The notes beneath the pieces were generated by a model, which was not told the DNA's origin, did not search any database, and saw only the letters and a program-made list of their open reading frames with translations. DNA of 64,000 nucleotides from Asterochloris sp. CNOR1 (lineage: Eukaryota > Chlorophyta > Trebouxiophyceae > Trebouxiales > Trebouxiaceae), in NCBI GenBank assembly GCA_963969365.1, contig OZ017753.1, positions 1,488,001-1,552,000 of the forward strand, written 5' to 3'. Positions within the stretch are counted from its first letter, which is position 1. The number at the start of each line of letters is the position of its first letter. The position numbers and the translations under genes are program-made. This document shows, one piece after another, positions 1 through 64,000 of the stretch.

Positions 1-147
1 GCCTAGCCACGCCCGCAGTGGCAAGTACCTGCTAGACAACAGAATGCAGGGCTTGACATCTGCCCCTTACAAGTGCCAAGAGGCTGCAGGGCTCTACTGC
101 TGTCACTCCACGGAGGGCGCCCCAGCACACATCGTGCAATAGCCCCT

Positions 148-3100
148 TCAGACAGCTGGGGGGCTGCACATCTCCTCTGACTGCCACTTTACAGGAGGCT
201 CGCCAGGCACGCAGCCCTCAGAACAGTCCTCAGTGCCCAGCATCCACTTCATAGTCCGCATCTTGTCCCCCTGAGGCGCAGTGGCCTCACAGTAGAAGCT
301 GGAGTCCTTCACGTTGGCGTGCAGAGTTGCGCGGTGGGGCCCATTGCGCCATGTGACCTGCAGCAGGCCAGATCTGAGCTACAGACGTGAGATGCAGCAC
401 ACCTACAAACCAAGTCGTGTAGGCGGCAAAGTGCAACGCTGCACAACTATGCAGATCTTCCCCTGTCGCCTGCAGCCTAACACCTTGTAAAGTGCACCAC
501 AAGCATTGCTGGAGTCAGCCATGCTGATGCAGGCATGAGCGAGGTAGACATGAGCAACAGAGGTTAGATTGTCCCCAACAACAGTATTTGACACTCAGAA
601 AGATGCAGCAAGTCAGTCACAGGATCGATGGCAAGCCCTGCATTTGGGTCATGCCATGGGGTGTCATGCCGGTGTGGCAGCATCATCAGGAAAACTTACC
701 TCAAGAAGCTCATCCTCATGCAAGTCTGCAACCTCCACCTGCAGGCAAACAGGGCAGGCTTTGAGATCACTGCGCTCGCACAGTTGAGCTTCAGCAGTGG
801 CGACAGCAGGAGGGCTATTTAGCTCATTGCCATGCACTGATGTCCGAGGCGATCAGGGTGCAAGCTCAAGCGGGAGGCCGGCTGGGCCCATGCAGGCGTC
901 TGAGTGCAGGCTCAGCAAGAAGCCAGTGGTTGGCCCATGCCCCTCTCATGCGCATGGATTGTGGTGGTATCAGAAGGGATCCCCACAGCTCCTGGCGCCC
1001 ACACAAGCTTGGGCAGGCTCAGTGCAGGGCATCTCACATCGCCCATGAAGGCCTCATGAGTGTTCCTGAAGCGACAGAGCTGCAGCAAGGCCTTGACGAC
1101 CGGCTGCTGCAGCGCTTCCTCAGCCTCCTTGACAGAGTAGCGGTGCCTGCAGCAGTTGTGACAGTGCTGGGGACACAGACAGGCGCGCAGTGCGACCACT
1201 GTCAGTGAAGCCAATGCAAGACCAGTCCAGGAGACGTCTTTGTGCAGGGCTGCACTAAAGGGGTGGTGCATGTAGCATCTGAAGCACACTGCTGACGAGG
1301 CTGCTCCAGCATGGTGCAGGCAGCAGGCAAGCAGGTCTTCAGCAGCAGAGCAATCTGTTGCTGGTGATGGCAGGCTTCACAGAAGCAGTCAATATCTCTG
1401 CACCCCTTCAGGCGGTCCTGAGAGGCAGCCTGCAGCAGGCAGAGACCTGGTGCTGCAGCCTGGAAATGCCGACACCATTGATGCAGTGTCAGCACAGAAA
1501 GTGCAGATGTCCCCAGACTTGCCTGTTGATGCCCCTGGGCCCCTGCTCCTCCACAGCGTCAAAGTCATTGGCGCCGGCCAGGAGACCGACGTAATAGATC
1601 TGCATGGTGACGCAGCCTTACCGTCAGCTTGTGCAGCACACCGCAGTGCATGACATGTCTGCGGCGTTGGCACACGCAGCAGCCTGAAGCATGGCCCTCT
1701 GCATGAGGGCAACAATTGACATGGGCACTACTGGGGGACTGTTCCAACTTTTTGTACAATGCTAAGGCAGGCAGCATATGAAATGTCATGCTTCCTTTGG
1801 GCACCTGTGCTGTCTCCATGTGACACGCAGGCAGCTGCATTGTTGGCAGAGACTTGCCTGACAAGTAGCAGGCAGCCGCCGCCACTTGAGCAAGAAAGCA
1901 GAATAAAAAGCACAGGGCTGTGGCCCCAGAAGGGACGCAGCAAGCAGCCCAGAAGTAAGCACAGCTCCTACCATTGGGATGCCGGGGGTGAAGAACTGGA
2001 TCACGCGGGCCAGCAGGTACGTCCTGGGGTTGCGCTCCACAGCTGAGAAGTAGGTGCAGTTGTACTGGTGCGGTCTCCCTGCAGATGGAGCATGCAGCAG
2101 CCTCAGCTGCTGGAGCCCGCATCGCTCTTTCAAAGGTTCAGAGGGGGTGGAGGGCAAGCTCTCCAGAGATCACTTGTGCTAGCAGCCCCACACAAAAGCT
2201 CAAGGACTGCGGGCTGCTGTGGTTGCATGACAGTGGCATTCCCAGCAAGGGGGGGGATACGCTCCTCAACCTGACATGACTGACGAACAGAGCAGACAGT
2301 CAATAGCAAAAACACATCCCAGAGCAGGCTGAGGCGACGCCATAAGCAGACAGCCATGTTTCAACCTGGAAGCACATACTAGTGCCAATGAACGCTCTGG
2401 CCAGTTTCAGGAAAGCAGGCAAGCAGGCAGCTGCCCACCATGATAGCTCTGGTCATCCTTGTGGTAAAAGTACCTGCAGGATTGCACCAGTCAGGCTGCA
2501 GGCACGTGTGTGGGAGACTGCAATTGTGGTTTTTGCCGGCTGCAAGTGATATCAGCAATGTGCCTGATGCATCTGGCGCAGGCTGCAGGTGCCCACATGC
2601 AGCCGCCCAAGCAGCAGCTGATGCGCGCTGCTGCACAAAAGACAGCAGCAGATTGCAGGCCTCACTTGAAGTTAGGGTTGCATCCCAGGCTCTCAGTGAC
2701 GACGTGCTGCAGCTGCTCCACATCTGCCACCTGCAGGGGTGGCCTGGGGTGATGTCAGCATGGCAACAGGTACCAATCAACGTGCTAGACCCCAGAGCCA
2801 TGAACAGCAAGCCTCAGCACTGTCAGGGCTATGCTGTGTCCAGATGATCCGTCAAGAGCTGTCATGCTGCTTGAACATCTCCTGCAAAGCTGAGTAGCAC
2901 AGTCATGTCGTGGACAACACAGACTCACATCTGTCAGGCCTGCAATGTCATCGATACCTAATCCATCGTGTGTATCCAACACTGTGATCTGTCGCCTGCA
3001 TGACACAAGGCAGCTCAAAAGGGTGATCCAAAAGGCACCTCTCAAAAGGCATGCTGCCAACAAAAGCGCAGCTTGCGATGCCTCGCTGTCAGAGATGGGA

Positions 3101-6100
3101 TGCCAAGGAGGTCAAGGTCACTGCTGAACATTGTTGATGGTTGGGCACACTCAAGCATTTGTTTTCAACCCGCAAGCACAGCTGGGCAGGTCAGCTTCAG
3201 GCTTGCCTGGGGCAGATTGTCAGCCAATGACGCAAATTTCTGGCTGTCTGGAAGGTGAAGGCGTGCAGCACCAGCAGGGGCAGCGCAAAGTCGTACACCT
3301 GCACAAATACACTCGATTTGATGCCAGCTCACAGCTGTCACAGTGTAGCAAACTGACCAGGTGATGTGCTGGTGGGTGCAGGTGCAAACTTGGCACGAGG
3401 TTGCAGACATGGGAGTAGCAAGCTCTGCAGCTCCAGCTTGCAGCGCGCACCTCAGGCCGTGTTTGGCAACCCAGCCAGCAAGGTGCACACACCGGGCTGC
3501 AGAGGTAGTTTGCTGCCTGTTCATTGCCATGAACAAGCTGTTGGAAACCACAACAATATGCACACTCTGCTCACCCAGTACCCCCGCTCTGCCAGCCGGA
3601 TGTTGGTCTCATACTCCTCATGCACTTCACACAAAATCCTGCAGCACAGCTGAACTCCATGAGTCACATAATTGCATGTTGCAGAAGCAGCTTTGCAGGA
3701 GCAACAAGAGCAGCCATGCAGCTGGAGCCGTGCTGGCTACGACGTGCCGTGTTGGGGGCAAGCAGTGCTCCACACATGCAAAGTAGCCATGCACTGTTTA
3801 TTCAGGAGGTGTCAATGCTGGGCAGGGCCCATTGCTGGGCAGCAAGGGGCGGCAAGCAGCCTGCTTCGCAGCAAGCAGGGCCAGCGCTGGTCGCGGCAGT
3901 CAGCCTCGTCCAGACATGAGTTACTCTGTGTTGTGGTCCTTGGAGTCTTCGCAGATCTTTGCAAGCAACTCCCAGGTCTCAGGCTCCTCGAAGAAGCACC
4001 TGTAGGACACACAACAGGTCTCACGGCAATGCTAGAGAGGCAGCCAGAAGGGGCCAGACCTGATGAGCATGCACACTACAGCCCGGATGCCTGCGCGCTG
4101 AGCCATGCTGAGCCTGAGCCATCACCCCCATGTGCTACCCCAAGCAGTCCATCAAAGGCACCCACATGCACAAGGGATGAGTCCACATCGTCAGGGCCAC
4201 CGTGCTGAAAGTACAGGTCAGTCGATGACAAGTGGTGCCCAATGCATCCCTGCCATGACATATATGCCCCTGCACACAAACAGCAACCCTCCTGAGACCA
4301 CCTGCAGACTGATGAGGTGCTGCCCACCTCGTACCAGCAGCCTTGGTGGCACAGCCACAGGCATCCAGCCTTACAATTCTTGGCCCCACAGCAGCTGCAA
4401 GAACATTGTGCACTGCCCACCTTTGGTAAGCCTTCTTGGTGGCACAGCTAAAGGCATGGAGCCTGCCCAGCTCGAGTTCAAGCTGGCCATCTGTAACAGG
4501 CAGGATTCCGTATTCTTGGCACACACCTGGTGTCAGCCTTCTTGGTGGCGTAGCCAAAAGCATCCAGCCTGACCAGCTTGGCCCCATGCGTTCCCAGAGC
4601 CTTGAGCGACTCCTTCACAAACTCCTGCCCACTGGCGCTGAAGGGGTCAATGTCAATCTGTTGCTCCCCAAAGGTACACCACAGGCGGTGCACGGAGCCA
4701 TCATTGCACTTGACCTCAATGACTGGGGCCTCAGGCTTGCGGGTGCGAATCATGGCCAGCTGGTCTGGGGATGGGTCACCTGTGCATGGCACCGAGCAGG
4801 CGTCAGCGACAGGCAAAAGGCTCAAAATGTCAGCCCTGGCTGCGGGCTGGTCGCTTGCAGACAGAGGACGCTTTCCTAAATGCGCTCAAGCCAACAATCA
4901 TGTCTGCGCATTAGGGACCAGGGCCGCCATAGGCCTTGAAACAGGCCCACACATGCTGGACATGCAAGGTGCAGATTCAGCGTCAGCAGCTCTACGCCTC
5001 GAAGGGCAGAGGCATGGCACTCACATTTCCCCCAGATGCGCTCCCAGCTGACAAACAGGTCTGCAAACTTAGACTTGGCCCCATGCTCCTTGAAGTCCTT
5101 GAACTCAGCTGAGCCTGGAGAGATGTGGTTGACCATAAATTCCAGCATCAGATCATACTTCTGCAGCAGGGGAACGACATGGTACAGCAGCAGCAACAGC
5201 AGGTGGTGAGGCCCCACTGATATGCACCCAAATTGAGCTCCGAGGGGTGCAGTCCACAGCCTGCTGCTTGATCGCCTCGCCATGACTCCGCCAGCATGGC
5301 TCCGCCAGCAACCTCCAGCCTGCTGCAGATGAGACCTTGGGGACACAGAACATGGCTTGCAAGTCCCCAAGACATTGCACGCCTGGGCACACCAGTGTAT
5401 CATCCCTTCCACATCAAGCAGTGCTTTTGCCCACCCTATGCTCTGCAGTGCTCCTGGTGGATGCAGCTGCCCCCAACCACCTCTGCCAGGCTCTCAGCAC
5501 CCTCCCAGCTGCGAGCACTACACACTTGATGTGCTGCAGTCATCTCTGCGCACCTCTGCAAGCCTCTCGACATCTTTCCAGGTGCCCATGTCGGGATCGA
5601 TCTCCTTGTAGGTGGTGGGTGCAAAGCCGCCATCACCAGTTGAGGGGTACACTGGCAGCAGGTGCAAGCCTGAGATAGCTCCTGCACAACAGTCACTGCA
5701 TGAGCAGAAAGATATGGCGGGCAGCTGACGATGCAGCATGATCTGGAGCTACTGAATTTGCGAGTACCAAAAACATGGCCTTTGCAGGATTGCAGCCCAC
5801 TCCCTGCCTTCCCACACGCAGTATGCAGCAGAGCAACACATAGCACCTACCCTCCAAGTTTTTGTCCATGAAGGCCTCCAAGTCCTTCAGGTTGTTACCG
5901 ATGTGATGCCCATACGCAGACAGCTGTACCTGCATGTCCATTTGGCACCAGCTCGAACTGCAGTACATTGCCAAAGCGACCTTGCAGCCTCTTAACGCAT
6001 AGCCCCAGCCCTCTCGTGTGAGAGCAAATAAAGTCTCCCACCTGGTTCTTGAGGCCTCCAGAGTGTCCATCCAAGCGCTGCCTGGGAAAGGGATTCTCTG

Positions 6101-6282
6101 CTTTGCGCTGCACACATGGTGGGCAATGTGCGCTGTGATGTACTCTAGCCTCCTGAGATGCATGCATGTAGAAGTTTGCTCACCTTCATTTCACGAGACA
6201 TGCGCCCTATTTCGGTGAATGGCCTCTGGTCACTGCTGCTGCCATTGGCAGAAGCACCGTTGGAGCTGTCAGCAGCAGCCAT
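148..6282 (-). CDS. Sucrose phosphorylase (GH13 subfamily 18), multi-exon
   Basis: Phosphorolyses sucrose to glucose-1-phosphate and fructose; a related sugar-glycoside phosphorylase of the same subfamily is possible. Exons read: 6184-6282, 6042-6107, 5851-5929, 5554-5681, 5025-5160, 4527-4779, 3925-3999, 3575-3638, 3207-3298, 2929-2995, 2666-2730, one unplaced short exon, 1972-2078, 1523-1599, 1038-1146, 148-357; a further small exon may lie between 1038 and 357. About 550 aa. Family signatures are clear: LLPVYPSTGDGGFAP near the N-terminus, then MVNHISPGSAEF. All three catalytic residues are present: nucleophile Asp in VRLDAFGYATKK, acid/base Glu in LCEVHEEY, and the second Asp of VLDTHDGLG. 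No signal peptide is evident, so a cytosolic enzyme is likely. Two introns appear to use GC donors (after 3207 and 1523). The family is mainly bacterial, so ancient transfer followed by intron gain is an inference. Start: first ATG of a short Ser/Asn-rich leader. Confidence 0.88.
4325..4595 (-). repeat. Exon-edge echo array in the sucrose phosphorylase gene
   Basis: The 3' edge of the exon ending at 4527 encodes VRLDAFGYATKKADTR and is followed by a GT donor. Two decayed copies lie downstream in the same intron. The copy at about 4420-4480 reads RLHAFSCATKKAYQRW; the copy at about 4325-4392 reads VRLDACGCATKAAGTRW. Each keeps an AGGTGGG donor-like sequence. The true exon is the right-hand copy, because only it joins in phase to the CFFEEPETWELL exon at 3925-3999. 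Confidence 0.85.
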
Positions 6283-6887
6283 GGGGCAGCTGTGCCCTCC
6301 TCTGAAAGCCCTGCACCACAGCATGCATGCAGTCTGATCTGGAAGGCAGAAACCACTCTTCGTTATACTGCAGCTATGAGATCAAGGCACTTACCGTAAC
6401 GCTGTGTTTTCACGAAACCGGAATGCTGCAGCTGGCCTAGGTCTGCCCAAAGGCGAGTGCATGCGCAAGCAGGAGTGTTGCACACTGCAGCCGACCTTGA
6501 TCGGTCACAGCTGCAATCAGCAAGTTTTGCTTGCTAGGTTACGTCTCCTGTTGTTTTCTCGGAAAAACAAAAAGAGAATTCTTTGTGCCTCTTCTCAATA
6601 GTCACACAATGGGGAGGTACCGCACATTGAATGCCTGCCCTGCTTGCAGCTGTCAATTTGGGAACATTCCGGCATTGGAAGGACATGCAATGGGACAGGA
6701 GGTGAAATGCCTCTTCCTTTGGTGGCTCATAATTGCACTTCAGCTGACACAAGCGGGGGAGGGCCAGAACCAAGTTTCGAAAACAGACTAGACACCGCCT
6801 TCTCCATGGAGGCAGCGGCGGGGGAGGTGCATGTTATGAGCGCTGTGCAAAGATCGGCAACCTCCAGCAGCGCATCAGTGATCAGGA
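6283..6887. other. Intergenic, about 600 bp
   Basis: Lies between the sucrose phosphorylase start codon and the stop codon of the next minus-strand gene. It should hold the promoter and 5' leader of the phosphorylase and the 3' end of its neighbour. I see no convincing exon, RNA gene or repeat in it. Confidence 0.5.
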
Positions 6888-8782
6888 TCACACTGCAGGC
6901 GCACAGAGTCTCAGTTCTGGCAGTTTGTGGGCATGAGCAGCACAGCGCAGCAAACAGTTTCTCAGCCCCTCCTGGCTGTCATGCAGAAGCTCAAGCCCTG
7001 ACCTTTCTGCCAAGCGTGCGGCCGCTCTTTCTAGCTCTGGGCTCACAGCGCGGCTGCCTGCATCATCGCCGGCGGCTGCCTCCCACACGGAGCTCAGGTC
7101 GCCATCATCTATCATGCTGCTGGCTGCAGCCTGCACCGCATCCCAAGCCTGGGCTGCCACATCCCCCACCGCTGCACGGCACAGGACGCATCCGTTCATC
7201 CAACAAGCTTGTTGGACACACCGGGACGAAGTCGGCTGCTTCATGCAGGCTGGGCAGCTTCGTCTTGCTGATGCTTATGTTCAAGGGCATGCCCCACAAG
7301 CAGGCATTTTGAGCTGTTGTGACAGGGAGTCGGGAGCTGGCCTTGTCTCTTTGCCTCATCCACAGCACTCAGCAGATTGAGGAAGCCCACACCTCAGGAC
7401 ACCCTCGATGAGGGCATATGAGGCGCTCCCCAATCAGCCACACATTACCTGCCAGGGCCGGCTCGGCCTGCCGCATGGGCTCCGCAGGCAGCAAGTTAGG
7501 GAAGGGGGCCTCACTCTGCAGCCAGAAGTCCCCTCGGCTGGATCCTGACCCTGCATATGCATGCCATGATGGACAGGCTTAGCCATCGACGTACACTCAT
7601 CAAGTCCTGCAGGAGAGCGTGACATTGGACAGCGTCCAACTTGTTCAGTACCTAGAGGCAGCAGGCAACCGAAGCCCCAAGAACAATCTCTGCCTTGAGA
7701 TTACAACGTGGGCTTGCCAAATCATACTGCCCTGTTGGCAACCAAGGCCCTGCTGCCTGCCCACGCAATGCTCGGTGCCAGCCCAGCTGTTGCACTGTGC
7801 GACAAGCCTCCTCCAGCGAACATGAACAGCGAGAGGCACATTTGTCCAAAACTCGAGGGCCCCATCTGCGGAGGCAGCTCAGTCAGCACTGTGAAGGCCG
7901 GTGACCTGCATGCCGGAAGCGCAGCGCCTCATCTGTGGAAGCTCGCTCCTCCCCTGAGGAGCGGGTGGTGGTGAAGTCGACACCTTCACGCCAGCGCCGG
8001 GCATTCTGGCGGCGCAGGGACCGGTGAGCAGCCCGGCGTCGGCTCACACTGCTGGAAATGAGGTCGGGGCCAGCTTCTGCCTCAAACTCGCTCTGCCAGG
8101 GCTGCTGCTGCCGCTGGGCTGTCTGAGGGCCTGCGCCAGCCTCTGTTTCTACAGAGCCCGCAGCCTCCGCAAGACCGGCAGTGGAAGGCATGCTCTGCCT
8201 GGGCTGCGGCTGCTGCGTGAAAAGGGGGGCTGCAAGTGCCTGTGAAAGGGTTGTAGGTTGGCTGGCTGGTGTTGCACTCAAGCCAGAGGAGCTGCTGCCG
8301 TTGCTCTGCTGCCTTGAAGGGGGCAGCACCTCGCCTGCGCTAAGGAAGCCTGCTGGGATAGGGGTCTCCACATGCTGTGCACTGCCAGAGCAGACAGGCC
8401 CTGCAGCCCAGCACTAGCGGGTCAGCAGCACTGACATCAGCCCACAAGGTGGACAGTTTGCAAACCCACCTAGAGATGCTTGAACAGCCTGCACAGTCCT
8501 GCTGGCCCATTTCTCCTCCAGTACCTGCCAGATAGCTGCTGGATGCGCCGCAGCCAATGCAGCCAGCTGGGAGTGGCAGCGATGCAGCACTCGTGCCTTC
8601 AGGTCGCCAGGCTGCCGCAGGGGAGAGCTATCAGCACCCACACCTATCTGGACACCTCCGCAGGGCATCTGTATCACCACCAGGCTCTGCGCACAGGAAG
8701 TCATTGCTCCCTGCACGGCGTGCAGAAAGCCACCCGTGAATGAGGCCTCTGAAGCCGGTAGGTCCACATTTACAGCAGTCAT
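6888..8782 (-). CDS. Unrecognised protein, multi-exon
   Basis: Not recognised. Likely exons: 8470-8782 (ATG at 8782, starts MTAVNVDLPASEASFTGG), 7906-8400 (low-complexity Ser/Gln/Pro then an Arg-rich SRRRAAHRSLRRQNARRW segment), 7595-7651 (VLNKLDAVQCHALLQDLM), 7449-7515 (SEAPFPNLLPAEPMRQAEP) and 6888-7171 (helical, Ala/Leu-rich, ending KLPELRLCAPAV then a stop). About 400 aa. The last three exons join in phase, but the junction between 7906 and 7651 is off by one base in my reading, so one boundary is wrong or an exon is missing. No membrane segment or signal peptide is visible. The basic patch followed by helices would suit a nuclear or RNA-associated adaptor, which is a guess. Confidence 0.5.
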
Positions 8783-8998
8783 TGCCCACTTGCACTCCTG
8801 TGGGAACCGGCCGTTCTGATCTGCCGTCAGTTATCGTGCTCGACATTGCCGACACAATCAGGAGCTTCACGGCAAGACCTCAGTGTCATCAATTTGGCAG
8901 CATAACGATTTCGGTTCCCAAAAGGTCAAGTTCATGATGCACACACGGTGGGATGTAACGGCCAACTCCACGAGGTATCAGCCCAATATTCGCCTGTA

Positions 8999-10505
8999 TC
9001 ACCGCCTGCAGCAGGAGCAGGCATTTTGAACAGTAAAGCACTGGAAGGTGTGATGCCAATGCTGAACATGTGCGGCTTGCCTGTATACGGGCATGCTCTT
9101 CCTAAAGACATCCTTGTCCTCGTCAGACACCTGTGGCCCCTCCTGGCTGCTGGGCGATGCTTCCTTGAAGCGGCGCCTGCTCCCACAACCCAGGCTTTTC
9201 CGGGTGTCGACGCCAGTGTCTGCGTTGACTCCAGATGCATAGCGGCACAAGGCCTGCAGTACCACCATATGTGCCGTTGAGCTGATGCCCCTCCCTCAAG
9301 GTGCTGGGCGTGGGATGGCGCTGGCTCAACAACGCTGCTGGCCACTCACGATTTGTTGGGTCCTGTCCACCAGGGCGTTTGTGAAGTCTGCTCCCTCGAT
9401 GTTTGCATCTTTGAAGTCACTCCTGCATGCAGTGTCAGACAGCAGTGCCAGACAGCAGTGTCAGACAACAGTGCCAGACAGCAGTGTCAGACAGCAGGAG
9501 GACGACACTGGGCAAGGCATGCCTTACAGAGGTGCTGTAGCTGACAGGCAGGCTTATAGTGCCCAAACATGTGGCTCCCCACCTGGTGAAGACTGCCCTT
9601 GTGAGGTTGGCATTCTTCAAGTTGGCCCCCACAATGACAGCCCTGTCCATCAGGCTGTCGCTCAGGTTGGCACCCTGCAGTGCAAGGTGGGTGATAGATG
9701 GGCAGCAACATATAGCACTGGTGTAGGGGGCGCTCCCGGCAGACGCGCTTGCCAGGTGACAGTTGTGTAACACAAGCCAGCCTCACAGATAGAGCTCAAG
9801 ATGGTCCATGAGACGCTCCCTCACGCTCACCTCAAAGTTGGCCTTGGCTGTGACAGCCTTGATGAAGTAAGTCCCCTGCAGGTTGGCGCCCTTGAAGTTG
9901 GCATTCCTGCAGTCTGCTGATGTGAAGTTGGAGCGACGCAGATCCTGCAGGCCAAAATCTGATCAGTGGTGTGCGATGTGCAAATTGAGGCATGTACAGA
10001 GGCGAGCTTGTACTGAGGTGAGCCTGCCTGTCCAGTAAAATCCTTGCCATTCAGGTCTGCTTCTCCGTACTGCAGCAGCAGCAAAGGGACGGTCAGGCAT
10101 CTGTGCAGGATGTCGTAGAGCTGTGCATCAGCTGGGCCACCGCCGCACCTGCTGTGCAGTTCCCACGTTAAACTCTCCGCCAGCTGCTGCTTCTAGGGCG
10201 CTGCATGGACATGACTGTTGCATTGTGACTGAACTCATGACTTGCTACGCAAGCAGCAAAGTGGGACACAACGCTCACTTAAGATCGGCAAGTGCTGCTG
10301 GCGTAAAAGCGAAAAGTGCAGCCACAACAGCTGCAGCTATGGCCTTCTGGGGAGCTTGCTGCTGCCTGGGTGCTTTTGCAGCTGAGCATTGCACTCTAAA
10401 GCTTGAACACTTCTGTGGTGTCAAACGTATTGCAGGCCGTGCAAGCTCGATTCCAGATCGACTCTGAAGGGATCCTATTGCTCTCATGTGAGGAGAAAAC
10501 ACCAT
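8999..10505 (-). CDS. Thylakoid lumenal pentapeptide-repeat protein (TL17-like)
   Basis: Exons: from ATG at 10505 to about 10275, 10149-10200, 10028-10069, 9831-9944, 9583-9674, 9350-9422 and from about 9255. The N-terminus is a bipartite plastid/thylakoid leader: an Arg/Ser-rich stretch, then AIAAAVVAALFAFTPAALA, a typical lumenal cleavage region. Then come A(D/N)LXX pentapeptides such as ADLNGKDF, ANFKGANLQG, ANLSDSLMDR, ANLKNANLTR and ANIEGADF, followed by TRKSLGCGSRRRFKEASPS. This order matches the green-lineage lumenal pentapeptide protein of about 17 kDa, a right-handed beta-helix of unknown biochemical role. The intron after 10028 starts with GC. The 3' end is uncertain: unspliced, the frame stops at 8999, but the last exon may end just after MPVYR. 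Confidence 0.82.
9430..9494. repeat. Minisatellite, five 13-bp units, at a 3' splice site
   Basis: Five tandem copies of CAGTGYCAGACAR fill the end of a TL17-gene intron. On the transcribed (minus) strand the array sits within about 10 nt upstream of the acceptor of the exon starting at 9422. Each unit reads CTGTCTGRCACTG there; three of the five contain CTGAC, a good match to a branch-point sequence. Confidence 0.9.
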
Positions 10506-10974
10506 GGCCAAACTATAACGGATCCGCGTAGGTCAATTGAAATATAAATCCAACAGACATTGAAATTGCTAAACGACTAGCAGTGGAGCAAGGAAGTGAG
10601 GCAACCGCGATGTGTCAGGAAGGGTGTGACTGTGCTCACCAGTTTATGCGCCATGACTTTCATGCGGCGTTTGCAATCGCTTTCTGAGGGAGAGCCAGCT
10701 GAAGCCTCTAAAGTTGACATTTTGAATGTCCAATGACTGGGGTTGGAAATTCAATGGACTGACAACTTAAATGGCGCCAGCTGAGAGACCCCAACCAAGT
10801 CTGCAGCTGAGCCAGGCCCGCATGGAGCCTGCCTCACACCTCTGCACACCTGATGCTGCCCCCAGTGCACACCCCAATGCTGCGCCACATATAATTTTGC
10901 CTGTCCACTGCTGCTCAGCTCAATTCAGCTAGTGTCAATGTCAAGTCAGCAGCAGCAAGTGTCAATTCAGCAGT
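10506..10974. other. Intergenic, about 470 bp
   Basis: Lies between the TL17-like start and the syntaxin stop codon. It is more AT-rich than its flanks and should hold the TL17-like promoter and the syntaxin 3' UTR. A short irregular repeat of the type GTCAATTCAGC/GTCAAGTCAGC lies at about 10920-10975. No gene seen. Confidence 0.5.
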
Positions 10975-12424
10975 TCAGGACAAGAGCACAACAAGAAGCA
11001 CACCAAGTACAAGGGCGACAATGAAGAGGAGCATACATTTCTTTTGCCGCACGCTGCGCTGGCTCTTGTCGGCTTTCACAAGCTGCTGCGTGCCCTCCTG
11101 CACGCGCGCTGCAGTCCGCGTCACATTAGCTTCAATATCATCAATCATGTAGCCCTGGTCATTGACCAAAGTTGCCATTTCCTGCAGCAGAAGGAATGGA
11201 GACGTCCAGCAGCTCCTAACTCAGGCTGGAGGCCCTGCCTCGTTGGGTGCACATGGTGTGTGCTCTCTGCGGACTTAGTACTTCTTGAAGGCAGTCAGCT
11301 GTTGGGGAGCCCCACGTGCAGATGAAATTTCAGGGCAGCCCTCCTGAGTGTGCAATTGTAGCCCCAGAGAAGCATGCCCCACAGCAACCCAGGTCTGCTT
11401 GTGACAGGCAAGGAGCCTCTTTCCGGTCTCCATGGATCCCTACAGCACATGTAATGCAGTCAGGGGCGCCTAGAGCTGCCCCTGCAACCTCCTACGAAAT
11501 CTGCTCCCCAGGTCGCAGGCAGGACTCCCCCAGGACGCAGGCAGGACTCCCCAGGACGCAGGCAGCACACCCTGGCGTGCCTGAAATAGCCCGTGAACCT
11601 CCTGCAGGTCCCTGTGAATCTCCTCAATGCCCTCATGTTGCTCCTGTATAAGGGCCTCCTGGTGCTCCATCTGGCCCACAAACACCGCGTCTGACTGCTG
11701 TTTCTGCTGCTGCAGCAGCGCCTGCTGCTCCACATTGTCCCCTGCCTGCTCCTGGGCCTCCGGGGCTGCCTGCTGGGAAGGCATGGTGTGCCGGGGCAGA
11801 CTGGCGGCCTGTTTGGACTCGGCACTGTCCAGGACCACACTCAACTGCTTGAGAGCGTCCTGCAGGGGCGTAGTGGCACGAACTGCTGATGTTGAAAAGG
11901 TGTGCGGAACAGCCGCCTGCTGATCACGATGCAGCTGTTGGCCACAGGCAGGTCCTGTAGTCGGCTCTTTAGATCTCAGTGCTGACTGGGCAGTCAGCAG
12001 CCGCCACCTGTCAAAACAGATGCACGGAGGACAATGATGAGGTTGTTGGTCTGAAATAATGAGTTCAGCTCCTGCTGCTCAGCTTGTGCTCTGGGCAGTC
12101 TCCTGCTTGCTGTGCAGCCTCTTGAGACCCCCCAGCTGGGCTTGGACCCACCTGCAGGTTTTTTGTGAGCTTGGCAGTCTTCTCGCTCTTCTGCTCCCCG
12201 TGCAGGTCCCGCACTTGCGTGCCCAGGCGCATGGCCTTGGCTTTGAGGTCATGCAGCCTGTTCTTGAGCCTGTCCCGTAGGTCCTGGGTGTCTGCCTTAG
12301 TCCCCAGCCTGTCCACATCCCTGCTGGCTTGGCTCAGGCCATTGTGCAACTGGAAAATGCCTCGCTCCACATCCTGCATCTCCTGCAGGGGGTGAACGGC
12401 AGAGGCTGCAGGAGGCATGTCCAT
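10975..12424 (-). CDS. Qa-SNARE syntaxin (PEP12/SYP2-like)
   Basis: Membrane-fusion SNARE of the endomembrane system. Exon 1 (12152-12424) encodes an N-terminal helical domain beginning MDMPPAASAVHPLQEMQD. The main exon (11581-11954) carries the linker and the first half of the SNARE helix (EQHEGIEEIHRDLQEVHGLF). Exon 3 (10975-11181) has EMATLVNDQGYMIDDIEANV, the Qa-type zero layer Gln in NDQG/IEANV context, a Lys/Arg cluster and a C-terminal anchor (LLFIVALVLGVLLVVLLS). A small exon between 12152 and 11954 is needed for phase; about 12010-12052 is a candidate. The intron after 11581 appears to begin with GC, because CAG|GCACGC is the only in-phase junction giving GLFQ-EMATLVND. Placement in the PEP12/VAM3 class rather than the plasma-membrane class is tentative. 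Confidence 0.85.
11515..11568. repeat. Short minisatellite in a syntaxin intron
   Basis: About 2.5 tandem copies of a 21-22 bp unit beginning GCAGGCAGGACTCCCC, just inside the intron that follows the exon ending at 11581. Confidence 0.8.
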
Positions 12425-12479
12425 ATGGCATCATCTGCTTGTCATGGGCAAGGCTTGGAGGCCTGTGCACACGCTAATC

Positions 12480-13010
12480 ATCCAAAGCTGTGCCTCTCAT
12501 CAGTGCAGGCCGCTTTATGTCTGCGCAGAGTGTGATGGAGCGGGCAATGACCTTGTTGATGCTTGACTCCTGCCCATTTGCAGCCCACGGCGCGCCCTGA
12601 GCAGCTTCCTGCAGTGCAGGGCTGGTCTACAATCTTTGTGGCTCTAAGTGCCAACTTTATGACAGGAGGAGCAGCCTCCTGAGGTGCTGAGCAGCCTGTC
12701 AGCACCTGGAATGACATATGAAGGATGGACTCAGTCAGCTTCTTCTCCAACAGGGAGCTGTGGTCGGCAAGAGCACCACCTGGATGTAAAGCGCAGCCCG
12801 GCACAGCTCAAACATTGGCGTGTAAACCCTCAGCTGCAGCAAGGTTATGCACACCTCTCAGCACCTGGCGCACAGGTGGCACATGAACATCTGACCCGCA
12901 AGGCCCTCAGACTCCCAGACCGATTTGCACATTGTGAAGAAGTGGGGGGACCAGTAGCTTTGCCCTCAACACTGCTGAATATGCTGAAGCTGGACCTCAA
13001 CGGAGGCTGA
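12480..13010 (-). pseudogene. Exon-like relics between syntaxin and IBtk genes
   Basis: Several minus-strand stretches look protein-like but do not join in phase: MCKSVWESEGLAGQMFMCHL (about 12870-12940), VYTPMFELCRAALYIQ (about 12782-12829), SLLEKKLTESILHMSF (about 12710-12760) and SSINKVIARSITLCADIKRP (about 12510-12570). The middle two lie in different frames with no plausible intron between them. Not recognised. Either a decayed gene, or a functional gene whose splicing I misread. The 5' region of the adjacent syntaxin and IBtk-like genes must also lie here. Confidence 0.3.
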
Positions 13011-13295
13011 CACCAATACGCCGCCCGAGCTGCTGCGGTCAGCTTATGTTAGCATGAATTTTCACATCTGGACAGTTCATGCATGTGTCTACCAAGCTGG
13101 GTCCCACAGCTTCCTGCAGTCACGCTGAGGTGGTGCCATGCATTTTGGTGCAGGCATGGGTGAGGTGGGAGTTGCTCCATTGCTTCATGCGGTGAGGCCA
13201 AATGAGCAGTTCTTGCAGGAGACAGCCAGCTTGCCCTCTGATGCCTGTGTCATAGACTGCTGCGACATTTCCCAGTCATCTGTCGCTCCCTCCAG

Positions 13296-16200
13296 GCTTG
13301 GCGCAACGATGTCTCTGAGCTGAGATGCTTGGTGGAGAGTGGGGCGCCTCTTAACGTCCAAGACACAGAGACTGGCTGGTGCGTTGCTGCATGTTTTGCA
13401 CTGCTGGCATGCTGGCTTTGGCTGCAGGCTGGATCAGCACTGTCTGGCATTCCCTCGACGCTTTGCTGGCACACCTCATGCGGCCGGGCATACAGAGGAT
13501 GCCAGAGGCAAAGCATGGAGCATGCCTGGCTTCTGTCTGCAGGACGGCGCTGCACCGGGCGCTGTACTTTGGCCACTTCCGCTGCGCAGCAGTGCTGCTG
13601 GAGGCTGGAGCATCGCTCACAGTATTGGATCACAAGGTGTTCACCCAGTTCAGACAGCTAAGCTGGCTGGTTCCCTGCTGGTGTACCACGGAGCAGTGCA
13701 GCATCTGCCTGCTCAGAGCTGCATTGAAAGCTACATTCAAGCTGGCTTGAACAGTCGTCATCGAAGGCTGGCTGTACGCCCTGTAAGGGGATGTCAGCTC
13801 CTGGCTGCAAAGGCACTGAGGTCCTTGCGGGCAATTTACAGTGACTGCCACAGAGGCTCTCGACAGTGGCCCCTGCCCTGCAGGAGCGCACTCCCCTGGA
13901 CTTGCTGTCCTCTGACCTCAGTTGCTACCTGGCCGCGGCAGGGGGCCCCTTGCAAGGGCAGGTCTTCAGCTGGGGCAATGGCTCAAACTATCAACTGGGC
14001 ACAGGGGCAGAGGGTCTGCAGCTGAGCCCTGTCAGGCTGGACAGCCTGCATGAGGCAAGCATTGTGCAGGTGGCGGCTGCCAAGTTCCACAGCGCAGCCG
14101 TCACGCAGGATGGGCGCCTGTTCACCTGGGGTTTTGGCCGTGGGGGACGTCTTGGTGAGCAGGGGTGGCTGCTTCAGCCCCAGGTCACTGACAGGCCCGA
14201 AGAGCGTCCTGGTCTTTCAGTCGGGTTGCTGCTTCAGCCACTGACAAGCCAGTGCCTGCCTGTTGCACAGATTGACTTTGAAATGTCCAATGTGTCTGTT
14301 TTGTCTCATTGCTCCGCACAGAAGGCTAGTCTGCACAGAGCATATCGGAAGGGGCTAACCAGCACTGGCTGCACAGTGGTCACAAAGCCAGGGAGCGAGT
14401 GGCTTGGAGCAGAAGTGCATGCTGCAGGTCATGAGGGCTTCCACATCCACAGCGGCGAGTCTGCCGTGATTGTGCCCCGCCAGGTGGCACTGGGCTTGGG
14501 GCGCCGCCGCGTGACGGCTGTGGCCACCGCCAAGTATCACACAGTGGCGCTGACAGATGCAGGCGAGCTGTTCAGCTGGGGCAGCAACCGCGATGGGCGG
14601 CTGGGCTATGCTGCTGTGGACACGCAGCCGACGCCCCGCAGGTGCTGAAGCAGGCTGTGCATCAGCTGTCGCTGTTAGTGGTTGGTGACTGCTGACTGCC
14701 TCTGTGTGCCAGTGCCTTGCTGCTGCCGATGCAATGGCCTTTGTCTTCGCCTCTGATTCCCTGCAAGCGCTGGAGTGGTCTGCATTTTGTATGTTGCCTT
14801 CAATGACGCAAGCACAAGCTGGCTTCAGCTGCCGCCTCTCGCCAAGCGACAGCGGTCCACAAACTTCGCCCATACCCGCGTTGTTATTCTAGCGATGGCA
14901 TGTTGACCAGCATAATTAAGGCCAAGCTGCAGCCAGCAGTTGTGCTGCCTCAAGTGGAAGCCGACAGGAGCTCCACACTTCAAGTTGCTGGCCTGTGCAG
15001 GGTGTCTATGCTCAAGCAGCATGTGCTGTGCATTGCTGCGGCCAACAAGCACTCCGTCGCAATTGTTGAGGGCGGGACTGTCTTCAGCTGGGGTGCCAAT
15101 GACCAGGGGCAGCTGGGGTATGGCACTTCAGACTCTGCCTCCAATGCTGTACCGCGGCTTGTAGAGGCCATGAAGGTGAGCTAAGCTGCGTATTCAGGTC
15201 CTGAGATGATCTTCCTAGGCCTTGTCAGAGTCTCTTGTGTGGCCTGCAGCTAGTGTGGCCTGTGTAGCCACACCAAGGAGTTGCACAGGGCAAGGCCCTG
15301 CTGCCGCAAAACTGTCCAGCTGGTGGTGTTTGCCCATGCTGCTCAGGGACATCCTGTGCACCATTGCCAGATGGGATCGTGCTGGGGTCGTTGCTTGTGC
15401 ATGAAGCCATTGAGGACACAGTGTGTTACTGCTTGGATGCATCCAGCCTGCCTGGTGCTGTGCTGCAGGGCAAGCAGCTGGTGGCCGTCGCTGCTGCCAA
15501 GCGCCACACAGTCGTCCTCACAGCCAGCGGCGATGTGTACACCTGGGGACACCGCGCAGTGACCCCACGCAGGCTGCAGCTGGCAGGTGGGAACTGCACT
15601 ACCACTGCTGCGGCAATATGCTGCCGGCTGGCAGAGGCTGATCAGGGCATGAAACCGCGCCTGCTACAGTCATTGGCACTATTGTAGCAGACCTCTGGTC
15701 CTTGGTGCAGACAAAGCCGTCTGAGCAACTTGCCGAGATACTGTCAGCGCCCACTTTCAGCATGCGAGCGACATGTCTGCAGGTGCCCGGGACGTGGCAC
15801 GCTCTGCAGCAGGGGCAGGCACCTCTGCTGGCTGGGAAGTAGTGTTTCACAAGGGACAGAGCGAGATGAACCGTCCCCATGCAACAGCCATCACAGCCGG
15901 CGCTGCACACAGTTGCTGCCTGACCCGCACCGGCGCGGTGCTGGCCTGGTGCAGCTGGGATCCCCAGCTGAATGTGCAGGAGGTGCAGGGCTGCCTTGCA
16001 GGGGTGCCAGTTGTGGCCCTGGCTGCTGGTGAGCTGCAGCTACTGATGCACTGTGGAGCTGGCCTGCTTGAGGCCTATCTTCATGTGCCCACGCAGGTTG
16101 GGTGGACATCTGGCACCTTCATCATGGGCATGCGCACAGAGGCTTGCCGCGTAGTCATGTTCTGAGCCACAATTCATCACTTGCCAGCTTCTCCACTGCT

Positions 16201-19200
16201 GTGCACATGCTGCCAGTGCACTATCGCCTAGGAACTGAACACTTCCTGTCTTTGCAGGCAAGTATCGCACAGCTGTGGCCACAGGGTCAGGCGATGTCTT
16301 CATGTGGGAGGGGCTGTCCAAGCAGCACCCCACCCTGCGGCGGCGCCCCGACACCGCTGATGTGCCAGGGGAGCGCATCAGCAGCGGCCTCCCTGCGGCA
16401 CAGCGCCCAGCTCAGACCACCCCTGCCAATCTGGAGCAGCAGCTCACGCCTGCACTGCCTTGCAGCAGCAGCAGTGGGCAGCTGCTGGATGGAGGTCACA
16501 GGGGGAGCAGCCATGACGGAGGCTCCGCTCCGAAGCACCGTCGTGGCGACAAGGCCAAGCTGCTGCACATGATCACCCCTGAGAGGTCAGCTGGCCACAT
16601 ATCCACTTTGACTCAGACACAGGCGCAAATCAGCTTGGACGCTGTGCAGCAATGCCACCTGCACGGCGAAGCCAGCAGCACATGCTTGGGTCGTTGCTGG
16701 TTCCAAGCATGATGCTGTCTACCTGCATACCTTTACGCTTGCTCTGCGCTGCCGTGCCCCCCTGCTGTCATGTCCCTGTCCCATCAGAATCCTTCCCCTT
16801 GCAGGGTGGAGGGAGTCAAGAGGGTCACCAAGGTGGCAGTGGGCGAAAAGCACTCCCTGGCCCTTCAGTCCTGGTGTGTGGCCCCAGTGGGCCTCCAGTT
16901 GCCCTCGGTGGCGGCTGCAGCGGGCCTGGGGCAGCCTGTTCGCCCTGCCGTGCAGTCAGACGATGAGGACGCCGCTGCCATTCAGCAGGTGCCCACCACA
17001 CCGATGCCTGAAAGCCAGGGCCTGCGCATGGCTTCCCAATCCCTGCTTCCCTGATGGCTGCATGTCCTTGCACCCAGGACAAGCGCAGCAGATGCTGAGG
17101 CAGCTTCATCACTACCCTATGGGCTGACTACAGAGCTGCCCTGCTATCAGGCTTGCTTGGTGGCGGTCAGTTATATTCAGGATAGGTGCTTCTTCGGTGC
17201 CAACAGCCCTTGCTGCCCGCCCCTGGCCAGCAAGGGCTGTTGGCACCAAAGAAGCACCTTTCCTGATATCATCTTATCCCCAGCCTGCTGCAAGTCGCTG
17301 TGACCATACAATCTGCTGTTACAGGGCATGCAGGAGGATGCAGAGTGGACTGCTGCTGCTGACCAGGCCGTCGACGGGCGCCCTGCTGTGGCGCCGCCCC
17401 CAGCCCCTGAGGGCGCTGCCTGCTGGCCTGCCAGGGAGTACTGGATGCAGCTGGAGCAGAGCTATGAGCAGGTGCTGGCAACTCAGCAGCACGTCGAAGC
17501 AGAGTGAGGGCCTCTGCTTCTGACCCTGCCATTGCACTTATGAGCCGGCTCTAGCAAGATCCCAGCTGGCTCTGGGTTTGGCCCTGAGTGTTGGGCCTGC
17601 TTTGTCTGGGCCCTGGCATATTGCAGCAGCAGGGCATCACCTCATTCCCCAGGGCCTCAAGACATGCAATCCTTGGGGATTTCCATGGATTTTGTACTGC
17701 CAGGCGATTTAGTGAAGGATCCCATCTATGGACAGCTGCTGGGAAACATTGTGGACGCTTTGTGCTTTGTCACTTCAAGAGGCCTACTGTGCCTGCAGGC
17801 TGCTGGGTGACGCCCTCCCTTACACCCCAGACGGTGCAGGCCTTAGGGGCAGCGCCAGCAGCAGGCGGGCAGCTGTGCCCTCCCTGCAACGCCTGTGCGA
17901 ACGCAGCGTGGCCCAGCGCCTAGTGGAGCTGCGCACAGTGCTGCAGGTCATGGAGTACGCAGATGCTGCTGGGGCAGAGGTCCTTAAGCAGTACTGCATG
18001 GCGGTGAGCTTTGCCTCACTGCTGGCATGCAGCACTTGTGTGTTGGTGGGGGACCCCCAATTCATGTGAGCCCTTGACAGCCTCTGTGCCTACCGCCGTC
18101 GCTGCTCTGACATGCCAGTCATGCAGTGCTGCCCTGCTGCACCTCGAATGCAGCCTTTCAGTGTCTGCACATTTATGTGCCAGACGTCTGCTGTGATTGG
18201 GCCACATGTGTTGCCGACTCCATACTTTCCGTATTTACTGCGATGACCTGCTGTGCCCTGCAGGTGGCGCTGAGCAACCTGGATGCTGTCCTAATGGAGG
18301 CGCGCGGTGTGGCAGACCAGATGCCCCACCGCCTGCTGCATGAGATGGAGCAGCTGCAGCAAGGGGCAGCACCCCTGCCAGCTGGGTATGGACTTGCTGA
18401 GGGCAGGCAGGGTGCCATGTTGTCGCTGCCGGTGCCCCATGCCCGGCGGCGGCCCACAGCAGCGCCTGTTGACATCGGTGAGACCTTCTACAGTGCCAAA
18501 CAATTCATGGCTGCCCCAGTCTGATCAGGCACCTTGGCTGTCTGTTGGGATGTATCTGTCTGCTCCCTGCTGCCTCAGTGTCTGTTGTGAGGTGGCAATG
18601 TCCCTTTGTGAAGACACCCTTTGCAAGCTGCTGCCAATTTGTACCAGTACCTTGCAGCTTCTGTCTGTGTGGCACATCTGCAGGCCGCCCTGATACCGGC
18701 GAGCACAGCTCCTTGCTGGCAGCCCAGCTCTCTGGAACCATTGAAGCTTCCCCTCTGAGCACCAGCAGCAGCAGCAGCCTGGCTGAGCGCAACATGAAAC
18801 ATGCCCAGGAGGCTGCTGATGCAGCAGCCATTCAGCGACAGGCATGTGAATGGCGACTGTGTGTGGGGGGTTTCTGTTTACATTGCAGACTGAGCTTAGG
18901 CCAAGGGTGCACCTTGGCGTGCCTCCCTGCGAGTCGCAGCCTCACCATCTACAGTTTGTGGGCATGCTGCCTGCAAGCATTTTGCAATCAGATTGACTTG
19001 AGCACATTGCACACCCACAGCAACATGCCACGTCTCTCATGCAGAATTGCTCATATTGCTGCAGGTGCGCATTCTGCGCAAGAAGCTGCAGCAGATTGAA
19101 CACCTGGAGCAGCGGAGCAGCTGCCAGCTGCCACTGGACACTCAGCAGCGGGCCAAAGTCACGCAAAAGTGCGCTGTGACAGCAGCCCTGGCTGCACTGG

Positions 19201-22200
19201 AAGGCGGGGCTCCCTTGTCAGAGGCTCAGCGCCTGTTGCTGGGGAGGGGGCTGGCAAGCGCAGGCAGCACTGCATCTGTAACGCGCAGCGGCTCTGGGGA
19301 GAAGCCGGTTCTTCCCGCTGGGGGCAAGTCGCGACAGGCTGGCAGCGACGGCAGCAGGCCTGCAGCGGCTCTGCCAACCACTGAGGGGGAAGGCCTGTCA
19401 GCTGAGAGGCCCATGTCAGGCCCTGTGCCGGGGCAGGCGGGCCAAAAACACATGGCAGAGGCTGCAGCAGGCCCCTCGGGCCAGCAGGGAGGCTCCCAAC
19501 CAGGCACCAGCCAGGCTGGCAGTGCAGGTGGCGCCCCCGTGCCACCCCCTGCCACCACGTCTGGCAGGAGCCTTCTGTCTGCGGCTCTGGCACCCAAAGC
19601 CAGCAGTATCACCACCAGCCCTGGGCAGCAGCAGGGCTGGCCGGACCTCCTTGCAGCTGCCCACAGCTCAGCCCCTCTGGCCACTGCTGCTGGCACTGGC
19701 TCTGGCAAGAAGGCAAAGCCTGGGTTGCGGCGAGGGGGGCTGTCCATGTTCCTGTCAGGTGTGCTCCTGTCATCTTGACGAGTCACAGCCCTCTGACAAT
19801 CAGCAGAGGTCATTGGCCGAGACAATGGCGTGCACAGGACACTTCCTGCCTTTTGTTTGTGTGGCAAGGCACTTTGCTGCCTGAATCTGAAGCAGCACCT
19901 TCTCCGTCATTTAACGCCATGTACGCACCTGTGAGTGCACCTCAAGCTGAGCCTGTGTGCTGGGCTACTGCACCGCTCCACAGCTGCTCAGCATGTGGTC
20001 TTGCACCTGTGCAGGGGAGATGGAGCAGCCTGCACGGGAGCCCTCGCCCCAGCCCGCGCCTCAGCCAGCCCAGGAGTTCCGCTGGGCGGCTGCCTCGGAG
20101 AACTCTGGCACCTTGGTGAAGACCTCCCTGCGCGACATCCAGCAGCAGGAGGCCTCTGCTGCAGCAGCAGCTGCTGCCTCTGACAAGGGCGCCAGTCGCA
20201 CAGGTGAGCGTTGCAAAGAGCAGCACCAGGCGCTGATGCATGTAATGTCACTGCTCGGTGCGGAGCATGCTGTGTGCTCGGGCTGTGTCTGGCCAGCAAC
20301 ACTGTCACCTGTGCAGTGTAGCGTGCCAATTACATTGCGTGCTGCAGTGGTGCTCAACACTCATCAGCCTGCACATGTGCCATTTGAGCTTTTGAGCACG
20401 AGGCCGCCCCCCAGGCTGACCAGCACGTGCTGCCTGCAGGCTTCCGTGGGGTTGCAGCCCCCAGCAGCGGTGGTAAGCCTCCCACTCCTGCACGCGAGGG
20501 ACGGGCTCCGCAGGCAGCGGAGGCGCGCATGTCTCTGGGACGCTTCATGGGCAGCGCTCCCAAATCCGCACCCATTGCCATGGCTGGCAGCGCCTCAGCA
20601 GCGCCAGTCGAGCTCAAGGTGCACTGATGGACGCTGCTGGCACTGCAGCTCCCCGTCAAGCTAAGACCAAGCTGGCTCTACCCCCAGTGCTGGGCTGTAA
20701 TACACTTGCTGGATGACTGGCTGATGTACTGTGCTTGGGTCTCAGCAGCAGTCAGAGCTGTGCAGGGGCAGCTGCATCCTAAGCAGGCAGCCTGCAACCA
20801 TCCAATAAGACCAGCTTGGAGGGATCCTCACCTGCCGGCGCTGCACACAAACTGCTGAACATTCATCAGGGAAGGTAGGACACCCCAGGGCGGCAAGACA
20901 TGCAAGGGCACTCAAGTCCAGGCGACAGCATGACAAGACAGACTCAGCGCTGCCCAGAAGCTGCTGCATTGTGACGCGGCACCTAGAGCAGCACTATTCA
21001 AGGGATGGAAGGGCACTGTTGGGCCATATCCTCCCACTTGACACCCAGTGTCCGTCACGCTCAACCATTCTATCTGCAGGCGCCAGCATGGGGTGGTGGG
21101 GCTCAGGGCAGCAGTCCCTCCGCAGCTGAGGGCGCTGCCCAGCCGGCGCCGGTCCCTGCCAAGCTCAGCCTTCGTGACATCCAGATGGAGCAGGAGGCAG
21201 TGCGCGAGAGCTGCAGCCGCAGCTGGGGAGCGCTGGGGTCCTCCCCTGGCAGCGGCGGGAACGCAGGGAGCCACTTTGCACATTGGTGAGCGCTCTAGCT
21301 TAGTGCATATGGTTGCGGCCCGTCCCTGATGTGATGCAGGGGGCGACCTTGCTCACAAGTGAGTGCTGGTGTTAGAAATAAAGATGCTCAAGCCACGGGG
21401 CGCAGCGTGCCCCGTCCTCTGCGCATCAAGTGGGAACGTCAGCAGCAAGTCTCATGTGATGGACCCTCCTGGCGCAGGAACGTGCAGTCAGGGGGTGCTG
21501 TCCCTCCTGGCAGCTCCCCGGGGGCGCTGTTTCCATCCGGCAGCAGCCCAGGGGGCAGCAGGAAGGTGTGGACACCCAGCCCCCAGAGCAACAAATGGTA
21601 CATCAAGGTGGGCCTCAAAAGGTTGCAGTCACAGCTTGTTGGCTTCACCAGCTCATGATCTCCACCAGCAACAATCATTCTCTGTGCTGCTGGTGCTCAG
21701 CAGTGAGCCCGTCAGGGAAACTCAGCCCTGGCACTGTCAGCTTGCTGCCACGTAGGCTCTGGCTCCTTGCAGTCCTGTACAGCATCGCAACCAGCCACCT
21801 GCACAGCTCAATTCTCAAGCGGCTCCGAGTCTGGTACACCTCGTGCTTGCATCCTCAAGTTTGGTGCACACTGATTATGCATCCTCAAGTTTAGTCCACA
21901 TTCATCATGTGTGCAGGAAGAACGCCCGGTGGTGCCGTTGGAGGTGATCCAGTCGGAGGAGGCGCGCGAGCTGGAGGCTGCCCAGCAGGCTCTGCAAGAG
22001 CAGCAGCAGCAGGCCGCCGCAGCCCGGGCAGCCGCATCTGCTGAGCAGGAGGCTGAGCAGCAGCGGGACAAGCGCCGCAGGCAGCAGCATGCCAGGCGGC
22101 AGCGCAAAGCTGCTGCGGCGGCGGCAGCTGCTGCTGCTGCTGGGGGCCCAGACAGTGATGAGGCTGCCAAGGCTGGGGAGGCAGCCGATGCCCTGCGGGG

Positions 22201-23002
22201 CCAGCAGCTGCACAAGGCTGGTCCAGCCACAGCTGCTGGAGGCCCTGACAGCATTGAGGCTGCCAAGCCTGGGGAGGCAGTAAACGCCCCGCGGCGCCGG
22301 CAGCAGCGTAGGCCCAGTGGCGGCCTTGCTGACCAGAGCCAAGATGGCGCTGCACAGCCTGCAGAAGGTGGCAATTCTGGAAACTCAGATGCAGTGGGAT
22401 GTACCTCAGACGATGCAGGGGTGCAGGAACGGCGCTCAGCTGCTGCTGCAAAGGGACCCAACAGAGGCCATGGTAGGGCCCGCCCTAAGGATGTGGTTGC
22501 CCCTGGCGTGAGACACAGGCAGCGGCGTCTGTCAGGTGCTGGCACTCCTAGGGAACAGCAGGCTGCTTCTGCTGAGGAGCCTGCCATGGCTGTCAGGCCC
22601 AGGACCGCAGGCAGGGGCAGCTCCGGAGACCTGGCTGCTGCTGCACGCAGCAGTCAGCCAGCAGTGCTTACCAATGGTCAGCGCCGCCCTCCCTCTGCCA
22701 GGCCAAGGACTGTGGACAGGGGCATGCTTAGGCATGAGCAGGCTGCTGCTGCTCAGGCGAGTCAGTCGGTAACAACACGCGATGAGGAGGCCCCTGCCTG
22801 TGCCAGGCTTGCATCTGCGGGCAGGATCAAGGGGCAAGCAGCCCCCAACATTCTTACAGTGGCCAGGCCCAGGGCTGCTGGGCAGCCCAACAAGCCGGCA
22901 CTGGCGCCAGCTGCAGCCAGCACCTCTGCCGTGCCGGCCACAGCAGAAACCCAGGGCCCTGCACCTCGCCAGGGTGGCGTGCCAGGAGGGCAGCTAGGAT
23001 AG
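13296..23002 (+). CDS. Ankyrin/RCC1-repeat protein, IBtk-like
   Basis: Large scaffold related to plant homologues of inhibitor of Bruton tyrosine kinase. Ankyrin exons 13296-13378 and 13543-13636; RCC1-propeller exons 13884-14154, 14427-14641, 15001-15175, 15469-15586, 15783-16028, 16258-16585 and 16805-16988, with repeated blades such as VFSWGNGSNYQLG, LFSWGSNRDGRLGY and VFSWGANDQGQLGYG. Later exons include 17799-18003, 18264-18477 (helical region after a BTB position), 18684-18841, 19065-19758 (VRILRKKLQQIEHLEQR, typical of the plant family), 20019-20203, about 20443-20626, about 21081 onward (SLRDIQ motifs twice) and 21917-23002 (Ala/Gln-rich, Lys/Arg-rich tail). Roughly 1,500 aa. No BTB core was recognised. 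The start codon lies upstream of 13296 in an exon I could not fix. The intron after 18841 begins with GC. Likely a cullin-adaptor-type or regulatory scaffold (inference). Confidence 0.85.
17178..17265. repeat. Near-perfect intronic hairpin (38-bp stem, 12-nt loop)
   Basis: The arm at 17178-17215 and the arm at 17228-17265 are reverse complements over 38 nt with two mismatches, separated by a 12-nt C-rich loop. It lies inside an intron of the IBtk-like gene, between the exon ending at 16988 and the next one at about 17325-17340. No coding potential. It may be a precursor of a small RNA or a young inverted repeat. Confidence 0.9.
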
Positions 23003-23222
23003 TATGAAACATATGTACCTCCCCTGATATTCACCTGCAAGCACTGCTAACTCAACTCTCCTTAACATCTATGTATCCCTCCTTTTTCTGTTGTGCCAGT
23101 ACAAAGGGCCCTGCACATTTTGCCCGGCGCCTTCCTGATCATTCCAATAATTTTGGCGCAGACCCCTCCAGTTTCCAGATTGCTACTGCCTATGCACTGC
23201 CCATGTAATCACAGGACGTCTT

Positions 23223-25181
23223 TTATGCTGGTGCAGAGTCTTCTTCATCAGACTCATCATCAAAGTCAACAATGAACTGACTAGTCTTGTCCTGGTCACC
23301 TGACTCTGACCTCTTGTTGCTGCCAGGCGGGGAAAGAGCAAGCTGCAGCAGACCTTCAGGTGGGCAGACACTCAGCTTGCGCTCCTCCATGTCAACATCA
23401 GGTGCAAACTCCTTCGTGAAGGGCAGCAGCATGCTGCACAGTTGCCCGTTGCGGCTCTGCCCGTGCCTCTCATCAAGCTCAATCCTCAGCACATCGTGGT
23501 CACCTGCATGCATTAGCAGCATTCTGCTCCTACACTACACAACAGAATTGCTCAAGGGCTTGCCTGAGCTGTCAGAGAGCATGCTGGCCTGACATGCAAC
23601 ACTGCCGGCTTACCTGTGCCGCTGTAATGGTCCACAACCTGGCCAAGGTGCTCCTGGGTCTGTTCAAGGTAGACGTCCAGGCCAATCAGGTCCTGCAGGC
23701 AAAGGCATTGTCTTGGCATGCAGCCTTGCAATGCTCAGAGGAGGGCATGTCATGCCCTATTATCTCAGGATGCATGGCCTGTCTGTTGGGTTGCATTGCC
23801 CAGGGAGCAGGAAGTTCAGTTCCTGCGAGCTTGTAGCACTGGTGCGGCCTGGAATGTGAGAACAACTCTGTGGGTCCTAATGCTGCCGGGCCCAGAACCC
23901 AGCTGGCAGCCATGCATGAGCCACAGCCTGTGGATCTGGCAACTTTGCATGATGCTGGCACAGGTTGGCCCCTCTGGCTACCTGGGCAGAACACTTTGCA
24001 TGAGCAATGCAGGCACAGCTGCTGCAGCCAGCTGTGTACCTGACTGCCCCATGAAGGCCGGTCAGCTCAGACAGCAGAGGCAGCCCCAGCCAAGAGGAAT
24101 GGGCTGTGTGCTGACACTGCTGGTGAACACCTGAACGTAGAATTCATCCTCTTCCAAGTCGCCATGCTCCTCAGGCATTGCCAGCAGAACCTGGCCCCCC
24201 AGCGCTTGAGCGGCCTCTGGGGTGTCCACACCCTGAAACTTGACAACCCACACCTCGCGGCCCTGTTGATGGCAGACGCTCTTTGATTTGTATGACCAAG
24301 CACTAGCTCCGCACTCTGTCTTTGGCACCATTCTGGGCTGCTGCAGAGTGGTTTTGTGCTGGAAATGGGCAAGGCATGCGTTACTAAGAGGCGCTGTGTA
24401 GGCGCACGGTTGTTGTCTGCAGGTCAGCAGGCGCTCTCTAACATGACAGCAAAGCAGCTCATGGTGTACCTGCTGCAATGCGTGTAAAAGTCCCCGTTGC
24501 AAATGTGATTGCAATGTATACACACCTTTGAGACCATGTAGCGTCCTCTATCCAGGTGCAGGGGCATCAGAACACTTGAGGGGCGCCGCTTGCCCCTCTG
24601 CTGGGGCTGCAGCCACCTGGACAGGTACACAGAGGGTGGCACAGATGGCAGCTGTTTCTCACCAGGAAGGGAGGACGACTTGACATCAGAGAATTGTGAA
24701 GCAATGCCGGGCATGACCTTCATGGCTCCTGCTTGTTGTTACCAGTCGTGCAGTCCAGGCATCCATCAGCCAACAGGGCAAATGGGCTGCATTGACAGCT
24801 GCCGGGGCAACAAGCTGCGTACCTGATGCCTGCAGATCCAAGGCGCTCCTCAGGAAAATCTGTCAACGGCTGCACCTTGATCTCACCACGTACGCCGTGA
24901 GGGCCGTGCAGGATGCCCACCTCCACTAGGGAGTCTGCTGAGACACTGCCTACGGTGGCCAGCTCAGCTGCAGTGGCAGCCTTCAGTGCAGCATCACTGC
25001 TTTGCTGAGAAGCCACAGCTTGCAAAGAAGCCAGCCTTGAGCCTCCTGAGACAGGTGCCCGGGTGCAGCCATGCAGCTGCTGCCAAGGTAGCGGGTGTGC
25101 TGCTGATCTGGGACACAAGAGGTGCTCTGACTCTGAAAGGATCCCTTGATGGGGCCATCTGTGTGCTGTGCAGACTCGCAT
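23223..25181 (-). CDS. rimM: Plastid-type RimM, 16S rRNA maturation factor
   Basis: Assists 30S subunit maturation near the 16S rRNA 3' domain; here probably in the chloroplast. Five exons: 24823-25181, 24526-24616, 24131-24262, 23614-23692 and 23223-23503, all in phase, 313 aa. The first about 75 residues are Arg/Ser/Ala/His-rich and fit a transit peptide. The RimM N domain follows: VEVGILHGPHGVRGEIKVQP, the family hallmark, then REVWVVKFQGVDTPEAAQAL. The PRC-barrel half begins DLIGLDVYLEQTQEHLGQV and includes MLLPFTKEFAPDVD. The C-terminus is very acidic (FDDESDEEDSAPA), an addition to the bacterial protein. The start is the first in-frame ATG, 102 bp from the divergent GNAT gene. Confidence 0.9.
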
Positions 25182-25283
25182 GCCGGATATAGACCTAGCC
25201 AGGTCACGACGTCAAGCCGTACAGTGACAGTCACTGACACAATTCCGAGGGGAGCATCCAGCTTGCACAAAAAATTTGTTAAC
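25182..25283. promoter_or_regulatory. Compact divergent promoter, rimM / GNAT
   Basis: Only 102 bp separate the start codons of two head-to-head genes. An upstream in-frame ATG for the GNAT gene at 25149 would overlap the rimM coding exon, so the ATG at 25284 was preferred. No TATA-like box is evident. Confidence 0.5.
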
Positions 25284-26198
25284 ATGGATCACAAGCCACA
25301 GTTTAGAGAGGCTGGGGTAGGGGACCTGCTCCAAATTGCACAATTTAACAAAGACATGGCATTGGTGAGCTTGCTTGATGCTGCATGTCATTCAAATCAA
25401 AGAATTGGCAGCTGTCTCTGCTGTCCAGGAGACAGAGGACTTGGAGCTGTCCGAGGCCACTCTGCAGGCATGATGCCTGGATGCACCGCAGCTCCTGACG
25501 GTTCTGGAGGCTGCATATGTGCGCTAAGTGAGCCATCAAGCTGCAGGCAGGCGTGAAGGGAGTCCTTGAGGAAGCATCTCGAGGAAAGTACTACGTCCTG
25601 CAGGTGGGTGGTGTGGTGGTGGTCAGCTACTGCAACCTGTTCCTCGCTGACGTGTGGCCAAGCATCGTCGTCAGTCAAGCCCACCAGCTTGCCTGTGGCT
25701 CCAGAGCCCTGCTTGCTGCTGCACTGCCTGCTTGCTGTCTGCAAAAGTCTCAATCTTACATGTTGCATTGCAGCTTGACAAGGATGTTGTGGCCCAGCTG
25801 CTCATCACCTATGAATGGTCAGACTGGTGAGGGGCTGCTGCTTCAAGCGGGTGGCTGCTGCAAAGCTTTCTGACAGTGCCATCGTGTGGCCGGTAGGCGG
25901 AATGGCCAGATCTGGTGGATTCAGTCTGTATATGTAGTCCCACAAGTCAGGCGGCGAGGCTACTACAAATTGTTGTATGAGCGCATCAAGGAGCTGGCAC
26001 AGCAGTCTGGCGCAGTCGGCCTAAGGCTTTATGCTGATGAGGGCAACAAGCGGGCTCATGCTACAGTGAGATCTGCAGCATCGGCAACTGCGTGCATGTT
26101 GTGCACTGCGCGGTGCACTCACAAATGGTCGGCATGTGCAGTATGAGTCCATGGGAATGACCAGCCACTACAAGGTCTTCGAAAGCATGTTTCAGTGA
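25284..26198 (+). CDS. GNAT-family N-acetyltransferase
   Basis: Acetyl-CoA-dependent acetyltransferase of unknown substrate. Six exons: 25284-25364, 25429-25467, 25547-25603, 25774-25826, 25897-26065 and 26142-26198, giving 151 aa, a normal single-domain GNAT length. The strand beta4/motif A region reads WWIQSVYVVPQVRRRGYYK, where QVRRRGYY is the CoA pyrophosphate loop; the C-terminal YESMGMTSHYKVF is the usual motif B ending. Its overall layout (REAGVGDLLQIAQFN at the N-terminus) is like small-molecule or diamine acetyltransferase-type GNATs found in algae and bacteria. The intron after 25467 must start with GC, since the unspliced frame meets TGA at once. No targeting leader with this start. 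Confidence 0.85.
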
Positions 26199-26303
26199 CC
26201 GCTCCAGATCGCCAAACCAGTAAAATACTGCTTCCTCAGTTCGTGACCTAAAAAATGTCTAAAGCAATTAGAGACTAGTTGACCAGCCACCCTCCCGAAA
26301 CTG

Positions 26304-27158
26304 ATGCCACATGGACAGTGTGCTCCTGCACCCACCTCCAGCAGTATCACATATGCAAGAGCTCTATTCCGTGCTTCTGCATGCCAGCATCACATGCAGC
26401 ATGGAAGGGGTGAACGAGGTGCAGTTAAACGTCACGGCCAGGCAGTGGACCACTCATTGCATCCCCTGTGGCAGAAGGTCGTCGCGGGAACAGCTGCAGT
26501 GCTGACACTTCAGTACAGCCTCTCACGGACTGCACTTGCCGAAAGCCTCTTTACTGCACTGGAGAAGGACCCTATAGAGCCCTTTGTCCTTTATGGCAAC
26601 ACAAGGTGAGCACCCAGGCTTTCTGATCAAGGCTGGACCGCTCCATGATGAGTGCAACCCCTACCAATGCTGCCATCCCTCTTGCAGTAAGCAGTATCTC
26701 ATAGAGGAGCTGGAGCCAGGTGGCACCAAAGTATTGAAGAGGAGACAAGGCTTCACAACTTTCACTTGTGTCGGGGCCGTTGCTGCGCACGAGGAAAGCC
26801 CCATGCTTCAGTCACTCCCACTGGGCGAAAAGGTCAGCACCTGGCTGCTGATCAGGGCCCATGCCGTGTTGTGAGCATCGTCAAGCCTCTGCTGCTGTTG
26901 CAGGTCACAGCTTCCGACAGCAAAGTCTGCAGCAAGACCACAGGCTCAGAACTCAAGCCTGCCTGTTCAGCATCTTGTAAACAGTCTTGCAGCACAGGAC
27001 TACATATGTATGACAGCCAGTACAAGCAGAGAATGGGCTTCAACGTGAGCCAGCAAGACCAGGACCGCATGCTCAAAGCTTGTGCCAGGCAGTGCACATA
27101 TGAGTGTTCAAAGCAGGGCAATGGCCAGCATGGCTTTGCCATCCCCTATCGGCAATGA
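26304..27158 (+). CDS. Cys-rich plastid (lumenal-type) conserved protein
   Basis: Three exons, 26304-26605, 26688-26832 and 26904-27158, giving 233 aa, all in phase from the first ATG. The leader is His/Arg/Ser-rich, followed by a weakly hydrophobic segment (KVVAGTAAVLTLQYSLSRTA) ending ALA-E, which looks like a bipartite thylakoid-lumen signal. The mature part has PFVLYGNTSKQYLIEEL, a charged region, and then eight cysteines in 70 residues, including CSASCKQSC and CARQCTYEC. I recall similar unnamed proteins in green plants but cannot name a function. Paired cysteines suit disulfides in an oxidising lumen (inference). It follows the GNAT gene by 105 bp on the same strand. Confidence 0.75.
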
Positions 27159-27406
27159 CGACCCAGTCTGTGGCCCTTCGATTATGCAGCGTGCAGCAGG
27201 AGTTGATTCATTCAATTGAAGACATAAACGGTTGTAAATGTGCATTTGCATTCACTCAATGTCGGGTCCTGTTGCTAACCCCCTATCATGGTGTGAACAG
27301 CCAATTCACCCTGAGGCTGCAAAAGCACCATGTGAACATGAAGGTTCTAGATAAATGACATGATCGATGTTTCTGCTCACAGTCATTGGGCAAGCCTATA
27401 CGAGAT
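27159..27406. other. Convergent 3' ends, about 250 bp
   Basis: Separates the stop codons of the Cys-rich protein gene and the OYE gene, which run toward each other. AT-richer than the flanks; holds both 3' UTRs. No gene seen. Confidence 0.5.
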
Positions 27407-31296
<3,890 letters not shown>

Positions 31297-31541
31297 GAGA
31301 ATTGCACCTGCGATTGAAGCACTTGTATGAGCTTGATCTGAACGAAGGCCTAATTAGACGAGTAGTGCCAAATAGAACTCTGCCATGCATTAAGTTGTTG
31401 CGGGCAACGCAGATCGCGTGAGGGAGGGGGGTGATCATTCGACCTTTACGTGAGCATAATGCTCCATGCATGCATTTCCCGCATGCATTATGTCAGGCCA
31501 TCGTGAGCTGGTCCCAGGGGCAGATCTGCCTGAACGTCATT

Positions 31542-32849
31542 TCAGTAAGGCTTGAATCGGCGAGAAGCCCTGAGCTCAGCCACCTTGCGCTTGTCTGCCT
31601 CAAACTGCTCCCGCAGTGTGGCTAGCTCATTGCGGTGCTTGTCTCGCTGCTGAAAGCGGTAGAAGTCTGTAACAGCCTTGTCAGGTTTGGCAGCAAGCTT
31701 GGCCTGGGCCGCAGCTGTCGCCACACCTCCCACTGATGTCCCAGTGGCATCGCTGATCTTCTTGCGACCCTGCCAACAGAGGCAGCCGGGCATTAGCGGT
31801 GTCATGTAGTGCAGTTTTATTCCTGGTGCCTCATGCCTGCAACTGGCGGGCCCAGATCTCAATGCCATTGAAGATCTCTGCCTGAGCACTGCTCGCTGGC
31901 AGAAGACGCCCTTCTTACATCTTGTCTTGCTCAGCTGAGACACGGGCTGAAGGCATCACCTGAGATCAGGCCCTCATTGATATGTATCCTGTAACTCACG
32001 CCCTGGCGAGCAACACTCCAGGGGAGTCCAGCCTATGCCGATTGCCAACAGAGGTTGACAGGTGACCAATCTTGACCGATATGCCTTCAAAAAGTCAGCA
32101 GGCATCCTGAACATATAGCAGCCGATGGGGGGCTCTCTGCAGCAGCTCACCCGTGTGCGGGTAACCAATGTCCACCCGTCCTCGGCCGCTGCCTTGCCCA
32201 CTGCCTCCTGCCTGGCAGCATCTGCAGCTTCAAAGGCATCCGTCCAGCTGTCTAGCTGCATCTGTAGGGCATTGTTGCCAGGGGTGGCGGCCTTGTGCTC
32301 CTCAACCCAGCCTGCAGCACATAGTGCTGAGCTCTCACAACAAGCCAGTCATCGTCGCTGCTCAAGCTCATACATCGCGACAAGACATCACCATGACTGC
32401 ACAGAAAGCCAAATGCCTTTGTTGGCTCGCACCGTAAATGCACAGGGAGGTGTCACCTTTGAGGCCAAATGCCTCTGTTGGCTCAGTAAGCTGCAGCTCC
32501 AGAGCTTTGCCCTGGGCAGCTGTGTTTAGAGCTCTCTGAATGCCTGAGACCTTCTTAAAATGCACAAGGGCGGTGGTCTGCAGCAGGAAGCAAACCATTG
32601 GACGGGTTTGCTGCCGAAAGGAGACCAACCTCAGACACCTTCACGTGCCTGGTCTGGGTGCTCCAAGACCTTGGAGACAGCCCCGAAGATGCTGAATGCC
32701 TCCTGCAGCGAGTGTTTGTCGAGAGCTGCAGGGATCCCAGCAACAAGCAGTGCTGGGTCTCGCTGTGTGTCACTCTTCTCTGCTCGAAGGTACAGGAATC
32801 TCTTGGTGGCCCCCAACTGCAGCGCCAAGGGCACAGCACCCTCCCGCAT
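31542..32849 (-). CDS. RRP7: RRP7-like ribosomal RNA-processing protein
   Basis: Nucleolar factor of the small-subunit processome. ATG at 32849. Exon 1 (to about 32640) holds a region leading into an RRM-like fold: RFLYLRAEKSDTQRDPALLV and LQEAFSIFGAVSKVLEHP. An exon ending at 32457 continues the fold (FKKVSGIQRALNTAAQGKAL; its 5' edge near 32580-32600 is not settled). Exon 32151-32311 has WTDAFEAADAARQEAVGKAA and DGWTLVTRTR, and exon 31542-31769 starts GRKKISDATGTSVGG and ends with the family's hallmark C-terminus, FYRFQQRDKHRNELATLREQ then RRFKPY. Starts 120 bp from the divergent coiled-coil gene. The intron after 32457 carries an echo of the exon end. Confidence 0.9.
32408..32484 (-). repeat. 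Exon-edge echo in the RRP7 gene
   Basis: A 21-bp stretch at 32464-32484 near the 3' end of an RRP7 exon (encoding EPTEAFG) is repeated with one mismatch at 32408-32428, 56 bp away inside the following intron. The copy reads EPTKAFG. Confidence 0.85.
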
Positions 32850-32969
32850 GAACTGACCGCCGTTTTCAAGATATGTTGTTGACCAGCACCACTACTTGTC
32901 CGTTACGGAGCTTCAATGAAAGCCTGAACGAGTTGGCACCAACATTGCGAAGAGTGGCAACTCAGATCC

Positions 32970-35900
32970 ATGCTGGACGAAGTACCTTTAACAGAGCTGA
33001 CCATCAGCACCAGTGCCTCTGATCTTTTGCTTGCTGCCTGCTATGAGAATGCTGTGCAAGATGAGGTAGGGCCATGTGCAGGTCCTCACTCATAGCCCTG
33101 TTGCACCCTTCTGTAAGGGCCTTCAGCTTGTGATGTGGACCTTGCTGTAGGCAGCCCAAGCCTGGGCAGCTGCACGGGCAGCTCAGAAGGAGGCACAGCA
33201 CTGGCGCTTGCAAGTGCAAGCTCTGCAGCAGCACCTGGCAGCAGAGAGGCGAGAGTTAGCTCGTGTCACAAAGTCATTCAAGCGCCTGCGGCGACAGGCA
33301 GAGAAACTGCAGGTAGTGTGAAAGTCTTGCCCATCGCACCTCCTGCTTTGCTGTCCAGACTGTGGCAGATCCACCGAACAAGCACCTTGCAGTTTGTCCT
33401 GTGGCTTAGTGGCTGCGCATGCACACCTGCTCTTGGACTGGGGTCTGCAGGAGCTAGATGCACAGCTGCAGGCTGAGGCAGCTGCACAGCCCAAGTGCTT
33501 TGTCGCCCAGGGCATGGACACAGCAGTGCAGGCCCTGCAGGCAGAGCAGGAAACCCAGCGGTGAGTGCACCCTGTCCACGCTGCTAGGGGGGGCATACTG
33601 GTGGAGAGGCAGCTCTCTGGCAAAACTATCTGGACATCCGATCATTCAGCGCTGGCAGCAGCGCTGCTCAGGGGTGCAGATTCCACAGAACATTTTACCA
33701 ATAGCACCACACTGTAAACAGCGTCCACAGCCGATTCTCCTTGTACAGCTGACTTGCAACAAAATATTGACATGCATATTGGTGCTTGCCGCCACAGGCT
33801 GCAGCAGGAGCGCGCACATCTGCAGCAGGAGCAATGTAAGCAGAGGCTGCAACTCGAGCTCAAGCAGCAGCGGGCAGCCTTGCTGGATGCACATCAGCAG
33901 GCCAGAGAGTCTGAGGAGGTGCAGCACCTGAAATTGCTGTCCCACAGCAACAGAGCACTATTGGCCAACACAGTTCAGCAGTGGGCTTCTTCATTGCGGC
34001 CAGTGCAGGCTGTGCTTAAGTGCCTGGCATACAGACACTGGCATCCTGTCACTATTGGAAGCTGCCTGACACCGGCAGTGGCTGATTGATACAGCAAGAC
34101 TGTGAGTGCAGGACATGCAGGGGTCATTCGCATGTGGCTCTAGGTCTCAACCTGCAATCCCGTCACTGCTGCGTCTGCAGGAGGTGCAGTCTCTGTGCAG
34201 GCGCCTGGCCCGACAGCAGGCCAGCATGGCTGAGGAGCTCCAAGAGCTGCGTCGCCAGGCTGAGCAGGCTTCTCAGTGGCGCCAGGCTGCAGCCACAGCT
34301 GCTGAGGTGTGCAGCCCATCTTGGTGCCATTCAACCCATCAGATGGGTCTTAGGTGTTTAGAGAAGGAGTAGGGTTCCTCTGCCTCCTATCTGGCAGGCC
34401 TGCAAGCACATGTGCATGCAGCGCAGCTGGTGCCCTGTAAAAGGTAGGGGGGGTTCTGTGGGAAACCCACAGCCAGCAGTTTGCAATGGTGGGTTGTTGG
34501 CATGGAAGTGTGTGGCCCATCTTGGGAGCTGCTTGCACGCTGCAGGCAGAGGTATCCTGTGTAAGGTGTTTGCACAAATACAGGTGGCTGAACGAGCCCA
34601 GGAGCAGCTGCAGAACACCTCGCAGAGGGTCTACCGGCATGGGCAACTGCTGCAGCGACTGCTGCGCTGTGTCGTTTCGCCGCTGCTGCAGTGGCAGGCC
34701 GTGGGGGCCCATGGTGGGTGCTGCTTCCTTGACTGCTGGTCTTGGTCGCCTTACCTGAGCCATGTCAAAGCTGCAGGGAGCAGCACAGCTACTGGGCTTC
34801 TGAAACTCTAGGAAGCGCTGTGGCGGCAGCGATGCATTGGCAGGACTGGGCTGCATGATCAGGCCTAGACTGATAAGGGTCACGCACCAGCCACAGTCAT
34901 GGCTCTTGCTGCCAGCAGGAACCAAATCAAGTTGGCTTCCTCACTCATTGCAGTAGCATTGCCCCCTGTAGGGACAGCTACGGCGCAGACTCAGGCTCCA
35001 AGCCTCGCCCAGCACCTGTGCCAGACGGAAGCCGGGACTGCAGAGTTGGCAGGTGCCATGGAACAGGTCCTCCAAGCAGCTGGCACCACATTGCGCAAGC
35101 AGCGGCAGCAGGCAGAGGATGTCGAGGCAGCCAGGCAGGAGGGCAGGCAGCAGGGGCGCGAGGAAACAACACGGAAGGCAGCTGAAGTGAGTACCTACTT
35201 CGGGGGCACACCTCCCCTTGGATGACAGAAAGCACAAATGCACCTGTTTGGCTGCCATCAGGTAGAGGCTGGCACGCACAGAGACAGGGGCATCGCCCCC
35301 TGAGCGCCCACATTTCTGGACAAGTGCTTGGGTGGGGTGCTTCTGGCAAGGAACACTGATGGGTTGCTCACCATCGCCAGCCTGTCTTGCAGGCAGACGC
35401 AGATCTCCGCCAGCAGCTGCAGCGGCATGCAGAATGTGCAGCAAATGCGCGGGCAGAGGCTGAGCGTGCCAGGGCCAATGCCTGCCAGCAGGTGCGCTGC
35501 AGGTTCAAGCACACATGCTGTTCATAACCCTGCAGTCACTGGGATGCATCTGTCTGGCATGCATCCAGGTGTCGCAAAGCTTTCAGCAGGTTTTGTTAGG
35601 TGGCTTAGGTAACCCGTTAGCACACATTCATGTCCCACATGATCCTGGTGACTGTTGAAGGAGGCCGCCTGTGACCTGCCAGGGCCCAGGCTGATGCAGT
35701 GCGTGCCCCCAGCATGCATTTTGCACATTCAGAGCTTTGGTCGTGTGCAGGTGGTAGACCTGGAGACCCGTCTGTGTCATGCTGAGGCCAAGTTGGTGCA
35801 GTCTGTGGCCGACAGCCAGGCCGAGAGCCAGGCCCAGCTGGTTGCCCTACAACTGGCCAGGGCGGACCAGGCTGCCAATCAGGAGCTGTGCCAGCGTGCT

Positions 35901-36850
35901 GAGCTGCAGCAAGCACAGCTGCTGACACAGCTGCAGACCTGCCAGGTGGGTCCCTTCACGTCTTGTGCCTGCCTGCTGAGGCAGTGTGCTTCCCCTGTCG
36001 TTCATGTTGTCCAGGAAGAGATAGCATGCGCTGCTGCAGGGTTCGGCAGCCTTGGTCCCCTTTCCTGTTGGACGTGCGGCTTCCTGAATCCCTCGAATGT
36101 ACCCTGCCTCAAGAGAGGCTCCCATGCGCCCTGCTCTGCCTCCTGAAATGCAGGGCGAGGTGGAGAACCTCAATGCTGAGGCAGACATTGCCAACAGCGC
36201 ATTGCTGGAGAGCAAGCAAGCGCTGAGGGAGGCCCTACTGGCAACAGCCCAGGAGCAGAGCATGGCAGCAGAGCTGACTGCCACGCTGGAGCGCACAAAG
36301 GCAGAGCTGCTGCAGGAGCGCAGCCGTGCTGAGAGCATGATGACTGAGCAGACAGCACTGAGGACTGCCATTGAGCAGCTGGAGGAGGGAGCTGCCAGAT
36401 CTAGGAGGTGACTGCTGCTGACTGGGTGCTGACCAACAGGCTGGAGCAGGTGTTGAAGATCTCAGCCATGTCCATCATGGCCTGCACTCTGATGCCTGCA
36501 GGGCTGCGGCTGAGCAGTCTGCCGCATGTGAGGCCGCTCAGCAAACAGCACTAGAAGCAAGTGCAGAGGCTGCGGCCATACAGGCAGCCGCAAAAGCCCG
36601 CATGGCAGAAGCTTCCTGCATTGAGCAGCGGGCCAAAGAGGATGTTGCCCATGCTCAGGCCAAAGCCCAAGCTCAAGTACAGCAGATGCATGGCAAGCTG
36701 CAGCAGCTTTCAAAACGGCAGCAAGAGATCCAGACATTGTTGAGAGCCAGGTCAGACACAGAGACAGCATACAGCCCAGGCCGAGACTGCTATGCAGCGG
36801 ATGAGGGTCAGCCATGTTTGCTGTCACCTGGGAAGCTGCACGGCCAGTAA
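32970..36850 (+). CDS. Long coiled-coil protein, function unknown
   Basis: ATG at 32970. Exons begin 32970-33065 (MLDEVPLTELTIST...), 33151-33311 and about 33449, 33798, 34182, 34585, 34977, 35394, 35751, 36154 and 36505, the last running to the stop at 36848-36850. About 600 aa, nearly all predicted coiled coil: long Gln/Glu/Ala/Leu/Arg heptads such as QRLQLELKQQRAALLDAH and NQELCQRAELQQAQLLTQ. No globular domain, signal or membrane segment is seen. Exon boundaries fall between heptads and nearly all exons keep phase 0 or 2/1 pairs. It could be a basal-body, Golgi-tether or nuclear coiled-coil protein; nothing in the sequence decides this. Its stop codon lies 19 bp from the stop codon of the convergent EF-hand gene. 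Confidence 0.75.
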
Positions 36851-36869
36851 CAACCATAATTTAGCACGT

Positions 36870-37810
36870 TCACAGCTCTGCCAGTCGCTGTATCATATTG
36901 GAGAAGACCCGCTCGTTCATCCCCTTGGCTGCCTTCTCAAAGAACGCTGTGAACTGGTCAACATCAACCTGCATGTACATCAGTGAAAGCAGTCAATGCA
37001 GCAGGAAGACTGGGAGTCCTGTGATGCATGGCTTGTGGCAACCTGATAGCCCTGTCAGGCTCATCAGGGCCTGAGAAGCCTGGCTCTTGCAGCAAGTCTG
37101 GCAGGCCAGAGCTGGAGCCTTGATTGCAGGAACATTAAGCTTGTGCGAGCCCGTCACCTCAGTTTTAGAGAAGTCTCCAAAGATGGATTTGAGCTCCCCC
37201 TCTGAGAGGGTCTGTACCCCAGAGCTGCCTGCATAGTCTTTGAAGTCTGCATAGCTGATCCTGCCCGTCTTCCTCTGTGGATGAAACACAGTCTTAAGTC
37301 TTTTGCAGCCAGCAAAGTTGTGATGTCTGAGGCTCACCTTGTCCATCCTCTCAAAGACATGCTGTAGGGACTCGCGGCTGCTGGCTGACAGCCCAACAGA
37401 GGGGGGCTGCAGGAGGGCAGGCATAGGTTACCTCCAGGCACAACACCCCTTCACGGCCTGCACACAGTTTTCTCGTGCCCTAACCTCTGCAGGCTGCAAG
37501 GCAAAGTCTGGGTTCCGCAGAGCTTCAGTCAGCCACTGCACTGGCTGTGCTGGCCTCTTGCGGATGAGCTGCTCCAGGAGATGGCCAAACAACTTGTCAA
37601 TCTGGTGCTTTTCCTGCAGGCCTCAAGCATCTGCTAAGTTGTTTTGACCATGCAGGACCAATGGCATGATGCTAGTGCTCATCTCACCAGATAAGCTGCA
37701 TCCTGGCTTGCAATCTGGGCGTCTGGCAGCCTGCAGGGCACTGGTGTGTGTACAAAATGGTGAAAGCAACGAGCAGCAGACAGCATGTCACGCTCACGAT
37801 TCAAGGGCAT
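36870..37810 (-). CDS. DPY30/RIIa-like plus EF-hand protein
   Basis: Exons: 36870-36968, 37158-37274, 37338-37406, 37485-37613 and about 37688-37724, with a probable first exon MPLN at 37798-37810. About 135 aa. The N-terminal part, AAYLEKHQIDKLFGHLLEQL followed by RPAQPVQWL, matches the DPY30/RIIa dimerisation helix pair found in axonemal and chromatin-complex proteins. The second half has two degenerate EF-hands: FERMDKRKTGRISYADFKDY and DFSKTEVDVDQFTAFF. This pairing is common in flagellar or cAMP-signalling-type proteins of algae, which is inference here. The calcium loops lack several consensus acidic residues, so binding is doubtful. Confidence 0.7.
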
Positions 37811-38009
37811 CACAGTCTCTCACACGAGACCCCGGCATGTTTTTTCTCGAATTGGCGCTCAGAGTTGACTTAGACCTGCCAGAACCTGCGACTCTGCTCG
37901 CATCTGCAGCATTTGTTCTTCAGGCGGTGGCCATCATTGAGGACCAGAAACAGTCTCGATTGGCCAATAGACCAGTGATCCACCAAGACATGCTCTGACT
38001 CCCCTGAAC

Positions 38010-40584
38010 ATGAAGGACAGGCCTAGTTCCTTTGATCAGGTGCTATTCAACGAGCACATGGTGACTTCAATTTCAGTGTACCTCACTAAGCGGGAGGTCA
38101 CCATGGTATGAGTGCTGCAGATGGGCCCTGCGTGAATCAAACACACCTAAACAATCATGTTGTTGTGCAGCTTGGGCAGACCTGCAAATCTTTGAATAAG
38201 CTGTTGCCTGACCTGTTGGCGGGCAGCTACTTTCCACGCTGTGTGGTGGTCTGCTCTCTGAACAGCACGCTTGTAGAGCTGGACATCGTCAATGGCAAGT
38301 GGATCAATGCTTGCCCTCTGCAACCCTAAGTGTGCTGCCACCTTCCGTTATCAACCAGCCCTGAGTAGGCCGCCACCTTCCACCAACAGCTGCTGAAGCC
38401 TCATGGATATGAAGTGCTCAGAACCTTCTCTCGTCCTGCCTGCTGTGCAGGCTGTGTGCTGTGTTACGGTAGCAGTAGGGCAAACCAGGCCAAAGGCCAA
38501 GAGGGTTGGATGACAGGTGCATGTCACTTGAAATTTATTCTGACGTTGACCGGTGCCTGCTTGCCTGAGAAATCCAGAGCAGAAAGCAGTGCCTGCATGC
38601 CCTGAGGCAACCCAGGACAGAGAGGTGTTGCACTGATGCTGCAGGAGCTGTGTTTGGGGGGGATGGCCTGCTCTATGTGTGCGACTACAAGGTGGGTTCT
38701 GTGTATGCAGATAATCCCTTGGCCTGGAATCTGTTCATGTTGGCCTTATGTCATTTAGCCTTCCCAAGGTGGGCTCCACAGGGATGCATCGAGGCCACTG
38801 CCTGCTGCCAGGCTGCACAGCATGGCAGCACCTGACTGCCAATCAGTGCCTGGCATCATCTAAGCACAGTCCCCATGGAACTTCCACAAACCCTATCTGC
38901 ACCATTCCCCCCATGGCACCATCCAGGCGGCCGCTCAGCACCTTGCCCTGCTAGCAGAGCACTGTCCCTGCACAAGGTCCTGTTACCAAATATCGGTGAC
39001 AGTTTATGGTATCTGACTACTGCTGGCAGCTCTGCAAGCATGCGCCCAAGACAGCACTGCTGGTGATGTGTTGTTCTAGTGCATGAATCTCTTGCTGGTC
39101 CTGCAAGCCATCCTTCAGGTCTGACATGCCATGAATTTGCAACTGTCAGGTCGAGTGATGGTGACATATGCAGGAGGGAGGCGTTGTGTTTTTCAGCGGC
39201 AACACTTTGCGATATGGCGGGAGGCACCTCACCGGGATAGCCCGGCCAGAAGGGCTGTGCTTTGCAGGGGAGACAATCTATGTCATGGGGTGAGTCGCGG
39301 TGCAGCCTGCACTGCAGTCAATGTGGTCGCTCACCTTTCCCCCCGCCCTTGCAGCTGCAGCAGGGCTCACAGCAGCCACAGTGTCACCGTGGCACACCTC
39401 CAAGGACTGCTTGCACAGCTGCAGCAAGACTCGCTGCCTGCTTGCAGGTCAGAAGGACAGTTGCTGCGCCATCAGCAAGGCGAAGATGTGCAATACTTCC
39501 CAGTTGAAGAGGAGGGCGACAGCCAGCGCAAAACAATTTTCTGGGGAATGGCTGCCCTGCAGGGCCCACATGGTGATCATCACCTGCTGATGACAACTAG
39601 TCCAGGATATGAGGTCAGGGCGCACCAGTCTTATCGTTTATCTCACAGGCTCGTGACAACAATGCCAACATGTTTTCAGCAGCCCCTGCAGACTGAGAAC
39701 TATGCTCTGCTGCCTGAGACTCCTGCTGATGCGGCGGGCAATGTTGCCTTTCGCACTTACAACAAGGCCCCGCCAGGTGAACGTGCCAGCATGGAAATGA
39801 AGTGGTACTCTAGAGTGCTGCTCACTGCTGGAGCTCTCTAAATCTGACTCCCCTGCCGAGGCAGGGGTGCAGCAGTACAAGGTGCCAGTTGAGGCCCGGT
39901 CACATGGCAATGCAATGCAGGTCCCAGCGGAAGCAGACTCAGCAAGGCAGCAGCTGGCCACCGTGCAGCGCAGCCAGCGGGGGCTCCGTGTAATTCACCT
40001 GAAGCCTGCAAGGCTGTGTTTGGCAGGGATGATGTTTATGCAAACCTGTGAGTGCAAGCACTTTGCAGAGACTCTCTTTCTACTGCTGCCCTGACGCCTG
40101 CCTTCTGCGCTGCAGGCAAGGGCTGCTCTTCCCATCTCTGAGGAGACCCAGTGGCCTCTGCATCCACAAGAACAAATTGTATGTCACGAGCTTTGGCCGA
40201 AAGGTATGTGCTTGTGCAGGCATCTTGTCTTGTTGTAGCCTTGGCCAACAAGCTGAGTCAGATAGTCATGACATCCCTCAGGCCTGCAGGCAGCCACACA
40301 GGATGTGCTTTGACAAACTTTCAAGAGTGCCCGTGCAGGTGTATAGATACGCCTGTGAGTCAGGCACACTGCGTGAGGAGGTGTTCATCACATTGCCATC
40401 AGAGTGTGAGGGAGAGCCCATGGACGTGAAATACATCCAGGGCCTGTTTGTGGTGACTTCGCACACAGGTTCCGAACAATACTCTTCAACAGGCAGAGTC
40501 ACAGTGTACAATGATACAGGCGAGCTCCTGCACATGATTTCCTCCCCGCTGCTGCAACATCCCAATATGATTGCTGTTGAATGA
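38010..40584 (+). CDS. F-box-like plus NHL/SMP30-type beta-propeller protein
   Basis: Exon 1 (38010-38105, MKDRPSSFDQVLFNEHMVTS) and exon 2 (38172-38298) together look like an F-box: helices then LTKREVTMLGQTCKSLNKLL. Later exons carry propeller blades: GGDGLLYVCDYK (about 38645-38692), LRYGGRHLTGIARPEGLCF then AGETIYVM (about 39200-39288), a blade ending TTSPGYE (about 39449-39612), YALLPETPADAAGNVAFRTY (from about 39693), RRPSGLCIHKNKLYVTSFGR (to 40203) and the final exon from about 40340 (VYRYACESGTLREEVFITL ... TSHTGSEQYSSTGRV). Stop at 40582-40584. Several middle exons are not placed. An F-box plus propeller suggests a ubiquitin-ligase adaptor (inference). Starts 199 bp from the divergent EF-hand gene. 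Confidence 0.6.
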
Positions 40585-40819
40585 CTTTTAAACGCAACAT
40601 TATTCTGCTCCCCCCAGCAACCCCACCAACAACGCATTGCAATGGATTGTTGATGTCATGAAAGACAGTCCAAAACATGCTTGAGTAAAGTACTGAGTCA
40701 GTCTGCATCCGCACAGTGAGCAGTGCATAGCAAGCAGCAACAGAGTGCAAGGACTGGCAGGGGTAGGAAGTGCAGGCACTGCAGAGAGAATTCATTTGAT
40801 GGGTTGCCTGTGTCACTGG

Positions 40820-43800
40820 CTAACTTCTGGACGGCAGCTGCATCTTTGCGCCCTTCTGGATTTGACCCCAGCCGATGAGACGCCAGTGCTTCTCAACACG
40901 GCGGCTGAGAGCAATCTTTTCCTGCTCCTTTGTGCAAACAGGGGAAGTCAGCTGCAGCTTGGCTAGATCATGCTTGACCTGCGCGCAGGAGCTCAAAAAG
41001 TCAATTGCAGGTGTTGCTGCACCTTAGGAGTCATTCGAGTGCAGCATCTTAGCCCGTCGATCACTGGCAGCAATAGCAACCTATAATGCCGGCTGCACTA
41101 CAGTGATGTTGTCCTGCAAGACCTTAACATGCATCTACATGAGCCTGACTGCGTGTGATCCTGGAAAGGGACCAGACACCTGTTGCGGCGACCCTGCCCC
41201 TGTGTGTCATGCGGCACTGACAGCACACACCAAGCTGGAGGGGGAACAAAAGCTCACCGCAATGACCCTGGCGCCCGTGCACATCGAGCCAATGTTGAGC
41301 ATGAGAACCTCGTTTTTGCTCAGCTTCTGCACCTTGCCCTGCTTCTCCCCAGACTGCAGGGGGCAATGTCGAGTATGAGAACCTCTTTGATGACTTTGCC
41401 CAGCAACTCCGAAAATTGCAGGCACAGCTTCCAGCAGCTGAATGTTGAATGCTGTAGAATCAGAGCAAGACCACACACTTGACATGCCTCAGACGGCAGC
41501 CAGCAGCAGAGCACAGGCTGCCGCCTACCGCCACCTCATGGCACGCCTACTGCGGCTGTCGCGGAGAGCATGCACTGCGCTCACCTGCTGATGAGCCACA
41601 CTGGGAATCACCAGCACCAGCAGGACACGACAATGTGTGGAGACAGCAAATTCCTCCAACGAGCTTTGAGGCAGCAAGGTTGTGCACAGTGATACCAGCA
41701 GCAGTTGCAGGCAGACTTCTGACAGGAAGTCAAGCTGCTACACCACAGCACCCACCGCAGTCCTGACACCCAGGAGCCGTCTCAACAGGAAGAAGTTGAT
41801 TTCCAGCTCAATGAACACATCTGGCAGCGCTCCAACCTTGCCCAGCACCTGCCCCACCAGCCTGTCCGCCCGCGTCAGGGTGGGGTCGACCTGCATTCAC
41901 ACCAGGGCAGCCATGCGAGGTGCTGTGCAGCACAGGTGGGGAGCAGTGAGGCCACCACAGCCATCGCACTGCTGAGAAGCCCTGTCAGCCTGTGTGTTGG
42001 GCGGGACATGCACATGGCCCTAAGGCCAGGGTGTCATGGCCTGCACCCTGCCATGCCTCACGGGGCAAGGAAGCTCTGCTGCACAAGGCTAGGCGGCCAG
42101 CTTTGCACAGGGCCGCAGTGACGTGAGAAGGCATGATAGCATGCGGACAGAAGAGCTGCCAGCCTGCTGCTGCAAGCAGGGCCACTGCACCTGCTGTGCG
42201 CCCCTGAGCAGCAGGCTGCCCAGAGCAGCAGCTCACCCTGCAGAGCACCACAGCAGCTGGCCTGCGCACGCGGCGCAAGCAGGCTCATGCAGCCCTTACT
42301 TCCTGAGGGGATCATGACTGTCAGTGCGGCTTGATCTGCCCCACATTGCATGGGAGTGTGCAGCAGCACCCTGCTGGGCCCATTGGGTGCCCAAGATGTG
42401 GCAGCACTGTTGAGGACAAAGTTTAAGGCTGGCATGCAGCAACAATGCCAACATGCAGAAGAACACCCCCTTCGCTGCTGCCATGCACACCCTCATGCAT
42501 GCCTCAACGCCACATTCCCAGCTCACTGTGGTGCCGACTCCTATGAGCCCCCCGGGGACTGCATACTGCAGCTCGTTGGACTCGGCCAGCAGGGTCATGA
42601 TGCGCGAGAAGATGGGCGTGCACACAGTGCGTCCCTCCCCATCCTTGCTCACAATGCCTGGCCTAATTTCCACTTCCTGCCCCTTGCGGAGCACGCCCTG
42701 CATGGGTGACATGGCAAGTCAGGGCCCCATGCTGCAGAAGGTCCAGAGAGGGGAGGAAATTATCGGGACACCAACAGCGGCCATGTCTGGAGAGGCCTGG
42801 CTGGATCTTCACATCCTGCCCCTTGGAGAGCACGGCCTGCGCGCGTACAGAGAGCAAGGGCATCAGGACGTCTCAACAACAGGACATGCAACCCAGCACT
42901 GCTGTTGATCTTTGCTCAGCAGAGCATGACCTCCAAGCATGACCTGCTCCAGCAGAGCATGTGCATCTCCTGAACCTTGGAGAGCTTGTAGTGCGTGGCG
43001 CAAGTAAAGAGATTGCCAGGACAGCTCAATGACATTCAGGCAGCCCTCTGGCTCTTGGCTGCCTGGACACGCCCCGCACAATGTTCAAGCGCACCGTATC
43101 AGGATAAGCAGCAGAGCTTGCTTGGCGCAGAAGCAGGGTCATGACAAAGGCCACACTGCCACAGCCAGTCAGCCAGCAAGCCAGGGCATTTCAGGGCCTG
43201 CCAGGCCTGCAGGAACACTGATGTGCAGAGGCGCTGCTGGGTTGTCTCTGCATGCACAGCAGGCACATTGCTGGCGGCCCTGCCCTGCCTGGCTGCAAGA
43301 AGATGCACATCATGCCTTCTGGCACACATGCGAGCCAGCAGCCCACCTGCAGGATGCTGCCGCCTGCCACGCCGCCCTTGAGGTCGTCCACCTCTGAGCC
43401 AGGCTTGTTCACATCAAAGGACCGGATGACAATCATCTGAGGCGGTGAGGTGAAGTCTCTGCATACAGGGGTACAGGCAAGCATGCGCAGGGCTCTTAGA
43501 CAGCATAGCTGCTGTGCTGACATCGCCACAAGGCACAGCTCAGCTTGAAGGTCCAGGCACACCTGTCTGTAAGGTGTGGGGTGCAGTGGGTGACAGCACA
43601 GCCAAGCTGGGATGTTCTTCTGTGCTCAAGCAAAGTTGCTCACCTGGTGGCTGCGCAGCGGCTGAGGAAAGACTATTCGTGGGCTCTGACAAAGCATGAT
43701 GGGCTGCACTGGAGCAACAACACGGCATTGGGTGCGCAGCAGACCGTTTGAACTGAGGGGTCACATTTGCAGATGTCCTTGCACGCAGCACCCACATGCG

Positions 43801-46651
43801 AACTGAGCAGTGCAACCAGATGCACTGGAAAGTTCTGTGCAACCCACCTGACGTAAAGGGCATCAACACAGCACAAGCTGACAGTGAGCCATGAGCCGCA
43901 CAACTGTCAAAGGCCCTCCCTTTGCAGTGATCAGCTGCAGACACCCTGTAGCCCACCTGACAGGGATGGGGACTTTCTTGCAGATGTACTCGCACACAGC
44001 GTCCACATTGTACTTGAGCTGGGCAGAAATGGGGACCACTGGGGCGCCCTCTGCAATAGTGCTCTGTATGAAGGTCTCGATGGCCTCGTGCTGGGCCTCA
44101 GCTGCGGCCTCAGAGATCAGATCTATTTTATTCTGCAGCCAAGTGGGTCCAGCAGGTCAGCAGCAGATGTGCAGGCAACCTCAACTGCCGCGTCAGCAAT
44201 GAGACCCATCTAAGTCTGCAGGCAGCTTGGCGAGCCAGATCACGAGCAGATGGTCTTATGCTGGGCCGCGCGATAGCCCCAAAGCAGGCGAGCAGTAGAT
44301 TGCAGGCGGGGGGGCTGGCCAGGGAAGAAGAGGAGGGAGGGCCGGCAGGTAAGCACTCCACAGGAACCAACAAATGTCTTGCCAGTGGCAACTTGCCCAA
44401 ACCAAGCAAGCAGCGCGCAATGTTGCTTGAATCAAGCATGTTTGCCCACAGCACACCACATCAACCAGGTTAGGGCAGACTTCTGTTGATTGGCCCTGCA
44501 AAGAGGTCCAGGTGTCTCAAGGCACCAGTGACACACCTGTGATGCCCCAAAAGCTCGATGGCTGTCAAGTGCTTGCTCATCTGGGGCTGCAGGCAGGACT
44601 CATTGGCCGCAATCAGCAGTAGGGTGCCACCCAAGCTTTGCTGCCATTTGCAGTGCACACTCACGAGAAGCTACCCAGCACACAGCCCACAGCGGCACAG
44701 AGCAGATGCTCACCTGGAGGATGATGATGTGCTTGAGCCGCATGATCTCCACAGCGGCCAAGTGCTCGCTGGTCTGGGGCTGGGGACACGATTCATTGGC
44801 CGCGATCAGCAGCAGGGCGCCGTCCATGACGGCTGCCCCGTTGAGCATGGTGGCCATGAGGATGTCATGGCCAGGGCAGTCCACAAAGGACACGTGGCGC
44901 TCCAGCTGCATGTCCACATTCTCGTACCCGGGCACCTGCAGTCGGCAAGCACAGCTGAGCTGAGCTTGGTACATTCTGTGGCAGCTTGCAGACATCACAA
45001 TTCTTGTACTCAGGCACCTGCAGCAGGGAGGCCCAGACGACATGAGTCAGCTGAGCAGGCACAACATTGTGGCGGGGCAGTGCACATAGCACTCCTGCTG
45101 CATGTCCACATTCTGGTCTGTAGGAATCTGCAGCAGGGAAGCACAAAGTGTCAGCTGAGATTGGGCTTGGTTTGCGCTGTGACAGGTTGTGATTGTTGTT
45201 TCTGTGGGCAGGCACATGCAGCAGGGAAGAGCAGAATCCCATGGGTCAGGTGAGCCTAGGGGTTCTTACTGTCATGGCCCAGGCAGTCCACTGCGATTTG
45301 GCACTCCAGGTGCATGTCCACGCTCTCATATCCAGGCACCCATGGCGAGGAGGACGATGTGCAGGAAAGTCAGCTGCACTTGTGTATATGAGGAGGCACA
45401 AGGGTGCGCTGCAGCTGCACCGCCACAGTCTCTGAAACCAGCTTTACTCAAGTGCTGCACTTGCCTCACTGCCTGAAATTTGATAGCAACACGTGCCTGG
45501 CTGCCAAACCTGTGCTGCAGCAAGCCCAGGGAGGGGCTGGCTCTGGAACAGCCCTGCAACTGCCCTGACAGGCTCCAGCCAACGGAGTGCAAAGGGACAG
45601 CAGCAGCGCCTTCCTGGATGCCCAGCTGCCTGTTGAGGCGCGCACGAGCAAGTGTGATGCAGTGCTGGCAATACAATGTCTTGCTTTCCGCTCATCAAGC
45701 ATCACTGCTGCTGAGGGCAAGCCCCCTGCCAGTGCCCTGCTAGGGTTCCTGGAAGCTGTTGTGCCCTTCAGCCCACCCCAGGCCGATGCTCTACCACAGG
45801 CCCGCCTGATGGCAAACTTAACCTCACATTCGGAAATGTCAGCTGCCATAGGCCTGGCAGCAGGCTGCTGGCCCTTTTGCGGGACGCTGTGCTCAGCCAA
45901 CAGTGGTTGCCAATGCTCAGCAGCGCAGGGTTCTTGCAGCAGCATGTGCAGAAGGCCGGCCTACCTCACACTTGGGTGTGTCCTCCTTGTTGCTGCCGTA
46001 AGCCCGATAGCAGGCTGGGCGGGGCACTTTGTCGCCCTTGGCCTTGTAGATTTTTGCGTTGGCATAGCCCAGCTTGATGGTAATGTTGCGCTCCAGCTCG
46101 TTCTTGAAGCGCACAGTCATGACACCAGAGATAGCTTTGACCACAGTCGACTTTCCATGAGCCACATGGCCAATGGTGCCTGCAGTCAGAGTCTGCCGTC
46201 AGGGTGCACTGCGGCGCACTAATGGTGGAAGGCAGGGCGCAATGCGGTGCAGCGCCCTGCTGTGGCAGCGTGGTACCATGTGGGCTGCAGAATGCAGGCA
46301 ACAAAATGCCTGCTTTGCAGCCAGGTGCCCTTCTGTACGCCGGAAAATCTATACTACATATCAAGACTGCACTGCAGGAGCAAGGACGGGAAGCACAGAG
46401 CAGGAAGCTGGAAGCAGCGTGCAGATGTCATATGCCATGCAGCTGCCACGAACCAATGTTGATCGTGGCTTGTCTGCTGATGACCTCGGGCGTGAGAGGC
46501 GTGAGTTGGCTGGGGTCTAGTGTGTCAAGGTTCTGCAGACATGGTAGCAGGCCTGTGAGCTAATTACATTGTGATGTCCAAGTCTGCTGCTTCTCAATCG
46601 ATGATGCATGCAGCTAACCTGTTCCCGCAGTCCTGCCCCTCTCTTGCTCAT
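40820..46651 (-). CDS. EIF2G: Translation initiation factor eIF2 subunit gamma
   Basis: GTPase core of eIF2, which brings Met-tRNAi to the 40S subunit. Ten exons, all phase-consistent: 46619-46651, 46454-46532, 45965-46179, 44714-44935, 43957-44132, 43347-43458, 42527-42697, 41768-41890, 41258-41353 and 40820-40978; 461 aa, the normal length. Motifs: [16 protein letters not shown]-loop GHVAHGKS (G1), the zinc-knuckle region [35 protein letters not shown] (G3), NKID (G4), [13 protein letters not shown] (domain 2), [13 protein letters not shown] and the C-terminal [16 protein letters not shown]. Everything needed for function appears intact. Three introns contain decayed copies of adjoining exon edges. 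Start: ATG of an 11-codon first exon that joins in phase to [15 protein letters not shown]. Confidence 0.96.
41355..41420 (-). repeat. Exon-edge echo upstream of eIF2-gamma exon 9
   Basis: The exon 41258-41353 encodes [13 protein letters not shown]. The intron right before it contains a decayed copy at about 41366-41415 reading [11 protein letters not shown], ending next to the real acceptor. Confidence 0.75.
42796..42850 (-). repeat. Exon-edge echo upstream of eIF2-gamma exon 7
   Basis: The exon 42527-42697 starts [15 protein letters not shown] after a CAG acceptor. About 140 bp upstream a copy starts after its own CAG and reads [15 protein letters not shown]. The copy stays open to the genuine exon, in a different frame from it. 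Confidence 0.85.
44530..44640 (-). repeat. Exon-edge echo downstream of eIF2-gamma exon 4
   Basis: The exon 44714-44935 ends [20 protein letters not shown] then [13 protein letters not shown]. The following intron holds a copy at about 44548-44640 reading [20 protein letters not shown] then IELLGHHRC, followed by a donor-like GGTGTG. Confidence 0.88.
44972..45347 (-). repeat. Three exon-edge echoes upstream of eIF2-gamma exon 4
   Basis: The exon begins [20 protein letters not shown]. Three decayed copies lie upstream in the same intron: about 44972-45021 (VPEYKNCDV), about 45066-45137 ([14 protein letters not shown]) and about 45270-45347 ([20 protein letters not shown]). The first two still follow a CTGCAG acceptor. 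They differ in age: the farthest copy is closest to the original in sequence. Confidence 0.88.
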
Positions 46652-46816
46652 TCTGGGCCCCCCCTGCCAGCGCTGTCCTGCAAGATCTGGCTGAGCTGGT
46701 GCCAACGAGCCACTTAAGGCTATTCGAGGCGGATGTGGTCAGGAAGCACCACGATCTGGGCGACTATGGCTGGTCTCTGGTGGCAACTGTGTGGCTGACC
46801 TATCTGACACTTCAGT
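46630..46816 (+). other. Orphan exon-like open frame
   Basis: A plus-strand frame reads AVLQDLAELVPTSHLRLFEA, then DVVRKHHDLGDYGWSLVATV, then WLTYLTLQ and TAA at about 46814-46816. It looks like a real C-terminal exon (amphipathic then hydrophobic). An in-frame stop upstream (46615) means it needs an acceptor such as CCCGCAG near 46629, yet the only upstream DNA is the first exon of eIF2-gamma on the other strand. Either an exon of an overlapping antisense gene or a relic. Confidence 0.35.
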
Positions 46817-47004
46817 AAGGCCAGCTCGAAATGGCACCCTCATGTTGCATTACTTGAGACCAGCTGCATCATGGGCTGCATCCTTCAATTTCCTGCTGCA
46901 GACAATGTCTGTGCATTTGGACTGAATGGTCATGGCGCACATCAAATGTAAGGCATGCATGTTTTCTAAAAGGCGGGCCAGGCAAACAAGGGGCTGGATT
47001 CTGC

Positions 47005-48631
47005 TCAATAGCTGCTGTTGAGGCGGCTGCAAACAGATCTCAATTTGGAGTAGACCTTCCCGGGAGGACTGCCCATTATCAAGCCGCAGAGTGCATCCCT
47101 GCATTGGCAGTGCATTACTGTAAGAATGTCATGCAAGCAGAACAAGGCACAGTGACATTCAGTCGCCCTCTGGGGGCAATTGAGTGAACAGGTTTTAGCT
47201 ACAATCTGGAAGGGATTGTGCGGCAGACGAGCTGGTGACGATGGCTGGTGTGATCCACTCAACCATTGCAGATCCTGGCCAAGCTTTGGCATGATTGACT
47301 TGCCTTGCGATCTTGATGTTCTGGAAGGAGCCCAGGATGTGTATCCTTGTGTCTGCCAGCACAATCCTCGTCTTTGTGGCGTTTTCAATGGTGAATTTTG
47401 TCTTGCCGTTCTTGCCAGCAATCCGTCCAATGCAGCGTGACAGGTGCTCCCCACGCAGCGTCTGCAGCAAGGAAGGCAGGCCTTGTTTTGCACTGCCTGA
47501 ATGCATGCACCACATTTCAAGCGAGAATGCGCCGCACACATGCTGCCTGCTTGGTCGTTCCTCATGCTTTTGTGGCAATGACTCACTGTTGTAGACTGGC
47601 AACCGTCAGCAGCCGCTGCAGGTCGCTGGGTCACTCAAAGCATGTCGCAGGCCTGACAGCAGGGGGGCAGCATCCCTGCCAGCTTTGATAGCACCAGGGA
47701 ACATGTTCAGGTCTTGACAGACACAGGCAGCAATGCGAGCAGCTGCTAGTGCAACCAACCTTGACATCCTTGACCTCAAAGCACTCCACATAGAGATCGT
47801 CCAGACGCAGGAGAGCAATGGCATCAGCCACAGAGAAACCTGCATGTCAGGTCAGAGAACAGTCCGCATCAGCCTTGTACAGCGCATGAAGTGTGTGCTG
47901 TGCGCAGGCTGCAGCTGCACGAAGATCCCAGGCACCACGCAAATCTGGCTGCCATGGGGGTGGCCCCAGGCAGCATGTCAGGCAAGTCTACACAAGCAGC
48001 CGATCTCATTTGCGATATGCTGCAAGCAAGCATTACGTCAAGCTGCCAGCAGCTCACCAAGGATGAAGGCATGAATGAAGTCCGCAGCCTTCTGCAGCCC
48101 GGCAGCATCAGGTGTGTCTGGTGTGGTCTTGAGTTCCACCTGCAGCCGTTCTTGGTAGTTCAGTGCAAACGCAGACCTGTGCAACAAAGCTCAAGCATAC
48201 CACAGCATTGCTGCAGGCAACGCTCCAATGATTCAGTTCAGAGGCTCACCTTCTTGGTGCTCAAATTCATTCTCATGTCCAGCTTCATGTTCTCTGTGAC
48301 TGGCTTGTACAGCGCCATCCAGCTGTTCTTCAGAGGCGTCATCCGATGCTGGGGCACCGTGACCTGCATCAGCAAGGTTTTAAACACTCCTGTGGAAAGC
48401 CCCTCTTTGACACTGACCGGGCGGCAGAGGCCTCTGCAACGTAGCAGCTGGGCAGCTCACCCTTCTGAACTCAATCTTCTTGCCGTTTTGCTCATAGGCA
48501 CTCAGAGGCTCAAAGTGAGGCTTTGAGGGGCCAGCCTCCGCGCCAGACTTTTGCCTTGTGTCCTCATCACTTTCCATCTGGATGGGCACTGACTGCAGGA
48601 CGGACACCTTCTCTTGCTTGTTGGCCAGCAT
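47005..48631 (-). CDS. PNO1: PNO1/Dim2, KH-domain 40S assembly factor
   Basis: Late pre-40S maturation factor that binds near the 18S rRNA 3' end with Nob1. Six exons: 48461-48631, 48250-48363, 48058-48139, 47760-47839, 47304-47461 and 47005-47098; 232 aa, all in phase. The first exon is a charged N-terminal extension. Core: VPQHRMTPLKNSWMALYKPV, MDMRMNL-like region, VELKTTPDTPDAAGLQKAAD, FIHAFILGFSVADAIALLRL, LYVECFEVKDVKTLRGEHLS, then the KH hallmark RIAGKNGKTKFTIENATKTR and MGSPPGKVYSKLRSVCSRL. The intron after 47304 begins GCAAGT, a GC donor required for the in-frame join IKIAR-DALCGL. Start: the first ATG, 309 bp from the divergent RPB9 gene. Confidence 0.96.
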
Positions 48632-48940
48632 GACTGCTGCCCTGCCTATCTGAGATTGGATGTCCTGACGGGCTGGAGTGCTGGTGACGTTACGTGGAAG
48701 GATAACTTATGGAGATGCTGAGGTCAGGCATGCTGGAGATTGCACATACTCCGTGGAGAGGCAGCCTTCCAAGAAAGGGAGCACACTTCCAACAATGCCT
48801 GGCACATCACTTAACCCGCCTGTTGCTCCTCAACAGGCAGCCTTACGTGACCGTGACCCTTCCTGTGCTGCGCTACGTGCAAAGCAAGTCGCGTAGCAAA
48901 GGGTGCACGGTCAACAAGGGTAGACGGCCGCACAGCAACT
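48632..48940. promoter_or_regulatory. Divergent promoter region PNO1 / RPB9
   Basis: Shared upstream region of two head-to-head housekeeping genes. It has a short plus-strand open frame (about 48712-48945) overlapping the RPB9 start, which I take to be leader sequence. No clear TATA box. Confidence 0.45.
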
Positions 48941-49591
48941 ATGTCTGAGCATGCAGGAGATGCAGCAGCCGGAGTGGGGCTAGATGATGACTTTCTGGCG
49001 GATCCCACAGAGGAAAGGGAGGAGGTGTTTCCTGGTGTCCGCTTGGAGGGTGAACAGGGTGAGTGCAAGGATCACTGAAGCGGCAGGTGTTTGATAAGGC
49101 CTCCACTCTGCAACCCGGCAAAGCCTGTGCTGCATCTGCAGGTCCCCAGAAGGGCCCAAAGCTGCGCTTCTGCCCAGACAGCAATGATATCTTGTACCCA
49201 AGGGAGGACAGGCAGCGCAAAGTGCTGGTATATTTCTGCAAAAGCTGTGACCACGAGGTGAGGCCCTGTGGGTTGCGGCAGCTCCCATGCCGGCCAGGTC
49301 TCCTTGGATTGTCACTGTGGCTCTGTGCAGGAGGATGCCAATCCTGATGACCAGGAGAGCGGGGGCTGGTGCGTGTACAGAAACGAGATCCACCATACCA
49401 CCAAGGAAAAGACGGTGGTGCTCAAGGATGTTGCTGCAGATCCCACGCTGCCGCGAACCAATGACGTGGTCTGCCCGCGCTGCGGGCACAAAGAGGCAGT
49501 CTTCTTCTCTTCCAGTACAGAGGAGGGCATGACACTGTTTCTCAGCTGTACAAATCAGAGGTGCCAGCACAAGTGGAAGGACAATGTGTAG
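48941..49591 (+). CDS. NRPB9: RNA polymerase II subunit RPB9
   Basis: Small zinc-ribbon subunit on the jaw of Pol II, acting in start-site choice, fidelity and elongation. Three exons: 48941-49058, 49142-49257 and 49331-49591; 164 aa, versus about 115-125 for typical RPB9. The extra length is an acidic N-terminal extension of about 45 residues (GLDDDFLADPTEEREEVFPG). Zinc ribbon 1 reads LRFCPDSNDILYP ... VYFCKSCDHE: the second cysteine of the usual CxxC is a serine (codon AGC). Zinc ribbon 2 is complete: VVCPRCGHKEAVFF ... CTNQRCQHKW. Identity is secure from NDILYPRED, GWCVYRNEI and DPTLPRTNDVVCP. Stop at 49589-49591. Confidence 0.95.
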
Positions 49592-49754
49592 CCAGGGCCG
49601 GCAAGACTCATTGCCCTGTGTTCAGGGCCAGTCAAGTTTCTTGTCGCTCCCTGCTGGCGCTGATGTAGGCAATGCTTGCAATGACTTGAGCCTGCATAGC
49701 AGCTTCAAGCCCTCAAACACAATCGTTTCATACTTTGTTGTACCACTGCACTCC

Positions 49755-52060
49755 TCACTGCTGGCCAGAGTTGTCATCAGGGAGCCGCAGGAGTACCTGC
49801 AGCAACATAGGCCCACTCAGCCTGGTCAGCTTGAAATGACTTTTCCCAAGCAATTCTCATTTTGCTGGAGCCCCACCACACTGCAGTCTCACCTTTGGCT
49901 TGACGGCCTGCCCCTGTGTACCGCAACCTGGCTGAATGGCCCTCAGCACCTTGACGCCTGCGGCCTGAGCGCACTCCACCAGCCGCAATGTCCTGCGCTG
50001 CTGCACAGCCTGCAACATCGGTGGAGCTAGTCGGCTGCACTGCTTGGTGACATGACTTGGCCTGGCAATGGCCTTGGCACCCTGCTGCACCAAGCTCCTG
50101 CTGCTGTCAAAGCACTGAGGCACGGTTCAGATAGCAGTCTGCCAGTCATGCAGTGTGGTTGCAGGCACACCTGCAAACGCAGATGGAGGGCTTCGAGCTC
50201 CTCCTGCACCTGTTGCAGTGCTGCTCCTGGTACGCCTGCGTCGACAGCATGCTCAAGAGGGAGCGCTGACTGGTGCTGCTCAGCAGCACAGCTTGGGGGC
50301 CAATCAAATTGTGCTTGAGATGAGTTGCCTCTGCACTTTCTCAGCAGTGCTGTCCATGGCGGGGCCTGCCAGTATGAGGGCAGGCTGGGCTGCTGCAGAA
50401 CGCTGGCACATGCAGCCTGCATCCCCGCCTGACCACTTCCCATGGTCATGCCGAGGAGATCGGCTGCATCCCTGGCCCTTTCTGCATAGGCAAGCTGCTG
50501 CCTGCTGCAAAAGGGTCTGCTGGGCTGAGCTGCCCAAGCAGCAGGGTCGCTGCCTCCCTGCTCCATGCCTGTGAGTGGCTGGCAATGGGTCATCAAGCTG
50601 CCTGTGCTCTCAGGTCCCTGCTGTCTGGCCTGGCTCTGCCTCTGTGCCTGCAGCCTCTGCACATTCAGCTGCGAGTGCTGCTGTGACTCTGGGCTGAGGG
50701 GCAAGTCCTCCAGTGGGCGTGCCGGAGTGATGGCTGCCTGCTGCACAGGAAGTTCCAGCCCTTGTTGAAAAGCCACACCAGCTTGCATCCTGCATCAGGC
50801 ACACTGCGCGGGGTGGATTGCCCAGTGCTTGGCACAGCAATGGCCTGGGCACAGTGCCCTCCTGCCACCCCCCTGAGGAATGATTTATGGCTTGGTAGTG
50901 GGCTGAATGGACAAGCCCACCTGTTTAGCTGCCCCTCCAGCTCCTGCAGCCTTGCATGAGACATCCTGAGCTCCCGTCCCAGGTCAATGACCTCATCTGT
51001 GGCTTCCTCCAGGCTGCTGCGCAGTGCCTGCTCGGTTGCTGCAGCAGCATGGCGCTGCTGCGCAAGCTGCTGGTGGGCGGCTTGCTGCTCCTTTGCCCTG
51101 CATATGACCTGACGTGAGCTCTGAAGCAGGTCCAGGTGACACCTCACTTGCAACATGCAGTATACCTGGCCTCTTCAGATCGCCTAAGAGCCAGATGGAG
51201 CTTGCTCAGCTGCATGTGCAGGGCCTCAGCATCACCTGCTGATGGTGCGACCATGGCAAGCAGCTTAGGCAGCAGCCCTCAGCCCTCAGCTCCACAACCA
51301 TGCCAGGCAGTCAAAGCAAAGGTTGACTTCACATTGACGTCTGCCCGTTACGGGGACCTTACTGCCGACTACACCTTGCAGCAGAGCAGGCCAGATCCTT
51401 GGTCTGTTGAAGGCCAACTTCAGTTGCTCCCAACGATCAAGCGCCATATGAGGATCAGACTTTGCCAGGTCTGCTGGCTGCTGGCTGCTTGTCGAGGGCT
51501 GCCGTGGCCTTAGGTTCTGTTGGCTGTTGTGAAGGTTGTCATACTGGACGTTCACAAGCCGGGATCAGGCATGAGGGCCTGACATCTGCTGTTGCTTGTC
51601 TCCAGTTGAGTAAGTGAAGAACTCATGGAAGGCGGCAAAGGCCCAGCTGTCCCCAGGCTCCCCCTACACTCCCTGGATCAGTCTCATTCAGGGAGCCCCA
51701 AAACAAGGGGCATCAACCTGGTGGGGCATTGATCTGCTATGTGTCTGCCTTCTGCTCTGTGTCTTGGCTTGTGGTCTTCAGACCTTCTGCTACATGTTTT
51801 GGCAGGCCACCTATTGCCGCAGGAGCCTTTTGGAGGGTCACGCAGCGCCCATGCTGGGGAGGCAAAGTCCACCACCCCCAGCCGTATCCTGAGGAGCGGC
51901 AAGCGGATTCCTGCGGGGGGCTCAGCTCGGCAGCTGACTGCTGGCCAGACTGAAACTGCTGAATTAGACCAAGGGGTGGGTGCTGTCGAGGCTGGTTGCT
52001 GAAGCCATGCTGACCATTGCAGCAAGAGGCTGCCTGGCAAAGCTGCAAGACCATCACATG
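49755..52060 (-). CDS. Coiled-coil / Gln-rich protein, function unknown
   Basis: Minus-strand exons recognisable by composition: about 51790-52060 (GFSNQPRQHPPLGLIQQFQS), about 51380-51555 (PHMALDRWEQLKLAFNRPRI), about 51170-51265 (LHMQLSKLHLALRRSEEAR), about 50930-51115 (RSSLEEATDEVIDLGRELRM), about 50171-50800 (Gln-rich, ending EELEALHLRLQ), about 49925-50100 (RRTLRLVECAQAAGVKVLRA) and a final exon 49755-49796 (VLLRLPDDNSGQQ, stop). The join QLNR-MQAGVAFQQ at 50930/50800 is in phase. The 5' end is not resolved; coding-like sequence continues to about 52300. Roughly 500 aa or more. No known domain seen beyond short coiled coils. Confidence 0.6.
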
Positions 52061-52639
52061 GTGCCAAGCTGTGCGCCATGAGTCAGCAGGCTGACAGTGC
52101 AGTGCTGCACAGTTTTAGAGTCTGTTTGCACCGTCTGCAGTGTCCTACTCAGCCCTGCTGCTGCAGAGATCCAGCGGGGGCAGGGCAGGCGGGTCTGCGC
52201 GGGCGCTGAGGTCTGGTAAGCAGATGGGAAGCGGGTCGCCCTCAGCTGCAGCTCTGCGTCCTGTTGCTTCCTGGCTGGAGATCTGTCTTGCAGCAGGCTC
52301 ATCAGTGTGACAGGACGCAGAGCTGCTGCAGTAAAACACACCTTTGTGGTGCAGGGATGTCTGCTGCTGGCCGCATCCCTGCTCCAAAGAGTGGCAGAGG
52401 CAGGTCCCCAGCTGCCACGGGGCAGGCCACTGTGGGAGAGGTGGCTGCAACCCCTGCAGGTCAGCTGAAGTGGCACGAAGGTTGAAGATGCAGCATACAT
52501 GACTTTCAAGCTGCGCCTCAATGCAATGCAGAGCAGTGCCTGCATACAGCCGACGTGTAGACCTTGTGCCATGGCTGCTTTGCATCAAAGTCAAAGCCCT
52601 CCGGCAGGACTGAGTTGGCCGCTACAAGCTTGCAGAGGC

Positions 52640-55600
52640 ATGGCTGCTGAGCATGCAGGTGCACCTCCTAGCACTGCTGACCAGGCCGGCACAAGGGCTG
52701 ATAGTGCTGGAGCATTGCTGCGGCCCGCTGAGCCTCAGGCAACCTGCATCTTCTCAGCCTCCCCATCCAGCAGCCCTCTTGACGAGCTGCTACAGGTGGG
52801 GGTCCAAGTCACAATCCCCAGAAATTTCAGTTGAGCAGGCCCTTTACAGCGCAGCTGGAAGCAGTGCAAGATGCGTCAGTGACTGGCTGGCACTCAATTA
52901 CCAGCTAGCTGCCTGCTGTGAATCTGGTCTCAGGCGTGTCTGGGGTGCAGGCCATCAGAGACACACGCCAGAGCTCTGGACATGCCCACATTCTGGAGAC
53001 AGAGGGCCCCAGCCTGGCCTGGGCAGATGACTCCAATGCAGTCAGCACATCGCGGGAGGACAGCGCCATGTCTGACGTGTCGTTTGGAGGGCTTGGCATG
53101 CCAGGTGCAGCTGCTGCGCGCAGCTCGCCAGCTGGCTCCAGGCCTGAGGGAGGCAAGGGCGCATCTGGGAGGCTGTCACGGCATGCTGACAGGGTGGTAT
53201 CCCCTGCTGCCAGGGTCTTGGGGGGTGCCGGGCCTGCCAGCAGGAGCCCAGCAGCAGGCAGTCTAGCAAACAGAGCTGCATCTGGCAGCGTAGCAGAGCC
53301 TGTGAAGGCAAGCTTGGCCACGCCCACAGCAGGCACCAGCTCTGAGAGTGGGGGCAGGGCTGCTGGCTGGGCATCTTCCAGCAGCAGCATGGCACCCAGA
53401 AGTGCTGGCCGGACCTCACCAAGGCCTGACAGCGTGGGGCAGACGGCACCTGCCGGGGGATCGCCAGACAGAGATATTGCCTCCAGAAGTGCAGGCAGGA
53501 CCTCGTCCAGGCTTGAGATTGCGGGCCAGATGGCACCTGCAGGGGCCCCCCCTGCCAACCCGCCAGGCGCAGCAGGGCTGCCAGAGGTGGCTGCCGCCAG
53601 GGCCTTGCCTGACAAGCTGCCTGCTGCTCCTGCACCCCTGCCCGCCCCAGCAGACCCTGAGCTGCCCTGGCAGAAGCCCAGCAACCCTACCCCAGCTGAC
53701 CCTGTGCTGCCCTGGCAGAGAGCCAGCAGCCTTTCGCCGGGGCTCTCGGCGGCAGGAACCCCCACCTCACAGCTGACCCCACCTGTAGAGAGCATAGGCA
53801 CGTCTGAGGCCCCTGTGGTCAGTGAAGGCGTCAGCCTGAGCGCTGAGTCCTCTCAGGAGGACCTGCCGTCAGGTTACATTCCCAGGGGCGGGCCAGGGGA
53901 GTCCTACATGCAGAAGAAACTGCGTGACATGCAGGTGGGCACTGTTGATCAAATCTGCATGCGCTGATGCATGCACTGGAACAAATTCTCAGAAGCCAAG
54001 CGTCAAAAATGACTCCTGTGCTCAACTGAACCACCATGCTGGAATTCAGGGTCAGTAGCTGCTTCGTACGATCGTGAAGCGGGCTTCTGTTGTAGCCAGC
54101 AGGAGGATGCACAAACCCTATGAAGAGGCAGTCTGTCCCATGGCAGGCGCTGGCGCATGCTGCAAACGTGTTCTCTCCATGAGTGTGGCAGAGAGCAGAG
54201 CACCCTCCCGGCGTTATGGGTCTGATGTGACTGTATGCAGGGCGGCAGGGACAGCTTGAGGTCCATGAAGGTGCACAAGAGCAAGCTAGAGCAGGCCAAG
54301 GAGGACGCCGCCATCCTCAGGTGAGATGTTGGGCAGCACACACACAGCAACAAAGTCCTGTGCCAGCTGCATGGTGTTGACACCTGTCAGGATGCCTTGC
54401 CAGCTGCATGCGAATGTATGTCTCAAAGCAGCAAATGGCTCCTTGCACAGGTACCTTCTGTCAGCAGTTCCACTGCTTGCCCTGCCAGCTGCACCAGAAA
54501 GTCAGGAACCCCAGCCAACGCTCTGCACCTGCCCGCCTGGGAAGGTGGGCAGCCTGATGACAGAAGTACTTGCCACTGCAGGGAGGGAGAGCTGTCGGAG
54601 GCAGACCAGGCAGCTGTGCGGCGGCTGGTGCAGCGGGCTGTTGCCCACGCCGTGGCCACACAGGGTCAGGGGCTCAGTGAGGTGAGGGGCTCAGCTTACT
54701 CCTGGTAGAGTCACAATCAGGGGCCTGCTGCCACCCCTGGAGTGAGCATCCACAAAACAGGTTGTGCAGATAGCATTGTGATGCTTGGCCCAGGTTGTCA
54801 ATTCAGTGCCAGGGCTTTCAAAGGGGAGTCATGGGCCAACAGGAGACCCTTGAAGGCCGCTCCTCAGAGCACGCCTGCAAGCTGAGCAGGAGAGTTGACA
54901 GGCTGACAAACAAGGCAATGGAGCATGCTGCAGCTTACTGGCACTGCTGTTGTGCTGCAGACCCTGGTGAAGCACGTCAGCAGGCTGGAGCGGGAGAAGG
55001 AGAATGCAGCAGCTCAGCGCAAAGATGAGCAGGAGGCTGCAGAGGCCAGGAGCAGGGCACGGAAGGTGGTACACACCCCGCAGACCGGGGTGAGCTGCCA
55101 GCTTGTTAGGAAGGCAAACAGTTGGCAAGAGGATGTAGTTGCGCAATGCCATCATTGCACAGGCATCCACAGCCTTTCATGTCCCCTGCATGCCGTGCAA
55201 CACTGCTGTTGAACCCCTGGACGCAAGCATCTGCAAGCGTGCTGTGCCCCATGACCCTCTCTGCAGACCTTCTCAGTCTCTGCAAGCTTGGGCCCTGCAG
55301 GTACATGGCACTGAGCGGGACTGAAAAGGCCCCTGCTCGAGCGCAAGGGCCACAGGCACTTGTTTCTTTTGTGTAGGGCCTGGCTGCTGGCCACAGCAAA
55401 GTGTCACGTCACAAAGCTGCAATGCCTCATATCTTTGTTCGCAGGGCCTGGCCAGCCTGCCCAAGCATAAGAGCCGTCTGGAGCAGGAGAAGGATGCTGC
55501 AAAAGCAGCGCAGATGACAGCAGGCCCCTCCAAGCCATTGCCCAGCTACATGCGCCCCACTTCGGCCTCACAGGCCATGAAGAAGGTGCACACTGCCTCA

Positions 55601-57177
55601 GATGCGGTGGAATGCTGTGCATCTGCAAGCAGATGGATCTTCTGGCCATGTCTGGCGGCCGCTCTGAGCAACGAGCGAGCACATGTCAAAGCAAACGTTA
55701 CCCCTGGCAGGGAGCAAAGCAGGACCTGGGCAGCTTGCTCGAGCGTAGAGCCACCTGCTGCCCTCTGCAATGCACGCAGCTCCACACCATTGTCCCCTGT
55801 GCCTGTTGGATGCGTGGCAGACCTGGACAGGCTGGCCAAGCTATTCTCCGCCTGTTGAAGATTCAACTTCAGATCTTGATCCTCTTTTCGTGCGATGGAG
55901 TTGCAACAGACCTGGGCAGGCTGCACTAGAATGATGTTGCCTGCCTCTCCTGCTCCATGCTTTCCTGATGTGGTCCACCTACTGTTACTGCAGGGAGCAG
56001 AGGTTGACCTGGGCAGCCTGCCCAAGCACAAGAGCCGCCTGGAACGTGAGAAGGAGGCTGCAATTGTCAGCGCCAGCTCGCGAGTGCGCCCTGTAGCAGC
56101 GCGCAGCCGACCAGGCACAGCTGGGCAGGCGACTGGCGGCCTTGGCGACGGCCTGGTGAAGCATAAATCTCGGTGAGGGGCTGCCATCAGCCCAGACTCG
56201 CTGGCAGCACAGCTGCTGCAGCAAGTCCAGTGCACGCTTGCCAAGCCTCTACAGTCTGTGGGCGCAGACGTGGCAAGCGTGTGTACAGTGGGTGCTCTGT
56301 ATCCCCTTCTCCCTTGCCGAGTGATTGGCCTGACCTTCGAACGCCCGTCTTGCAGATTGGAGCGGGACAAGGAGAATGCTGCAGCAGCTGCTGCCTCTAG
56401 CCTTGTTGGAGAGCGTTCAGTGCGGCAGGCCAGGTGACCTCAACGTGAACAGTCTGTGTGGGCTGTCTGCACAGCTTTCCTGGGGACTGATCTTGGCCGC
56501 ACAGGAGGCAGCTTCAGCTTCTCATTGCAGGAGTTGATCATTGCCCTGGCCTTCCCATCCTCACATGTCAGGGCAGGAGCATCTGCGCTAAGAGAGAGCT
56601 CTGTGGCTGGTGTGCAGGGCAGTGACGTCTGGGCAGAGCAGTGCTGGGGGGTCGCTGGCAGATGTGAAGCTTCACAAGAGCAAGTTGCAGCAAGAGAAGG
56701 AGGCCTGGGCCGAGGCGGTGAGCTGTTTGCGCTGCTTGGGGATCAGGGTCAGGCAGGCACTGCCATGCCTCATCCTCACATTGATCTTGCGTTGGGATCT
56801 GGCACAAGCCGCAGCTGCCTCTCAAATCTGCACGCGTCTGCCCAGATGAATAGAGACCACGCAGACTTGGGCAGCAGTCTTCTGCTCCACTGCAGGCCTC
56901 CAAAACATCCAAGGTGCGGACCACGAGCAGCTTCCGGGAGCCTCTAAAAAGGGAGCCCAGCAACGTGGGCAAGGAAGAGAGCGGCAGCCGTCCAAGCAGC
57001 AGCAGGTGTCCCCCCGCCAGCACAACTAAATCGGGACAGGCAGCAGCGGGCAGTCTGAGTGCGAGATCAACGGGGAGGTCCTCTGGTGGCAAAGTACCAG
57101 GCTATATGAAGAGTACGCAGCTCACTAATGCCAGGAACTCATTGCAGCCAAAGGAATTTGACGCAAGGTTTGCCTGA
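52640..57177 (+). CDS. HKSRLE-repeat protein, unrecognised family
   Basis: Begins near ATG 52640 (MAAEHAGAPPSTADQAGTR; an earlier in-frame ATG at 52571 is possible). A large exon to 53934 is Ser/Pro/Ala-rich and ends SYMQKKLRDMQ. Then mostly one short basic helical motif per exon: MKVHKSKLEQAKEDAA (54239-54321), LVKHVSRLEREKENAA (about 54961), LPKHKSRLEQEKDAA (about 55446), LPKHKSRLEREKEAA (55994) with LVKHKSRLERDKENAA split by an intron (56180/56356), and LHKSKLQQEKEAWA (about 56660). Short P-x-YM motifs recur (LPSYMRPT, VPGYMKST). The last exon (about 56897-57177) is basic and ends KEFDARFA. About 750 aa. The repeated charged helix resembles microtubule- or filament-binding repeats in general layout; that role is only a guess. 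Confidence 0.65.
55711..55925 (+). repeat. Three exon-edge echoes in the HKSRLE-repeat gene
   Basis: The exon starting at 55994 begins GAEVDLGSLPKHKSR after CTGCAG. In the preceding intron there are three decayed copies, at about 55711 (GAKQDLGSLLER), about 55811 (VADLDRLAKL) and about 55894 (GVATDLGRLH), spaced roughly 85-105 bp apart. Confidence 0.8.
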
Positions 57178-57309
57178 TGGAAGCGCCAAAGATACACAGC
57201 ACGGCGGTCATCATACTGCAGTGTAGTTTACAAGGAATGTCTGATGTTGAGCTTTGAGCAGATGTGTGGGCTCACGTTTTGTTTCACGCAACAGGGTTCA
57301 ACTTCGTGA

Positions 57310-60300
57310 TCATGCAGTCAACTCAAGCAGGCCTGCTTGCAGCAGCGTCTGCACCACTTTCTTGCCTTTCTTGTCACAAAAGTCTGGGCCAAGCTCTAAG
57401 AGCTGGACACCAGCGAAGTCTATGTAACTGTCAGACTCCAGCATAGGGTACAACAGCACCTCCAGCAGGGGAGCTGCCTCGATGTGAAAGACCAGCTTGC
57501 CAGGAAAGTCGGCATTGCCCTGAGCATCACAGGGGTACTCTGCATGCTGGTCACGCTGGTTGTTTAGACAGTGATATACCACAGCTGAATCCTCCTCCAG
57601 CGTCAGCATTGCAACACCTGCAGAGCAGGCAACCTCTCTGCTGCCAAATTGTCCGTGCTGGAGCACAGCTGGCTCTGCTTTCTGGCAAGGCTGCATCTCT
57701 GCTCTATGGTATACAACTTCAACCACTCTTCTGCAGCGGTCATGTTTGGTGAGGCAGGCTCACCAGGCCTCAAGATCCTGACATTGGCTGTCCGCCAGGA
57801 CTTGAGAAATGTCCGGACCTGCGCCTTCACCCTCTCCGCATTGGGCTGGCATCCAGGAGGCGGCAGCCTGTGCTGCATGAAACCAACCTCCATCCTGCAT
57901 CAATGGAAGTGACTGGTCAGGGTGCACCACAGATGTATGCAGAGGGCGGGTACGAGGCTTCTGGTGCAAGCTTGCAGTTCGAACAAGCTTTACCTGTCCA
58001 CTGCAGCATCCACAGGCAGCTCGTGCAGCACCTTGGAGGCCGCTGAGGCTGCTGTCGCCAGCATGTGCTGCCTGGCTGGGCTGGCCTCCTCCAGATCTGG
58101 TGCCTCTGCCCTGCAGCATGGAGCTTAGGGAAAGGTCTGACACTGTCTCTGCCTATCAGCAACATGGCAGGCAAGTCAAGCTTGGCAGCAGCCGCACGTG
58201 CCAAAATCATACCTTGTGCGCCCTGGGAGAGAGGGGAAACGGGGGTAGTGGCTGCTGTACCCTCACAAGCACATGGGCAAGGCCATCAGGTGGCACAGCC
58301 TGCACACTGCTGCAGGCTTGATGGCATGAACCTCGGCCGCTCACTTAGCCACTCCCAGGTGAGCGAGCATGTCGTGGGGCAGGTTGCGCCGCAGGCTGAG
58401 GTGCCTCTCTGCGGCCAGGTCCAGCGCCTGCGGCAGCGCCACGTGCAGCAGGTCTGCCCAGGAGTGGTGCTGGCTCGCTGAGATGGTCACGTGCAGGGAG
58501 TGGGACCCCTCCACAGCCTCAGCCTGCATTCAAAAGATGCAAGGGCCCATGCAAAGGCACATCTTGGGTCAGCCTTCATGCCCAGAGGAAGCGTGTCTTA
58601 GCAGGATGCCAGCTCCAAGCGGATGGGAGCATGATGCGCACCAGCCCACATGCCCTTCAAGGGATGCCACAGGCAGACTTTGGGCAGTGCACCATTCCAG
58701 GGCACATCGATGGACGCATTGGCCATGCGTCCTGAGAGACAGGCTTCAGGGATCAGCAAGCGCATTCACCAGCAGTGAGTGCAGGGAGGTCACCGGCAGG
58801 CGCACCATGGCACATTTGCTTGTACCAAGGCCCTGCGCCACCTGGCTGCTGCCCTCCCTGAACAGTACCACACACACATATGGTTGGCCCCACCGACCTG
58901 GTGGATGCAGCCCCGTGGCATGTACAGCAGGTCACCGCGCCGCAGCACAGTGTCCAGGAAAGGTTCCCCCAGGTCGATAGGGGTCAAGTCAGGGCTGCTT
59001 GTCTGAGGCAGCAGGTCGTCGGGGGAGGCTGGTGCGTACAGGCGCCAGCGTTTGCACCCCTCGGTCTGCAGGATGAGAGCATCTATGTCGTCCCTGCAGC
59101 AGGCAGGGCACCGTTGATGCAGAAATTCCTGGGGCTGCAGGGCATCACTGCAGTGGGAACAAGGGACAGCAGGTGGGGCAGTTTCGCTGCACTGCTGCAG
59201 AGTGACTCATGATGTATGTGTACTTGCTTGTTCAGCATCTTGAAGCCTCCTGTCGCGATCTCTGTGGCATCACTCATGAGGCAAGCTTCTGACCAGCGTG
59301 GGATTGCAAAGTTTCCAGATGTGCAGACAGCAGCCACCCACATTGCCGGCTGCCCTCAGCACCACAACGTACCAGTGAGGAGCAAAGCCCTGGCTGCCTG
59401 CAGGGGTCAGGTAGGCATTGCTGCCCACGTTGCAGCCAAGCTCCTCCTCCAATGCCGCCAGCAGGCGCCACAGGGGGTCATGCCACCTGCTTTGCACAAA
59501 ATGAGCTATAGCACTTGATTTGGCACCGTGATGCAGAAGAGTGCCACCTGCTCAGCATAGAGATCAGCTGACAGCGAGAGGGGGTGGCACCTACTGAGGA
59601 TGGTCAATATGTCAAAGCAACCGGCACATGAGCCCAGTCTCCAGGCCAAGCATTGCAGCATGGTCGTCCAATGGCTTGTAATGCTGCACGCACCACTGGG
59701 GGTGCAGCAGGGGCACCCAGCACCCCTCCTTCACAGCACCACTTGCTGGCAAGAGACAGGTCATGCTGCACGCACCATCGGGGTGCAGCAGGCGCACACA
59801 GCACCCCTCCTGCACAGCACCACTTGCTGGCAAGGGATAGGTCATGCTGCACGCACCGCTGGGGGTGCAGCAGGCGCACAGAGCAGCCCTCCTCCCGGAA
59901 GCGCTTCAGCACCAGGACAGGGTCAGCCACCTCTGGATCCTCCACCGCAGGTGCTGGCTCCTCGCCTGCAGCAGGGCGGTACTACACACCACAATGTGAC
60001 CTGAGGCAGCTGCGCATAAAGCGGCACACACGCCTAGCTGTGCCTTTGCAGCAGGGCAGTGGAGAGAGATCTGTTGAGGGGCGGCAGCAGAAAGCTGCAC
60101 AGAAGGTTGGCGCAGAGCTCTGACTTGGCTATTTGCTTGCCAGCATAGCACTGCAGCACGTCTGAGGGCATTGAACTTGGCCTGGCACAAACCAGGCAGA
60201 TGAGTATCAGCACTTGGATGTGGCTCCCCGAGCGGCAATCAGTCATGTGTTAGTTTGCAGGTGCTGGCTTGCAGGTGCTGGTTGCTGCTCCTCAGGTCTA

Positions 60301-61729
60301 CCGTGCCCTCTTGATTGCTGCTGCTCAGCGCAGCAAGACAGGGCTGTTGCATGGGCACACCCCAGCAGCACAGGAACATCGCCTGTCCCCACTCTTGAAA
60401 GCAACTCCTGCACTGAGATGCAGTCATGTTGCCCACCTGCACTGGGCGCGGTGCTGCCTGCAGCTCTGTTGTGATTGAGTGTGGCTCGCTGCTTCTGCCC
60501 CTGCCCCGCCTGCAGGCCACGGCCCTTATCGTTTCTGCCTATGATTCCTGGAGACAGGGCTGCCCTGCCGACCAGAGCAAGGCTCCGCTGATATCCCTGT
60601 GGCAGGCAGTTCAGGGCAGCAAAAGCCTCGCAAAGCAGGCACCTTTGAGTGGCAGGCAGTCCCAATCAGTGCCTTTGTGATCAGTGACCAGTTACATTGC
60701 AGCGCTGCTGGGCAGGCACCTCAGCATAGCGTGTCACGTCCACGTTCCAGCAGTAGCGCATGGGCTGCTGCTGCAGCAGAGTTTCCACGTCGCTGAGGGT
60801 GAACAGGCCACCAAAGTAGCCCTTGTTGGCTCGCCGGGTGATGAGCAGGGGTCGCTGGTCCCACAGCTTGCCCCAGAATTCTGCCAGGGGGCAGGGGCGG
60901 ATCAGGGACTGCATGGCTGACTGCTGCGTGGTGGTCTCCTTGTTAGCCATCTGCAAGCAGGCATAGAGAATTGTTTGGAACGTAGCCAGAGCGCTCTTCT
61001 CTACAAGACATGTTCAACACTAGGGAGCACTGTCTCTGTGAAGGACCTGCATGCCAGTACAGAGGAGCAGCAAGAGGGTTCCGCAGATGCAAACTGTTGG
61101 GGCACTTCAGGAAGCGCTTGGCTGCCTTTGAGGGCCGAATTTGTATGTGCACAATCATGCCATTGAACAAGAGAGCCGCCACTATCAGCCTGGGGGCCAG
61201 GGGTGAAGGACTGCATTGCTGGTGTGGATCCATGTGGGCTCCGGTCACCAATTGGTTGCCCTGGAGGTGAGGCCCTGGTGCAGGCATGCTGCTGGTTGTT
61301 GCGTGCATGCACCTTCACACACAGGCAGAGAGCAGAGCCTGGCAGCTTGGATATGGGTGGCATCATTTTGTTACTATCTGCTCGTCTGGTTCCACCTCAA
61401 CCAAATGCATGTCGCCACCTGGTCATGTGAAGACATGTCCTGGATGATCTTGGCGCCCTTTGAAAGAGGCAGGGAGTGGGGACTTGATCCATTTGCAGAC
61501 TGGCAAGAGCGCTTGCGCTTCTTAGCAAGTGCTTTCTGGGTCTGCTGCAGCAGAGGAAAGGAAAGCTGGTGCCGCTCTGACCGAGGAGCTCCAAGCAGAA
61601 CCTCACCTGGCTGCTCGAGTCTTGCAGTCGCAGCACAGCCTCTGACAGGATGTCAAGGCTGTCACTCTCCTTTGGCAAACCAAGAGTATGCCTCAAAGTT
61701 TGCAGAAGCTTCTGCTCCTGAGGCTTCAT
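57310..61729 (-). CDS. NO66: NO66/RIOX1-type JmjC ribosomal oxygenase
   Basis: Fe(II)/2-oxoglutarate oxygenase of the NO66/MINA53 class (ribosomal-protein histidyl hydroxylase; histone demethylase activity is reported in animals). Exons include 61607-61729, 61419-61544 (nuclear signal AKKRKRS), 60720-60950 ([20 protein letters not shown]), 60437-60509, 59857-59965 ([13 protein letters not shown]), 59373-59486 ([18 protein letters not shown]), 58898-59093, 58345-58523, about 57990-58100, about 57835-57907 and 57310-57612. The iron ligands are visible: H and D in APHWDDIDA, and the distal H in [10 protein letters not shown]. The winged-helix C-terminus ([20 protein letters not shown] ... [13 protein letters not shown]) is present. 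About 480 aa. Start: ATG 61729, in phase with the next exon. Divergent from the DUF815-like gene, 172 bp away. Confidence 0.92.
59678..59920 (-). repeat. 81-82 bp tandem array of an exon edge in the NO66 gene
   Basis: Three units start at about 59678, 59760 and 59841. The right-hand one is the real 3' edge of exon 59857-59965 (CSVRLLHPQ plus donor GTGCGTG). The other two lie in the intron and read [10 protein letters not shown] and [10 protein letters not shown], each followed by the same GGTGCGTGCAGCAT. Exon edge, donor and about 40 nt of intron were duplicated together. Confidence 0.93.
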
Positions 61730-61901
61730 GTGTGATCTATGGCCATCTGCTGGGTCAGATGGGATTCCAGGACCTAGCCCACCCCATGTCATCATTGATG
61801 ACCAAGTCTGACATCTGAACACGGCAGCAATTGCCTCATGAACGTTCTCCAGCTTCACAGCAGTCCTGCAAGTGCACATCTGAGATCCAACCCGTCAGTA
61901 A

Positions 61902-63767
61902 ATGCTTGCAGTCACACCCAGCTTTACCCACCATGGCGAGAGAGGTGTCGCATTTGCAGAGTGGGTCCCTGCCTCGTGCATGGAGAGAGAAGGGCCCATG
62001 CACGTACCTGTTCACCTCTTCACGCCATTGGGTTTGAGCTCGGAGGCCCAGCTGACACAAAAGGTACAGCCTGAGACCTTCTGTTCATCAGGCAGCCAGT
62101 GCTGCCTGTCAAAGCATCAGCCGCACTCCTGCAGCTGTTGTCAGGCTGGCAGATTGTGCAGCCTCTGCACAACATTGTCAAACATGCTGGTTGTCTCTGC
62201 ATGACCCTCTGCAGGCACAGAGAAACATGCAGGAGACCTGACGCGCTCTGCAGCCTCAGTGCTGCTCTACCAGCAAGTTCTCAAAGGTGCTCGCTGCTCT
62301 TGCTTTCACTGCCTTTGTGTAGTCACCAGCGAACTGTTGTGGCTGCTGCTGCAGACAAGCCTGGGCAGCTATTCCTGAAGCTACTCCTATTACTCCAGAG
62401 AGGAGGTCGCACCACAGTGAGGCCTCACACCTTGCCGTGGCAGTTGTGCTTGCGTGCCTGCATCCGTGCTTGCCCACATCACAGGCGCAGCCCGCCAGCA
62501 ACTCACTTTCTGCGCTGCCTGCAGGACACTTTGGAAACATATGCAGAGTTATGGCAGCAGCTGCAGAATGGGGGCAGCGCCTCATGGCAGGACTACCTGC
62601 TGGAGCAGGTGCGGAGCAGCATGACCACCATCTGGTAGCTGTGTACAGCAGTGCAGGCTGCTGCGTGCTGGCTATGCTAGGCGCTTGAGCGGTAGTTGCC
62701 CAATGCTTTTGCTGCTCAGGTGCAACACGTGCCTGTGTGCTTTGCTGGCAGCTGGCTGGCATGCGTGGAGCTGGAGCAGCACCACCTCGTTGCTGTACCT
62801 GTGTAGGGGGCTGTGCCATGGGACAATCCCTCAATGCATATGCTGCTGGTGCCCACCCCACCATACTGCTTATGGTGGGCCTGCCTAGTGCCTACATCCA
62901 GGTGGTGTCGACCAGTTCTCCTCATGGGCAGGGATTGCCATCATTTCATCGGAGCAGTGCACCACCTGCACACTGGTGTGAGTGCAAATGGGAAGCCCTA
63001 AGCATGACGTTGCTGTCCACCTCTGCTGCTGCTGCCCTGTAGGTCCTCCGCGGGGCCAACCCCTTTGCCAAGGCAGCCTCCCGCGGCACCCTTCTGCCAC
63101 CGGGCAGCCCCATGCACAAGGCTGCCGCATATGACCTCGACGTGCTGCAGAAGCTGGCAGTGCCAGAGCCCACGCTGGTGTCCTGGATCGGGGATGTATG
63201 CGCTGACCTCCCCACGGAGTGGGCTGAGACTGGTGAGCCTGGCCCAACCTTTACTCTCTCTGCAAAGGGCTGTGCTGGAGCTATGGTCCTGTTGCTTCGT
63301 CTGGCATGAGCTGAGGCCACAGGCTTGTGCATCTGGGCTGACCAGAAGCTTGGGGGTGCAACACAGCCTGTGCCGTAATGCAGGCTGCTGCACATGCTGG
63401 CATCCGGTGGACGAGGCCAGTCCCTGCCGTCTACCGTGCAGAGCAGTGGCCCTCCCCCTTGCAAGGCCTAGCAACATGCTGACCTGGGGCACCTTGCTTG
63501 GGCTGCAGTGCAGTGCATCTAAGCAAGGTGAGTGATGTGCTGACCTGGACCCCTTGTCTGGTCTGCAGCGCAGTGCATGGGCCCCTCCCTGATGCCGCCC
63601 GCGGACGTCCTTGCCCAGCGGGACCCCCGCGCCACAGAGGCGCCAGATTTCTCTGCACAGCCGCCCCCTCCCCCAGAGTTCCTGCTTGCACCTCCCTCCC
63701 TGGAGCTGCAGCACCACTATCGCTGTCACATCGGGGGCCAGTGGAAGTGGTCCCAGGCCTTGCCCTG
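61902..63767 (+). CDS. DUF815-like gene, 5' part, runs off the window
   Basis: First exon 61902-62063 (MLAVTPSFTHHGERGVAFAE ... HVPVHLFTPLGLSSEAQ), then probably one near 62254-62295 (SVLLYQQVLK), 62525-62608 (DTLETYAELWQQLQNGGSAS), 63043-63232 (VLRGANPFAKAASRG ... AAYDLDVLQKLAVPEPT) and 63569-63767 (Pro-rich, then HHYRCHIGGQWKW). The sequence DYLLEQVLRGANPFAK ... AAYDLDVLQKLA resembles, from memory, the N-terminal region of plant DUF815 P-loop ATPases; the ATPase part itself would lie past the right edge. Whether exon 61902 belongs to the same gene is unproven, and the join at 62295 is out of phase as I read it. Partial at the 3' end. Confidence 0.5.
63478..63582 (+). repeat. Exon-edge echo in the DUF815-like gene
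   Basis: Intron end plus exon start at 63538-63582 (TGCTGACCTGG ... CTGCAG then CGCAGTGCAT) is repeated at 63478-63521 (TGCTGACCTGG ... CTGCAG then TGCAGTGCAT), 60 bp upstream. Both copies have a usable acceptor. Confidence 0.85.
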
Positions 63768-63830
63768 GTAAGCTGCAGCTTGGCTTAAGCATCTGTAGCA
63801 GGGGCGTGTTGAACGGGTGCCGGGTCGGGC

Positions 63831-63848
63831 GGGGGGGGGGGGGGGGGG
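63831..63848. repeat. Poly-G tract, 18 G
   Basis: Uninterrupted run of 18 guanines on the plus strand in the intron after 63767, flanked by further G-rich sequence. Potential G-quadruplex and a likely place for sequencing length error. Confidence 0.9.
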
Positions 63849-64000
63849 TGTGTTGGACGCCCACTGCAAGACTGCAAGTGGTGGCGGGTGTCCCCTTCCC
63901 AGCCAGCAAGACACAATGCGTGCTGTGCCTTCTTGAACTGCCTTGGGCTTTCCAACAGCAATTTCAGTGTGCAGCCAGCAGACGGTGTCTGATTCATGCA

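Follow-up and report, generated by a model that had tools for sequence, protein, structure and literature searches.

The window, a stretch of 64 kb from the genome of the green alga Asterochloris sp. CNOR1, holds several genes in which copies of an exon edge recur in the adjoining intron, hereafter called echoes. A plastid rbcL, whose best PDB hit is 8q04 (Chlorella), and the overall character of the DNA point to a green alga, probably a trebouxiophyte. Exon positions were taken from a gene finder trained on this same sequence (an order-2 start followed by an order-3 gene finder, as order-4 self-training collapsed to 14 ORFs), and the exons are predicted exons throughout. In a sucrose-phosphorylase-like gene on the reverse strand, whose model has an alpha-amylase-fold match, the source at 4524-4586 comprises the end of exon 4527-4779 and the first intron bases, and this donor edge aligns with two echoes, at 4418-4472 (offset 106, and 93 to the other echo) and at 4325-4388 (offset 199). 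The OYE gene, also on the reverse strand and matching PF00724, has its source at the acceptor edge of exon 29295-29468 (29418-29468, with the alignment extending upstream into the intron to 29549), while two upstream echoes occupy 29515-29657 (offsets 97 and 193; 29418-29549 aligned to 29515-29645, plus 29615-29657). By our judgement, the predicted OYE exon 29519-29566 is probably one such echo miscalled as an exon. The RRP7 gene (reverse strand) shows a weak donor-side echo at 32408-32428 of 32464-32484, which matches at 20 of 21 bp and is missing from the list of pairs with a BLAST score of at least 40.

Three stretches of the eIF2-gamma gene, again on the reverse strand, carry echoes: an acceptor-edge echo of exon 42527-42697 at 42795-42840 (offset 139; pair 42656/42795), an echo of the inner part of exon 44714-44935 at 44566-44628 (offset 193; pair 44566/44759), and two acceptor-edge echoes of the latter exon within 45083-45340 (pairs 44891/45083 and 44863/45270), whose offsets of 192 and 407 look like a three-copy array of ~200 bp. 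On the forward strand, the HKSRLE gene has an acceptor-edge echo of exon 55994-56172 at 55707-55757 (offset 283; pair 55707/55990), and its match at +561, earlier taken for an echo, has both arms in coding exons and represents a protein repeat. An 81-bp array of 2.6 copies with 90% matches (59678-59893, reverse strand; 59678/59760/59841) spans the donor edge of NO66-like exon 59857-59965. The last gene, on the forward strand, holds an acceptor-edge echo of exon 63569-63767 at 63477-63518 (offset 61; pair 63477/63538); its previous naming as DUF815-like was not borne out, as its gene model matched no Pfam family at E ≤ 0.001. Two further forward-strand cases serve for comparison, namely an in-frame duplication within one exon at 22136-22307 (offset 96, i.e., 32 codons) and an intronic tandem pair at 53342-53545 (offset 84) reaching the next acceptor.

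Ungapped self-comparison of the window (matches scoring at least 15 at offsets of 20-600) gave 42 direct matches, compared to one match when 581 offsets were drawn at random from 3-20 kb, and three inverted matches within 700 bp. All seven genes named in the preliminary description have a local direct copy, with a BLAST score of at least 40 in six of them and RRP7 as the weak case. As CTGCAG, CAGCAG and neighbouring words abound in the window, the echoes could be suspected of being chance matches of CAG/CTGCAG-rich sequence; however, counts are near zero at far offsets, in swapped introns, against an intron's own reverse complement and for inverted matches, making this explanation extremely improbable. 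Chance is refuted for matches over the thresholds, while echoes under ~20 bp could be chance. The control that the preliminary description had proposed, scoring exon edges against own and foreign introns, was clearly positive: among 492 introns of at least 150 bp, 14 held a copy of their donor edge and 11 of their acceptor edge, whereas swapped introns gave 0 and 1 of 2,456, respectively.

To place the window in context, pairs scoring at least 40 in BLAST with a partner within 1 kb were catalogued in 344 kb from 15 places in the 56-Mb genome. Here, 99 direct pairs (73 non-redundant) were found against two inverted ones, and the copies are local, in the same orientation and at several stages of decay, as had been claimed. 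The spacing of direct pairs ranges from 57 to 587 bp and is below 300 bp in 88 of the 99, with none at 600-1000 bp at this score in the 344 kb. A similar picture emerges from short words in non-exon DNA, where direct 8-mers number 117-124 per million pairs at distances under 100 bp but 47-48 at more than 1 kb, whereas reverse-complement 8-mers stay flat at 46-56 over the same distances. Besides the exon-edge pairs, there are intron-only, intergenic and exonic ones. The pattern earlier described across the window is real but not specific to it, being typical of the 15-place sample. The view that no mobile element lies behind the echoes held for all four window regions tested, each of which occurs once in the genome in a search that passes over very common words; for these four regions, the same sequence at many genome places, as expected of an introner or mobile element, was not found.

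Echoes lengthen introns, as had been suggested. The median length is 369 bp for introns with a repeat arm and 205 bp for those without, dropping to 203 bp after subtraction of the offset, so that an intron with an echo exceeds the others by roughly one unit; despite the matching medians, offset-subtracted introns still differ from the others (p 0.04). In exons, the reading frame acts as a filter, as tandem arrays with a period of at least 4 have 3n periods in 25 of 29 cases inside exons, 16 of 71 outside and 9 of 15 mixed. Likewise, all five exon/exon pairs have 3n offsets, although two belong to one array and one (the window's +561 match) joins two exons. Identities, codon-position divergence and splice-site retention were read from BLAST's own alignments. 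Divergence between echo and exon, pooled over pairs, is.175/.151/.219 by codon position and therefore reveals no coding constraint on the echo, which on average decays neutrally. In the echoes, the splice dinucleotide survives at 24 of 34 sites for donors and likewise for acceptors (48 of 68 together), compared to 65% of neighbouring dinucleotides; the predicted echo splice sites thus decay at about the neighbouring rate, and their retention gives no sign of use. Alternatively used duplicated exons were also considered, but pooled over pairs the echoes keep neither coding constraint nor splice sites beyond the neighbouring level, a result from which single cases may differ.

The preliminary description related the echoes to intron gain, in which tandem duplication of an AGGT-containing exon segment creates an intron, with the GT of the first copy serving as donor and the AG of the second as acceptor. 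This mechanism is established (PMC3443670), and one 99-bp intron (L022:5831-5930) repeats the upstream exon end at its own end, matching in 25 of 38 non-core columns, the top value of all introns. Such a birth requires the donor copy to align with the acceptor and the intron to equal one period, yet only this 1 of 758 introns reaches that level (~0 expected by swapping), and donor-acceptor alignment occurs in 1 of 99 pairs, judged a gene-model error. Intron birth is thus a highly improbable account of the echoes and is refuted as a general explanation. Tandem genomic duplication as described in PMC3443670, of which a potato case is reported (PMC4974935), and the alga's echoes both involve duplicated exon pieces with splice-site sequence, but in the alga existing introns lengthen.

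The echoes are instead quite likely small local tandem duplications, probably made during repair of staggered breaks and kept neutrally in introns. Small tandem duplications of local DNA would arise without regard to gene structure, and those within exons would survive mainly when the frame is kept. A duplication across a donor or acceptor would be harmless if splicing keeps the outer site, as we presume it continued to do, leaving the extra edge intronic as an echo. Each such event would add one unit to intron length, after which the echo would decay neutrally, and pairs of which a constrained exon holds one arm would stay recognisable longest. Exon edges would for this reason be the main place where old duplications are noticed. 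Introns that tolerate such duplications would gain length in a simple way, while exons would filter them by frame; a mobile element was seen at none of the four tested places.

The matched length covers at least 80% of the spacing in only 20 of 73 pairs, and the rest fit simulated decay; adjacency at birth of most pairs is therefore inferred from a simulation. This simulation was position-blind, with exons constrained and echoes neutral, and its exon constraint and indel values were chosen by us. Median coverage of the unit is.52 as observed, and.67 and.40 as simulated at t.16 and t.20 (t in substitutions per site per copy). A second possibility is break repair by synthesis-dependent strand annealing, in which nearby DNA is copied into the break and a non-adjacent copy results; Pace et al. 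2009 describe repair-mediated duplications of this type. In half of the 73 pairs, the match extends over less than 52% of the spacing, which is what separate insertions would give, and the size range resembles that reported by Pace et al. (up to 619 bp; PMC2671141). However, the tandem simulation reproduces the low coverage at t 0.18-0.20, so that a median of 0.52 fits separate insertion and decayed tandem copy alike, and the two inverted pairs against 99 direct ones speak against template capture, which can yield opposite orientation, as in the ACSBG2 example given there. Copying of this kind is accordingly unlikely. In the 51 of 73 pairs that allowed a test, residual similarity in the flanks is small (p 0.39, or 0.014 with 5 bp skipped), a test that does not discriminate, as simulated tandem pairs behave alike. 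As to microhomology at the junction, of which end joining would leave little, 15 clean young short-unit arrays have an excess over the unit of -1 to 8 bp (1-4 in 13 of 15), whereas pairs spaced at 57-587 bp have decayed too far for such a reading. Fill-in of staggered breaks followed by end joining, or else slippage, may be proposed as the origin of the tandem copies.

The preference for exon edges raises the question of aim. Junction-containing pairs make up 43 of 73 against 31.8 expected by rotation (1.35-fold; 1 of 1000 rotations as high), or 39 of 63 against 26.4 without the window (0 of 1000), and copies of exon edges are 2-2.6 times as frequent as those of intron segments chosen at random (14 and 11 of 492 introns against a mean of 5.4). 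Such an excess could come from a process that targets the edges of exons or their splice sites, through break hot spots or an RNA-linked step for instance, and it would also account for the ratio of observed to arm-matched placement of arms holding a junction, which is 1.34 compared to 0.64-0.91 in simulation. Because the simulated statistic reads both arms in pre-duplication coordinates, the share of pairs touching an exon is relied upon here, although the gap between the two ratios is not fully settled. Simulated junction fractions of ~0.50-0.53 up to t 0.20, or 0.34-0.51 in another run, are likewise not comparable with the observed 0.59, as the simulation yields longer arms or places them in pre-duplication coordinates. 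With age, the simulated share of exon-touching pairs rises (.48,.57,.67 and.80 at t.05,.12,.16 and.20), and the observed 52 of 69 (0.75) falls within 0.67-0.80, corresponding to 0.16-0.20 substitutions per site per copy. Survival of exon-anchored pairs thus predicts this share and can explain the modest junction excess. Moreover, the window alone shows no excess (4 of 10 non-redundant pairs against 5.5), and intron-only, intergenic and exonic pairs occur too. The earlier suggestion that the process is aimed at exon edges is therefore not supported, and an edge-directed origin of the copies is very unlikely, although some targeting may contribute. Survivorship can give a blind mutation process the look of splice-site aim.

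Duplications of the proposed kind are known elsewhere. Schimmel et al. 2021 (PMC8355091) describe small tandem duplications that form when staggered breaks are sealed by end joining. Among short insertions (<100 bp) of the human genome these are, according to the authors, the most common type, and they are also a signature that genomes of species and cancers display. Both these and the alga's pairs are direct, local and small, but the latter are old and decayed, in many cases exceed 100 bp and can be recognised mostly at the edges of exons. The duplications of Pace et al. (PMC2671141) are also local, extend up to several hundred bp and can include exons and splice sites; their set, as described, omits copies lying no more than 50 bp from their source and has at least one opposite-orientation copy, whereas the alga's are nearly all direct. 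Among the literature matches listed, no account on point related tandem duplication to intron length in green algae, and nothing on point concerned GC-AG introns in green algae. Short paired duplications, or doublets, of which Thomas et al. reportedly found a genomic excess at close range in 2004, are a further case; in the alga, the relation to exon edges and the age are studied.

The process was earlier suggested to be ongoing but does not look so, as none of the 99 pairs has an identity of at least 95%, while constant production predicts ~15%. It could tentatively be speculated, against the balance of our own expectation, that the alga once passed through an episode in which small tandem duplication was heavy and which has since nearly come to a halt, during which introns grew by whole units, mostly of 57-300 bp, and which left perhaps 7-30% of non-exon DNA still in duplicated register, an estimate assuming identities of 65-75%. 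Such a possible past burst is the unusual part of the finding, and the lack of young pairs poses a question that can be dated, namely whether a change in repair or replication ended the process. For primates, Pace et al. report that the activity of repair-mediated duplication falls with time (PMC2671141). The age of the alga's pairs is 0.07-0.18 from identities at a low indel rate and 0.16-0.20 from exon share and coverage at a higher one, the two ranges overlapping in part.

Local direct copies exceed chance in this genome. The window holds 42 direct matches scoring at least 15 at offsets of 20-600, against one across 581 far offsets and three inverted. In the first 20 of the 10-kb sample pieces, 19 have near-offset matches and one has none, with two far-offset matches overall. 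The full sample consists of the window plus 28 stretches of 10 kb from 14 contigs, joined as adjacent pairs (344 kb at 15 places, coordinates fixed rather than random). Across it, gapped BLAST at a score of at least 40 found 99 direct pairs of similar arms (offsets 15-700) versus two inverted ones within 1 kb. Likewise, direct 8-mer matches outside exons number 117-124 per million pairs at distances under 100 bp and drop to 47-48 past 1 kb, while their reverse-complement counterparts stay flat at 46-56.

The genome comprises 56.38 Mb in 21 contigs, with the window on C8 (1488001-1552000); C21 is taken as plastid because it bears rbcL and two Photo_RC genes, and the organism is probably a green alga. 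Exon and intron positions are predictions from a splice-aware hidden Markov gene finder that was self-trained on the same sequence and sometimes fuses adjacent genes. It predicted 776 introns (median 214 bp; exon median 114 bp) with the motifs CTGCAG/G at acceptors and CAG/GTGAG at donors (slash, splice site), and GC in place of GT at ~11% of predicted donors across the window and the 28 stretches. The predicted acceptor is unusually strict, with T at 92%, G at 96% and C at 98% at positions -5 to -3. Five of the 14 window models, and part cut out of a sixth, merged model, were compared with Pfam; five of these six matched families, several matches spanning introns (alpha-amylase fold; RRP7 and Oxidored_FMN; PNO1 KH domain and eIF2 gamma; RPB9/TFIIS ribbons; JmjC_2), and the window's last gene had no Pfam match. 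The sucrose-phosphorylase-like gene, with many predicted introns (window 204-6310, minus strand), matched only Alpha-amylase (PF00128, E 1e-6).

The preliminary description had reported echoes, i.e., decayed copies of exon edges within neighbouring introns, and proposed a control for chance. At score 40, a copy of the intron's own donor edge is present in 14, and of its own acceptor edge in 11, of the 492 introns that are at least 150 bp long, compared with 0 and 1 of 2,456 swapped introns, bearing out an excess beyond chance. Own reverse complements gave no donor or acceptor match at this score and one acceptor match at score 36. Four echo regions of the window, searched against the genome, each match themselves alone and are thus not mobile; the preliminary description likewise saw no mobile element that would explain the echoes.

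Such copies could arise when staggered breaks are filled in and end-joined, duplicating a few hundred bp or less of local DNA in direct orientation, or alternatively by slippage. Small tandem duplication by the former route is described by Schimmel et al. 2021 (PMC8355091), and the direct, local copies here, which reach a few hundred bp, fit it; that a break led to each duplication is something we infer. Copying by strand annealing, a duplication route set out by Pace et al. 2009 (PMC2671141), is less likely because inverted copies are nearly absent.

By class, the 99 pairs divide into intron/exon-edge (36), intron/intron (20), exon/intron (15), both partly exonic (15), intergenic (6), exon/exon (5) and mixed (2). 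A splice junction lies in 43 of the 73 non-redundant pairs versus 31.8 under rotation (1/1000 rotations as high), 31.1 under uniform placement (3/400) and 32.2 when exon-internal positions are left out (5/400); the junction excess is therefore modest. Leaving out the window gives 39/63 versus 26.4 (0/1000 as high), while the window by itself gives 4/10 versus 5.5 expected.

Tandem duplications were also simulated blindly on this sequence, excluding exon-internal units, at 700 duplications per age; constraint was imposed on the exon codon positions of whichever copy remained in use, and the remainder was neutral. Pairs were detected with the BLAST settings used for the real ones (thresholds, constraint and indel values were the analyst's choice). 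The exon-touching share of detected pairs climbs with age, being 0.48, 0.57, 0.67 and 0.80 at t (substitutions per site per copy) 0.05, 0.12, 0.16 and 0.20, and the real share is 52/69, or 0.75 (four exon/exon pairs of the 73 excluded). Simulated unit coverage is 0.67 and 0.40 at t 0.16 and 0.20, and the real 0.52 falls between. In this model, share and coverage point to one shared age without targeting. The count of junctions relative to placement, 0.64-0.91 simulated versus 1.34 real, leaves room for some exon-edge targeting, yet we do not think the two ratios comparable because simulated arms were read in pre-duplication coordinates.

Intron birth by tandem duplication, which the preliminary description had raised as gain through AGGT-containing exon pieces, does not account for the pattern in general. 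When donor windows were compared with acceptor windows of the same intron, core motif excluded, only 1/758 introns stood out, and mean similarities were 9.85 own versus 9.74 swapped. This sole candidate (L022:5831-5930, outside the window) is a predicted intron of 99 bp, with the upstream exon end recurring at its own end.

Nor is the duplication process clearly ongoing, as had been suggested. Pair identities peak at 80-85% and none of the 99 reaches 95%, whereas constant production predicts ~15% there (probability of 0/73, 7e-6). The best-fit age window, t 0.07-0.18, has a log-likelihood of -106.3 versus -124.6 under constant production since time zero at its best fit; it only partly overlaps the 0.16-0.20 that exon share and coverage indicate, and indel rates differed between the simulations. 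The assembly has not merely dropped tandem copies, because arrays with units below 40 bp include copies of 96-100% identity, while the 99 pairs, spaced at least 57 bp, have none at 95%. These two classes may have separate histories, although short units need high identity for detection. Since loss after birth, by reasoning, cannot leave young pairs scarcer than old, either production dropped or young long-unit copies are absent from the assembly.

Among tandem arrays of period at least 4, periods are multiples of three in 25/29 within exons, 16/71 outside and 9/15 mixed, as are all five exon/exon offsets (two from one array, one spanning two different exons). This bias in exons is the expected residue of a blind process and a frame filter. 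Examples within predicted exons are units of 96 bp (window 22136-22307) and 114 bp (L022:18900-19330). Pooled over pairs, echoes show no coding constraint, because they diverge from the exon by.175,.151 and.219 at codon positions 1, 2 and 3; splice dinucleotides are retained at 24/34 donors and 24/34 acceptors, and adjacent dinucleotides at 65%. A repeat arm is present in 71/761 introns, whose median is 369 bp versus 205 bp for the rest; subtracting the offset gives 203 bp, with the distribution still different (p 0.04). This length gain is supporting evidence only, because longer introns are easier to hit. At L022:6184-7004, a tandem duplication with an offset of 404 bp and 81% identity has a predicted acceptor and donor within each copy, possibly a duplicated exon in use.
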